The translations under genes and the position numbers were made by a program. Positions 1-64,000 of a stretch of DNA of 64,000 nucleotides are shown piece after piece (position 1 is the stretch's first letter; every line of letters begins with the position of its first letter). The notes under the pieces were generated by a model that saw nothing but the letters and a program-made list of their open reading frames with translations, did no database searches and was not told the origin of the DNA. The stretch covers positions 125,305 through 189,304 of the forward strand of contig NW_025934628.1 of NCBI RefSeq assembly GCF_000764305.2, given 5' to 3'. Origin of the DNA: Hyalella azteca. Lineage: Eukaryota; Arthropoda; Malacostraca; Amphipoda; Hyalellidae.

Positions 1-682
1 TTTCAGGCTAGCGCCCCCTTTGGCCCCCTAGTGAATTTCTAGCGCCCCCCACAGACATACGCCATTTTCTTGAAATTTAGTACGCTGAAATTTTAAAAGA
101 TAAAGGTTAAACACAAATGTCTATTTCACAAATAGAATCCCATTTAGTGAACCAATATGTTTTTCAGCTGTTTTAACTGTTCCCGCACTAGAAACCTAGG
201 ACGTCTCGGGCGAATTTACGGCCGGACTCGTGGCCGGTCTCACGACCAATCTCCAAATTCAATTATCAAGAAAATATCTCCCAAACAAATGAACGCAGCT
301 CTACTAAACTTGGAACATGCATTCATCAGAACCTAACGGTGATGTTTAGCTCGTAATTTTTATTTAAATTTCACCTTCATTCGTGAGTTGCGCGTATATT
401 GCGAAACAGGCCAAAATTCGCATTGATCAAAGAATTTCTTCCAAACTATTGAACAGATTTGAACGAAATTTTGAATATACATTCCTAAAATAAAACCATC
501 GCTGGGAGTCATGTGCTGCACGTGTTGTGTACAAATCGTCTAACAAACGTTCGAACTTCTGACATTGACTTCGGACAGCCGCCCTCCATATCGCCCCCCT
601 ACCACCCTCTTCTTCCTAATCGCCCCCCAAAATCTTTCCATCGCCCCTAGGGGGGCGATATCGCCCACTTTGGGAACCACTG
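1..682 (-). mobile_element. Non-autonomous hAT-like element, partial at window edge
   Basis: The right end is TTTGGGAACCACTG at 669-682, the typical hAT-type terminal sequence. The body matches the complete element at 54108-55962 in reverse orientation. Shared stretches are the GCGCCCCC-rich subterminal region (1-60), the segment with GGCCGG near 220-240, and the GGGGGGCGAT region at 580-660. Its other end lies before base 1. It is much shorter than the 1.86-kb copy, so it is an internal deletion form. No transposase is present. The open frame over its right end (about 540-740) is shared with the other copy and is not a gene. Confidence 0.75.
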
Positions 683-722
683 GCTTAACCGCATGGCCTC
701 CTCGCCGATTCTGACCAGAAGC
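683..722 (-). mobile_element. SINE fragment (family A)
   Basis: On the minus strand this reads TCTGGTCAGAATCGG followed by an AGGAGGCC stretch and a CGGTTAAG-like end. It matches the middle of the better preserved SINEs at 14499 and 52793. It directly abuts the hAT-like end at 682. Confidence 0.5.
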
Positions 723-774
723 TGTTGTTGTACTTACCAATCCTGGCAGGGTCGAATAAGGAGGGGGGGGGGTG

Positions 775-1027
775 ATAGGTCAGTTTTTCCGGATACATAA
801 TGCCACTGGTAGTTCTACGACCATCTCTGGCTCGCTGACCTGCCAGAATAATTATTTTGCATTACACAACACCCTGGACAAGCCAGGTACTCATTTATCA
901 ACCAAGGTTGGATGAATGGCTGAGTTGACCATAAGCTGAGCTTCCCGAAAGAACTTGTCGTCAGTGGGACTCGAACCCGGGAGCTGGGTGCGAGAGACAG
1001 AGCCTCTCACCACTGCACCAGAAGCTG
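775..1027 (-). mobile_element. tRNA-headed SINE (family B)
   Basis: The minus strand carries an A-box-like TGGTGCAGTGG and a B-box GGTTCGAGTCC about 45 bases apart, that is, an internal RNA polymerase III promoter. A body of roughly 180 bases follows, including TTGGTTGATAAATGAGTACC. The flanks of the boxes do not pair into an acceptor stem, so I call a SINE head rather than a tRNA gene. It is joined at 1028 to a piece of family A, giving a chimera. Confidence 0.6.
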
Positions 1028-1075
1028 GCACTCAGGGCTGGTATCGAACCCGCACCTCTGCTCCAATCCTTGTAG
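1028..1075 (-). mobile_element. SINE family A head fragment
   Basis: The minus strand reads GGTGCGGGTTCGATACCAGC, which is the B-box region of the family A SINEs at 14499 and 52793 with one substitution. It is followed on the plus strand by a short (GGTT)n run at 1076-1095. Confidence 0.5.
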
Positions 1076-1408
1076 GTTGGTTGGTTGGTTGGTTAGTGGC
1101 CACATGTTTACTAGCGCTCCAGCCAATTAGCTATCTCGCACTGAAAGTCAAGATGAAAATCGCCAAAGAGGTTCAAAGTCTCAGTTATCGGGCGTTTCTC
1201 AAATCAAAAATTATTCATCACTCACAAGGAGCGGAAGGTCTCAATTGTCCAGCCCGCTGAAGCTGGCTCGAAAGAAGCAGAGTTAGCATCTCAAAGAGAC
1301 GAAGTGACAAGGAGGGACAGGTGAAAAGCAACAGAAACTAAGACACTCGAACAAGAGGTCGCTTACACGGGACGTCGGCCGCCCGCACGAGAGAGACAGA
1401 GAAGGGAA

Positions 1409-1541
1409 ATGTAAGGAATCCTACCAACATAATAACTTCATGTAAGGAATCCTACCTACATAATAACTTAATGTAAGGAATCCTACCTACATAATAACTT
1501 GATGTAAGGAACCCTATCCGCTATCCTACATAATAACTTGA
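1409..1541. repeat. 31-bp tandem repeat, four copies
   Basis: The unit starts ATGTAAGGAATCCTACC and continues to ATAATAACTT. Copies start at 1409, 1440, 1471 and 1502; the last is diverged and has an extra CCTATCCG. No gene overlaps it. Confidence 0.85.
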
Positions 1542-1717
1542 CCCCACAACCGAGACCCGCAGTCAGGCATCGAGAGCTCAGCGGTGGGGGCGCTCAGGAA
1601 CAATCCCCCTAGACGCGCGAAATCCCATAGGACTTCTGACGAGCACAGACACGCGTCAGAAGCCCCCCCTGAGGGGGTCAATCCTTTTACTGTGAACTGT
1701 AACCACTGGGCCACCCT
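1535..1717 (-). mobile_element. SINE family A, diverged copy
   Basis: The minus strand starts GGGCAGGGTGGCCCAGTGG, the same A-box region as the SINE at 14499. The middle differs (a CAGGGGGGGC stretch) and the B-box is degenerate near GGGTCTCGGTT. It could be a separate subfamily. Confidence 0.45.
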
Positions 1718-2803
1718 GCCCAGTGGTTATGTGCAAACAACATGCTTCAAGTATCGGTTAAAGACCTACGGCGCTATTATCTTAAGACAGTGTGTCACTG
1801 GTCAGGATTACGGTGTTCTAGCCCAGTCAGCGGCTTCAAGTTTTGTGACAGAGTAAACGAAAAGCATGGTGAAGCTAGGCTTTGGCTCCAGGGCTTATTT
1901 ATGAGTAAAATTTGTGGCCTACGGCTGCGCTTCCTCCCAACTCAGCTTGTGTAGCGTTTAGTAATGCCCTCAAGATCATGAGTGATGGAGTAGCTACGTG
2001 ATGCAAAACCCTTTATATTCACAACATTATCATTTAACCATAGAATAATAAACTGGATACTGATGATGAAATTAAATTAATTTGGAGAGCTCTAAATTTT
2101 AAAATGGCAGTTATAATAAACTTTTGAAGACGATCTTCTCACAAAATCGTTTAAACTCGACGCTAAATATTGCTGTTTACTTTGGAATTGGCTTTAATAT
2201 TTAAGAACACGCTAAAACAATTAAGCACCACCAGTGAAAAACCTTTACTTTAACTAGGAACACATTTTGACACTCGACATTGGTTCAAAAATGTTATAAT
2301 AAAAGAAATTGAGATAAACAAATGTGGTTTCAAATGGCAGTTCTGTGATACAATGTAGTAATGTTGTAGTTGAAACACGTTTCAAATCCACTAATGTGAC
2401 CTCAATAGGATAAGAAAGTGAATCTTGGCAGAATTTCGTGAAGTTTAGTCTTAGAAAAAAATTATGAATATTTTGACAGTTAAGAGTCTATTGGCAAAAT
2501 AAATAAATAAAATTCTTTGCCAATGTGACTTTCTAGTTAGACTTGTTCTTCCAGAAAATAATCACAATATCGAAGCATCCTACTATAGTTTTAAAGCATA
2601 ATGCTTCATGAAGCATAATGCTTCAGTATAGAGTCAAACACCGTAGCATCAATTCCTCACATGTAAATCTAGCCAACAGTTTTTGATATAAAAGCTTGAT
2701 AATTCTGAACATCTTTCATAAATATAAGAATCCACAGGTTACGCTTTATAATTTATCGTGACCGTAGTCGTCAGGCGACTAGGTTCTTACGTCTCTGACA
2801 CTT
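1718..2803. other. Intergenic, no recognised gene
   Basis: AT-rich DNA. The only structure I see is a short self-complementary repeat of AAGCATAATGCTTC at about 2596-2625. Short open frames near 1740-1950 have no recognisable content. Confidence 0.5.
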
Positions 2804-4095
2804 TTATGGCCGGTTCCGGACGTTAGTAACGGCAGCTGTCAGAGAGTCCACCAGCGACTCAACCTGAAAATAATGGCACCAAAGTAATATAAATAATGCA
2901 TGAAGAAAAACGAAATGATAATAGACAAGATCTATTATACATAGCAAATCATTTTAAAAATAAAGTTGACGCAAGTAACAAACAAACGATATACCTATCA
3001 TGTATGAAGAAGCCTAATCATCGCAGTCTAATTATACGTCATGAAATCCTATAACATCCAATCAGAGCCCATCTAACTACGAATTTAAGATTTAGTCAAT
3101 ATTTTCTGATGTTTTTTCTAAGTAAAGCTAGCAGATTGACAAGATTAGGTTAGGTTAATGTCATGGTTCAACCATGGATTAATGCTGTTACGTTTGCTAG
3201 TCGTATAGCTTCGAGTCCCAGCGTAGGAGGAAGATGGGCAGAGACGAGAGTCACGAGACTAGAGGTTTGGGGAACTGTATTTGGTGGAATCTGGTAGTGG
3301 TATATAAAAATATAACTGAAGGACAAAGGCTTGCTGGCCTAACATTGACATACTATTGACAATATAGTAGTTCTACTTGAATTTGATGATAATACGTAAA
3401 CACGTAACACTACTCGTAAAAGTCGTGATGTTTGTGCCTTTGTGGAAGCTGTGAAGTCACTCCACACGAATTATCGCTAATACGTTACAATTTATACATG
3501 CTGAAGAAGTAATCCTAATAATGAGATGTAAACGATGAAATATTGAACAATAAAGCTTCACATTTGTTTCCAAACAAGTCATCATATTACCTTAAACGTT
3601 GCGTTCTCTTTGAAGTTGGTGACATCTTGTAGTAGCGTCGACAGCATCTGCAGTTGCTGCTGCTCCCGCATCATCACTTCGGCCCACTCCGCAGCTCCCT
3701 CACTGGCCACCGCATTAACTTCCTCTTCTAAGCTCCGGCGAAGTTTGATCATAAAATCTGTAACATGCAAGTAATTGATAGCATTTTGTATTAAGTTGAA
3801 CAAAATAACATTATTAGTAAGATGATAATCTAAGTTAAAAGCAATATCAATTATCAAGTGTTAGACTTTTAGATCACCGAATTACAAGTGATGACTGATA
3901 AATAATAGCTACGAAGAGCGGAAGCACTACATCGCAGGAAACTTTCTTACCTTTCCATAAGCCATTCAATTCGTCATGTTCCTGAATGTCAACATTGTTG
4001 TCGGAAGACATGTTGCTTGACACAAATTTGTACGATTGAAGAATAATTAAGAGTATAAAGAATGACCGCCACCGCACCACATGCGTGAAGCTCAA
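2804..4095 (-). CDS. Small three-exon gene, unknown product (123 aa)
   Basis: Exons on the minus strand are 4095-3951, 3757-3591 and 2863-2804, with clean GT-AG borders and phases 1 and 0. The joined frame is 123 residues and ends NVRNRP-stop. Residues 10-27 are hydrophobic (FFILLIILQ core) after a basic start, like a signal peptide or anchor. A second Met at residue 29 would give a 95-residue cytosolic form instead. The rest is acidic and helix-prone, with a Gln-rich stretch (MMREQQQLQMLSTLLQ) that could form a short coiled coil. It has no cysteines and no known catalytic motif. I do not recognise the family. Support comes from three in-phase exons with good splice sites. Against it, the gene is short and the last exon codes only 19 residues. 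Confidence 0.6.
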
Positions 4096-5039
4096 CTGTC
4101 AGGCATAAACTGACGTCGTCAAATTGAGTCTGACGGGTGACATTTTACGGTAAGAAAATACCATCAGAACCCAAAACTCGGTTGCAGTTATTTTTATGAA
4201 AACATTTTGCATACGCCCAATTTATCAATTTCAGAAAAGTTACAAAGCAAAAATGAATAATATGTAAATTAATTTGGAATTTTTCACTCAGGTTATTTGA
4301 AAAATCTCGTTAGATTCTCATCGCTTGTTAACACGGCAAATGGCATCAGAAGGCATAATTTTATATATTTATTTTTTGTTGATCCATTTATTCGATTCGG
4401 ATCTTATTATCAGTCTTAATGTATGTAAATATATATTTTAAGCAAAGATAAATAATTTTACAGAAACAGAAAATGAAGTGGATTGGAATGATTTCCAACC
4501 CAAATTGTGATGGGATTTTTCCGCTATTTAACATGCAAGAGAATGAAAAAGGAGAAATAATTTTTCGCTTTCTTTAAAGAAGAAGTTTAAAGTTTCAGTT
4601 TTTCAAACCTAGTACCAAATACGTCTGATTAATTATATCGTACACCTGTACAGCTTTGAAGTACAAAATCCAAGGCATTTATATGTTTCCATAAATTTTG
4701 CATGTCACCATCTTCATTGAACTCCAAGTAGGAACATAACAATTAAGCATGACTCAGCAGGTTTGTCAAAAGTAAAGTATATATCAAAATAAACTTGATT
4801 CAAATTGAAAATGTTCAATGAAAAGTCGGCTGAAAGCCGATGCGAGTAATCAATGACTCAAAATAACGACATTTGTGGGACGTTAATCTACTCAACTTTA
4901 TTAGCATAGTATTTAAATTTATGCAAATATAGTGGGCAATAGTTGTGATATATTTAACAATAACTCCTACGCAGTTATGACTGTGGTCAAGTTACTGTTA
5001 TCATATCATATACCATATCATAGTGATGTCTGTGCTGAA
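4096..5039. other. Intergenic, upstream of the small gene
   Basis: AT-rich DNA with no coding exon or transposon I can name. It includes the presumed promoter of the minus-strand gene starting at 4095; no TATA box is obvious. Confidence 0.4.
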
Positions 5040-6066
5040 GAATATTCCTGGTGTGGCCTGTCGCTGATTCTTGTCCTTTTCGCGACACACTATATCTAGA
5101 AACAGGGCCTTTGACCGGATCTTTTTCCAAACTGACGATAGTTTGAAATAGCTACTAGACTTCCACCAGGTTCAATATGGTGCTAGGCATTTCAAGTCTG
5201 AACATATATTTCTCCATAGCTTTATCTCGTCTGTTCTGGAACGCGTCGGAGCGTCAACGATGTAATCGGGGAGGCTGTTCCACATGTCGGTGACTCGAAG
5301 CGAGGAAAAATGTTGTCTCGTGGATGAGTTGCAGCGCAGTTTTTAGCGCATTTTCTCATTTATGAAAAAAATGCACTATTGTGCTCGCCATGTCCGTCCG
5401 TCCGTGACTTTACGTTTTCGTCGACGAGAAAATGCGCTCTCTGTCACTCACTGCAGTGGGTACTGAGTTATATATTTTTTAGCTTATAGCCGTGGCCCCT
5501 GGTGTTGGTCCTTGTTTCAAATTCTAGTAATCCTTCTGGGACCTTGTATACGCCATGAGTATACATGTATACTTCAATGAGGTCCCCACGCAGACGTCGA
5601 TTACTGAGGTTTGGAAGCTTCATAATCTTCAATATTTTTAATAAGACTTGCCCTTTAAGTCTAGAATTATCCTTGTTGCATGTCTTTTAACTCTCTGGAC
5701 TAAATTTTTGTCCTTTTCAAGTTTCGGTGACCACACGGCATTTCCAAACTCTAGGTTTGGGCTCACGGCAGCCACGTACAACTTCATCGCTTCTGTATCA
5801 AGGAACTCGTAGGAGCATCTGATCAGTCCATGAGGTTTATTGGATTTATTAGCTTGCGTTTCAACATGTCTAGAAAATTTCAGCTCCTTGTTGACATAAA
5901 CTCCCGGATCTTTTCCTACCCTCAACTTTTCAATCATGACTCTCTCGTTGCAGCCATGTCTCCTCATACTGTAATCTTGCTGTTCTGCCTGTTCATTGTT
6001 CTTCTTTAGTTCTTTACACTTGCCGCTTGTCGGCATTAAAACGTAGCTGCCAAGTATCAGCCCAAT
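5040..6066 (-). pseudogene. Decayed LINE reverse transcriptase, C-terminal part
   Basis: The minus strand, from 6058 downward, shows NWADTWQLRFNADK, then a frame with DPGVYVNKELKFSRHVETQA, LEFGNAVWSPKLEKDKNLVQ and RHATRII. These are typical of the region after the catalytic domain in arthropod non-LTR retrotransposons. Lower down, weaker frames continue the same protein (NSLPDYIVDAPT near 5255). There are stops and frameshifts, so it is dead. A foldback element sits in it at 5345-5472 and an LTR splits it from its YVDD region at 6600-6745. Confidence 0.75.
5345..5472 (+). mobile_element. Foldback short interspersed element, copy 1
   Basis: It starts AGCGCATTTTCTC and ends near ACTGAGTTATA. 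The first 12 bases reappear inverted as GAGAAAATGCGC about 85 bases later, and the palindrome region CACTCACTGCAGTGGG carries one change. A (CCGT)n tract lies between. It has no coding capacity. See the copies at 11488, 21634, 24715, 27900 and 38499. Confidence 0.75.
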
Positions 6067-6070
6067 TAAC

Positions 6071-6535
6071 TGTCAGGTGACTTGTGCATACGTCACCACA
6101 CATGCTGTCAGTAGCGACCCTCACGTCACCTTCCGTGACGTCATTGTGGTAAGCGTCTATATAAGCTCTTCAAGCTAACCGCAAGTCAGTCATAGGAAGA
6201 CAAAGCCATTAGCTGCAGTAATTCGCAGCTAATTCTAGACGCATCCACTACTAGACTCGGCATTCAACTCGTATTGTCGTAACCTTATGCATCTCCTAAA
6301 CTACCTTGTATAAACTACACCCAGGAGCCTTTATCCTGTAATCCTATCTAGTGTATAATAATTACTACTAGGTACACGTCTTGTCATTTATTCCTTTCCA
6401 TGCCAATCAAAAGTTATTCGGACATATATATACAGACCTCAAAACCCATCAGATTATTAACTATTGATTAGACGGTCTAGAACTGATTAAACAATCAATA
6501 AACATTGAGGTTGCCACCGAAACGGGAACCTGACA
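6071..6535 (+). mobile_element. LTR of a retrotransposon (465 bp)
   Basis: It begins TGTCAGGT and ends ACCTGACA, a perfect 8-bp terminal inversion with TG...CA ends. It has a TATA box at 6158-6165 and AATAAA at 6497-6502, giving a normal U3-R-U5 order. A primer binding site follows one base downstream. The internal region ends within about 60 bases, so this is a 5' LTR stub without gag or pol. It interrupts the LINE on either side. Confidence 0.85.
6136..6165 (+). promoter_or_regulatory. LTR promoter: CRE-type palindrome and TATA box
   Basis: TGACGTCA at 6136-6143 is a perfect CREB/ATF-type site. TATATAAG follows at 6158-6165. Two more CGTCACC-type half sites lie just upstream (6089-6130). 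The order fits a U3 promoter; actual activity is inference. Confidence 0.55.
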
Positions 6536-6536
6536 C

Positions 6537-6554
6537 TGGCGCCCGAACAGGGAC
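6537..6554 (+). other. Primer binding site, tRNA-Lys type
   Basis: TGGCGCCCGAACAGGGAC is complementary to the 3' end of a tRNA-Lys. It lies one base after the LTR, the expected position for minus-strand DNA priming in gypsy-like and related elements. Confidence 0.85.
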
Positions 6555-6599
6555 ACGAACCCTGGAGCCTCAGGTCCAGTCAGGTGGCCATTTAATCTT

Positions 6600-6745
6600 G
6601 CAATCTGTCTATTTTCTATCAAGATCATCTTGCAGTTTTACTATGTTTGACGCTTCCTGAAATGCATAATGAACTTTTGCGTCGTCGACATACATGGAGC
6701 ACACTCTTGACACCTCAATATTCCATGACATGGTGAATATATAAA
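6600..6745 (-). pseudogene. LINE reverse transcriptase YVDD fragment
   Basis: The minus frame reads CSMYVDDAKVHYAFQEASN then KLQDDLDRK-stop. YVDD is the catalytic motif of the polymerase. This precedes, in protein order, the fragment at 5040-6066, and the two were one element before the LTR arrived between them. Confidence 0.7.
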
Positions 6746-8201
6746 CATGAGATTCTTTGCTTTATTGAATTCACTTGGGAAGACTAAAGTCTAAATTGTC
6801 TTCGCCTCAAAAAAAAAAAAAAAAACAGATATGCAGGGATTAAGAACTAGTTTAATCTTAGCTTATAGTGGCACCAGCAATAACATTGGTAATATTGTTA
6901 GACAATATTCAAGTTGACAAAATCTCCATTTGTAAATTCATAGCTAGAAGCACTATAATCTTCAAAATCACTTAAATCTATGCTGAAATAACGTGCAATT
7001 GTGACGAGTACAGCCATGAAGCGCTCCCTCAGAAGCAGCAAAATAAGAAAAACTAAACCAAATAACTTTCAAAATGAAAATTTGTACAAATAAGTCATTT
7101 TGTACTATAAAGAAAGTTTGTACCAGTAGAAAAGATTGTACAAGTGCAAAAGTTTGTACCAAGAAGTAAAAAAAAACAATTGGCGCACGTCAAGTCTCCT
7201 CAATGGTCGTATAAATACGAAAATGTTACCTTATGAGCTGAATAGCCCATGCCAGCGAGTAGGAAACCCCACAACAATGTCCTTACTGTATAGGTAGACT
7301 AAGGTAGTCTACCGTGGAATGACGCTCCGCCCTCTCGAGGAAGCACAACTATACGCAGTGTCTCAGTCTCTCAGAGACAGCCAGTTCTGTCCGCACGAGG
7401 ACCGCATGCAGTTGTGTGCAGTACATAAAATTCTCTACTTTAATTAAATTCTCACGATGGTGCATTTAAATATCACGCTAAAGAATTCGTAAGGAACTAC
7501 TTAATGGTTTTATAGCATGTAGTTTAGAAATAGGATAGATATCAGTTTCCATATATGAAGGAGAGTTTTGGGTGCATCGTAAAATTCAATATATATTTCG
7601 GAATATAATAACAAAAGCAACAATTATAACATTAGAAAAACAAAGTTGCCGTTAAAAGACATGTGCATTGCTCGCGTGCACTGTAAACTAGGTGGCTGCC
7701 AACTGAGGCGCTCCAAGTGAATATGTTAGCATCTGTGCAACTCCTGACTGCTTAATTTCTCGAAAAAGCCATGCATCCGTTCATATATTGATTAAAAGTG
7801 CTTCCATCAAGGTGCGAAGTTTTACGGACTCGATTTGGATGTGGGGATGCGTAAAAGATTGCTAGGGGGCTTTGTGTTAAATTACATAGGTACATCGATA
7901 AGGAATAGTGCTGGTATGGATATTCGTAGTCAAAAACGTCTTATCATCGTAACAATGGCTTCCAACAACGAATCTAAGATTGCAGAAAATATGTATTGAA
8001 ATTGGTGAAGGTAAATTTTGCGATTGAAAGATCGTATTTAACATAATAATCTACGATAATTGTGTTTCGCAAGAAATCAGGCTGATTTTACAAATGTACA
8101 TAGCGTGTGTGTATGGTCATTTTATAATCAGAAAAATATGGCATTATATTCCGGCGACACACCTAACTACAAACTCGTTTTCGACCCGAGTCAAGCAACA
8201 A
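6746..8201. other. Intergenic, no recognised gene
   Basis: AT-rich DNA. There is a poly(A) run at 6808-6825. A simple TTTGTAC(A/C)A-type repeat at 7080-7160 produces a spurious VQ-rich frame. Nothing else is supported. Confidence 0.4.
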
Positions 8202-8317
8202 CAAGGATCCTAAAAGCAAAGAAAACGCCAAGAAAATTCACCATATCGATATTGAAAACGTTTTCAATATCGATATGGTGAATTTTCTTGGCCTTTTCTT
8301 TGCTTTTAGGTTCCTTG
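8202..8317. repeat. 116-bp near-perfect palindrome
   Basis: The two 58-base arms are 8202-8259 and 8260-8317 with no loop between them; the centre is AAAACGTTTT. The arms contain TAAAAGCAAAGAAAAC, also found in the inverted-repeat element at 26081 and in the Penelope-like tail at 30560. It is probably a foldback derivative of that family. Confidence 0.85.
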
Positions 8318-9143
8318 TGAACTTGCGATGTAAGCAGACTAATAATATAAGTACTTAAGCAACAACAATCTTTGCCCCGTAGTCGCTTAAACTGTACAGT
8401 GATGGCTGGAGCTTACAACGTGTGCCTCAAGGTCAGCTTCTTCTTGCTGGTCCCTCAGCACTGACGGCTGGCGCCGAGTCTCAGGTGCACCATTCATGTA
8501 TGAAAGTGAATTTAAGTCAATGAATACATTTTCCAACCTTTATTACAATGTATTTTCTTCAAAATATTTTGCACTTTCAATATAGTTTGAAAATAAATTC
8601 ATTCATTTTATATGCTTTTCTAAACTTAAAAGCAATATTTTTTAAGAAAAAGACTCCAAACAGTTAAGGCTCTCTCTCTACAACAACTTACCTTGAACTA
8701 GCCGCAGCATATAGCGAAGTATATATACAGTAATGAAGTGCAATAAAAAAACGAACCAGGAAGTGCACAGCATTTATCGTAGATGTGAGGACAATCGTAC
8801 GACTGACGAAGAGTGTCGAACAACAAATTTTATTAATGTCTATGTCCTAGGAAAATATATTAGTTTTCAATTGACTGTTCGTTATTCGCTTTTAATTGAC
8901 AATGCAAAAGATATGGAAGCTCAAGTCGCAAATTAAATTTCAGTTGCATGCACAATAACAATGAAGGTAACTGTACAAATCAATAATGACATGAATGTAC
9001 TCGAACACCAATAAGCAACTATATGCATTCTCATTGCAGTTCAAGAAGAAACGTTTCATGTGTTCGTACAGCAAATCCAGTTTACGTGATTATACGCGCA
9101 GCATATTAAAGTCATAGACACATAGATTGTACAGCAGCCCAAC
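8318..9143. other. Region upstream of the transporter gene
   Basis: AT-rich, with no coding exon that I can support. A short frame at 8402 (MAGAYNVCLK then a GT) could be part of a 5' exon but has no other support. Confidence 0.35.
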
Positions 9144-12100
9144 ATGGATGACGACGTAGAGAGAAGAGAGTCTCTGGCTGCCTACAGAGCTGCCCGGATG
9201 CCTCAATTCGTCGCTGCAATATCAGGCAAGTACCTTAATTATGGTCCAAATATTATGTAGATTTTATAATTACATAATGGAACGAATCATAATGTTTTTG
9301 CAATAAACGGGATACCCATGTTATAAACGCCCATAAAAACACTTTCAAAAGGAATTATAATGGTAGCCGGCAGCAGAAATACCTAGTTTGTTTCTTAATT
9401 ATATTGGTAACATATATAAAAAATAGTCATAACGAAGAATATGCAACAAGGTATCCTGGAAGCATCGAAGTTCCCAAGCCTAAAATAGCAATTTTACTTG
9501 TCTCAATAATTTTAATTTTTAAGTTTCAGCAATGATTCACAACATATAGCAAATTCAATTTATCGCTCTGTTCGCAATTTGTTGAAACTTTATTCTCTCC
9601 TTTTAGGAGTAAATAAGCATAAAACTATGCTGAAAAGAAGGATGACATCATAACAGCAGACAAAAGGTTTCTCACACTGAACGCCCATACCAGCAGATGA
9701 AACCGTAGGCGATAGATATCAATGGTGGACAATTAGAGCATAATTATCAACAAGCGGAAAGTTGCTAAGTTTTAATACTTATTATTGAACTGCTACCGGA
9801 ATAATTAAAATATTTTGGAGATTTAATCGCTACTGCTGAATTTGACTGCAAAATTCACTTGTATTGTCGACCACACATAAATTGTAACCTAAGTGTCCGC
9901 GAAGTATATACCCTTCGGAAGATACGCGTTCTCAAAACATTTTTAATTTACATGCCAGATTGATAAATGTTAAAGTAAATATGATGGAAATTAATTCACG
10001 TCATCCTGACTGATTAATGGCAAGGCAAATTTAACCATCCCATACTGTGATGAAAAATAATTCATATCATCCTTAATGATGAATTGTAGAATGAGTATAT
10101 AATACAACCTCATATTTTAGTAAAAACAAATTCACACTATCCTGATTGATAGTTGATTTGAAAATGCGATTGTGACCACCTCATATTTTTTTGCAAAAAA
10201 ATAAAAATAAAATAAAGTTCCATCATCCTTCAGCTTGTATTGGCGCCGTGGAGGTGGGCGCCATCTTGGGGTACTCATCGCCTGCGGGTCTCCAGCTCAC
10301 CTCAAGAATGAACTCCACGACGTTCAACGCTACTGAAGGGATCCACCTCTTCGACGACACGTTCTTCCTCAGGAAGCGGCAGATGGCGTGGGTGTCGTCC
10401 GTCGTGAGTCTGGGGGCGCTATGGGGAGGACTCATGGGAGGAACTGCCCTCAACGTCTTCGGCAGGAGAGGGACAATGCTCTTGTCACTCGTACCGGCCG
10501 TTATTGGATGGCTTCTGATTGGTGATGAACTTTTTATGTTATCTAAAATTGTCATGAACTAATAACTATAAAAGTTGCAATAATTTAAACTTTTTGCTAG
10601 TTTTCAATTTGGCAACTATGTGAATTATTACGCTGTTTAATATCTTACTCTACTATTATTAAAAAAATAAAGTGTTAAGCAACCGGAATAGTAATCGACA
10701 CTGCAGCATTCACAGAAATAAATAAGTATTAATTTAAGATAAGGAACGGTTTAGGCTGCTTGTCGAATAATAATTATTAGTCGCTTACACTTGATTTTGA
10801 TACATAATGCAACTTTCAGGTTACGATGAAGTTGCTCGGGCTAAAGAAAATATCTGAAATTTAAGAATCCCGTATTCAAACTGACTTCTCTGCTTTCTAA
10901 TCATTTTTAGTGAACGGAAAATTCCAGTAAAAACACGGAAAATCCAGTAACCCAGCGTGAAATAAAGAAAGAACTGTTTAACTTCATCTTCAACACAGAA
11001 CCCCGGGGCCTGGTGTGTCCTGCAGCTCTGGCAGTGAACTTCACGGTGCCTTGTTATATGTCCTGCAGCTCTGGCAGTGAACTTCACGGTGCCTTGTTAT
11101 ATGTCCTGCAGCTCTGGCAGTGAACTTCACGGTGCCTTGTTATATGCCCTGCAGCTCTGGCAGTGAACTTCACGGTGCCTTGTTATATGCCCTGCAGCTC
11201 TAGCAGTGAACTTCCCAATGCTGCTGGCTGGCCGGATCGGCACCGGAGTCTTCGTCGGCCTGACGTGTGTGAGCGTCAACACGTACATCGGGGAGATAGC
11301 TTCGTCCGACATCAGAGGAACACTGGGTGGGACTGCCTGCCTTCAATTTACTCGTTAATTTTGAATTAAGAGATTCGCAATATTCTCAAAATGCGATGCG
11401 ATTCAGCACACACATGGAAAAAAGTTTGATTTTTGATGCTATGCTTTATGAAATATCAGGTGATTACTTTAATATGTTTCAAAAAAATATAACTCAGTAC
11501 TCACTGCAGTGAGTGACAGAGAGCGCATTTTCTCGTCGACGAAAACGTGAAGTCACGGACGGGCAGACAGACGGACGGATATGACGAGCACAAGAGGGAG
11601 ATGAGAAAATCCAAATCCATTCCATAAATGAGAAAATACTTTAAAAATAATAAGAGATGATGTCAATATCATCAAGAAGTCAATCTTAAGACTTCCTTCT
11701 CAAATGTAATAGAAAAAAGCCATTTGAGTTTAATACTGATTATATTAACGTTTATTAAAACTCTTAATTCTCTCGATAGGCTCAGGCTTCCAGTTGATGG
11801 TGAACGCTGGTTTCCTGGTAGCCTACTCGTTCGGCATCATCTTGGACTGGTATTACTTGGCGTTCCTGTGCATCTCGATACCGCTGCTGTTCACGGTAGC
11901 CATGTTCTTCAATAAAGAGTCGCCGGTCTACCTGCTCAGTAAAGGCAGAGACCAGGAGGCTCTTGAATCTCTCAAGTTCCTAAGAGGTGCTCGCCTTGAA
12001 GAGTCGAATAAAATTTTGGCGTATGAAATATTTATCTTGGTTTAAAATTAGCAAGTGCCTAATTAATGTTTTTTCGACTATTTTTACGATTCTATAATTC

Positions 12101-15100
12101 TCGTGTTTGCAATAATGAGCTTGTTATCGTTACACAATATCGTTCGTTTCAAATTTTGAGGTATGAAATGGCGTCCAGTGATGATGAACAGACTGGAAAA
12201 GGTTCTTATGTAAATCGCCAGATTTTGCTTACATTGGATGGGATTCGCGTACTACTGAGTATCAAAATTATTGTATGAATGAAATGAGTACGGTTTCTTG
12301 GGGTGAAACCGCATTCCAAGATAATCAAATAATTAAAGAGTGTGGTCTTTTTTGCTGCGGCAACAGGTCCAAATAACCGAAACGACGGTGGTTTCTTTTG
12401 CTCTGTACCCCGGTCCGAGTAATAAAGTAAATGAAACGTGTAAAATTTTATTTGCTTGGATCGCAGGTCCCAATAATTAAAATAATCAAACGAGTGCGGT
12501 TTCTTTTGCCGCGACAAATGATCCCATTTATTTTGCTGGGATCGCAGGTCCCAATAAATAAAAAAATCAAACGACTGCGCTTTCTTTTGCCGCGACAAAT
12601 GATCCCATTTATTTTGCTGGGATCGCGGGTCCCAATAAATGAAATAATCAAACGAATGCGGTTTCTTTTGCCGCGACTAGTGATCCCATTTATTAACTAA
12701 GTGAAGCGTGAACGATTATTTGTCCGGTACGACAGGTCCCAACTACCCCGTCCAGTCAGAACTGCGCAACATGCGCCTCGCCCTCCACGAGCGCAACACC
12801 AAGCAGGTTCACTTCACGGAGCTCTTCCTCACGCCCCACCTCGCGCGCCCCTTCATGGTGTCGGTCACGCTCATGTTCTTCCAGCAGTTCTCGGGGGCCA
12901 ACGCCGTGCTATTCAACTTATCAACCATATTCAAAGTAAGCACGATTGCCTATGAATCAACGGTAGAAAATTGGCACAGTATTTTGCATGGCTGCAGTCT
13001 GCCGCGGAATTGTTCCTCATCCAGTTTCTCCTGAATTTCAATCTTTTCATCTGCGTTTTCATGAACGAATATTGTCCTTTCAATTCGTGAGTGATGCAGT
13101 TACAGAACAAGTTTATTACGAATAAAAATCCACTATGCTTAATTATATTTGCAGCGAGTTACTGCGTTGGAATAATATCTCAGAGTGACGAATGCAAATG
13201 AAATCATTGACAGTATGATATAGCAACGATTGCAACATTTAATGAAAGGAAAGCGTTCAGAACCTCTAACACTTGAGATGCACCTTTTTGCAAGGTTTTT
13301 ATATTGCCAGAATTTTCAGCATAGACTAAACATTTTTCGTTTACGCCGTGACACTCTAGTGTGTGTCTGTCAATACCAATACGTTTTAAATGCACTGTAT
13401 ATTGCATTTTTAGAGTGCCGGAACAGACATACCCGAGTCCCTGAGCTCGGTCATCGTCGGCATCGTGTTCATCTTGGGGACGTTCTTAAGCTCCATCGTC
13501 ATCGACAAAATTGGACGTAAAGTCTTGCTCAGCATCTCTGCTGGCATGATGTGCATCTCTCATGGTCAGTACATCCTAAAAGTTATCTTTATTTTGTATA
13601 AATAGTTTCTTAATTGTAAAGTTCGACAGTGGAATTTAACAATTAAAGTTAAATAAAGAGGTCCTTAATAATTAAGTTACTGTCGATTTACTCATAACGG
13701 AGGTAACAGAGTTGTTATTAGCCATTACCTTCTTATCTCCAAATGGAAGGCTTCAAAGCAAATTTTACACAAGCATCGTTTTCAGTTCATTACGAAACAC
13801 TTCTTTAGTTCATCAAGATATGTTGCCCTTACGGTCATGATATAGTTGTGAGTTATTGAAAAATTATTCTCTCTTCCAGTTGGCCTGGGCTACTTCTTCT
13901 ACCAGTTGGACTACGCAGAAAAATGGACGTTGGAGACAATTCCCTGGCTGCCGCTGTTGGCTCTCGTAGTCTTCATGTTCGGCTTCGCAATCGGCTTCGC
14001 GCCCGTGCCCTGGCTGATGATGGGTGAGGGAATAGGTTGTACGCTTGGGAAGTCAGTGATGAGGTACGGGATGTGATTTGCAGTAAGAAAACTTGCCAGA
14101 TCCGACCATAGACAAAGAAAATAGCGAAAAGATTTGATTGTGGCCTACATACGTACATCATAACAAGTTTCATGGTTTGATAAATTTATTTAAAAAAAAT
14201 CAACGCTGACTGAGAGTTTTATGATGGTTCATATTTTTTTGTTAATTTGGAGATGATGGCTTCGTTTGAACCAGACACCTTTTTGTGCACGCGACTACAC
14301 TATTATTATTGGTGCTAATTTCTACATCAGTGTGTCGTTTGAATCCATATGCGTGATAAGTGCCTGGGATTACGATATTCTCATTACATGATAGAGATTA
14401 CAACTTAATTTGGGGCATGGTGGGAAATATGTGCGTAATTTAATAATTCAATAAATTACATAGCAAATGTTGATCCCAAATAGTAAATTGTCCATAATTG
14501 GGGGCAGGGTGGCCCAGTGTTTAGAGTTCACAGAGTACCAAGATTGGCGCAGAGAGGCGCGGGTTCGATCCCAGCTCTGTGCGCCAGTTTCTGGTCAGAA
14601 TCGGCAAGGAGGCCGGGCGGTTAAGCACAGCAGAATTGGAGCAGTGATTTGCATGTTCGAGACCGCAACAAGCTGTGAATCTTCTGCGCTGTAGAGAAAC
14701 GGTAGCAGGCCTACGGCCTAATGAAAGCCGAAACCGCTATATTTCTTTCTATTCTAAATCATTAAACAGAAATTCTCAAAATTACCATCATGAGCGGCAT
14801 TCATAAAAGTTCTCACAGCTCTGCTATGTACACGCTTGCACCGGGTAAGATTAGTCCAAAACCCGCGCATTAATTACGTCATTTTATTATATTATTATTT
14901 CACTTCAGGAGAATATTATATTATATTAGAATAATTAGATTCTCCTGTGTAATAAAATATTATATTATTCCACAAACAGGAGAGCTCTTCTCTTCGGAGA
15001 CCCGAGAGTTAGCCTCCTCGATGGTGACGGCCGCGAACTGGTTCTTCAGCTTCGTCGTCACCGTCACTTTCGAATATATTCAGGTGAGGTGCCAATTAAT

Positions 15101-16185
15101 TATTCACTATTCATTATTTATTCATGTTATTTATGTCAAATATTCATGATTCATCATGAATCAAATTATTCATGATTCAACACTAAAAGATTCAAAACTC
15201 AAGGAGGAAGTCAACGCACTCTACTGCACTGAGACTAAGTAACTAAAAACGACTATCACTTACAATAAGTGCGTTGAATTTATTAATAATGAAACATTCG
15301 ACTTTTTCACGTTACTGAAGGATACGTGTTTTAAACTGACCAATCGAGGCACTAAATTTTAACGGCCAATTGTACGATAATTGCACGTTGATATAATAGT
15401 TAGAATAATTTCATTCAATTTTCTGACTTCACACCAGTTTTTGCTTCCAACTCTCATCATCTCATACACAGAACTCAAATGTATTTGAAGATTTCATTGC
15501 GATTTTCCTAACAAATAATTTTCGTTTCTTCGTTTAAACATAACATGTCGGATTTATCAATCGGCCAGGCGCGAGTCAATCGTTTGATAATAAGACAGAC
15601 ACTATAGATGACATATGATATATATTTATTCATTTATTTATCCTGCATCTAGATTGTCATCTTGGATTTCGGCGATTGTCATCGGATTTTCTGGCTTCAC
15701 ACCAGTTTTTGCTTCCAGTTTTCATTATCTCATACACTGAATTCAAATGAATTTGAAGTTCTATGAAATAATAAGAGATTTCGTTGCGATTTTCCTAACA
15801 ATTAATTTTCGTTTCTTCGTTTAAATTTAACATGTTGGATTAATCAATCGGCCAGTCACCAGCCAATCGTTTGATAATAAGAAAGACACTATAGACGACA
15901 TATGATATCAATTTTTGATAATAAGAAAGACACTATAGGTGACATATGATAGGTATCCATTTATTAATTTATTTATCCTGCGGCCAGATTGTTATCTTGG
16001 ATTTCGGCGCATATTGGATGTACGCGACCATTTGCATGGCGGCGCTCGTGTTCTCTGCGTGCATCGTGAAGGAGACCAAAGGCAAGGACCTGGAGCAGAT
16101 CATGGAGATGTTCGGTGGTCCTAAGGTGGTGATGGTGATGCCTCAAACTGCTGAGGCACGCACTGCACAACCTCTCTTGTCGTGA
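9144..16185 (+). CDS. Tret1: Facilitated trehalose/sugar transporter, Tret1-like (SLC2 family)
   Basis: Nine exons: 9144-9225, 10234-10521, 11204-11326, 11780-11986, 12736-12935, 13414-13564, 13880-14023, 14980-15083 and 15988-16185. Phases agree throughout, giving 498 residues, normal for the family. It predicts a 12-helix plasma membrane sugar facilitator. Family marks are the first helix with GAVEVGAILGYSSPAG, the GRR loop (VFGRRGTML), AGRIGTGVFVG, QQFSGANAVLF, the second loop DKIGRK, FAPVPWLMMGE, and the C-terminal VKETKGKDLEQI. Arthropod Tret1 proteins move trehalose; the substrate here is inferred from resemblance only. Intron 1 has a GC donor. Acceptors of exons 3, 5 and 9 are embedded in tandem copies of themselves. 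The gene converges on MRE11. Confidence 0.9.
11018..11232 (+). repeat. 43-bp array over the exon 3 acceptor of the transporter
   Basis: Units start at 11018, 11061, 11104 and 11147; the fifth (11190) is the real acceptor plus exon start. Each unit carries a TGCAG-CTCTGGCAG-TGAACTTC core. The working copy has CTCTAG then CAGTGAACTTCCC. Exon 3 begins at 11204, so the first 11 coding bases are repeated in every unit. Confidence 0.9.
11488..11640 (-). mobile_element. Foldback short interspersed element, copy 2
   Basis: Reverse orientation inside transporter intron 3. It contains the intact palindrome ACTCACTGCAGTGAGT and a (GGAC/AGAC)n tract. The outer arm is damaged (AGAAAATACTTT). Confidence 0.75.
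12290..12745 (+). repeat. About 81-bp array leading into transporter exon 5
   Basis: The element CAGGTCCCAA, which is the exon 5 acceptor and first coding bases, recurs with AG at 12366, 12466, 12547, a damaged copy near 12628, and the real one at 12735. The central units are exactly 81 bases. Because 81 is a multiple of three, the array is open in several frames on both strands, which creates false open frames. Confidence 0.85.
14499..14740 (+). mobile_element. tRNA-derived SINE, family A
   Basis: It lies in transporter intron 7. A-box region: GGGTGGCCCAGTGTTTAGAG. B-box region: GCGGGTTCGATCCCAGC. The body contains TCTGGTCAGAATCGGCAAGG and GGCCTACGGCC, ending in a (TTTCTTTCTATTC) tail. It is the best reference copy for the family in this window. 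Confidence 0.75.
15419..16009 (+). repeat. About 270-bp tandem duplication over transporter exon 9 acceptor
   Basis: The first unit ends with a copy of the exon 9 border: TCCTGCATCTAG then ATTGTCATCTTGGATTTCGG at 15641-15672. The true border is at 15987/15988 with the same 22 bases except one change. Upstream anchors shared by both units are CACACCAGTTTTTGCTTCCA and CAATCGGCCAG. The second unit has a further small internal duplication (TTGATAATAAGA...CACTATAG). Confidence 0.85.
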
Positions 16186-17033
16186 AATATTAAGACATTA
16201 GAATGAACTTACACCGCTGAAGGTTAAAATAAAATAAGATTAGAGTTGCAACTTTTCATTTAACCTTCATATACTCGTCCAAGAAATTGTAGCGATTACA
16301 TTAAACGGTACACGAACAAAATCCCGATTAATTAATTATTCAATGAACTTTCAAAGACTCCAACGAGTAGAATTATAAGCGAATTTTAGATACGACGAAT
16401 CCAATCCAGGGAGGAAAATAAAGTAATTTGTTGTTACTGTTTATTGAATAGCAATATTTTGATTGTACAAACACTTAAAGTTGTAAGTGTTCATTTCCTG
16501 CTAATGGGCAGAAGATAAGATTTAAGATAACCATGAGCTGCAAATAAAGATGTGACTCGGTAATAAAAACCTTAAGCAACGTTTTTCACGGAGCTATTGT
16601 TGGATTCATTACATAGAATAATTGTCAGTATATGCCACATAGGACGTACAAAGTGCGGTTAGTAAACTGAGACCAGCTCAAAAAAACATACAGGGATAAT
16701 TTGAGAAGGCGATCAAGTCAAATATGGCGAGGCATGCAATGATGTATTCATATGGCAATGATGGTATGGCAAATTATGGCAATGATGTATTCATATGGCA
16801 ATGATGGTATGGCAAATTATGGCAATGATGTATTCATAATACATAAATTTCTCATCACGGCTCTAAGCAACGCGGAGATCAATGCAGGAAACCATCAATT
16901 AAAGGATGACTCGTAATTTCTATATCACAGACAATGAGACATTAGTTGCGTTAGCTAAATGAGTGCAGACAAACTTGATCATCATATAGCGTCATACATT
17001 AAGATGTTGGAATGATAGGAACGTCTTGAATTC
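16186..17033. other. Spacer between convergent transporter and MRE11 genes
   Basis: It holds the two 3' UTRs. A 43-bp tandem repeat (GATGTATTCATATGGCAATG core) runs 16741-16837 in about 2.3 copies. I see no other gene. Confidence 0.55.
16228..16233 (+). terminator. Candidate polyadenylation signal for the transporter
   Basis: AATAAA lies 43 bases after the TGA stop. It is the first match downstream; use is inferred. Confidence 0.45.
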
Positions 17034-20000
17034 TTAGTCAGAATCGTCGTCGTATGCGACACCCCTCCTGCCTCTAGACGAACTGGCTGGCGCTTTGCTC
17101 TGAAATGAGGAAATAATAATGAATACAAGATGTATTGTCAAGCTCATGGTTTTTACTCATGGGTAAGCTCATTGTTTTTACTCTGAAATGAGGAAATAAT
17201 AATGAATACAATATGTATTGTCAAGCTCATGGTTTGACATTCGGATGATTATCCCTTATTTCAATAATGTTGCTCTATTTAAGTATGCTAGAACTTTTAT
17301 ACCTCAAAATGATTGACAATTGGAAAATGTGTGGCAATTGATGGACATCAAACGAGCCAAATACTACACAAACCGTTTAAGAATGCTTGCTTGCTTGATA
17401 GCTCTTGCTTGTATAATATTGGGAACAATCCTAATATTATCCAGAAAGAAATTGTTTATTTTCTTCATTCTACGTGCGAAAAATCAGAACCATTCATTTG
17501 GGTACATAGCCCGTCACCGCAGCCCAACTGAGAACAACAAACATACGAAGATTTCATTGATATTAATCCAATTACACACGCATTATCTTGGCTAGCACGC
17601 GATAGGTGTCAAAAATTCTAAAAAGGCTGTAACTATGAACTGTTGCAGAGTGAGAACCTAAAGAAGCAAGAACTAAGTTTATCTGTACGCAATAATTGAT
17701 ATAGGTGAAAAACTAGCGTGATCGCTAAGGAAGCAAGAACTAAGTTTATCTGTACGCAATAATTGATATAGGTGAAAAACTAGCGTGATCGATCAAGCTT
17801 CAGAAAAATTCACATGTTTGAGTCAATAATAATATACAGAATAGAATTAATAAATTATCTACATAGTTGGGAAATTAATATTTACCGCAGAGCTGCTGAA
17901 GCTGGAGCTGACGTTTGGACTTCGAGTGTTCCTACCGAAGTGAAAACGTCAATATCAGGAAAATTTATTAAACCGTGCATAACATGGATAAAATATAATG
18001 ATTAAACATAGTAATGATCGAGTTAGTCACGAATTTATGGAAGCTGTGTTCCGCTGATACATTATAAAATTGATTAATGAGGCAAATTATAAAGGCTTCT
18101 TCTAAATGATGGGCCCAATCAATAAATTCGTATTTATTTAAATTTAAATTCAAAATAAATAATTTCTACACCAATTGAAAGAGAATCATTTAATTTTTTC
18201 ACAAGTTAATAAATGTTTAATATGTGCTGCACGGCAAACATGTAAACGGTAGCAACATAATTGTTAATATAATATAATATAGTATAATATAACATAATAT
18301 AATATAATATAATATAATATAATATAATAATATATGTTACTTCCGAGGTCAATGCGTGTACAGCGGGCAACTAATTCTTTAACAACAAATGTTTATTATG
18401 TTTCATTACGCACTATGGAATTAATTTATATTAAGCGTCAATACGCATACTAAAATATATAGTGTCACTCACGACGCCAGCCCTCAGCACTCACCACGAT
18501 GAGGAGCTACTCTGCACGGGGGCGGCGCCCCGCCCCCGGGCGCCCCTCGTACCCCTGGCGCCCCTCGTACCCCTGCTGGCACGGGGGGCGCGGGCCCCTC
18601 GGGCGCCCCCTCGTCCCCTGCCCCGAGGAGGGGCGCTGTAATGGTCGTCGTCGCCGCTGCTGCACTCCGCGACGTCGTCTTCATCGTCGTCATCGTCGCG
18701 CGATCCTCTGGTGGGCGCGCGACGGCGGCTGGCTGCCCCGAGCACCGCCTCCGCCTGCCGGTAAATGTGGGTAGTGTTGAGGCAGTAAATGAGGGTAGTA
18801 GTAGGGAGAGGTTTCTAGCGCTTCAGATCAGTGTCGTCTATTTCGCGCCGAAGGTCCAATATTCGTTTTGCAGGGTCGGCAGGCTTCTTCGTTGGTTTCA
18901 GGCTCGTAGCCTGATCCATCTGGTCTAGGGTGTATGCTTCTTTATTTCCAAGGCGCAGGTTCTATCCGTCTTCTGCTATTTCATCTCAACCAGTAATATG
19001 ATGACGCGAATATGACGTCTTGTCGGAGGTGTGGGTCTTTTCTGACCTCTGTCAAGGTGCCGTGCTAGATATCTGGCAGCAGGTTACACTCGATTAGGTA
19101 TTGTCTAAGGTTGTCAGTTCTAAAGGTGCTTCGGGGAACTTCCCTGAGCATAAGTGTTGAGGCAGTAAATGAGGGCAGTGTTGAGGCAGTAAATGTTGAG
19201 GCAGTAAATGAGGGTAGCAGTGTTGAGGCAGTAAATATTGAGGCAGTAAATGTTGAGGCAGTAAATGAGGGCAGTGTAGAGGCAGTAAATGTTGAGGCAG
19301 TAAATGAGGGCAGTGTAGAGGCAGTAAATGTGGGCAGTGTAGAGGCAGTAAATGTTGAGGCAGTAAATGCAGGGTAGCACGGAGGCACATTTCAATGCAA
19401 TACGTTTAGTTACGAGAGCATGAATGGATGTTAAAAAGCTTGACAATTATTTAAGCTCGCACTGATAGCTTGCATATTACTCAGCATGGCAAGTATGAAC
19501 GAGATTCGCTATTAAAGGCTTCAAATTTGTTTGTACATAAATCATTAAAATAACATAAATAAAAATGTATTATCATTTTTGTTCAAAAGCATTGCTTTTA
19601 GTGTGCGACTTCTGTCAAATTTTTTGTGTGATTTTATAATTTCAAGAACTCGTTCAGTTAGAAACATCGAATGCCACTCAAAGTTGTCCTCACCTCAGCA
19701 GCCTCCTGCGCCTCGTTGTCTCGACGCGCCAGCCTCTCGGCCAGTAGGCCACTCAAGTTGTCCTCACCTCAGCAGCCTCCTGCGCCTCGTTGTCTCGACG
19801 CGCCAGCCTCTCGGCCAGTAGGCCACTCAAGTTGTCCTCACCTCAGCAGCCTCCTGCGCCTCGTTGTCCCGACGCGCCAGCCTCTCGGCCAGTAGGCCAC
19901 TCAAGTTGTCCTCACCTCAGCAGCCTCCTGGGCCTCGTTGTCCCGACGCGCCAGCCTCTCGGCCAGTAGGCCACTCAAGTGCCACTCAAAGTTGTCCTCG

Positions 20001-23000
20001 TTCACGTCCTCAATGGCGGACAGCTTGGCCATTGTTCGTTCCACTTGGTGGCTGAAACAATCAAATTTCGGTATATATACTAAACCTTCCTCGAAAATAT
20101 ATGTAATGCAAAAATACAAAACGAAAGTTTTAATTTTTTAACTGTTAACTAGACCCATGTAAAATTTTAACCCAAAAAATAATCTCTTGCTAAACTCAAC
20201 CTGAAGGAGCTATAGTCACTTTAACTCATGTCACGGCATTTAATGCAGACCAAGTAATCGTTTTGCTGGAACTATCTGATGCCCATTTATGGAATGTTTT
20301 GGTGAATGCGAAACGTATGTGGATTCATAATAAAATGATAATCAAATCCGTCCAAGAACAATTTGTCACCATCACACGGGAATGCGATAAATCACGTACA
20401 GAAAGAAAGATACACGAAGCTCAAGAGAAACCGTGAGAGTTCGCGTTGAAAGACCAACTAGCTAAGTTTGAAGTGATCTAAAGGCATCAAAGCAAAAAAA
20501 TTTCCAGCAGTATTCGATTAAGAGAGGTCTGAAAGAATTGCCTTCGTTGTCTGTCGGGTGGTGAGAGGCCGAAAGAATTACATTTGGTCTCAAAAGAGCC
20601 ATAAATTATATGTAGAATATCAATTAAGAGCGATTTGAAATCTATAAGAATAAGACAAAATATGACAGAAAATTGAGCTCAAGACAACGAACAAACGCCT
20701 CTGCAATATTTCTGTCAGTATTTTTGAATGAGAAATAGCAATATTTTTGATGATAAATACCTAAAGATAATTTGAAAGATACGATGATAATAAATACCAA
20801 ATAATACTACCGAAAGAAAGCTGTCACGTGACCGGCATAAAAAAAATTCACAAGCCAATAAATAATAAACAATTCAATAAAGAAGCCGCCAAACAACAAA
20901 CACTAGTTTGGGAGTTAATTCAACCATTGAAGTTTACGGTGCAAAGTGAAGATTCTGAATTAAATTATGAAGTCAATAATTTGGATTTAAATGCATATAC
21001 TGACTTGAGAAAGATAGAACAAAACAAGATGGAATGGAAGAATACGTTATTTCTTTGACGTACATCAATAATTAACACACTACACGTCACCAACAACCAT
21101 AAACTACTAAATCTTGAGTAGAGGATTCTGAAGTGTGACAAGCGTAGAAAAAGCAATAGATTGAACTTGAAGACAAACGTGGATAGAACTGTGTTTTATG
21201 TGATAAGTATGTCTTAGCTATAAATTCCGTATTAAATACCTTAGTTCTCTAAACACACCAATTAAGTATAAGAAAGATGAATTTACATGTAATAAAAACT
21301 GGTGAAGCTGAAGATGAAAAACGTATCTCCCCAATCATCTCGTTAACTATAAATAATAATAATGTATATTACTTGAAAATTTCAGCAATGGCTTCTTTGT
21401 CATCTTTCTCGACAAAGCTGGAGAAGGCTTCGGACAGGCCGCGTTCAGTCAGGAGTTGCAGCTGCTGCGAGCTGTCGCTTGACAGCTCCAGGAAATACTG
21501 CCGCACCAAGTCTTCAACTTTGCTCTCGCCCACCTGCTCACATATAATAATGTTAGCTCCAGGAAATACTGCCGCACCAAGCCTTCAACTTTGCTCTCGC
21601 CCACCTGCTCACATATAATAATATGCAAAAAATATATAACTCAGGACTCACTGCAGTGAGTGACAGAGAGCGCCTTTTCTCGGCGACGAAAACTTGAGGT
21701 CACGGACGGACAGACAGACAGACCAACGGACGGACATGGCGAGCACAATAGTGCATTTTTTCCATAAATGAGAAAATGCGCTAAAAATACCTCACACCAG
21801 AGGGACGATGCTATTCTAGTCTCATTACTGTTTCTTACTGCTTCACGATAAATATTTTGCAAGATTTCTTTTGAAAGATAATAAATATCCAGTGAAACAT
21901 TATATACATTTTTTGCACAATACTATTCGTTGAGAGATTCTGATTTATTTTGAGGGATTTCCTTAGAGAGGCTATTATTTTGTAGCATAAAAAAGTTACA
22001 ACTGAAAAAAGGGAGAAACTGAACAACCATGCAGTTGAATTGTTCTATACATCAATAATTAATCAAAAAGATAAAAGCTTGTCGACATTTCTTAAATTTC
22101 TGAAGGAAATATTGAGAAACAATTGTGATAAAGATATGTTTCTGTTCTGTCGCTGTATCAGGGAGCAACATGTCGCTTTGAAGACGTTCAGTCAGCGCTA
22201 AGTCTCAAATACAACAGTATTTCTGAAGGATAAATCTCCTTTCAACCCTTTCCTCTAAATGCCGAGTATAAGCTCAAAACTCGTAATCCTCCAAGACTCA
22301 TTGGTATAAAAAAAGGTCTTTTTTGATACCTCAAAAAATGTATCAAAACTCAGAATCCTCTAAAAGAAGTTACCTTTTTTATTAACAAACGTGATGCTTA
22401 GTTGCTTCTTTCCTGGGGCATTAATGCTAGTTTCATCACATGACATCTGGGCCTATACTTTCAAAAAAAGTTAAGAGATCGTAAGTTCATCAGCCAATCA
22501 TTGACGGCCTTTCAAGCAAAATCCACCAATCATAGACAAGAAAATAGAGCGTAAGTACTTACGTTCACTTAGCGAGTTTTGAAAGTATAGGCCCCTGCAG
22601 GGGCCGTATTATCATAACTTCGTAAGTACGCAAAATCGACGTACGAGTGGCGTTGCTATGACAACGTAATACTAGCGGTGGTATTATAAAAACATTTGCG
22701 CGGGAAAAATTTGCGCGGGAAAAAAATTTAGGCTTTTAGCTATGACTTGCGTACGAAAGTTTTGATAATGCCAAAATTAGGGTGTATTTACGTACCACAG
22801 AACTTTTTTGTCGTAAGTACAAAAAGTTACGAGGTTTTGATAATCCAGCCCCTGTGCAAGAATCAAAAGGTAACTCACGTCTTCGAGAAAGACGGCGTCC
22901 ATGGCTTCGTTGTCGATGCCTTCCTTGCAGGCTTTCTCGGTCTTGCGTGCCTTGCGGAACAACAGGATCTCGTAGGCGTTGGCAACTTCTTCTTCAAACC

Positions 23001-26000
23001 TAAAGAACAGACAATTTAGTTTTTATTATGAACAAACAACACAAAACTCTTAACTACATGCATTATGAAATGGCGAACAAAAATATTTGAATAAGCCTTC
23101 AACTTTGACACTAATATGAAATTTTTACATGTTTGGCATTGAGCTCAATGATTGTTCAGGATAAGTTTTGTATCACAAAAAACATTAGAAAATATGATAA
23201 CGGAACAAATAGGTATATGAGGAATTAAAGTATATTAATGAACTTAGGTTATAAAGGTTTGAATTACTACATTACATAAATTGAAACGACCTTTAAAGTG
23301 CTTGCTTCACTAGAACGCTCAACAGTTTTTAAAATTTACATGGTATAAAAGAATGCAAACTAATATCCGGTAATCCAAAGACATATAAAATACTATGTTT
23401 CTCTCGGTCAACAAGGGAGGACTGAACTATCGGCATGGGCATAGAATATTCAAAGCAGGAAATTGAGAAAAACAATAAAAAATTATGTTTTTCTTTTGAA
23501 TTTGTTACCCCAGCGAGAAAATTATGTTTGTGTTCAGTAGAATAGAGTAAATACACCGAAAAGACTATTTTAATGGCCAGATTCTTGTTCGCATGGATGC
23601 TCACGCTATCAACTCTCAATTCAAGAGTTGAACTGTCATGCATCCAGAAGAGATTTGCTTGTATAGCTAATGAGAAAGGACACAGTCTGGTCAGTAAACA
23701 CTTTACAAAATAAACAAAATAGGAAGAAAGCAAGTCCTGTGGCCACCTGTGCCCAGATCTGATGACATTGATTAGGTCTCGTTCGTTTGTATAATCTAAT
23801 AGCAAAGACATAATAAAATAGACATAATATGAGGAACCAAGGAACAGAAAAGAGAGCATAAGCAACCTGTGGCCAAATCTGATGACGTTGATGAGGTCTC
23901 GTTCGTCTGTATAATCTAATAGCAAAGACATAATAAAATAGACATAATATGAGGAACCAAGGGTCAGAAAAGAGAGTATAAGCAACCTGTGTCCAAATCT
24001 GATGACGTTGATGAGGTCTCGTTCGTCTGTGTAGTCCACCCTGAGTCTGATCAGAGGCTTCTTAGGCTGCCGGGGGTGTCCTGAGCGAGAATATCAGAGT
24101 GAACAAGAGGCTATCAACGCATCAGAGAACAGCGATTTATAACAAATTCTTCATCACTTTCTCAACATATTAAATTAATTCACAAAAATTTAAGAATCAA
24201 TGAATCTATGTATATAAAAAAAAAGAAATTATCCCTTCTTAAATGACAAGAACTTATAAAATAAAAATTTTTGAGCCCTCATTGAGCTAAAAAAAAGAAG
24301 AATTATATGCCAAACTTGTTAAAAAAATTTGTTACCAAAGGAAATAATTTCTAAAAACTAGTTCTATGTATAGGACGAAGAGAAGCCACTCTAGCAAGTC
24401 TGACCGGTCAACTGCTCAAGCGACTCTGTGATCATTTCCTTCACGGTCTTCTCGAGAAATTCTTCCACCAGCGAAGCTCTCACTTGATCAGTAGTTCTCA
24501 CATCCATAGGCACGTTGTCAGCTAGGCTCACAGTCTGTAGAGTGTCATACTGGGCATCTTATTTATATCATTACATATACAAGATAATTTTTAATTTTCT
24601 TTGCAGTTTTTCTCTTTAGAATGAAGACAGCGTATGTTCTCGTCATGAACTGAGTTGTGGCTTACAACCTAATAAAAATTCAAAGCAGTACATCTTGACA
24701 TACTAGTATTTTTTGCGCATTTTCTCATTTTAGTCGTTTATGGAAAAAATGCCCTATTGTGCTCGTCATGTCAGTCTGTCTGTCCGTGACTTTACGTTTT
24801 CGCCGACGAGAAAATGCGCGCTCTGTCACTCACAGCAGTGAGTACTTAGTTACATTTTTTTGTGCTAATGTGGGAAAAAATGCCCTATTGTGCTCGTCAT
24901 GTCAGTCTGTCTGTCCGTGACTTCACGTTTTCGCCGACGAGAAAATGCGCTCTCTGTCACTCACTGCAGTGAGTACTTAGTTACATTTTTTTGTGCTAAT
25001 GTGCGATGAAACATCTCTTTTGAAGCATATTATATAACAATTTTTACCTTAAAAACGAATGGCCGCACAGTCTTGAGTGGCAAGGCTGTAGGTTTAATGC
25101 AGTTTTCCTCATTTATTTCTAGGAGCGCCACGTGCTTTTGAACAGCCTCCCCCTCACACAGCGACGTGGCTACCGAGCTGCCTGCGTGTATGTATTACGC
25201 TTCATTATTTTTAACTTTTCCGTACATGCGCATAACTTTCTTCATATTAGCTCGCTCATGACATCAAGATTGTAGATCAAAGGAAGTAAATCAAAAGTAC
25301 ATACCAGATGCTCATCCAAAAATTCAATGTAATTCATTTGTGCTTGAAATCATTTATAACGTTTTAGCATAATATGAACAGAATGAAAATGAAGCACTGA
25401 ATTGGGAATAGGGTTTGGTTAACAGTTCAACTCAGTTATATATAAAATTTGTATCCTAGAAGACTCTTTTTCTAAGTAATATTTTATTTGACATCAAAAA
25501 AATCAAGAATGTAAGAGCATATGCAAAGCAGCAGACTTCATACAGAAATTTTAAATGTTGGTAAAATTTCATTCAAGCTCAGAGCCTAAAATTCTTTGCA
25601 AGGGTTTAATACGAAATAATCCACGCCAAAAATAGGCAAATATTTCCATTTTCGACAACCTTTCACCCGGATTTGGCATTCATCCAAATGCATGGAAGTA
25701 AATCAAGTAATGCAATAAAAGCTGAAGTCTGATAAGCAAATATTTCCATTTTCGACAACATTTCACCAGGATTTAGCAGAATAAAGGCTGTGGCATGACC
25801 TGGCTGCATCACATGATACTGCTGCGCAGACTCGCGCGGCAGGATTTTACACTCGTGCTCGTGCCCCCAGATGACCAGGTCCAGGAAGCCATCAAGGAAC
25901 TCCTCTCTGATGTAGTTATAAGGCGGACGCTCGACATGGTTCTGGTGCAGCACCAGCACGTTGTACCAGTCGTCGGGGAACTCGCGGGGACGCAGCATAC

Positions 26001-29000
26001 GAACCTGAATTAGTAACATAAATTAGAATTTTGAACGTATATAAGTAATAATGTCACTTGTTTGCTTTAATCGCAAATTCACTAAAAACTTAAAAGCAAA
26101 GAAAACTCCACAAAAATTCTAGAATTTTCGAACTGACGATGGAGCTAGACTCTGAAACGTTTTCTTTAAAGATACTATGAATTTTTGTGGAGTTTTCTTT
26201 GCTTTTAAGTTTTTAGTTAAATTAGAATTTATTGCAGAAGGTAAATGTCATGTTTATAATGTGATTTGAGGAGTATATCAATAACAATGCACAGCGGCAA
26301 ATATTGATAAAATAAGTATATAAGGTAAGAGACTTGGATCTTCAACAAGCTGTGTATTTTGATGTTAATTCATTCTGAAATTTCTACAGGCATTATAGAT
26401 ACAGAATGCTTAACCTATTTCTAATATACTGAATAGCTAATTAGATCTCACAAACAGTCTGTTTAGAAAAGCGACTACGAAATAAATGTGTATTCTACAT
26501 ATTTAATCGCCATGATACAAAAATGTTAGAGACCCCAAAGGGAAATAAAAACTTTCAAGTCATGGGCCAAACAAAATTTAAATATCACCTTTTCTTCTCG
26601 GAAGAGTCTGAAGAGCCTGTCATCCTTGACGGCCGACAGCCCGTACAGAGCAAGTTTAGCTTTACCCTTCACTAACAGAAGCGGCGAAATGTTTATCTCC
26701 TGAAGATTGTTTGCTCTTCCAAAATAGTTAACAAGTCCTGCAGTGGATATCATGTCCAGGGCACAAAAGTGTCCCAAACCTGCACAGTAACACCAAATGT
26801 TAGATTTTGTTTGTTCATTAACTTGCATAATATCATCTTATATGTATAATAATGAAAATTTTCCTACTCCATGGCACTGAAAGAAATATAAGAAAACAGA
26901 AGTGACATTGAACTGTACAATTATTTGCATTGAGAATATAAGACAAAAAAACTTTGTCTTCAGTAGTACAATATTGAGAATGTAAGACAAAAAAACTTTG
27001 TCTTCAGTGCAATATCTTTGAAAATATCTCCAACTTTATTCAAGCCATGCAAAATGCACGAGTTAAAATGATGATAATAACTGCTTACCAGGAGATGGCC
27101 AACATATTTACTCCTGAACATATTCATAATAAACAGAATAAATATGAATAAGATGAGAATAATATATTAAATTAAGAAAAATATTTAATAAGAAAATATA
27201 TTACATTTAATGCAGCAGTATTTATGCTAACCATAATAGTATTAAGTGTCACTCAAACACTACCCAAAAAGTAGAATGACATCTGAAAAAAATGCATAAC
27301 GAGAGAAAGAAAAATATAATTTTTCATAGGAGATGAAATCCAAAACCAAAGGCTAGAGCGAATTTTGCTTGGGCAGAGTTTTAGAATTTTAAGCTATGGA
27401 TGAAATATTTACACTTTGAAAACCATTACAGCACTGTGAACAGATAACTGTTTGCCTTTAATCATAATTAAATTATCTTTTTAGCAGCATAATTAATTAT
27501 GTTTTTAGCTGCAGCTAACAACTGGCAGTTTGGCACGCTTTACTAACAGCCAGCCTCAAAATGCTTCCCTCAAGTCTTTCTCAATATCTGTGTCATAAGT
27601 CATCTTGAAAATGCTTGTAAGTAGACAAATTGAGAAAACAAACTGCAAGAAACAAGAGATCATAGAATGCCATAATTGTCACCACAGTTTTTCTAGCATT
27701 CCCATTCAAACAGAGAGAAACATATACACGAGAGAAAGTGTTACAATCTTAATTACACAAAATTGTCAGTAAGGCAATACACTGCAATCTAACTACCCTA
27801 TGATAGATATTATACACTGGGTATGCAGCACTAAAGGATGGTGGAGAAAATGGCCACTTATATACCATTTAAAAATGTAACTTCTGGAAAAATAAAAAAT
27901 ATAACTCAGTACTCACTGCCGTGAGTGACAGAGAGTGCCTTTTCTCATAGACAAAAATGTGAAGTCACGGATGGACAGGCAGACAGACGGACAGACAGAC
28001 AGACGGACGGACAGACAGACAGATATGGCAAGCACAATAATGCAATTTTTTCCATAAATGAGAAAATGCACTAAAAATGATAAAAAATTAGTATAAAGCA
28101 TTCCCATTCAAAAACAGAGAAACATAAACATAAGAGAAAGTGTTAGTCTTAATTGGTACTCACAATCTTAAGTAATGCAACAGAGTGCAATCTAACTATG
28201 ACAGACATTATACACTGGGTATGCAGCCCTAAAGGATGATGAAGGAAATGGCCACTTATAAATCATTTAAAAATGTAACTTCTGGAGAAAAAAACATTAA
28301 AAAGAACTAGTATAATAAGAAAGTCATCATACCAACAGGGTCGTCGTGATTTCCATGGATGGAGAACACTGGGATGCCAACATTCAAGTTAGGGTTGTGG
28401 AAATTCACCATAGGCTCTCTTAGATGAGGGAAATTTTCAGCAGGATCACTCACAAGCTCAAATTCAACTGATCTGAAAACATAGAATAAATTAGCACCAA
28501 GATGAAGCAGGCAGAAAAACAAGATTGCATGCATGATACTACTAAGGGACTGTATTTGATTTCATCTTTTACATACATTTTTTCCCAAATGAAAAGCATC
28601 CTGTAGAAGGCAAGTCAGATTTAGAAAAATTAAAACTAGTTTCTTGATAAGGAGCCCAGAAAAATCATCTCATTTCATTCACCTTATTTCATAAAAGCGT
28701 AATTACTCATTTCAAGAATAAAACTTTTTTCTGACCTCAGAAATTTAATTTATTATTGGAAATTTTCTTCATTATTAATACAATGTAAAATTGCAATATA
28801 CATACTTGTCGCCAAATGAATAAGTTTTGAGAAGCTCCATGCACTTGACAAGGCACTGAGTGGAGGGCTTGTTGTCATGGAACAGATCTCCACCAAGCAA
28901 CACAAAATCAACATTCTGCTCCACAGCCAACTCCAGTACCTCTCTGAAAGTGTTGAAACTATCACCACCTGTTGAATGAAGGGAGATGAAAGAATTAATT

Positions 29001-29346
29001 TATTTATAACATTTTAAATTTTAAATAAAGATTAATTTGCAATGTATAATGATGCAGTTAAATGAAGATGAAATCTCCTACAGTATTTAGACATTTACAT
29101 TGATTTGTAATGTTATTTTCAATAGAAATAGAATGCAAAACCAACTAAAATATCTGTTCCTCATTTTTAGCAACACATTAAGACTAAATAACTGAATCAA
29201 AATGTACATTTTGATGAACCATAAACATCCTTTATAGTAATTCAAAATCACCAATTACCTCTTTCTGCATCCTTCTCAGCATATCCCAGGTGATTGTCTG
29301 TTGCGACAAGTATGCGAAAAATATTTTCAGAAGATGTGGGTATCAT
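17034..29346 (-). CDS. MRE11: Double-strand break repair nuclease MRE11
   Basis: Fourteen minus-strand exons: 29346-29259, 28968-28806, 28472-28333, 26779-26589, 26004-25800, 25181-25048, 24534-24405, 24080-23987, 22999-22879, 21533-21373, 20051-19916, 18754-18495, 17931-17886 and 17099-17034. All phases agree; the product is 644 residues, usual for animal MRE11. The N-terminal phosphodiesterase shows the metal-binding motifs in order: DNH (17-19), GGDLFH (55-60), GNHD (124-127), HQNH (214-217) and GHEH (241-244). A capping domain follows (QPGSSVATSL, then KPLIRLRVDYTDERD). The C-terminus has an acidic run (about 540-548), an RG-rich GAR motif (about 565-596, a methylation target in vertebrate MRE11) and ends SRGRRGVAYDDDSD. 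It acts with RAD50 and NBS1 in end sensing and resection. Four exon edges lie in tandem duplications. The start Met is the first in frame before the conserved block. Confidence 0.95.
17099..17235 (-). repeat. 82-bp duplication over MRE11 last-exon acceptor
   Basis: The acceptor tract TTTCCTCATTTCAG plus AG occurs at 17099/17100 (real) and again 82 bases upstream on the minus strand at 17181-17183. Flanking TTGACAATACAT is shared. Confidence 0.8.
17660..17791. repeat. 66-bp direct repeat, two copies, MRE11 intron
   Basis: A unit with AAGCAAGAACTAAG and ACTAGCGTGATCG is repeated almost without change. It does not touch an exon. Confidence 0.8.
18268..18335. repeat. (AATAT)n microsatellite
   Basis: A run of AATAT with a few interruptions, in the MRE11 intron before the GC-rich exon. 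Confidence 0.85.
19154..19376. repeat. GTTGAGGCAGTAAAT minisatellite, MRE11 intron
   Basis: Units of GTTGAGGCAGTAAAT alternate with GAGGGCAGT/GAGGGTAGCA spacers. A short outlier at 18774-18796 lies right at the acceptor of the GAR exon. There the minus strand reads CATTTACCGGCAG, close to the unit's CATTTACTGCCTC, so that acceptor may derive from the same repeat. The open frames across the array on both strands are repeat artefacts. Confidence 0.8.
19674..19990 (-). repeat. 74-bp array over MRE11 exon 11 donor
   Basis: Units start on the plus strand at 19674, 19749, 19823 and 19897. On the minus strand each reads from an exon-like stretch (LLAERLARRDNEAQEAAE) to GAG then GTGAGGACAACTT. The real donor is at 19915/19916; three more identical donors follow. 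The unit length is 2 mod 3, so use of a later donor shifts frame. Confidence 0.9.
21484..21624 (-). repeat. 71-bp duplication over MRE11 exon 10 acceptor
   Basis: Two units begin at 21484 and 21555. Each holds about 50 bases of exon (VGESKVEDLVRQYFLEL) plus the acceptor TGAGCAG. The outer copy changes Asp to Gly and would read out of frame (71 is 2 mod 3). Confidence 0.85.
21634..21783 (-). mobile_element. Foldback short interspersed element, copy 3
   Basis: Reverse orientation, immediately after the exon 10 duplication. CACTGCAGTGAGTGACAG, a (GGAC/AGAC)n tract and the outer arm GAGAAAATGCGCT are intact. Confidence 0.8.
22449..22593. mobile_element. 145-bp MITE in MRE11 intron
   Basis: Perfect 18-bp terminal inversion: GGGCCTATACTTTCAAAA at the left and its complement at the right. 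No coding capacity. It directly touches the next element. Confidence 0.8.
22598..22854. mobile_element. 257-bp MITE in MRE11 intron
   Basis: Terminal inversions CAGGGGCCGTATTATCA and CAGGGGCTGGATTATCA (15 of 17 match). It ends only 25 bases before the MRE11 exon 9 border at 22879. Confidence 0.75.
23747..24034 (-). repeat. 120-bp array over MRE11 exon 8 donor
   Basis: The exon end VDYTDERDLINVIRFGHR and its donor recur at 120-base steps. The real donor is at 23986/23987. The second copy keeps CACAG then GTTGCT at 23866/23867. The third has lost the GT. The units are open, so the reading frame passes through the array without a stop. Confidence 0.9.
24715..24984 (+). mobile_element. Foldback short interspersed element, copies 4 and 5 in tandem
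   Basis: A full copy (24715-24853) is followed by one lacking the first arm (24871-24984). They share the CCCTATTGTGCTCGTCATG variant, and the junction TTTTTTTGTGCTAATGTG is repeated after each, so the second arose by tandem duplication. Confidence 0.8.
26081..26217. mobile_element. 137-bp element with 39-bp perfect inverted ends
   Basis: The arms 26081-26119 and 26179-26217 are exact complements beginning ACTAAAAACTTAAAAGC. The centre contains CTGACGATGGAGCTAGACTC and GAAACGTTTTC, matching the tail of the Penelope-like element at 30560-30660. It lies in MRE11 intron 4. Confidence 0.85.
27697..28295. repeat. About 200-bp direct duplication flanking a foldback element
   Basis: 27697-27897 and 28099-28295 align over TACACTGGGTATGCAGC, AAAATGGCCACTTATA and AAAAATGTAACTTCTGG. 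Foldback copy 6 lies between them, in MRE11 intron 3. Confidence 0.8.
27900..28071 (-). mobile_element. Foldback short interspersed element, copy 6
   Basis: Reverse orientation. The palindrome has one change (ACTCACTGCCGTGAGT). The tetranucleotide tract is the longest here (27970-28022). Confidence 0.75.
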
Positions 29347-29723
29347 TATAAATCATAAAGGTTATAAAAAATTCAGTAGTTCAAACTGTCTGTAAACAAA
29401 TTGAAGAGACAGTTAATCAGATCAATTACTGTAAATGACATACTATATATAAGTTGCCACTCAGCACTCAGCCTCACTCACTTGCATAGCAGCAAACAAA
29501 AAATTTTTACGACCTTCCCTATGACTATGAGTGGGTGGGTCACCAATATTGCCATCCATAGGATATCGAACAAAAAATTTGGTCCTAGATCAGTCAATTA
29601 CAAATGAACTGAGCATGAAAGTTCCCAACACTACATGTTTCAACACAAAACTGATCAAACAAAACTCCTGTGCAAAGCTGGTGGCCCGGCATCCTTAGCA
29701 TCCTGCATGCACACTTAGTATCC

Positions 29724-30047
29724 TTAGTATGTGTTCTGGACAGTCCAGCAGTCCCAAGCCATGCTGGAGCACCACCTTTGATGACTGTGCATCAAAAGTG
29801 GTGTAACTTGGGCCAACTGATGCTTGATGCAGTGGTTTGTTTCTAGCCCTTGATTGGTGACTGATAGCAGAACAGGGTCAGATGGTGGGAGATTGTGCCC
29901 AGGAACACATCCAGTTGTCTCTTGAAGGTGATGGTCTCCAGGGTAAATTCCATTCCTCTTAAATCCTTTGGCAAGACTTTCAACAGCCTCAGCCCTGCAA
30001 TGGAATGAGATCCTTCCTGCAGACACTGAAACTGCACTGCGACTCAA
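29724..30047 (-). pseudogene. Probable LINE C-terminal remnant
   Basis: One minus frame has FKRQLDVFLGTI and SHSIAGLRLLKVLPKDL. This resembles the end of some arthropod LINE polymerases, where a hydrophobic WNSLP region is followed by FKRxLDxFL. It is short, with competing frames, so the call is weak. Confidence 0.35.
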
Positions 30048-30559
30048 CTGGTAACAAAATTAGTTATATATTTTCTGCTTGCTTCACTTTGTATATCATA
30101 TTACAATTTTATGAATGCACTTCAAAATGGGTATTATGAAACTGTACGTAATATCAATGAATATACTCAAACAATTGACAATTTCATTAGAAATCTTTTT
30201 ACATATTGGTTAGAATCTGCATTCTGCAATCAAATTACTATACAATAAAAATTCAATTATTTTGATTTATTAGTTTAGGATATATTATGATAATTTTATC
30301 TTCACAATCTTTTGTGTTTCTGATACCAATAAAATAAATCAAAATATTCTATAATTTTTAGGATTCTGATCTTTTTCTTTGTAAACCCCATTGAAAAAAA
30401 AATAAAAAGACTAATTAAGATGATTTATTTGACTGCCCAGGTCAATAGTAGAGTTATTTTGCTTTACCTCCTCAACTTTCCACTTTTGAGTTACAATTTT
30501 TTTTAAATTGGCCTACAGCTTTTCTGGCTTTGTTGTCATATACTAGTATGATGTAAAAA

Positions 30560-30660
30560 CTTAATAGCAAAGAAAACTCCACACAAATTCATAGTATCTT
30601 TAAAGAAAACGTTTCGGAGTCCAGCTCCATCGTCAGTTTGAAAGTTCTAGAACACAGATA
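30560..30660 (-). mobile_element. Penelope-like element terminal (pLTR-like) segment
   Basis: On the minus strand it follows the GIY-YIG fragment and contains AACTGACGATGGAGCTGGAC, TCCGAAACGTTTTC and AGCAAAG-type ends. This is shared with the inverted-repeat element at 26081. The position downstream of the endonuclease fits the known order in Penelope-like elements. Confidence 0.55.
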
Positions 30661-30714
30661 AATCAGTGATTAGTACAAGTCAAGAATACAACGAAAATCC
30701 TAAGCTGCAAAACC

Positions 30715-30990
30715 TACCTATTTACAATTTCAAAGGAACTGGAAGCTAAAACTTTGAAGTCACTGTCAGAAACTGGAACATCGCACTGTTCGGCGTGAAC
30801 CCGAACAGCCGAATGAGGTGGGCGCGACAGTAAGTTACCAGTTCTACAACTCCTGCCCCTATGTTCTGCGACCCGAGAATAAAGATTGCGAGACGTCATC
30901 CCGACATACGCAGATGCACATCGTGCACAACTATATTTATAAACTAGGGACGCTCGCATATGCACAGGGAGAGTATCTTTGTACCTAAAA
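30715..30990 (-). pseudogene. Penelope-like GIY-YIG endonuclease fragment
   Basis: The frame contains VYKYSCARCASAYVGMTSRN, then LYSRVAEHRG, LLSRPPHSAVRVH and a FKVL motif. The YKYSC and AYVG pair is the GIY-YIG core in its Penelope form, with the CxxC found in that group. It has no intact N-terminal polymerase on this strand; the polymerase piece lies on the other strand after the palindrome at 31010. Confidence 0.8.
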
Positions 30991-31009
30991 AAAGAACCGA
31001 TTTTAAAAT

Positions 31010-31052
31010 GGTTGACTAATATGACACGAAATTCGTGTCATATTGGTCAACC
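31010..31052. repeat. 43-bp palindrome at an inversion junction
   Basis: The arms of 21 bases around one central base (31031) differ at one position; the core is ATGACACGAA with its complement. The endonuclease fragment reads away on the minus strand and the polymerase fragment reads away on the plus strand. Confidence 0.85.
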
Positions 31053-31055
31053 GAT

Positions 31056-31448
31056 CAAGCCTGAGCTTTACTGCAGATACGTAGATGACATTTTTGTTGT
31101 CATTTGAGACAAAGAGCACTTGATTAAACTGCGAAGAGCTTTGGAACATGAATCAGTCTTGACTTTTACCCATGAAATTGGACAAAATCACAAATTACCA
31201 TTCCTAGATATATTAGTGCAAATTGAAGATAATTCCTTTGTCACTAATGTTTACCAAAAATCTACCGATGTCGGGAAAGTGCTTAACAAAAAAAGTGAAT
31301 GCCCGCAGCGCTATAAAACCAACACAGTGCGCGCTCTCATACAAAGAGCATTCAAGGCCTGCACATCTGAGAGTGATTTGAAAACAGAACTCAGATTGTG
31401 TAAACAAATTCTAGTGAATAATGGGTTTTCAAATAGAACAGTTCCTTA
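31056..31448 (+). pseudogene. Penelope-like reverse transcriptase fragment
   Basis: It starts KPELYCRYVDDIFVVI, then a stop, then KEHLIKLRRALEHE, FTHEIGQNHKLPFLDILV and VNNGFSNRTVP. YVDD is the polymerase catalytic motif, and the spaced FLD motif is typical of Penelope polymerases. The in-frame stop at 31107 and the missing N-terminus make it inactive. Confidence 0.8.
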
Positions 31449-31539
31449 ATTGAGCGATATTTATTTAATATTTTTTATATAATTTATAGATTATATTGTG
31501 GTGCAAAGTTGTATTGGGGGACCAATGTGGTTTCCTATT

Positions 31540-31573
31540 CATGGGACATGCCTACATTTAGGCATGTCCCATG
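31540..31573. repeat. Inverted repeat with 6-base loop
   Basis: CATGGGACATGCCT and its exact complement flank ACATTT. It sits just after the polymerase fragment. Confidence 0.8.
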
Positions 31574-31601
31574 GAATTAAAAAAATTTAGGCGGAAGTCC
31601 C

Positions 31602-31814
31602 ATGCCTCTAAAATTTTTTACTGATTTGGCGGCCGAGAGTGAACTACAAGTTGGACGTTCATTTTCCACCCTCGACGCCTATGCTATACGCCAACATGCC
31701 AGACGATCTACGGAAGCATTCAAGAAAATTACTGCTCAGACTCATCAAAAGAAACTTCATAACCTCGGCATCCACAATGAAATTCATTCAGCTTTGAAGT
31801 TAATTTTTGAATGA
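31602..31814 (+). other. Open frame near the Penelope-like fragments, unrecognised
   Basis: A 70-residue frame with a basic helix-prone centre (AIRQHARRSTEAFKKI). It may be an N-terminal piece of the same element. I cannot assign it. Confidence 0.25.
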
Positions 31815-32167
31815 ATAATAGCAAAGAGTTTTATTATAATGATACATTTTTTCCGTTCAACTCCACTTTAGCATTAATGCTCGAGCCTTCAATCAGCCCA
31901 ATCTTTAGACAAAAAAATCCCGTGTCGACACTGAAGCAACAAAGACCTTTAGAAAGTGTCGCGTGTTTAAAAGTCTATGGTATACTCTTAGATGACTATA
32001 TATATACACACACAAAATAATTATTGTAGGCAAAAAATAGACCAATTTCGCGTATATTAAGTGTAGAAAAGATGGTTACTTACTTGGTTACTTGGTTAAG
32101 ATGAGGCGCGTCACCGACTCAGTCCGACTGAAGTATTGGCGTCCCCATTCAGCATCTTCGTAGATTA

Positions 32168-32610
32168 CTAAATTTTGTCAAGCATGTTGGTGTCTTGGAG
32201 TTGGAGGTACTTGATAATTATATCAGCAGGAAATTCAGGGGCTATGAGCGAGGACAGGCTGAAGGAGACTCCGAGGCGGATGCAAGCAGCTTTCAGTTGG
32301 TTGCGATGAAGAGACAGTGCAGGGCAGTTAATGAAGAGGTGGTCAAGAGTGAGCCGGCATTGACATGAGGAGCACTGGTATGGGGGTGAGCTTGTGATTT
32401 GTGAAGTGATGGCCATGCGTCAGTAGGCAGACTCCCAGTCGAATCCGTGTGATGGCAACTTGATGTGGACGAGGAAGGGAATGTTGGGCTAGTGGGCCCA
32501 GTATTTGCTTGAAAGATGTGAGTTCTTGCGGTTGTGCAGACCATGCTCTTTGGGAAAAGATGGAGCTGGAACCTGGAAGTAGGACGATGCCGTCAAAGAA
32601 CAACATATGA
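32168..32610 (-). pseudogene. LINE C-terminal fragment with CxxC zinc-like motif
   Basis: Frame-shifted minus-strand pieces give AITRIRLGVCLLTHGHHFTN, then PYQCSSCQCRLTLDHLFINC and PALSLHRNQL. The order TRLRxGHxxLTH then CxxCxxxLTxxHxxxxC is the usual end of Jockey/R1-type and related LINE proteins. It is dead. Confidence 0.7.
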
Positions 32611-33059
32611 AAGAGAGAATCGGAAACATATTACGGGTAAATTTTTTTATCTGACGTGCATAAAAGTTTTCATCGAGACTCAATGATTTTATTATTCTGA
32701 AGATTTTATTGTAACAATTCTATTGCGTATAATTGCTGAAATTCTTTAACGTGAAGATTCCAACCGTCGGTATATGTATTATGTATTGCCTTCTTATGGG
32801 CTATAATTATACGTATATATTCAAGTTTGTGATGCACGGCTATCCTCTCCGTGCTCAAGACTTGCACCCACGCATGCCGGAAAGGGGCGGCTTAGGTTGA
32901 GGACGTAGAAGGAAGGTTGGAAAAGGGGAAATTTCGGCATAAAATGCGCGAAGAAAGATACGAGAACTGCCCTGAGCTGTCACTTAGCAGCAAAGAGCAG
33001 CAGTGAAAAAATATGCAGAAATGGTTGGGAAGGACCGAAGTCCCAAGACCTTCAAATAA

Positions 33060-33835
33060 ATATTAGAGCACGCTTTTCGGCGCAGATGCACGTCTCGGAC
33101 AAAAACGCGGCCTCTCTCACGGCCGGTCTCGCGGCCGTGATTCCAAATTCAGTGAGCGTGGAATATCTCGCAAAATACTGAACGTAGCTCGATGAAACTT
33201 GGTACACATAATCACTACCGTTAGAGCCTAACGGTGATGTTTAGCTCGTGACAATTTTTCAAAATTCGCCTTCATTCCTGAGTTATTTGAATATACGTGG
33301 TGAAAATTGCAGTGAGCGTGACATTTCTTCTAAAGTACTGTACAGATTTGAATTAAATTTTGAATATAAATTTCTCAATACCCGACGGTGATGTTTAGCT
33401 CGTGATATTTTTTTCACTTTTGCCTTCGTTCGCGAGTATTTTTCACTTTTGTCTCATTCGTGATTTTAACAGCGATATGTGTTGAAATTCACAGTGAGCG
33501 TACGATTTCTTCCAAAATACTAAACAAATTCGAACGAAACTTCGTATATTGATACCTTACCTCTCAACGGTGATGTTTAGCTCGGGACAATTTTTTCGAA
33601 TTGGCCTTCGTTCGTGAGTTATATGGCAATACAGAGAAAACTGCTTACATTTAAACAGCTAACCGTGCATAAATTCGCAGTGAGCGCGAAATTTCTTCGA
33701 AAATACTGAACAGATTTGAATGAAATTTCGAATACAAATTTATGAATACCCAACGGTCATGTTTAGCTCGTGTAAAAATTTTCGATTTTGTCTTCATTCA
33801 TGAGTTATATGGCTATACCCAGCTGAGAAATGTCA
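33060..33835 (+). repeat. Diverged tandem units shared with the hAT foldback elements
   Basis: About five units of 140-170 bases repeat GGTGATGTTTAGCTCGTGA, a TTCATTCGTGAGTTATAT-like stretch and CAGTGAGCGTGA. The opening ACGTCTCGGACAAAAACGCG and GGCCGGTCTCGCGGCC match 53022-53075. It is probably the remnant arm of such an element. Confidence 0.7.
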
Positions 33836-34030
33836 ATATTTCTCGGTACTGCGGGTGGGCTTCTGCGCTTGGCCCGACCCGTGACGCTCGCATGAAAACC
33901 GGATCGCGGTGCAAGTCGGACTATTCCCACGACGCGGACGCGGCAGAGGCTCGGTGGTAGTCCTGACTCCTGACGTAGGCCGGGAGCCGGGGAGGAGACA
34001 GGAGAGTACATTCAGCCCATCAGCCGTTAA

Positions 34031-34741
34031 GGTGCCTGTACACAGAGATAGTACTAGCCGCTAGTTCATCCGGCGCTTGAACTGTCCACGCTACTAGCCT
34101 CGTGTATAGGGGTTCAGCCGCTTCAGAGGCATGCGCCGGCAAGTGCCCGAGGGCCGAGAGAGACAACGATGTGTTGATATCTTGGCTGGAGAAGTGGCTA
34201 GTAGCGCTGATGCAGCCATGGTGAGAGCATCTGACATCTGTGGTGACATCTGTGCCGCTCCTGTGAACTTAAGTATGTTGGGTCACGTAAATCATGGCTT
34301 GTTTGAACGATAATGTTTCTAAGATCCAGACGATATTCAATTATTCTTTGAAATATTCCAAAAATATGAATTAAAGTATAATGTTTTCCATGATGGTTAC
34401 TCCAACAAAATGAAGAGAGAAACAAGTATTTTGAAACGAAAAGAAGACCTTATTAGTTAGGGACACTCAGGGTTTAGTTGTTCCCGACGCTGTATTTTTA
34501 AGGGCAAGAATATGGAGTATAAAAAAGACGTACAGACTCGAGTTGTTGAAGGTGATCACACTATCCATCTTCACAGACCTCACTCGACGGCTTCTAACGA
34601 CTCACTGGCGGGCGCGAATGAGCAGACAGCGGCACCTTATACTCTCCTCGTGTGTACAGGCTTACTAGCTGGATAGTCACCAAGCGACCAACACTAGCCA
34701 GATTTACTAGCCCTCTGCACTATCCCCGTGTACAAGCACCT
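34031..34741. mobile_element. TTAA-flanked non-autonomous DNA transposon (711 bp)
   Basis: TTAA lies at 34027-34030 and 34742-34745. The ends GGTGCCTGTACACAGAGATA and (complement) AGGTGCTTGTACACGGGGAT form an imperfect inversion of about 24 bases. TTAA targets are typical of piggyBac-like elements. There is no transposase. Confidence 0.7.
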
Positions 34742-34745
34742 TTAA

Positions 34746-36224
34746 GCACAGGTCGTTTGGAAACGCTGTGAAGAGAGACCATTTGTTGGGGTCAACCTTG
34801 AAAGCAGGGAAACAGCGAGCATTATCCAGGCCATTTGGAAGTAGTTGCTGTTCCACCTGCAAGCCAATGAAACTCTTCTCAGACTTCTGCTGCAGAGGAA
34901 GAGACCCAAGAAACTAGAAAGCCTTTAACACTGCCATGACGCCATCTCCAGATGTGACAGTTGGCCCGCCGCCCGCAGGACTCACGGCAGGAGGTCATGA
35001 TCTGGTCATCTACACATCTCAAACAAAGCTAACAACAACATTCAGCCATTGACAGAAAGTCAGTTGCGTTCACGGCGATAGCACGTCTGTCATTAATCAT
35101 TTGAGCTCTCTAAACTAAAGACCGGTGAATTTATTTTTGAAGTATTAGCTTCTGCACTTGCTTAAAATAATAATTTTCAAGTTTATTTCTCTATAAAACA
35201 TGACTGGCTTTTTCCTCAGAGGTTTGCCAGTCTGCTTCGCTTTATTTTATTATTTTTGTTTATTTATTTTGTTGTTCTTTCAGTTTTGTTTACTAATTAC
35301 TGTTTCAATATTTACATTTATTTTCATTTTATTGCCTTTATTTTGTTTATATTTTGAGTTTTGTGCCGGAGGTCTTTTCATAAGGGGTTGACTCAGTTAA
35401 ACTTAACCCTCTAGGGCCTTTACTGCCTGAATTTCTGGGTCAAAAATTGCAAATTTCACTTTTCCAGTTTTTAGTCTCACCTTAAAGCTGACATTCTGGC
35501 CTATCCAACGGTACCAAAATCATCTCTGTACGTTGATTTATGCATTGAAAGGCTTGATGACAGTTCATACTTCATGAAAGGGTTAGGGGTGCTGGGGTGG
35601 GAGAGTTCTTTCACATTTAGGATAGGCAAAAATTACCGGCTGGTCACAACTCACAAGTCACATAAATAGGCGACCTGAAGACGCTGATCTTTAGTTACCT
35701 GGCTGCTGTCATGAGGGATGGTGCTCAATAACTGCTCATACAGTTGTTCCATATTGCTTCCCACCATTCTTGACTGAATTTCAGCTCAAGTAACGTCTAG
35801 TCTTGTATCCATGCCAGTAATGTATTTTTTGGGGAATTTTTTCTACTGTTCCTACTTATCTTGCCAATGTATCTATTGATTTTTAAAATTGTAACATTTG
35901 TTATTGCTTACTTCAATGCCTCTCCTTTTGTTTAGCTAATTTTTATAACTTTAAAAAAAATTGCTCTCAGAATTTTCGAACATAGATGCAAGTCAGCAAT
36001 GCACAATAGCCTCTATTATGCTTGTTTTGCTTAAAATTACATTTAGTAGAAACTTCAACTTTATAATTTTAAAAAATGAACTGTTTTTGTTTCATTTGAT
36101 GCAAAAAAATTTGTTACCCCCTGTTAATTTAATGAATACAGCAAAAGCCAACCTTGGAGTAGTCATCTCATGTATATTGTAGTGGTCCTCATGCAAATAA
36201 TATTTTTTTCATTGTTTTATTCAG
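34746..36224. other. Intergenic, upstream of IVD
   Basis: No coding exon recognised. The acceptor TTTTATTCAG at 36215-36224 implies a spliced 5' non-coding exon of IVD somewhere in or before this stretch; I could not place it. Very T-rich DNA at 35200-35390 makes a false hydrophobic frame. Confidence 0.4.
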
Positions 36225-36265
36225 GCTGCTAAAGAGAAATGCATTTATCCAAACCAGTAGTTTTA

Positions 36266-39200
36266 ATGCAGAGATGGAGATTTTCATATCGCTGCATGGC
36301 TTCACTTGCTTCACACTACCCCATCAATGACACTTTTTATGGACTTTCAGAAGTGCAACAGCAGGTATGAATGTAGTTTGCTAGAATGTTAAACCTACCT
36401 GGTGATAGCTTGTGGTTTAGGTCATCTGCATGATGATTTTTATTCTAATATTTGGAAGGTTTACATTTTTCCTATTTGTTTATTCTGTCTACTTACAGCC
36501 CCTTGGCCATGGAATGACAATCAGATATTGTCTTTGGCAAGATCCATGGATTATATTAATGTAGGGCAAATGCAAAATGTAATGTAAAGGGTTATCAAGT
36601 ATATATAATTTTTGTTTTGCATTGTAAGTGTACAACTGTAAAACATATCAATTTCTAATAATCACTGATACCCATTGTACTGTTTATTTTTGTCATTTCG
36701 ATTAAAAATTGAATTGATGGATTGAATTAATTTTTAATTTATCTCTCTTTTCAGTTACGGAAAACGGTGTTTGATTTTGCTCAGAAAGAAATAGCTCCAA
36801 GAGCAGCTCAAATTGACAAAACTGATGATTTTCCAGAGATGAGAGTGAGTTATTGTCATTGTAATTGATCTTACTGCATAACATAATTGAACTGCCTTAA
36901 TGCAATACTTATTAACTTGTCTGGAAATAAGTATTAAAACTAGCTCCAGACAACTTAGTGAAGGTCAATCCATTAGCTTGTGCAGCTAAAAACTTGAAAT
37001 TTTTTCTCAATCTGATCCATATTCTGAGACATAATTTAATTATTTATATGTGTAATTTGATGGAAGAAGGAACTGATGATGATTATAATCTTATAGAGAA
37101 GCTGATGATAATATGACTGAAAATGTTACAATGTAATAAAAATTCAATTTTGTAATTGGATCAATTTCAAAAATATCAGCAGTTGTAGCTAGAATGTCTA
37201 CCTTTTTGTTTCTAATATCTCACCTTTAAATTCAGGAGTTATGGTTGAAGATGGGCTCTCTAGGACTGCTAGGGGCTACGGCTGATGCTGACTTTGGTGG
37301 TTCTGGGATGGGCTATTTTGAACATGCTATTATTTGTGAAGAAATTGGCCGGGCCTCAGGTTAGTGTTGGTCACTATTTTATTTTCTGGTTAGAACTTTT
37401 ATGCTTTGAGTTCTGTGAGTGAGATATTCACTCGTTCATAACATAACTATACTTCCGCCAGTCATGGACATTGTGCATCAACTGTTAAAGCTCCTTGAAT
37501 GTAAAAATTTTCAGAATTCAGTGTTAAAATTAAGGGCAATTTTGAAAAGTTTGCCTTCAAATATTTTCCAGCCATTTACCATTGATTCCACATTTGTATG
37601 TGAATTTTTTCTACAGCTCCAAAGTATTGGAGTGGAAGAGGCTTGAAATGAGGTTGAAAAATATATTTCATTTGTATCTTATGAAACATTTGGAATTTAC
37701 AGGAAGTGTGGGCCTCTCGTATGGTGCTCATGCCAACTTGTGTGTGAATCAAATCAACAGAAGTGCGTCTGAAGACCAGAAAAGGCGGTACCTGCCCAAG
37801 GTAAATTAAAGGTAAATAGTTTTCAATTCATTCTTCTTTTAGTGATATTTCCCCTCACTAATTTCTTCTATTATTGTGGATGCACTCAATGAACTTGGAG
37901 CTACTGGTTTGTCTGACATAAACATGCCAATAACAACAAATTTGGAAATAAATGTTACATTTATTTGTTATTGATTGATTGATTGCAACTGTGTTAAGTT
38001 TTTATCTATCTTTTTAACACAGCAGAACTCATTTTTACACAGCACACTTTCTTCTGACTCATTTCAATATAGCACAACTTCTCACTAACATCACAAAGTA
38101 CTTGAATTTTGTTCTTCCCCCCACAGGCATTATTTAAATTTTTCCAAATTCATGCCACTACAAAAGTACTTTAGCTCATTGCCTTGGCAAGAATATCGTT
38201 CTGCTTTCTCAATGCCCAGGCTTTGCCACTTCATATTCCCACATATATTTGTTAACATTGTGCTTTGCCACTTCATATTCCCGCATATATTTGTTAACAT
38301 TATGGTCAGCTGTGCAGTGGTGAGCATGTGGGGGCCATGGCCATGTCAGAGGCAGGCTCTGGCAGTGATGCCTTATCAATGAAACTCAGCGCCGTGCTGG
38401 ACGGTAACTCCTACGTCCTAAACGGCACCAAGTACTGGATAACCAATGGACCACATGCCGACGTCCTGCTAGTGAGTTTGAGAGGGGGATTTCTTTTTAG
38501 CGCATTTTCTCATTAATGAAAAAAAAATTCACTATTGTGCTCGCCATGTCCGTCCGTCTGTCTGTCCGTCCGTCCGTCCGTCTGTGACTTCACGTTTTCC
38601 TCGACGAGAAAATGCTCTCTCTGTCACTCACTGCAGTGAGTACTGAGTTATACTTTCTTGTTTTTGTAATGGTACTGAACTTTTCATTCAGTGGTTTCCT
38701 GTATTATGAAACTTTCCACATTGATTTCAAAATGCTAATGGTTATTGTTAGAGTTTTACATGTGGAAAAAGCTTGCTGCTGATCTCTGAGATAGAATGTG
38801 GAACTGCTGAAAGGCTGTCATGCAGTGAGTGCACACCTGCTACACAGCTCCAGTGAGAGCATCAGGCTCTTGTTAAATCTAACACTGTCCATTAATATTA
38901 TATAAAGATTCAAACTTATTAATGTGCAGATTGTTTTTTAGTTTGGATCTTCCATGTGTTTCACTTGCTAGGCACTTCTCGTTACATCAAAATGGAAATG
39001 TAAGCAGGAGAAACTAATGACGTTAATCTTAGATGCAATTTGAAGGCAAGATACCAAGGCTTGTGGCACTCCAAATTCTACTTTATGTTCTGAAATGCTT
39101 CTGGATTACTCTGACTTGAGTTTTGGCTGTATGTCACGTAACAATGAGTGTAACTATTTTGTAGTTCAATGATCATGAAAACAAAAGGAGCTTGACCGAA

Positions 39201-42200
39201 ATCTTTCGATCACTTGGTGTGATATCACATAATTATTCTTTGATTTTTTTACTGGTCAAAATCATCTTCTGGAAAAACAATTGTTCAGCATGTATCATTA
39301 ACATTAAAGTTATTACTTACAACTGCGCAGGTTTATGCCAAGACTGAACAGGCGCACAAGCAGGGCCTGAGCGCCTTCATAGTAGAGAGGAACTCGCCAG
39401 GCTTCAGCAGCGGCCACAAGCTCGACAAGCTCGGCATGCGGGGCTCTGGCACCAGCGAGCTCGTCTTCAATGACTGCAGAGTGTCTGGTGCGGCCTGCAG
39501 GGATCAGAAACACTTTCAATATAAACTTAGCATCAAATAAACTTTAGAGCAATGTATGCTCTAAAATAATATGATGTTTTGACATGATTATTACATATGT
39601 AACATAATGATGTGTGATGTGTCACAAGTGATGTCTCGTCTGCAGCAGAGAACGTGGTGGGCGGCGTCAACAGAGGCGCTGCGGTGCTCTTCTCTGGCCT
39701 CGACCTGGAGAGGCTGATGATCGCGGCAGGAGCTTTGGGGTGATAATGATAGCGTGTTGGGTATTAATGTTATCATCGAGTGATAGTGATAGCGTGTTGG
39801 GGATTAATGTCATCATCAAATGAAAGTGATAGCGTGTTGGGATTAATGTTATCATTGAGTGATAGTGATAGCGTGTTGGGGATTAATGCTATCATCGAGT
39901 GATAGTGATAGCGTGTTAGGGATTAATGTTATCATTGAGTGATAGTGATAGCGTGTTAGGGATTAATGTCATCATTTAGTGATAGTGATAGCGCGTTAGG
40001 GATTAATGTCATCATTTAGTGATAGTGATAGCGTGTTAGGGATTAATGTTATCATTGAGTGAAAGTGATAGCGTGTTGGGGATTAATGTTATCATCGAGT
40101 GATAGTGATAGCATGTTAGGGATTAATGTTATCATCGAGTGATAGTGATAGCGTGTTAGGGATTAATGTTATCATCGAGTGATAGTGATAGCATGGTAGG
40201 GATTAATGTCATCATTGAATGATAGTGATGGCGTGTTAGAGATTAATGTTATCATCGAGTGATGGTGATGGCGTGTTATGGATTAATGTCATCATTGAAT
40301 GATAGTGATGGCGTGTTAGAGATTAAAGTTATCATTGAGTGATGGTGATGGCGTGTTAGAGATTAATGCTATTATGAAGTGCTCCTTATGAATTAGGAGC
40401 ACATTTATTCTAGAGCTTGTCTATCATTAAGTGAATGTAATGACATGTTCTTTATTCATGCTTCCTAAGCTTGTCTGTAATGAACAATTAGCAGTATTAA
40501 GAAAATCAGTAAATAATTGTTGGAATAATTTCTGGTGCGTTCCTGTGAAGGATTATGCAGGCAGCTTGTGACGTGGCGTTTGACTACGTGCACTCGAGGA
40601 AGCAGTTCGGCAGACCTGTGGGGGAGTTCCAGCTCATGCAGGTGCAGATAAAGTCGGTCACTTATTTGAGTTATATTATATTGACATTAGACTTAGTTTT
40701 CCTGTAGGCTGAACTTGTAGCCACCGTTCCCGATATATTAACGGGCTAGATTGTTGACATAATGGCTAACATTCCCGGTATATTAACGGGATAGCTTGTT
40801 AATACAACGGCTAACATTCCCGGTATATTAACGGGCTGGTTTGTTAACATAGCGGCTAACATTCTCGGTATATTAACGGGCTAGATTGTTGACATAACGG
40901 TTAACATTCCCGGTATATTAACGAGCTAGATTGTTAACATAACGGTTAACATTCCCGGTATATTAACGGGCTGGTTTGTTAATACAACGGCTAACATTCC
41001 CGGTATATTCACGGGCTAGATTGTTAACATAACGGCTAACATTCCCTGTATATTAACGGGCTAAATTGTTAAAATAACGGCTAACAATTTACTCGTTTCT
41101 CTAATAACGTAAATTTTGTTGCCCAAAGACTAAGTTTTTTATAAGCATCTCGAAGAATTTTTGTTGCATATTTTCGACTTAAATTGCCATCGGGCAGCTT
41201 TTGTAATGTTCAGATAAAAATTTTTTTTGCGCAATTAACTTAAAACACAAATTCGAGAATATTGGTTTTGGTACAGTATTAACTTGGTGCTAATAACTCA
41301 AACGTTGCGCGTATTATTTAAGTTGAATAAGTTTTGTTGAAACAATTTTCGTGAAACTGTTTCGTAAGAACAATTTTGCTGAAAAATTTTTGTAGAAACA
41401 ATTCTATTTAAATAATTTTGTTGAAATAATTCTGGTGAAATAATTTTGTAGAAACAATTTTTGTTGACTTGCAGGGCAAGATAGCGGACATGTACACGAA
41501 GCTGAACGCGTGTCGGTCTTATGTGTACACGGCCGCCCGGGCCGCGGACGACAGCGGCGTCAGCAGCAAAGACTGCGCGAGTGTCGTGCTCTTCGTCGCC
41601 GAGTGCACCACGCAGGTCGCGCTACAAGCCATCCAGTGCTTAGGTTGGTAACTTTTTCTTTTTTGCGGACTCTTATCATGAGTTATGACTAATGTTTTAG
41701 TGGATCACTAAATTAAATGGATCACTAAATTAAATGGATCACTAAAAAATTAAGTGGATTTTTTAGTGGATCACTAAAAAATTCTGTCTCTCATTGAATG
41801 CTGTAACAGTGTTTACGACTGAATTGAGTAAATTCGTGATTAAAGCAAATAATGTATCGGTTCTCACTGAGTTCAAGCTCCTACCCAAGTGTCAACCTTA
41901 TTTCTTGTGTAAGACGGCTTTTATAGTCAAGAAACGTAATAGACAATTTAGACGTTTTTGAACTCTTTTTGTTCACATAGCTGTGTTTGTAATAAGTCAC
42001 GAACCAAGTATAAACGTCTTTATTTAAGAACCTGACATCCAAGTCCTGAAGCCGCTGAACTATGAGCTACTTCCTACTGAGTATGTTTTGTCCATCAGTA
42101 GCGGTATAGCAAATTGATAGCATTTCAGGCGGCATTTAGTATAGCATTTCAGGAGGCAACGGTTACGTAAATGATTATGTATATATGGATAAAACTGATT

Positions 42201-42548
42201 ATGATTATGATGGATAAAACTGAGTATGTTTTATCCATCAGTAGCGGTAGAGCAACTTGTGATTCAACTCTTGCCATTTCAGGAGGCAACGGTTACGTAA
42301 ATGATTATGTATATATGGATAAAACTGATTATGATTATGATGGATAAAACTGATTATGTTTTATTCATGTAGCGGTAGAGCAACTTGATGCTTCAACACT
42401 TGCCATTTCAGGAGGCAACGGCTACGTAAATGATTACCCAACGGGCCGACTGCTGCGGGACGCAAAGCTTTTTGAGATCGGCGCCGGCACCAGCGAGATA
42501 CGGCGGCTGGTGGTGGGCAGAGCCCTAAACGCCGAGTACAAGGACTAG
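36266..42548 (+). CDS. IVD: Isovaleryl-CoA dehydrogenase, mitochondrial
   Basis: Ten exons: 36266-36364, 36755-36844, 37236-37359, 37703-37800, 38310-38471, 39331-39487, 39646-39739, 40551-40641, 41475-41643 and 42412-42548. Phases agree, giving 406 residues. This FAD enzyme oxidises isovaleryl-CoA in leucine breakdown and passes electrons to ETF. The start [20 protein letters not shown] is basic and suits a mitochondrial leader; an in-frame TAG precedes it. Family signatures are [82 protein letters not shown] and [17 protein letters not shown]. The Glu in LDLERL (about residue 264) is the catalytic base that separates IVD from other acyl-CoA dehydrogenases. The donor of exon 7 and acceptor of exon 10 lie in tandem arrays, as does the stop codon with its 3' UTR. 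Confidence 0.95.
38221..38304 (+). repeat. 42-bp direct repeat before IVD exon 5
   Basis: Two copies of a unit starting CTTTGCCACTTCATATTCCC, ending five bases before the exon 5 border at 38309/38310. Only intron is copied. Confidence 0.85.
38499..38652 (+). mobile_element. Foldback short interspersed element, copy 7
   Basis: It starts 28 bases after the IVD exon 5 donor. AGCGCATTTTCTC, the CCGT/CTGT tract and CACTCACTGCAGTGAGTAC are all present; the inner arm is slightly damaged (GAGAAAATGCTC). Confidence 0.8.
39740..40380 (+). repeat. 40-bp minisatellite starting at IVD exon 7 donor, about 16 copies
   Basis: The unit starts GTGATAGTGATAGCGTGTTA and contains GGGATTAATG. The first unit begins with the donor itself (GG then GTGATAATGATAGCG at 39740). 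Every following unit repeats a GTGATA donor-like start. Confidence 0.9.
40726..41090 (+). repeat. 45-bp minisatellite in IVD intron 8, about 8 copies
   Basis: The unit has CGGCTAACATTCCCGGTATA and ATTAACGGGCTAG. It does not reach exon 8 or 9. A degenerate TTTTGTTGAAACAAT repeat follows at 41330-41470, up to the exon 9 acceptor. Confidence 0.85.
41695..41775 (+). repeat. GGATCACTAAATTAAAT repeat in IVD intron 9
   Basis: Four or so copies of GTGGATCACTAAA with 17-19 base spacing. Confidence 0.7.
42136..42430 (+). repeat. 130-bp array over IVD exon 10 acceptor
   Basis: CATTTCAG then GAGGCAACGG recurs with borders at 42152/42153, 42282/42283 and 42411/42412 (real). Each copy also repeats about 20 further coding bases (TACGTAAATGATTA). 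The decoys run into TATATGGATAAAACTGATTA and a stop. Confidence 0.9.
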
Positions 42549-42807
42549 GCAGGAGCTTTCTGTTGACCCGGCAGTCTGTACACTATGACTCCTAACTCCA
42601 TGTTGACCTTGCACTAAGTCCCTTAAGTACAAGGACTAGGCAGGAGCTTTCTGTCGACCCGGCAGTCTGTACACTTTGACTCTTAACTCCATGTTGACTT
42701 TGTACCAAGTCCCTTAAGTACAAGGACTAGGCAGGAGCTTTCTGTCGACCCGGCAGTCTGTACAATGTAACTCTTAACTCCATGTTGACTTTGCACTAAA
42801 TCCCTTA
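42535..42807 (+). repeat. 91-bp array over IVD stop codon and 3' UTR, three copies
   Basis: Copies start at 42535, 42626 and 42717 with AGTACAAGGACTAGGCAGG, which is the last codons, stop and UTR start. The first copy is the real end of the gene. Confidence 0.9.
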
Positions 42808-45154
42808 ACACTATTTTTTTTCTATCCACTCTTGCGCTTAAAACTATTATTCTGTACACTTAACACCATTTTGTCTAGCGTGGCCTTTTGTACTCAACAA
42901 TTAATCCGAAATATTATTTACACGAAGCTGGGCTAATGAGACGGCCCTTAATTTACACTGTGTGCTCTACAACTGAGAAGTTGTAGAGTGCCACAACAAC
43001 TTAGAAGTTGTAGAGTGCCACAACAACTGCCCCGGGAGTGCAAGCCCCGCCTGTACGAGGAGTTAGCGTCGGAGCTGCAGACAAGGTCCTTGTGGTACTA
43101 TTGCTCCCTCTTCTTTTGAAATCTTTTGGCTTTTATTTTCTCATTTGCTGAAACTCATTATGTTTTCATTTAGGCGATCTATCATGTTATGTCTATTATT
43201 AATTTTTGAGAATTTTAGCGTAGGTCTTCGTTGGGTGTTTTTGTAGCCTAATATTGTTTTTTTATTTGAGATATTTTAGCGCGCATTCGCCTCATATGTG
43301 TGGTAATATCCAGTAGCGTTTCATCAAGTAAATACTAAAACTTTGATGCTCTTGAAGCATTCCTAAATATCATTTGAAAGGATTTATTTTTGGCAAACAA
43401 TAATAATTTGTCAAAAGGAAACTTTCGAAAGGGGTGAGACTTTACAGTTGAATAAAAAATTGGGGGGTCACTGAACGAGGTCTGGCTTAAAAAATTTAAT
43501 TTCAGCTCATTTTAAAATTCATCCAAACAACATTTTGCCTAATGTGAGAAAAAATAAATATTAATTACACGCGGGCAATGACTCTAGGACAAGCATAACC
43601 AACTCTTTGACCGCGGGCAGTGGGGCATGTTCCCATACATGATCTAAAATTAGAGGAATCTTCTGGAGGATCTCGATGACAACGAAAATTTATGTCGTTT
43701 GAAACTTGATGTGAAAGTCGATGCAATATGCCTCAAAATATTGCTTGTAAGATATAGTGGGCCATAATTTCCACTTGGTTTCATTTGGTGGTTCTAATTG
43801 ATACTACTACTATAACACTAGCTTTACTACCGATAGTGATATCTTCGACAGAGTCCTCGTTAAACATAGGTTCTCAATAGAATATGAATTTACGAATGTG
43901 AGGCTCCGAAGACGCTTTTGGTGACTAAAAGTCAGTCTTTTGTTTCTCATAACAGTGGAATCGTACTTTTTGGAAACTTTTGCCATGTTCAGTGTTTTAT
44001 AGATCCTTTTCTAAATACCAAACGGCTTTACGATATATTACTATCTAATTCTTTGCCTGTCATTGCTACGAAAAGTGAAACTTGACACCTCAGAATCTGA
44101 ATTTGAAGTGCGCTAAGTATGAATGGACGCATGGTTGAATGGGTATCAACCATGAATGGACGTATCATACCAGCGGAATAAAACAAGAGTAGAAATGTGC
44201 TCTGTGTGCGGTAGGGCAGAGGTTTGGAACAATCAGGATATCTGAAACAAAAACTAGAAAGGAGGCGAGGAGAAAGAATGAATGGGATACAGGATCAGAA
44301 GGGATTTTTCTTATTGTCTCCAATGGCTAAGGCCATGAACAAATTGTTCTACTTTTCGTTATTTTCCGTGCCGTCGTAGCTTTCGATCAATCGATTCAAT
44401 CAGCAACCGTGTGTCGCTTCATTATATACAATTTCCACTACAGTCACAACAAGGGCCCCTCTGGGGGATAGGCCCTTGTTAGCCTGCCAATGGGAGTCAT
44501 TACCTTGCACTAGGAATCACCTTTTTGAGCAGTAAATCTTGTTCTAATCGCATTTTATGAGTGGTAAATATGTTAAAAAATTAAAGAAATGGTATTTACT
44601 TTACATTCCGTCAATTACTGCTAAATCTATGTGGTAAACCTCATTAAAGTCTAATAAGAACCCAGACATGCAAAAATTGTATGCTGTATGTCCATGAATA
44701 TCAAATAAGCTCTTGTTATATACTGCGCTCAAGTAATTTAAATACGGTCTGAGGTCGATTGGCTTTCAGCATGCTTTTCAACTATTTTAATGAAATTTTT
44801 CATCTCACTTTCCTCCAGGAAATATGTATCATGTATGTCGGGACAAAAATTTAATTCGATAATTACAATAAAAACATTCAGGCTTATGATTTTGGAGCAT
44901 GGAATTCTAACGTATCGTCAACTGTTTTTAATTTCCGCATTTTCTGTGATTTCTAGATTTGGTCCGACATTGTAGTTCCGGCTTATTGGCTCAATTGGAT
45001 TATTGTTATCGCAATTACATTGAAACGTAAGTGAACTTCCTGGAGCAGCAGCCAGCAGTAAATAACCAATTTATTTCGTTTTATTTTGCGTCAGTTGACT
45101 AATCATTGTCTACAACTGCTAAATCATACTAGGTGACCGCGCAATTATTGCAAC
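42808..45154. other. Spacer between IVD and CIR1
   Basis: IVD 3' sequence, a duplicated TTGTAGAGTGCCACAACAAC at 42980-43025, and otherwise unassigned DNA. A GC-richer patch at 43028-43090 can be read as 30 residues but has no splice or homology support. Confidence 0.4.
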
Positions 45155-48100
45155 ATGGGGAAAGGATACAACAATTTCATGTGCAAAAAGTTTTTCCATC
45201 CGGCATCACGAGATAACTTGAAAAGAGTAAGTACCTAGGCTACCTTTGCATTTTTTATATTGATGTATGACTTGCAAACTAAGTTCAGTATTCCATTTCT
45301 TCTTAAGTTCTCATGTTTATGTAAATGATGATCTGTAACTTGAAAATTTGAAATTGTTGGCTATGGTCATTCTGGATTCTAGAGCAGAACCAAAAGCAAC
45401 TCATGATTCATGAGTCAAAGTTAATTAGATTGAGTTATGAGGCCTAGTGTAGAATGTGGATAACATTAACATCTAGCTATCTCTCAAGTCAAAATTCAAA
45501 CCATGACTAGAGCTTTCCTGCAATTTTGAGGACTGCAAAATGCCTGTTGGCCAGGGTGCAGAGGGTGGATGCAGGGGCAGGATTGGAATTTTTCTATTTG
45601 TTTCTGAAATCTCGCGGCTTCAACATGACGAATTTTTAATACATTTGGAATCTCGCGGCTCGATATTGCACTTTTGTTAACATTTGGATAGGAGGTAATT
45701 CATCTGACGGAAATCTCGCGGTTTCAGAAATGGCGAGAAACCTCTAGTTGCGGCCCTAAAGGCAGATGTTTTCAATGCTTGTGCAGGGGCAGGCATCATG
45801 CAGCGTTGCCAATATATGGGTTTTTAAGCCCTAAGCGTTGCCGGGTAATTTTAAGATGTGTCACCAGGTAATTTTTAATGTAATGAAAAACTATTTACAA
45901 GCCATGAACTTATTTACAAGGTTGCATGCACGTGTTACCCATGGTCAGGAAGGTGCAGCACTGCAGCGTGTACGTCGGAGGTTCGGTTTGGGATGTACGC
46001 CAGTACCCCAGGGAAGAAAGTTGCCAATATGCTTGCTAAAATCGAAAGTGTAACCCTCGCCAATGCTGCATGATTGACACTGGCACCCAGTCTGTAGCTA
46101 GTCTGGAAAAGTCCTATTTTTGTCTGAAATATCGCGGCTCTAATATCATATAATTTCAGTATGTATGAAATCTCGCGGCTCGAATGTCATAAATTTTTGT
46201 TTGATTAAAAAATCGAGCACTAGATCGTAATAGAACGCACTAGATCGCATTAGAAGGCCCTAAATCGCCTTAAAACGCATTAGTATGCAATAAAATGCTC
46301 AAAACCAGATGAGGTTAGACGTCGGGACAAGCCAGATCACCCAGATGTTGACGTACGCCAAGACAAGCCAGATGCGGATGTACAGTATGTCGGGACAAGC
46401 CAGATGCGGACGTACGCCGGGCGTGTGCGCCAATAACATTACTTTAGCTCTTTGTACGCTGCGTTGTACGCCAGTAGAAGGGCTTGGAGCCTTGTTTACG
46501 CCGGAGTAATCCGCGGAAAACGGCGCCATCCTGGGTATGGTGTGTTACCCCAAAAGGCCCAAATAACTAATTTTCCCCTTAAAACAGTCTGATTGTACAG
46601 CAAGTGTAAACTGAACATGTGATAATGCAGTCTGACCGCTCTAATGTGACCGCAACTATGTAATTGTAAACCTGATGTTTACATTTTTTTGGCGGGAACT
46701 CATTGCAACTGATTTCCGGACAAGCTTCACTGCATCCTGATCCATCTAACATACCGGAAAGTGGAAACCTTACTTTTTTTCAAATAATTGGCTGAAGACT
46801 GACAAATATATTAAATGCAAGAATTTCAATCTAAATGTGTCGGCAAGATCTTCTGAAGGCATAAATTTTGCTACTGAAGCATCGCCAAAGATCTTGCAAT
46901 ATTCATCCACTCTGCACAGTTGCCTGTCGGATCCAAACTGGGCAGAAGTCATCTGTGAATTCTGGATTGGGGCATTGGACCAGAGCTGGAAATGTCCTAT
47001 TTTTTCTGAAATATTGCAGCTCTAATATCAAATAATTTCAGTAGTTATGAAATCATGTGGCTCTAATGTCATAAATTTTTGTTTGATTGAAAAATTGCGT
47101 TTTGCACTTTGCAAACATGTCATTTCATAAAAGTTTCAATTTCTGCAATCCGCAGTATATATACTTCAGTGCTCTGGAGTCCTGCCTCCCGCCAAAATAG
47201 TAACATGCAGAACGTAATAACCAGTCAAATCAAAATGTTTCCTCCTTGAAGATCACATAGTTGAGGTCATGTCAGCCAGGTCTCATAGTGTGGCACAAGA
47301 GTCATAAAATTATCTCCAGGTCAATCTGGTTGACGAACATCCACATGTCACTTGGTAGCCGAAAGTTTTATCCAGTCGTCAGTTGATAGGTTTCTTCAGT
47401 TGTTCAGGACTTTTGGTAACTTAACAATGAAACACAAGTCATTAATAATGAGATAAGCAGATAACCTTTAGTCTATGTGCATTGGATTGTTTATATGCAA
47501 CAAACCTCACATATAATGCATTAATGGTGTAATTGTTTCAAACCAGCGGTGCCTTTATTTCTCCTGAATTCACCACTTCTTCTCTTATCTGTAAATATCA
47601 TGTGTAATTAAATGCAAGCTTTCCCTAAAATACAGAGCATACTGCAATACAGAAAAATGATTGAAATCTATTTCTGCTCCTATATATTTGCATTATTCCT
47701 TGGTTCTCAACCACATCAAGTCTATCTTGTTCACCATCATTTCATGCAATCACACCCATTCCATGCTAAAGCCTGTTACTGCCACACCTTTCCATAATTT
47801 TTTTCCCACTTTATACATATTCATTCTGACTCTCGCAACAATACTGGATTCTTTACGTCACCCAGAATCATAGCTTATGTTTTCTTGCAATAATTTTGGT
47901 TTACACTTCTTCATAAGTATATTAAAACATTTCTCATAACAATCACATTTCTTCTTGCTATTTCAGCATAATCTCTTCAATTGTTAAAATATTTTCTCAG
48001 CCAGAAAGTCTTGAGTGAAACATAATTCATGTTTGAGACCCCAACTTCTGTAAAAATTATGCCATCAAGCATCAAAAGATGAGGAGATTACTTAGTTTTG

Positions 48101-50247
48101 TTAGGAAGTTAACATTGGCTGCTTATAGATTGTTCAGTATCAACTCCAAAAGCTTTTGCTTGGCCTAGTTCTACAGGCTCAATATCAAATTATTTGACCT
48201 AATTTTGTAGCAAAATATTGATTCTAGTTTCTTAAACCTCACTGACATGGTATTATTCTATACTGTTTCAATTGTTGTTTCCTGTGCCATACAAGGAATT
48301 GACCACATTAATATTGTGGATAAAATTAAAAACAACTTGAATGCTGTTGCTTTATTCTGTGCTTCTGTTATATAGAGGTGATAATTTTAATGATTGTTTT
48401 TGTTTACATGATGAAATTAAATGTCACCTCACTAACACCCTAACATTTTATATTGCAGGTTTGGATAGCTGAACAAAAAGCTGAGGCTAACCGTAAGAAG
48501 CAAGAAGAGCTGCGTATACAGTATGAGAAGGAGCAAGATGTCTATACCAACAAAGCTCTGGTTTCTCGGAGTCAGGCTGACAGAGATAAGCTTTCTTTGG
48601 GCTTTATGTACGACCCTCCTGCTGGAGTCAAGATGAGGCAAGAGAAAGAAGAAGGCGAACCTGAGTACAAGTTTGAATGGCAAAGAAAATTCAATGCCCC
48701 TCGTGAAAGGTAACTTTCGGCCTAGTGGTTGATTGCATTGAAAAGAATATTTGGTTTTTCACAACTCTCAAAATTCATTATGACATAAGTTGTGTGTTTC
48801 ATCTCAGTCTCAGTTCAGATTTCTTGTAATTGAATAGAGATGCCCATTACTATCAAAAATTTATTGTTTTAGTTTGTTAATAATGCATTCTCATACAGAC
48901 TGTATCTTGAAGTAGTTATATGTGATGATTGCACTCCATATTATGGGCACTTTGATTTTCAGTATAAAGTTATAATTTTACCGATTTATTTAAATCCATC
49001 AGATAAATGTTACAATCTGAAGTAAAGCTATTTTCTGCTATTAATTGCTCTAGAGTTAAACAACCACTCATTTGCCCACTGCGGTCCTTTGTTTTTAACT
49101 GCCTTTATCAATGTTTTTAAGTAATATGCGTCTTTGACATAAATATATTGTTATCCTAAATATTTTATCTTTTGATTAAAGCAACAACTAATATTTTCAG
49201 CTACTGCAAGAACGATTCAAGCATCAGAGATCAGCCTTTTGGTATTGCAGTCCGCAATGTACGGTGCATCAAATGCCGCACCTGGGGACACATCAACACT
49301 GATAAGGAGTGCCCTCTTTATGGAAAAGTGATTGAGCCTTCCAAGGTAAATATTATACATTAATTTATTCACCATTAATTGATTTATTAAATATTCATAT
49401 TTATCTTCTCACTTATTTTCTTTCATGAACATTTTTCTGTGAGGCTGCAAGCCTCACTGAATAATAAGGGCCTAACTCACTAGGCTGCTTCTCTATTTGA
49501 AATTCATAGGAATGATAGCCAAAATGAGTTAACCTTCCGGTATATTTTCAGGAGGAAATGGAGAAAGAAGTGGACCATCAGACCCTGAAGTCAGGCATGC
49601 GTGAGAACGGACTGCACTTGAAGACCTTGGCGTCCATGGCAACGGGCATTTACGGGCGTAATCAAGATCCCTCTGCCTCCAACCAGCAGCTGCTGCCTGA
49701 CGAGGAAGACCATAGACCTAGCACTTCAGGGCGCTCGGATGACGATGTCGAGGAGATGAGGTTACTGGCGAGCCTCACCACCAAGCAGAAGGAAAAATTA
49801 CTTAAGAAACTTGAAAAAATGGACAAAAAGATGCTGAGCAAGAAAAATAAAGCGAAAAAGAAAACTGCTGAGATTAGTTCAGATGAAGATTCCGATTCTA
49901 GTGATTCAGAGATAACAACCAAAAGAAAGAAGAAGAAGTCGTCCAAAGATAAATGCAAGAAAAGGAAACGTGACTCCTCCAGTTCTGAGAGCAGTTCTTC
50001 AGATTCTGAAGAAGAAAGGCCAAAGAAAAAACAAAAGAAGAAAAGTAAGACTAAAGATAAGCGAGAATATTCCAGTTCTAGCTTAAAATGTGAAGATACA
50101 CGGACGAAAAAACACAAGAAGAGTAAATCCAAGAGCAAGAGTAAGGATAAAAAAATCGACACCCAAGAGTTATTAAGGGAGATCACTCGCGGACTCAACG
50201 TTGATTTTGTTGGCGCTGGTGATGTTTTTGCCTCCCGTAAAAACTGA
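45155..50247 (+). CDS. CIR1: Corepressor interacting with RBPJ 1 (CIR1)
   Basis: Four exons: 45155-45226, 48459-48709, 49201-49345 and 49552-50247, in phase, 387 residues. The N-terminus [16 protein letters not shown], then [20 protein letters not shown], is the Cir_N domain. [14 protein letters not shown] and a zinc-knuckle-like [16 protein letters not shown] (residues about 127-142) follow. The last exon is Lys/Ser/Glu-rich with [14 protein letters not shown] and [16 protein letters not shown], a nuclear SR-like tail. In vertebrates CIR1 links RBPJ (the Notch effector) to histone deacetylase corepressors and also touches splicing. This tail is shorter than the human one. Exon borders are free of tandem duplications. 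Intron 1 (3.2 kb) carries repeats. Confidence 0.93.
45600..47110. repeat. Repeats with GAAATCTCGCGGCTC in CIR1 intron 1
   Basis: The motif appears near 45606, 45650, 45710, 46131 and 46167, and decayed near 47011 and 47049. A block of about 110 bases around two of them (GTCCTATTTTT to CATAAATTTTTGTTTGATT) occurs at 46110-46210 and again at 46995-47095. A separate CGGGACAAGCCAGATGCGGA repeat lies at 46320-46415. Confidence 0.6.
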
Positions 50248-51200
50248 GACGATTGTGGTTGTGATTAAAGAGCAACCATGGTTGATAGTTTCACGCATTG
50301 CTTGGTTGCAAGAGTTTCAGTGAAGGCTGAGGAATTCGATGTAAGATGATGTGTATATACTAAATCCATTAATCAAAAAATTATAGAATGTAGCTGTATA
50401 TTGGCAATTTATGGTTTTAAAATGATTTAGATGTAGGTATCGATTTAAATTAATTTCCTCATTTTGCAGAATCATGTGTTACACTTTGTCATTTATTGTT
50501 CATGTGTACAAATTTCAGTTTCGTTTTTTGTAATAATATTCTGTACATACATGTAGATAATCAAGCACATTTCATTAACCTGTAAGACCTGCTAATTGAA
50601 AGCTATTTTGATGCGTCCGAACCGTCGAGGATCGAGTTCGAGTCACTTATTCCCACCGCAACATATATGGTAAAAGACGCTGGCTTGTTAAATCTGTATA
50701 GTGTCGAAATTTCTTATGCCCGCTAGCCGTTCCCGTCCATTTCCTCAGATACTAATAAGTAGAATGTGTTGACTGCTGATTATGTGTAGCGTACTGACGG
50801 CCGTGTTGATTGCATTCAATTTACTCGATAAAGCACATCATAAACACTGCCATCTTGAACCAAGTTCGGATGTGGCAATCTCTTATTTGTTATACTAATG
50901 AACCGTGGTTATCGTGTGTAAGCAAAATGCAATCATGATGTTCAAGTTCAATGTGGAGAGCAATAAAATCAGTCCAGGCTAAATTATCTCAAAGATCTAG
51001 TAAGTAAAGGAATGTAGGCTTTCCTAACAAAAATAGGAAATTCAAAGGACGAGAATTGTGTGAATGATTCATTATACGCGGACATTCACCCATTTGCGAA
51101 CGCAAATGTTTACTGAAGGCACGATGCTCAAAACTTATAAAGTTATGAGCAAATTAGTGACATTTTTAATTTATAACTTGAAATTTATGTAACGAAATAG
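50248..51200. other. CIR1 3' UTR and spacer
   Basis: No coding sequence recognised. Confidence 0.4.
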
Positions 51201-51202
51201 AT

Positions 51203-52223
51203 TTACCACTTGGATGGCAGCTCAGCTGGAAAGAAAAAAAAACTACCATCGAGCAATGCAAGCAAGGCTATCAGTGAAATATACCGTATGCTAAGACTTA
51301 AATCAGGTACCTTATCAAGGCAGACCCTAAGTAATAATATTATGAAAAAGTACAACGTAAGCTCCAAATTGACTCTTCTCGTACACTGGCACAAAATAGG
51401 ATAGCTAGACTTGCACTTGGAGCCCCCAGATGGACTGCGGTGGAGGCTTTGAGAGGAAATATGGGATTGAGCACGTTTAGAGAGTGAAGAACGAAAGCAG
51501 CTTTGAGATACGAAGTACGACTGGAAAGAATGGATGATGAACGTTCGTCGCGAAAGATGTACCTGTGGAACTTAAGAGTGAGCAAATAGGAACGTAAGTG
51601 TCGTGCAATAGCACGCAAGTGTGAGTTACAGGAAGACCAATCCTGGGCATAACAGACCACGAGAGGAATGATTGATGACAGTACAGGGTATAATAGGGAC
51701 CGAAATGGGATGTCAAAGAATGGAAGAAAGAAATAGAAAGAGCGTAAAATTATGTTCTGTAAGAGTATGGAATTAATGAATGACAGAAGGGACAGTGCGA
51801 GATTGTACAAGATAAGAGCTGTCAAAGTACAAATATATATATGAGGGCAGTAAAGGTGGGGACATAGGTAATGTTCTGTGTGAGAGCAAATGCTTTGAGT
51901 GTGAATGCACGGACATACAGGTGAAATGAGAGAAGAGAGAATAGTTGTTTTATGTGTGACAGGACTCACAGGAGAGAGAAAACCGTGGAGCATCTGATGA
52001 TGGAGTGTGATGCATATGAGAGGGAGGGACTGAGAATGATGAGAGCTATACTTGATAAGGATGATGGTGTGATGTATGAGCGAACGAGAGACGAATGGAT
52101 TGCGATGATAGTGGGTCTGTCAACAGGGGTAACTGCAGCTATGACTGAGAGTGGTAAGCGATATTTGGAGAGTGCATGGAGAATGAGGGAGAGGAAGAGG
52201 TTGGCAAGAATGGAGGCCTGAAG
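51203..52223 (+). pseudogene. Decayed LINE polymerase C-terminal region
   Basis: Plus-strand pieces in shifting frames: RIARLALGAPRWTAVEALRG, RTKAALRYEVRLERMDDERS, then an 89-residue open end with REKTVEHLMMECDAYEREGL and SGKRYLESAWRMRERKR. EHLMxEC with an upstream Cys is the usual tail motif of this LINE group. Several stops make it dead. Confidence 0.75.
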
Positions 52224-52439
52224 AGTGTGATGAAAAAAAGCCTTTTTATTCCCTGATTTCATCCTACTCTTAACACGAACTTTCCCACCTCTTTACCATC
52301 TGTACCAATGTTGCTCCTACCTCAATCTCCTTTCCTCTCCTCTTATATACACTCATGAATATGTGACGCGTGGCAGTTAGCCGATATAAAATCCCGGCCA
52401 TTGAAAGTCGTTTTTTTTTTGTGAAAGTTTGAAATGCAG

Positions 52440-53320
52440 GTGAAAGTTTCATCGAGCTGCATTCATCAGTTAGGGAGATATTTCATATTCACTGCAAATT
52501 TTACAATCGGCCGCAGATTAACAAGTCGTTCCTCCGTATAGGCGTATAACTCGCAAATTGAACCTTAATTGAATATTTTTGCACGCGCTTTACAGCACTG
52601 ATAGGTGATTGGGAATGTATATTCAAAGTTCTGTTCAAATCTGTTCAATAGTTTAGAAATATATATAACTTCATTGCAAATATTGGAGAACGGCTGGAAA
52701 AGTATCCGAGAGGTAAAATTGAAGTCTTCGCGATCGAGATGACGGTGGAGGTATTATATTACTGGGGCACACGGGAAATGCATACAGAAGAAGAGGGCAG
52801 GGCGGTCCAGTTGTTAAGGTTCCAAGGAGTACCAAGATTGGAACAGAGAGGTGCGGGTTCGATCCCAGCTCTGTGCTCCAGTTTCTAGTCAGAATCGGCA
52901 AAGAGAGCGGGCGGTAAAGCAAAAAAAAAAAAATGGAGCAGTGAGTTGCGAGTTCAAGCCCGCAACATGCTGTGGATGTTCTGCACGGTTAGTAATCGGC
53001 ACCAGGCCTACGGCCAAATAAACGACGTCTCGGACAAAAACGCGGCCTGTCTCACGGCCGGTCTCGCGGCCGCGCTCCAGATTCAGTGTACATCGAATAT
53101 CTCCCAAAGTACTGAATGTAGCTCGATGAAACTTGGTACACGTATTCATTATGGCCTGACGGTGATGTCAAGCTCGTGACAATTTTTTGAATTTCGCCTT
53201 CATTCGTGAGTTATATGACGAAACGTGCCGAAATTTACAGTGTACACGAGATTTCTTCCAAAATACTGAACAGATTCGAATGAAATTTTAAATATAAATT
53301 TAAACGCTGAAACCGTTATA
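52440..53320. mobile_element. Inverted foldback arms with a SINE between them
   Basis: 52440-52680 (minus) and 53022-53320 (plus) carry the same units as the hAT foldback at 54108 (for example CAAATCTGTTCAATAGTTT and GATGAAACTTGGTACACG). They point away from each other around the SINE at 52793-53022. Terminal inversions are not found, so this is a remnant. Confidence 0.55.
52793..53022 (+). mobile_element. tRNA-derived SINE, family A
   Basis: GGGCGGTCCAGTTGTTAAGG (A-box region), GTGCGGGTTCGATCCCAGC (B-box) and TAGTCAGAATCGGCAAAG match 14499-14740. It ends GCCTACGGCCAAATAAACGA and has an internal A-run at 52920-52933. Confidence 0.75.
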
Positions 53321-54107
53321 TTATAAGACATTTGCCGATTTGCTAACAGCTATTTCAATGTTATGCCACTTCTTTCTAATGAATAGTACTTAAAGTTTGA
53401 TGAGTAAAATTCACTATATTTCTTTCTCTTCAGTTGTAGTTCCAGTAATTATGAAACATTCAGAATTATCTTCTATTTGCGAAAAACTCGTTAGCGCTAA
53501 CAATTTACAATGCAAATCTTATATATTGTAATTTAAAATAAATCATCCCTGCAATTTTGATTGAACTAAAATTCAATTATTAACTGAAATGTTTAAATTG
53601 TGCGAATGCATTCATCAGCTCTAGCCATAAAAAGTAGTTGAGACGCTACCGAATGAATTTGAACCTAACCTGTTGCTTCATAAGTTCATTCACGCGCTCT
53701 GTGAATGGGCGCGGCCGATGATGCACAGTTACAGAACGTAAACAAAATATTTGAAACGTGATATAAAATATTTGAACATGTTGTTCCGTAATATATTGGC
53801 AGGAGTTTCTATAAATTATTGGCAAAAAAATTTTCAAGGGTGATTTTAAAACATTGTGGGTGAATAATGGCTGTTCATCCCATTTAGATTTTAGGCTAGG
53901 CCATAGTGGCAAACCAGTGGTTTTTTAGAATCAGTTCATTTTTAATTTCCTCATTTACTCAAGGTTTTAACAGATTTCTTATGTATGATGATTCTGGTAT
54001 CCAAGATACTTTACTGTTCTACTTATAGGACTCAAAAATGAACTTGAGGAAGAGTCTAAAAAACTCTCTGCTTTGCCACTATGGGCTAGGCTACAATTAC
54101 ATTAAAC
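53321..54107. other. Spacer, no recognised gene
   Basis: AT-rich. The last eight bases (CATTAAAC, 54100-54107) are the target duplication of the element that follows. Confidence 0.45.
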
Positions 54108-55962
54108 CAGTGGTTTCCAAAGTGGGCGATATCGCCCCCCTAGGGGCGGTGGAAAGATTTTGGGGGGCGATAAGGAAGAAGAGGTCAGTAGGGGGGCGAT
54201 ATGGGGGGCGGGTGTCAAAAGTCAATGTCAGAAGTTCGAACGTTTGTTAGAGTTAGACGATTTGTACACAACACGTGCAGCACATGACTCCCAGGCCCCA
54301 GCGATGGTTTTTTCTGTTTTTTTTTTAACCTAGCTCTCCTGGCCGGGTTTACGTCTCGGACAAATTAACGGCCGGACTCGAGGCCGGTCTCACGGCCAAC
54401 TTTCAAATTCAATGATCAAGGAATATCTCTCAAACTAATGAACTTAAGGGGACTGCCCTAGCTAAAATTTGAAAATTTTGAGTTTTTCTGTTTCTTATTT
54501 CATCTTAAAGGTTGTTTTCTTGCGCATCAAACGGTATAAGTATTGTCCCTGTACGTCGAAAAATGACTTTGTGACAGCTCCTCAAAGGGAGGCGGGCCTT
54601 AAGTAATTCCTAAGGCACTAATTACGGGGTGTGACTACTAAAACTGCAAGCTGAAGCCAAACCTCTCAGTGCCCATCATGACAGCGACGTGAAAGGTGTG
54701 CAGCCAGTTGCTCCTTCACGTTTTCTATCAATTTTTTGAAAAATTCATAGGAGCAAAATGTTTTTTTTTTACATTTTACGTATGTATGTGAAGTTTCATG
54801 ACAATCGGATAATAACTGTAGAAGTTTTCGTATGCTAGGGCGGTCCCCTTAACTCGATGAAACTTGGTACACGTATTCATTAGGACCTAACGGTAATGTT
54901 TTGCTCGTGAAAATTGTTTGAATTTTGCCATCGTTCGTTTTTGCCATAGTTATATGCCAATACGGACCAAAATTCACAGTGATCGAGTAATTTATTCCAA
55001 ACTACTGAGCTGATTTGAACAAAATTTTGAATTTACAGTTCTAACTAAAAATTTTTCGATTGTGCCTTCGTTTGCAAGTTTTTTTTTTCATTTCACCTTC
55101 ATTCGCGATTTAAACAACAATTTGTGCTTAAATTCGCAGTAATCAAGAATTTTTTTTCCGAACTACTGAACAGATTATTATTAACTCGCGAACAAAAGCA
55201 AAATGGAAAAATTGTCACGTGCTAAACATCACTGTTGAGAGGTTATATATTTTTGTACAAAGTTTCGTTGAAATCTGTTCTGTATTTTAGAAGAAATTTC
55301 TTGATCGCCGCGAATTTAAGCGACAAATTACCCGGCGATACGGGCCGAATATCAGGAAGTGTGAAATCAAGAATGACGGTGAAATGAAAAAAACTCGCAA
55401 ACGAAGGTAAAATAAAAAAAAATTATAATCTAAAAAATCACCGTTTGGTAGTTAGGAATGTATATTCAAAATTTCTTTCAAATCTGTTCAATAGTTTGAA
55501 GAAATTCTTTGATCAATGCGAATTTTGGCCTGTTTCGCAATATACGCGCAACTCACGATTCACGAATGAAGGTGAAATTTAAAAAAATTTACTAGCTAAA
55601 CATCACCGTTAGATTCTGAAGAATGCGTGTTCCAAGTTTCATAGAGCTGCGTTCATTTGTTTGGGAGATATTTTCTTGATAATTGAATTTGGAGATTGGT
55701 CGTGAGACCGGCCATGAGTCCGGGCCATAAATTCGCCCGCGACGTCCTTGGCTTCTAGTGCTGAAACAGTTAAAACAGCTGAAAAACATATTGGTTCACT
55801 AAATGGGGTTCTATTTGTGAAATACACATTTGTGTTTAACCTTCATCTTTTAAAATTTCAGCGTACTAAATTTCAAGAGAGTGGCGTATGTCTGTGGGGG
55901 GCGCTAGAAATTCACTAGGGGGCCAAAGGGGGCGCCAGCCTGAAAAAGTTTGGGAACCACTG
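54108..55962 (+). mobile_element. Non-autonomous hAT-like foldback element (1855 bp)
   Basis: Ends are CAGTGGTTTCCAAAG and TTTGGGAACCACTG. The 8-bp flanks CATTAAAC and CATTAAAT are the target duplication, the hAT length. Inside, the left and right halves carry the same 140-170 base units in opposite direction; for example GGCCGGTCTCACGGCC near 54377 and its complement near 55700. There is no transposase. A second element is nested at 54448-54848. Confidence 0.85.
54448..54848. mobile_element. Nested TTAA-flanked element (401 bp)
   Basis: GGGGACTGCCCTAGC and (complement) GGGGACCGCCCTAGC form the ends, 14 of 15 matching. TTAA lies on both sides (54444-54447, 54849-54852). The interior resembles part of 35400-35600 (CTGTACGT, TTGATGACAG-like words). 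It is a piggyBac-type target but has no coding capacity. Confidence 0.75.
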
Positions 55963-55970
55963 CATTAAAT

Positions 55971-56458
55971 GATTAAAGAAATTGTGAAAAGCCTTGGCCC
56001 TTGGGAATGCGTGAAATTGGCCAATGTCCAGGGTCACCATCATTTTTATTCAATTTACTGCAGGCCACTGCCTAATTTTCAATTTAGAGGTCATAGTTTT
56101 AAAGTTTGAAATTTTAACTTTTGAACTAGCTACTTTTAACCCAATTTAGCTAGATTATTGGGCAGAATTTTCTAAAAATCTTGTAAAAAAATTATGGATT
56201 TACACTTGACTGACAATTTTTATGACTCACAAGTCACAGGTAAAAATGTTTCATTTTTTATAAAAAAATTAGGCATGAGCTATAAAAGAATGACGAGATA
56301 TTTGCTGGAAGGCTGGAACCATCATAGCTACCATGGACATTTAGGCCTATGTCCTATTCACATTCACAGATGAAGGCGTCTCACATCTGGCCAATTTTCC
56401 AAAATTGCTTTTACATTTTATCCAAAGCTAACCAATAAATTTTGTCCTTCTAACAACA
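55971..56458. other. Spacer, no recognised gene
   Basis: AT-rich, nothing assigned. Confidence 0.4.
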
Positions 56459-56460
56459 TA

Positions 56461-56790
56461 GGGTAAACGCGTGATATTCCGACACATTAAGGATGCATCG
56501 AGAAATGAAAAACTATAAAAAAAAATGTATGCGTTACGTAAGTTCTGTTGCCTTCACTGGCTTCACATGACTCTCAAAACACTTCACTACTCATCAGCAA
56601 TGATGAAACGTCACAAAATGTTGCCGTATTTATTAAAAAGCCTTTAGAATGGAAACCTACCAAATCCCTATATTCCGTCACTTTGTGTGGCAACATCCTA
56701 ACGCATGGAACTAAAACAAAGCTTAATATAAAGGAAAAGCTGGAGAGGTGACGGAATTACCTACGATGTCGGAATATACCACGTTTACCC
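56461..56790. mobile_element. TA-flanked MITE (330 bp)
   Basis: GGGTAAACGCGTGATATTCC and (complement) GGGTAAACGTGGTATATTCC begin an imperfect inversion of about 25 bases that runs on to CGACA. TA lies at 56459-56460 and 56791-56792, the Tc1/mariner target. An open frame of 67 codons inside is unrecognised. Confidence 0.75.
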
Positions 56791-57049
56791 TACTGACATA
56801 GGCCTACTAGCAAAATAGTTTATTTAGTTTGTTATTTTTGAAGCTGGACCTGAAAGCCTGTAGGCTAAGTGGAATCATGATTTAGCCAATCACCATTTTG
56901 AAAAATTTGGGTAGAAAAAACTTGTAAATAAGACAATAATGGCTTTTTTTTGGTCAATTTCACTCATATTTTGATCTTTGCCTTATATATTTTATAATAT
57001 ATCAATGATAAATGGCACATTTTTTACTGCAAATTAAAAAAAATTGTCC

Positions 57050-57760
57050 TAAAGCAATATTTTTCTGCCCTTAATTTTCCAGAAATTGTGGTGGTGCTCC
57101 AATAACTGCTATAAACTTGCCACCAATTGTGTTGTCCGTTATTATACAGTCCAGATACTGGAGAATCCTTTTGGCTGTGACCTTCTTGGACACCTTGATC
57201 ACCTGCATGGTCAAGGTCATTAGTCTGTAATTTTAGGATGTCTCACAGTACTCATTTGTGAATTTGCATTATCAGTTCCCCTTTGAGGCCTTCAGGAATA
57301 GTTCCCTCCGTCAATGAGGCTTACAGAGCATTGTGAGCGTGGCCTTCAGCACTCTTGACACACTTCTTCCTTGACACTTTACCAACATTATCAATACTTT
57401 TTGTGGCAACAAGTTGCCCCAACAGCAACAATGCTGGAACACTAATGGATCCTAGAGCTGGAAACCTTGGCAGCTCTTTGATGCTTCTATCCATATCTTT
57501 TTGTCAAACTTAATGTTTTCCAACCTTTTCTCCTTGCCTTCTTCATTAAAGCTTCTCAAGGACTTCAAATTCATTTCCTTATCTTCAATAGCCTGGGTTA
57601 TTGAATATTGATGCCAACTGCACTCCCAGCAACTCATATGTGCCCTGGTCATCTCCAGCAAGGACATCATTATCCAGCAGTGGGCCCACTGTTGTTTATT
57701 TTTGCCTTGAGGACATTTGAATATATCATTTTTGTTTTCTGATGATCCTAATTACTTACT
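57050..57760 (-). pseudogene. Decayed LINE polymerase, N-terminal part
   Basis: In broken minus frames: VGPLLDNDVLAGDDQGT, LASIFNNPGY, ENIKFDKK and LTEGTIPEGLKG. This order matches the stretch before the polymerase in the LINE group seen at 5040-6745 (GPL-D-DG, FASVF, P-DWK). Many stops. Confidence 0.5.
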
Positions 57761-58031
57761 CCTTACAGCTGGTTCCTCTGTCAAATGTAAATCCCATAAT
57801 CTGCATTTGATTTCTTTGTGAAGATCTACTGTTCTCTGTCTCCTCCAATCAGTAAAAGATTTGGCATTTGGTTGTTGATTTTCCCACAATTTCTCATCAG
57901 AATTTGTTGGTCTCTCTAAATGCTACAAACTTGAGAACCAATTCTTCTTGGGGTTTGATCTACACACACCTGTGCTGTTTTCTCACTTATTTATGATTAA
58001 ATTTCCCCTGCATTCCTCTCTCTCAAAACTC

Positions 58032-58440
58032 TTATCTTGTCAATTTTGATGCACTCATCATCAATTTTGTGGGCATCTTGGTGTGTGAACATAGTTTGAT
58101 GCACTCATCTTCCATAGATCCAGATCTATGCAGCTCTCGGTGGACTGTCTTTATGGAAACTGGGTTCTGTATGTGTCCATTAAAGTCTGCAGTAATTTTA
58201 ATAGCTGTTTTTAATTGATTAATCCTCACAATTCGACTTAGGTAATGACGGCCTCTCTCCAACAACTTTAACTTTTGGCCAAACCTATGCTTTGCTGAGG
58301 ACGTTTTTCCTCCTCTTTCAAAAGCAGTCATTAAGTTTCTGATGTAAGAAATGTCAAACATTTGGGAAGTTTCTGTCACACTAGCATCTGCCATATATGG
58401 GCACCTACAATTTGGCCCTTTGAAAGTCAAGGAGGCTTGC
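58032..58440 (-). pseudogene. Tc1-like transposase N-terminal fragment
   Basis: The frame has KLKLLERGRHYLSRIVRINQ then LKTAIKITADFNGHIQNPVS and IKTVHRELHRSG. This is the second helix-turn-helix of Tc1 transposases (ST-TVRRELH signature). The catalytic DDE part is missing. Confidence 0.75.
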
Positions 58441-58819
58441 TATAGGTTATAAGTTAGGTATAGATAGAAAAATTTATTAAAAATATCTGCAAGGATAAAA
58501 TATCAATTAACAGCAGCAATAAACAATAAACCATGAAAATATGTTGCATTTCATTGATGATAACTTATTCAAAAATTATGTTGTAAAAATTCAGGTGTTT
58601 TTCTTATTATATAGGTATGGTATATATGTGTATTAAGCATGGTTATCAGCAAGAAATAATTATTTCAGTTTGATGAACAGTCACTGTTTTATATTCCAGG
58701 CATATTCTACAGATTACTAAACCAAACAGTTATGAGTAAACATTTATAGTACTTAAGAGAGCTTAAGTAAGTTATTTTATGTTAATTTTTACAATACTTA
58801 AGCACTGAAAGTTGTAGTC
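58441..58819. other. Upstream region of the receptor gene
   Basis: AT-rich; no clear core promoter. The ATG at 58820 is the first in frame after local stops. Confidence 0.4.
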
Positions 58820-61800
58820 ATGTCTGACTGCTGCATCAAGTGGTGGGGAGTATTATTATGGTTTGTCTGGGTTCTCATGGTGGCAGCGCAGTTCAAACAC
58901 CATGAGCTTGATGAGTTTGATCAAGTGGAGGCTCTATACCACAGCATTACTCCTGAAAACTGCCACATTAAACCAAGAGTAAGTAATAATTGCACTTATA
59001 ATATCAAATTTTGAAGTTATTTTGTAAGTGAAATAGCTTTATTGAGGATTCATTTCCATTTTGATAACATACTTTTTTATATTTCTCAACAATTTACATT
59101 CTCCTGGAAATTATCTGGTGAAAATTCATAAATTTTGTTGCTTAGATTCAAGGAAGCACAACTGTTTGATTTTGGTTCCAATACATGTGTATGTGTGGTT
59201 GTATTAAGGAAATATAATAGATGATTGTAATTACATTGATGTAGGTATTGGGGTGAATACTAGCAAATCTTTACTATTCATTGTAAAATTTTAGTTCCTA
59301 ACTCTTGCAAAACTGGTTAGCTACTCTTGACAGAACATTGTTCCTTGAGTGGAATTTTTTATTTATTTATATATTATTGTGAAGCCTTTGAATGGAATGA
59401 TAAGCAGGCTCACTCATGACCATATTATGATATTTAATTCAATACCAATTTATTCATTGATTTCAAAATTCTTTTTTCTGATGCCCACAACCAACTGGTA
59501 GTACAGAAGATTTGCTAGTTATGACTCTGAATTATTAACATTATTGCTTGACAATTTTATATGATAGATCATAATTAATATTCATGCTACATATTTCGTT
59601 TTATGTCATGCATATTTGTAAAGCGTTTTTCAATAAGTGACTTACATTAGTTTCTAAACTTTGATCAATTTGGTTTAATATACAATACATTATATATGGT
59701 AATGAAGAAAACGTGTTACAAAAATAATGCTCAGGATTTTATGCCTTTGGATATATTTTATTTATGATATGCCAATTTTTATGTCTGAAACTAATTGGAA
59801 CTTTCACAGAGCAACTTGTTCCTGCCGGTGGACACAGTCTCTCACATCCCCGACATCCAGGATGTGAACATCAACCCAGTCTTCCCTAACAGGACAGGAC
59901 TCCTGCACCTGCACAACATGGCCCATGCCAGAGCTTTCTTTTACTCCTATATCCTGCAGACCAGATTCAAGAGACCTCCTCCTGGTAAATATCCTGTATA
60001 CCAGTTTCAAATTCCATTAATTTTTCTTGTTTAGGAATTGAAATAAGTTTCTGCAAGAGATTTCCGGTGGACGTCAATTTCATTTTGTCAAGGACTATTC
60101 TTCCTTCCAAGTTAAGGGTAAATCTGAAGGCTCTCAAGGTGATGATAAATATCAACTGGATATAGCTATAAAATTATATTTATATATCTGATGAAAATAT
60201 AATTTCCTGGAATTATAATGATGAAATACCTTGCATCTCATAATGATTGATTGAATTTTGCCTTAATAAATGGAAAAATTATTTGCATATTAAACTTCCT
60301 TTAAATATTCTTAACGGCTTCATGGTTGGCTTAAGCACTCATTTATGCATAGTAGAGAAATGGTAAAATGAACCTCAAATGCACACAAAACTTTTAAAAT
60401 CTCATCCATGTTCTTCTTGAAATGGATTTAACTACAGAAACGTAGTTTTATTACTTGTTTAATTTGTGTTGTGAACGATGGAAAACTGCCATTCCCAAAG
60501 TTACATTCTATTTTCATTTTGCTTTGTAGGATTTTGAATTCATCACCCTGTGAATAACTTCTAATTACAAGGTAGCACACATTTTTTTGTCGCGTCATAT
60601 ACATTGCGTTAGGACCTTTGAACTGCCAACTGCTGTTGGTCTTGTTGTTGTTGTAGTACTTGTTGTTGTTGTAGTAGTGCTGGTCTTGATTGGCGCTAGC
60701 GGTGGCGGCAGCAGCCAGTTGATTGCCTGCTGTCAGCCTGAATGTTCGCGTTTGGAGACCTGTCTGTACCTAAGCTGTCTAGTTCGGAGAGCTGTCTGTA
60801 CCTGAATGGTCTAGTTCAGAGAGCTGTCTGTACCTAAGCTGTCTAGTTCGGAGAGCTGTCTGTTCCTGAACGTTCTAGTTTGGAGAGCTGTCTGTACCTG
60901 AATGGTCTAGTTCAGAGAGCTGTCTGTACCTAAGCAGCACTGTTGCAGCCAAGTCTGCCAGTGGCGACCGTTAATTAATGCTGACAATTGTTACTGTGTG
61001 CAACACTTCACTTCATGCAATTCAAAGTGTCTTGTGACTTGCCGAGCTCATCAATTTCAACCGGTGAATGTCATTTTAATTGAAGTTTGTTGAAATATTT
61101 TACCAAGTGCATATTACAATTTTAACAAAAGTTATATAAATTTAACTATTTTAAGCATTGTCTATTTTGATTTTAATCATTCGTCATTGAAACCGCCAAG
61201 GACACGTGAGCCGTTGAATAGGTTTCTCTCAGATTTTGACTAGTGGGTATAAATGAGACATAGCTTAAATTAAGTAGCACAATCGCCTCAAATTTTCATA
61301 CTTGTCCTGTTGATTTAACTGTAAATGTTCGATCGTATCCTGGCCCAAAGCTGTAGTAGGTAAACTAAGAGACTTTCCTTTTTATTCAACTGGGTGATTT
61401 ATCACCCGTTTTATTCAACAGTGTGATAAATCTTGCTTAACTGCAAGAGTTCTGCATGGTTTAATTTTTTCAATAAAAATTTGCCTCATTATTCTTCTCC
61501 ACAGCAAATGAGTCCGAAAATGCATACGAGTTGGACCCTGGGTTCATGTACTACTTCCTAAGCTGCGTGGCTGACGTTGCTGCAAACCCCAAAATCAACT
61601 CATCAGCCATATACTTCCAGCCTAACATGGCCTACACATCGTCGTACTCTGGCTTCTACAACAAAACTATGCCACTGTTTGCTCCCAGAGCTTTCAGGTC
61701 AGTGGATTCTTTTTGATTCCACCCAAGATTCCAACTATTTGTGATCAATTATTTTGTGCTCTACAGTTGGCTAGATTTTGATTCTATATAAATTTTTTAG

Positions 61801-64000
61801 TGGTTTTACATAAATTTTCAAAATGTGTTCTTCAGTAATGATGTTATTGAATCATTTGAAGTTTTTTATGTCGTCCCTCTTGTATTTGGGTACCTATTAA
61901 AAATAAAAATGGGCTGCAATGTTGTTTTTCAAAGATTTTTTTTTTATTTTCAGGATGGACGACTTCAATGATCCAGTACACATGGAAAGAACTTCTACGT
62001 TGAATTTCTTTCAAGTAAGATTTTCCTTTATTAAACATGGTACATTAATTAGAAATTCTGTGTTGTTTCTAGAAAGGCACATTTGTTTTGACAAAACCTA
62101 CCTAATGAATGTGATGAACAATTGTACTATCTATTTTTTTTAGAAGAAGATTGTAGCACGTTACTAATATTGATTTAATATTTAGTATTTTTCTTCTACA
62201 TTTTAATTTTGGATAGTAATCTAGCTACCTCAATATTGCCGTGTTATTAACACAAGTGTTGCTTTGAAACTTAGGTCGATGACTTGGGCGCCATCTTGCC
62301 ATCAGGAGAGACTAGTAAGAACTACACACTGGAGGACTACTTCATTAATGAGTGGTTAGTGGATACTTCATTAATGAGTGGTTAGTGGATACTTCATTAA
62401 TGAGTGGTTAGTGGTAATGCTGGTCATGCAAGTATGAGTTGTTTGTTGAGTGTTGCTAGCCTTTGAAATGCACTTAATAGTTCTATATGTATATTCCAAT
62501 TATAGTTAAATCAACTTTATTTTGGTACAATAGAAGATAATAGATTTGTTCAATAATTCTATTATAATGAAAAGTAGGTTTGATACAGGGGCTTGTTTTG
62601 ACCCTAGAATTATTGTCTTTTGATATTATGACTGAATATTCAGTTGGAAGACTTAGCAAATTTATTATTATTATTAGCCATGCTAGTAATGCGCCTCATC
62701 AACAAATTTCAGGTATTACTCCTGGCTCCCTCACACCAACCAGCGGCAGGACGGCATCACCACTTTCCAGGTTTGCTGCTGTGATCTTTAATTAGAAATG
62801 TTAATTACAGTAATTATGATGCTGAGAAATATTCATCTTTTTGAGATATGTTTTACTTACATGGCAGATTTGCAGACTGTAATTTCTGTATATTGATACG
62901 AGATACATGGCTGGATACTGCTGAGGTCTTTTTCATGTTCTCTATGCCTCAGTCTTAGTAATGAGTGTGACAAAATTCTTTGTTATGGGTTACGTTTTCA
63001 CTTGTTGGTGCAAATTGGTATCTGCGTTCATTGATCCAAATTCTATAATTTTTTTCATGACACCAACCCCATGTCTTCTCTATCTATCGAGTTTTAATGT
63101 TGCTCCATCTGTCAAACATTCACCTATTAGCATTTTCAATTTGGTTGAACTTCAATCCTAAGTAGGAAGGACATCAATTTAATGAGAAATCGATGTTGCC
63201 ATGTATGTTCACTAGACTAATTAGTCTCAGATTTGTCCTACTGGGTCTGATATATTTAGTTAAATATATTTTTAACTTGAGAATAATGCTATACTTACTA
63301 GTAATGATAAAAAAATATTACTTACACTCACAAACATTGCTTTGTATAGTGAAGGCTGGAAATACAATACCGTATCCAGGGTATTTTCAAGGCACATGTT
63401 TTCACAGAAGTTAAACATATTAAATTATACCATATGGTCATTATATTTTCTTTTCTATAAAATTATAATTCTACAGGAATGAACATGTGTGCTTTATCAA
63501 CCTAATGCTAAAGCCTCCACAATGTTGTGATTCAGGTGAAGATTCGCTACGCAAACAACACAAATGAGACGTACGTGTTCCATGGCCCCAATGCTGCTGA
63601 TGAAAAACCTGGCCCCGTGAAGTTCAACCGTCCGTATTACGACTGTGGCCGCAGCAACAAGTGGAGCGTGCCTGCCGTGTCACCTATTGGTTAGTTCTGC
63701 TAATAATGTGACTCCAGGTCCATCTAATAATGCAACTCGAAGATGAACCTGGAACGGTTATTTTTACACTGTAATATGTTTAGTAAATTGTAAAATCTCC
63801 AACGAGTGTTAAATTAAATTTCACAGACCTAATAGATATTGAATATGGATTAACTGTTAAGTTTCTGATCTTGGAAATTTTTACTCCTTGCCATCGTGTA
63901 GCTAAATGGACTAATCTGCTGTATTTCGCCATTATGCTGAATTATTGACCTGTGAATCTCTTTATTCAGCCGACCTGTACCACCGACACACCGCTTTCCG
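58820..64000 (+). CDS. GPR158/CG31760-type orphan receptor, N-terminal part (open at window end)
   Basis: Eight exons so far: 58820-58978, 59810-59984, 61505-61697, 61954-62014, 62275-62354, 62713-62770, 63536-63689 and 63970 onward, all in phase. The start has a hydrophobic signal segment (WWGVLLWFVWVLMVAAQ). The rest is an extracellular domain with several N-glycosylation sites (NRT, NES, NSS, NKT, NYT, NNT, NET). Motifs NAYELDPGFMYYFLSCVADV, PLFAPRAFRMDDFNDPVHME, VKIRYANNTNETYVFHGPN and RPYYDCGRSNKWSVPAVSPI resemble the Cache-like ectodomain of Drosophila CG31760 and the class C receptors GPR158/GPR179. The seven-helix part lies beyond the window. Function is inferred from resemblance. The exon 5 donor is tandemly repeated. 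Confidence 0.75.
60635..60940 (+). repeat. (GTTGTT)n tract and GAGCTGTCTGTACCT repeat in receptor intron 2
   Basis: A GTT/GTA run at 60635-60690 is followed by six copies of AGAGCTGTCTGTACCT(G/A)A at about 30-base steps, 60755-60940. Confidence 0.8.
62339..62416 (+). repeat. 26-bp array over receptor exon 5 donor, three copies
   Basis: A unit beginning ACTTCATTAATGAGTG then GTTAGTGGAT starts at 62339, 62365 and 62391. The real donor is at 62354/62355; two identical donors follow at +26 and +52. 26 is 2 mod 3, so later donors shift frame. Confidence 0.9.

Follow-up and report, generated by a model that had tools for sequence, protein, structure and literature searches.

Tandem arrays of the kind described here are known from amphioxus, where the same structures were termed 'mirages' and occur in the globin, Adh3, TnC and PGBD5 genes (PMC3087553, PMC3902484). 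In these genes, units with lengths between some tens of bases and about 160 bp extend over splice donors or acceptors, many copies carry the AG or GT, and normal mRNA is reported despite the copies; RT-PCR for globin and data for Adh3 suggest normal splicing, and the arrays were proposed as material for intron gain. Furthermore, the tandem duplication of proto-splice sites has been reviewed as a source of introns (PMC3443670), and intron gain by tandem duplication was proposed for Drosophila (PMC2891723). In this model, a local tandem duplication including AGGT doubles the splice signals, and the mRNA stays the same provided that splicing uses the correct copy. Small tandem duplications are also known to arise from the fill-in repair of staggered breaks by 53BP1-Shieldin-CST-Pol alpha, in which tens of bases are duplicated in place and microhomology is rarer than in polymerase-theta products (PMC8355091). 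Regarding crustaceans, tandem repeats are given as the largest repeat class (6.18% of the genome) in the report on the amphipod Trinorchestia longiramus (PMC7062882), and repeats with units >8 bp are described for Daphnia pulex as far less common in introns than elsewhere (PMC3152781). A crustacean case of border-spanning arrays was not found in the literature among the matches listed.

The window analyzed here, i.e., a stretch of 64,000 nucleotides from Hyalella azteca, shares with the amphioxus genes the range of unit lengths, the position of the units over donors and acceptors and the repeated AG or GT. In contrast to the mirages, the arrays belong to an amphipod crustacean and not to a lancelet, their splicing is judged from DNA and protein models, and their rate at exon borders was compared with that in introns and is not raised. 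They also differ from the AGGT-based intron gain outlined in PMC3443670 and PMC2891723, since existing introns are lengthened in the Hyalella window. Moreover, the window is unlike Daphnia pulex regarding intronic repeats with units >8 bp (PMC3152781). The Hyalella arrays are a crustacean case of structures already known from amphioxus, and the control against the intron rate makes them mundane in this window.

Five genes were considered. The models of the transporter gene (exons 2-9) and of the IVD gene (ten exons) are 100% identical over their whole length to the NCBI H. azteca proteins 'facilitated trehalose transporter Tret1' and 'isovaleryl-CoA dehydrogenase, mitochondrial', respectively. 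For MRE11, encoded on the minus strand, decapod MRE11 proteins with 57-60% identity were the best relatives among the matches listed, and none of the best 120 of 5530 matches was named as an H. azteca protein; the model was compared with decapod proteins only, four of which entered the junction alignments. The CIR1-like gene shows a match to Pfam Cir_N. For the receptor-like gene, which may encode a GPR158-like receptor, the joined exons 2-5 gave no PDB match and the piece comprising exons 3-5 gave no Pfam match; its joins past exon 3 are not phase-consistent. The donor of Tret1 intron 1 is apparently a GC site at 9225 (TATCAG^GCAAGT, with ^ marking the cut), which agrees with how the NCBI H. 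azteca protein begins.

Screening of the window with TRF yielded 48 rows, which after merging by hand cover 7.8% of the window. Most of the arrays located at borders are contained in this list; the duplications at Tret1 exon 9 and at MRE11 exon 13 (exon 14 in an earlier note on this DNA) are absent from it, and the unit at IVD exon 10 appears as 25-bp sub-arrays only. The following features were recorded at or near exon borders:

11016-11214, plus strand: 43-bp array of 4.6 copies spanning the acceptor of Tret1 exon 3 (cut after 11197).
12447-12694, plus strand: 81-bp array of 3.1 copies in the intron upstream of Tret1 exon 5, ending 41 bp before the acceptor (cut after 12735).
15411-16009, plus strand: diverged local duplications in the region of Tret1 exon 9, with offsets of 268, 287 and 335 bp.
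17085-17270, minus strand: duplication of about 83 bp at the acceptor of MRE11 exon 13, the last acceptor placed; limits set by eye.
19673-19980, minus strand: 74-bp array of 4.1 copies at the donor of MRE11 exon 11 (cut 19915/19916), with four identical GAG^GTGAGG donors.
21484-21622, minus strand: 71-bp array of 2 copies spanning the acceptor of MRE11 exon 10.
23745-24030, minus strand: 120-bp array of 2.4 copies spanning the donor of MRE11 exon 8.
38220-38301, plus strand: 42-bp array of 2 copies ending 8 bp before the acceptor of IVD exon 5 (cut after 38309); not listed in the earlier note.
39740-40372, plus strand: 40-bp array of 15.9 copies at IVD exon 7, starting at the first intron base.
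41326-41467, plus strand: 28-bp array ending 7 bp before the acceptor of IVD exon 9 (cut after 41474); not listed in the earlier note.
42150-42437, plus strand: unit of about 130 bp in 3 copies in the region of the IVD exon 10 acceptor; limits set by eye.
42535-42808, plus strand: 91-bp array of 3 copies spanning the IVD stop codon.
62338-62414, plus strand: 26-bp array of 3 copies at the donor of receptor-like exon 4 (exon 5 in the earlier note); donor base approximate.

A border was regarded as duplicated when a 30-base segment (5 exon and 25 intron bases) found at least 24 of 30 matching bases at one offset of 12-500 bp. Nine borders passed, namely the acceptors of Tret1 exons 3 and 9, the donors of MRE11 exons 8 and 11 and the acceptors of its exons 10 and 13, the donor of IVD exon 7, the acceptor of IVD exon 10 and the receptor-like donor. 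When the demand was raised to 15 exon bases, seven of the 72 placed borders remained, the duplication reaching at least 15 bases to either side of the cut (donors of MRE11 exons 8 and 11 and of the receptor-like gene; acceptors of Tret1 exons 3 and 9, MRE11 exon 10 and IVD exon 10). The MRE11 exon 13 acceptor passes with 10 exon bases and fails with 15, at an offset of 83 bp. When zero exon bases were required, the acceptors of IVD exon 5 and MRE11 exon 12 were gained and that of MRE11 exon 10 was lost. The duplication with the 335-bp offset (15619-15674 versus 15954-16009) includes the Tret1 exon 9 acceptor together with about 20 coding bases.

The observation that started this work, i.e., that exon borders carry arrays in four of the five genes, holds for Tret1, MRE11, IVD and the receptor-like gene, the CIR1-like gene having none. 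The presence of 91-bp copies at the IVD stop codon was likewise confirmed. Donors and acceptors are both represented among the nine borders, as had been claimed. Of the ten array-bearing borders proposed, nine stand and Tret1 exon 5 drops out: its array stops short of the acceptor, which is reached by a 27-base, out-of-register match of 74% alone. The statement that the arrays include coding bases does not apply to the IVD exon 7 array, which by its TRF limits contains none.

In order to compare these hits with chance, the borders of each gene were rotated together (72 placed borders, five genes, one 64-kb window). Duplications were found at 9/72 borders versus 10.0 expected as the rotation mean (P = 0.70), which contradicts the earlier assertion that borders are hit beyond chance, at least as measured in this window by the overlap with shifted positions. 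Requiring 15 exon bases gave 7/72 versus 10.0 expected (P = 0.90), and requiring none gave 9/72 versus 10.0 at 24 matches and 10/72 versus 11.2 at 22 matches. The outcome was the same for the borders of Tret1 and IVD alone, which are confirmed by NCBI proteins (4/34 versus 6.1 expected, P = 0.91), for phase-consistent borders (7/56 versus 9.2, P = 0.86) and after leaving out the receptor-like gene (8/63 versus 9.5, P = 0.79). Assuming independence, the 95% upper bound places an enrichment of about 1.7-fold as still compatible with nine hits.

Whole arrays placed randomly within the same genes led to the same picture, with 8/26 crossing a border versus 8.3 expected, in a set that consists of the hand-merged TRF arrays plus three added by hand for lying at borders and is therefore biased toward enrichment. 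For the TRF arrays alone, 5/25 crossed a border versus 7.0 expected. Moreover, 11/26 arrays lay within 10 bp of a border versus 9.3 expected (P = 0.29). The number of border hits is at chance level because duplications cover about 16% of the introns and borders are dense. For this array-rich window with its closely spaced borders, it is wrong to expect that minisatellites placed at random in introns would seldom reach a splice site.

The distance profile, calculated for 71 borders with the Tret1 exon 1 donor left out, points in the same direction. On the exon side, duplications cover 0.8% of positions more than 60 bp inside, 3-4% at 15-60 bp and 9.0% of the last 15 bases; on the intron side, 11.8% of the first 15 bases, 13.5% of the next 15 and 15-17% beyond 30 bp are covered. 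Coverage thus climbs from the exon interior across the border to the intron level of about 16% without a peak at the border. Only one merged array with a period of at least 15 lies wholly within a placed coding exon, i.e., the 18-bp in-frame repeat in MRE11 exon 12 (18534-18575), which is Arg-Gly rich.

Based on these results, it is proposed, with a probability of roughly 0.8, that local tandem duplications are very common here and land on exon borders by chance. What the data show are the arrays themselves, the lack of border enrichment in the window, the depletion in exons and the fit of the inner copy to the protein. In the proposed course of events, a segment measuring tens to hundreds of bases would be duplicated in place, probably during the repair of a staggered break, and the array may then enlarge by unequal exchange. 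Since fill-in repair was demonstrated at engineered breaks in mouse and human cells (PMC8355091), we infer its action in an amphipod by extension. Within an intron, a duplication would have no consequence. Across a splice junction, the exon-adjoining copy would give the old mRNA and the extra copies would turn into intron, so that the duplication would be tolerated. Inside a coding exon, it would be selected away unless the frame is kept. The copy actually spliced in the cell would then be the inner one. The length of the self-match is an integer multiple of the unit, with a tolerance of 4 bp, in 10/21 arrays and is not in 6/21, the remaining 5/21 having gaps or being too diverged for this measure; this would fit a birth without long pre-existing repeats for many arrays, as in fill-in repair, followed by growth in whole units.

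The protein alignments were inspected at seven junctions, MRE11 12/13 and the receptor-like junction lying outside this set. No alignment gap was observed within 5 residues of Tret1 2/3 and 8/9, IVD 7/8 and 9/10, and MRE11 8/9 and 11/12. The seventh junction, MRE11 9/10, has a gap of one residue at a distance of 2 residues in the alignment with one of the four decapod proteins; here the Hyalella model is the shorter sequence. Judged from these alignments, the copy adjoining the exon body is the copy matching the protein, e.g., at Tret1 exon 3 and for the last copy at IVD exon 10, and an insertion from an outer copy was seen at none of the seven junctions. Border duplications apparently leave the protein unchanged. 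Of the meanings offered in the earlier note, 'intron growth by local duplication' is an apt description: a border-spanning copy adds a unit to the intron, and the protein is as in relatives at the junctions tested.

The 31 extra copies at the nine borders were scored with a splice matrix built from the other sites of the window. In 13/31 copies the signal exceeds that of the used site or lies at most 0.5 bits below it; these comprise three of the four copies at Tret1 exon 3, all at MRE11 exon 8 (two), exon 10 (one), exon 11 (three) and exon 13 (one), one of two at IVD exon 10 and both at the receptor-like donor. At IVD exon 7 none of the 15 extra copies reaches this level, with 12 retaining a weaker site and 3 having lost it, and the single extra copy at Tret1 exon 9 scores below the used site. 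At 7/9 borders the nearest copy lies at an offset not divisible by three (43, 335, 71, 74, 83, 40 and 26 bp), so that use of the outer copy would shift the frame; the offsets of 120 bp (MRE11 exon 8) and 129 bp (IVD exon 10) are multiples of three. In the 120-bp unit of MRE11 exon 8 the frame stays open, and splicing from an outer donor would lengthen the protein by 40 residues for each copy. These strong extra sites count against explaining the arrays by chance alone, which does not account for why they would be ignored.

A uniform duplication rate is also challenged by the distribution of arrays along the window, which is denser in gene spans (period of at least 15: 23/31 versus 15.6 expected, P = 0.006; at least 20: 16/23, P = 0.051; at least 24: 16/22, P = 0.029), an excess that rests mainly on MRE11 and IVD. 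It may reflect transposon-rich intergenic DNA. Alternatively, H. azteca could have an unusually high level of local tandem duplication, concentrated in transcribed DNA, with a transcription-linked process that grows introns and copies exon edges; we consider this unlikely. If it were true, the border copies would be its visible by-product and would continually supply new introns and splice competition.

Exon edges might instead be hot spots at which duplications are born through transcription, splicing or replication, with selection trimming the net rate to the intron level. Such a hot spot, partly masked by selection, would give the same picture as chance, and it accords with border copies at donors and acceptors alike and with the higher density of arrays in gene spans. 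However, a process directed to edges should yield a peak at the border, and the lack of one speaks against it; a fine balance of birth and removal would be required, and the TRF consensus units look unrelated by eye. This reading is distinctly improbable, and the idea that arrays start at exon edges found no sign in the data.

In favor of assembly errors, affecting the arrays or their copy numbers, some copies are nearly or wholly identical, as in the 26-bp receptor-like array (100% matches) and the 74-bp MRE11 array (98%), and draft assemblies handle such repeats badly; for one amphioxus mirage, an aberrant assembly in the draft genome is reported (PMC3087553). However, copies elsewhere have diverged: they match at 90-94% in the arrays of IVD exon 7, of MRE11 exon 8 and of the IVD stop, and at 86-90% at Tret1 exon 9. 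Divergence of this kind would not arise from simple mis-joining, and the protein models across the arrays are intact. Assembly error is very unlikely as an explanation. The earlier argument from differences between copies holds for the diverged arrays and is weaker for those with near-identical copies.

That selection keeps the arrays as redundant splice sites or for regulated alternative splicing is scarcely credible: the 13/31 strong copies, including all those at MRE11 exons 8, 10, 11 and 13 and the receptor-like donor, and the two offsets divisible by three would suit it, but borders are not enriched over introns, the 15/15 copies at IVD exon 7 and the one at Tret1 exon 9 are below the used site with 3/15 having lost it, and 7/9 offsets shift the frame, so that the redundancy once suggested shows no sign here.

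With chance duplication as the preferred reading, splice sites need not attract duplications in any special way for border-spanning arrays to arise, and a high rate of duplication together with selection in exons suffices in this window. The comparison of borders with introns could equally be applied to the amphioxus mirages. Furthermore, the window offers natural genes in which two to four identical splice sites follow one another, and these can be used to ask how the spliceosome chooses among them.

Some further observations concern the gene models and introns. Compared with all four decapod proteins, the MRE11 model has an excess of five residues at the junction of exons 6 and 7 (25048-25181 and 24405-24549), where no array is located; this may indicate a misplaced splice site or a longer protein. 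MRE11 exons 12 and 13 join out of frame. A 67-bp tandem pair inside MRE11 (17658-17791) ends in a possible acceptor (TTCTTTAG^GTTCTC), and a small exon flanked by this array may be missing between exons 12 and 13. Finally, runs of GTCC/GTCTGTCC with similar flanking sequence seem, by eye only, to recur in introns (24742-25003, 27973-28023 and 38547-38585) and possibly represent a mobile element.
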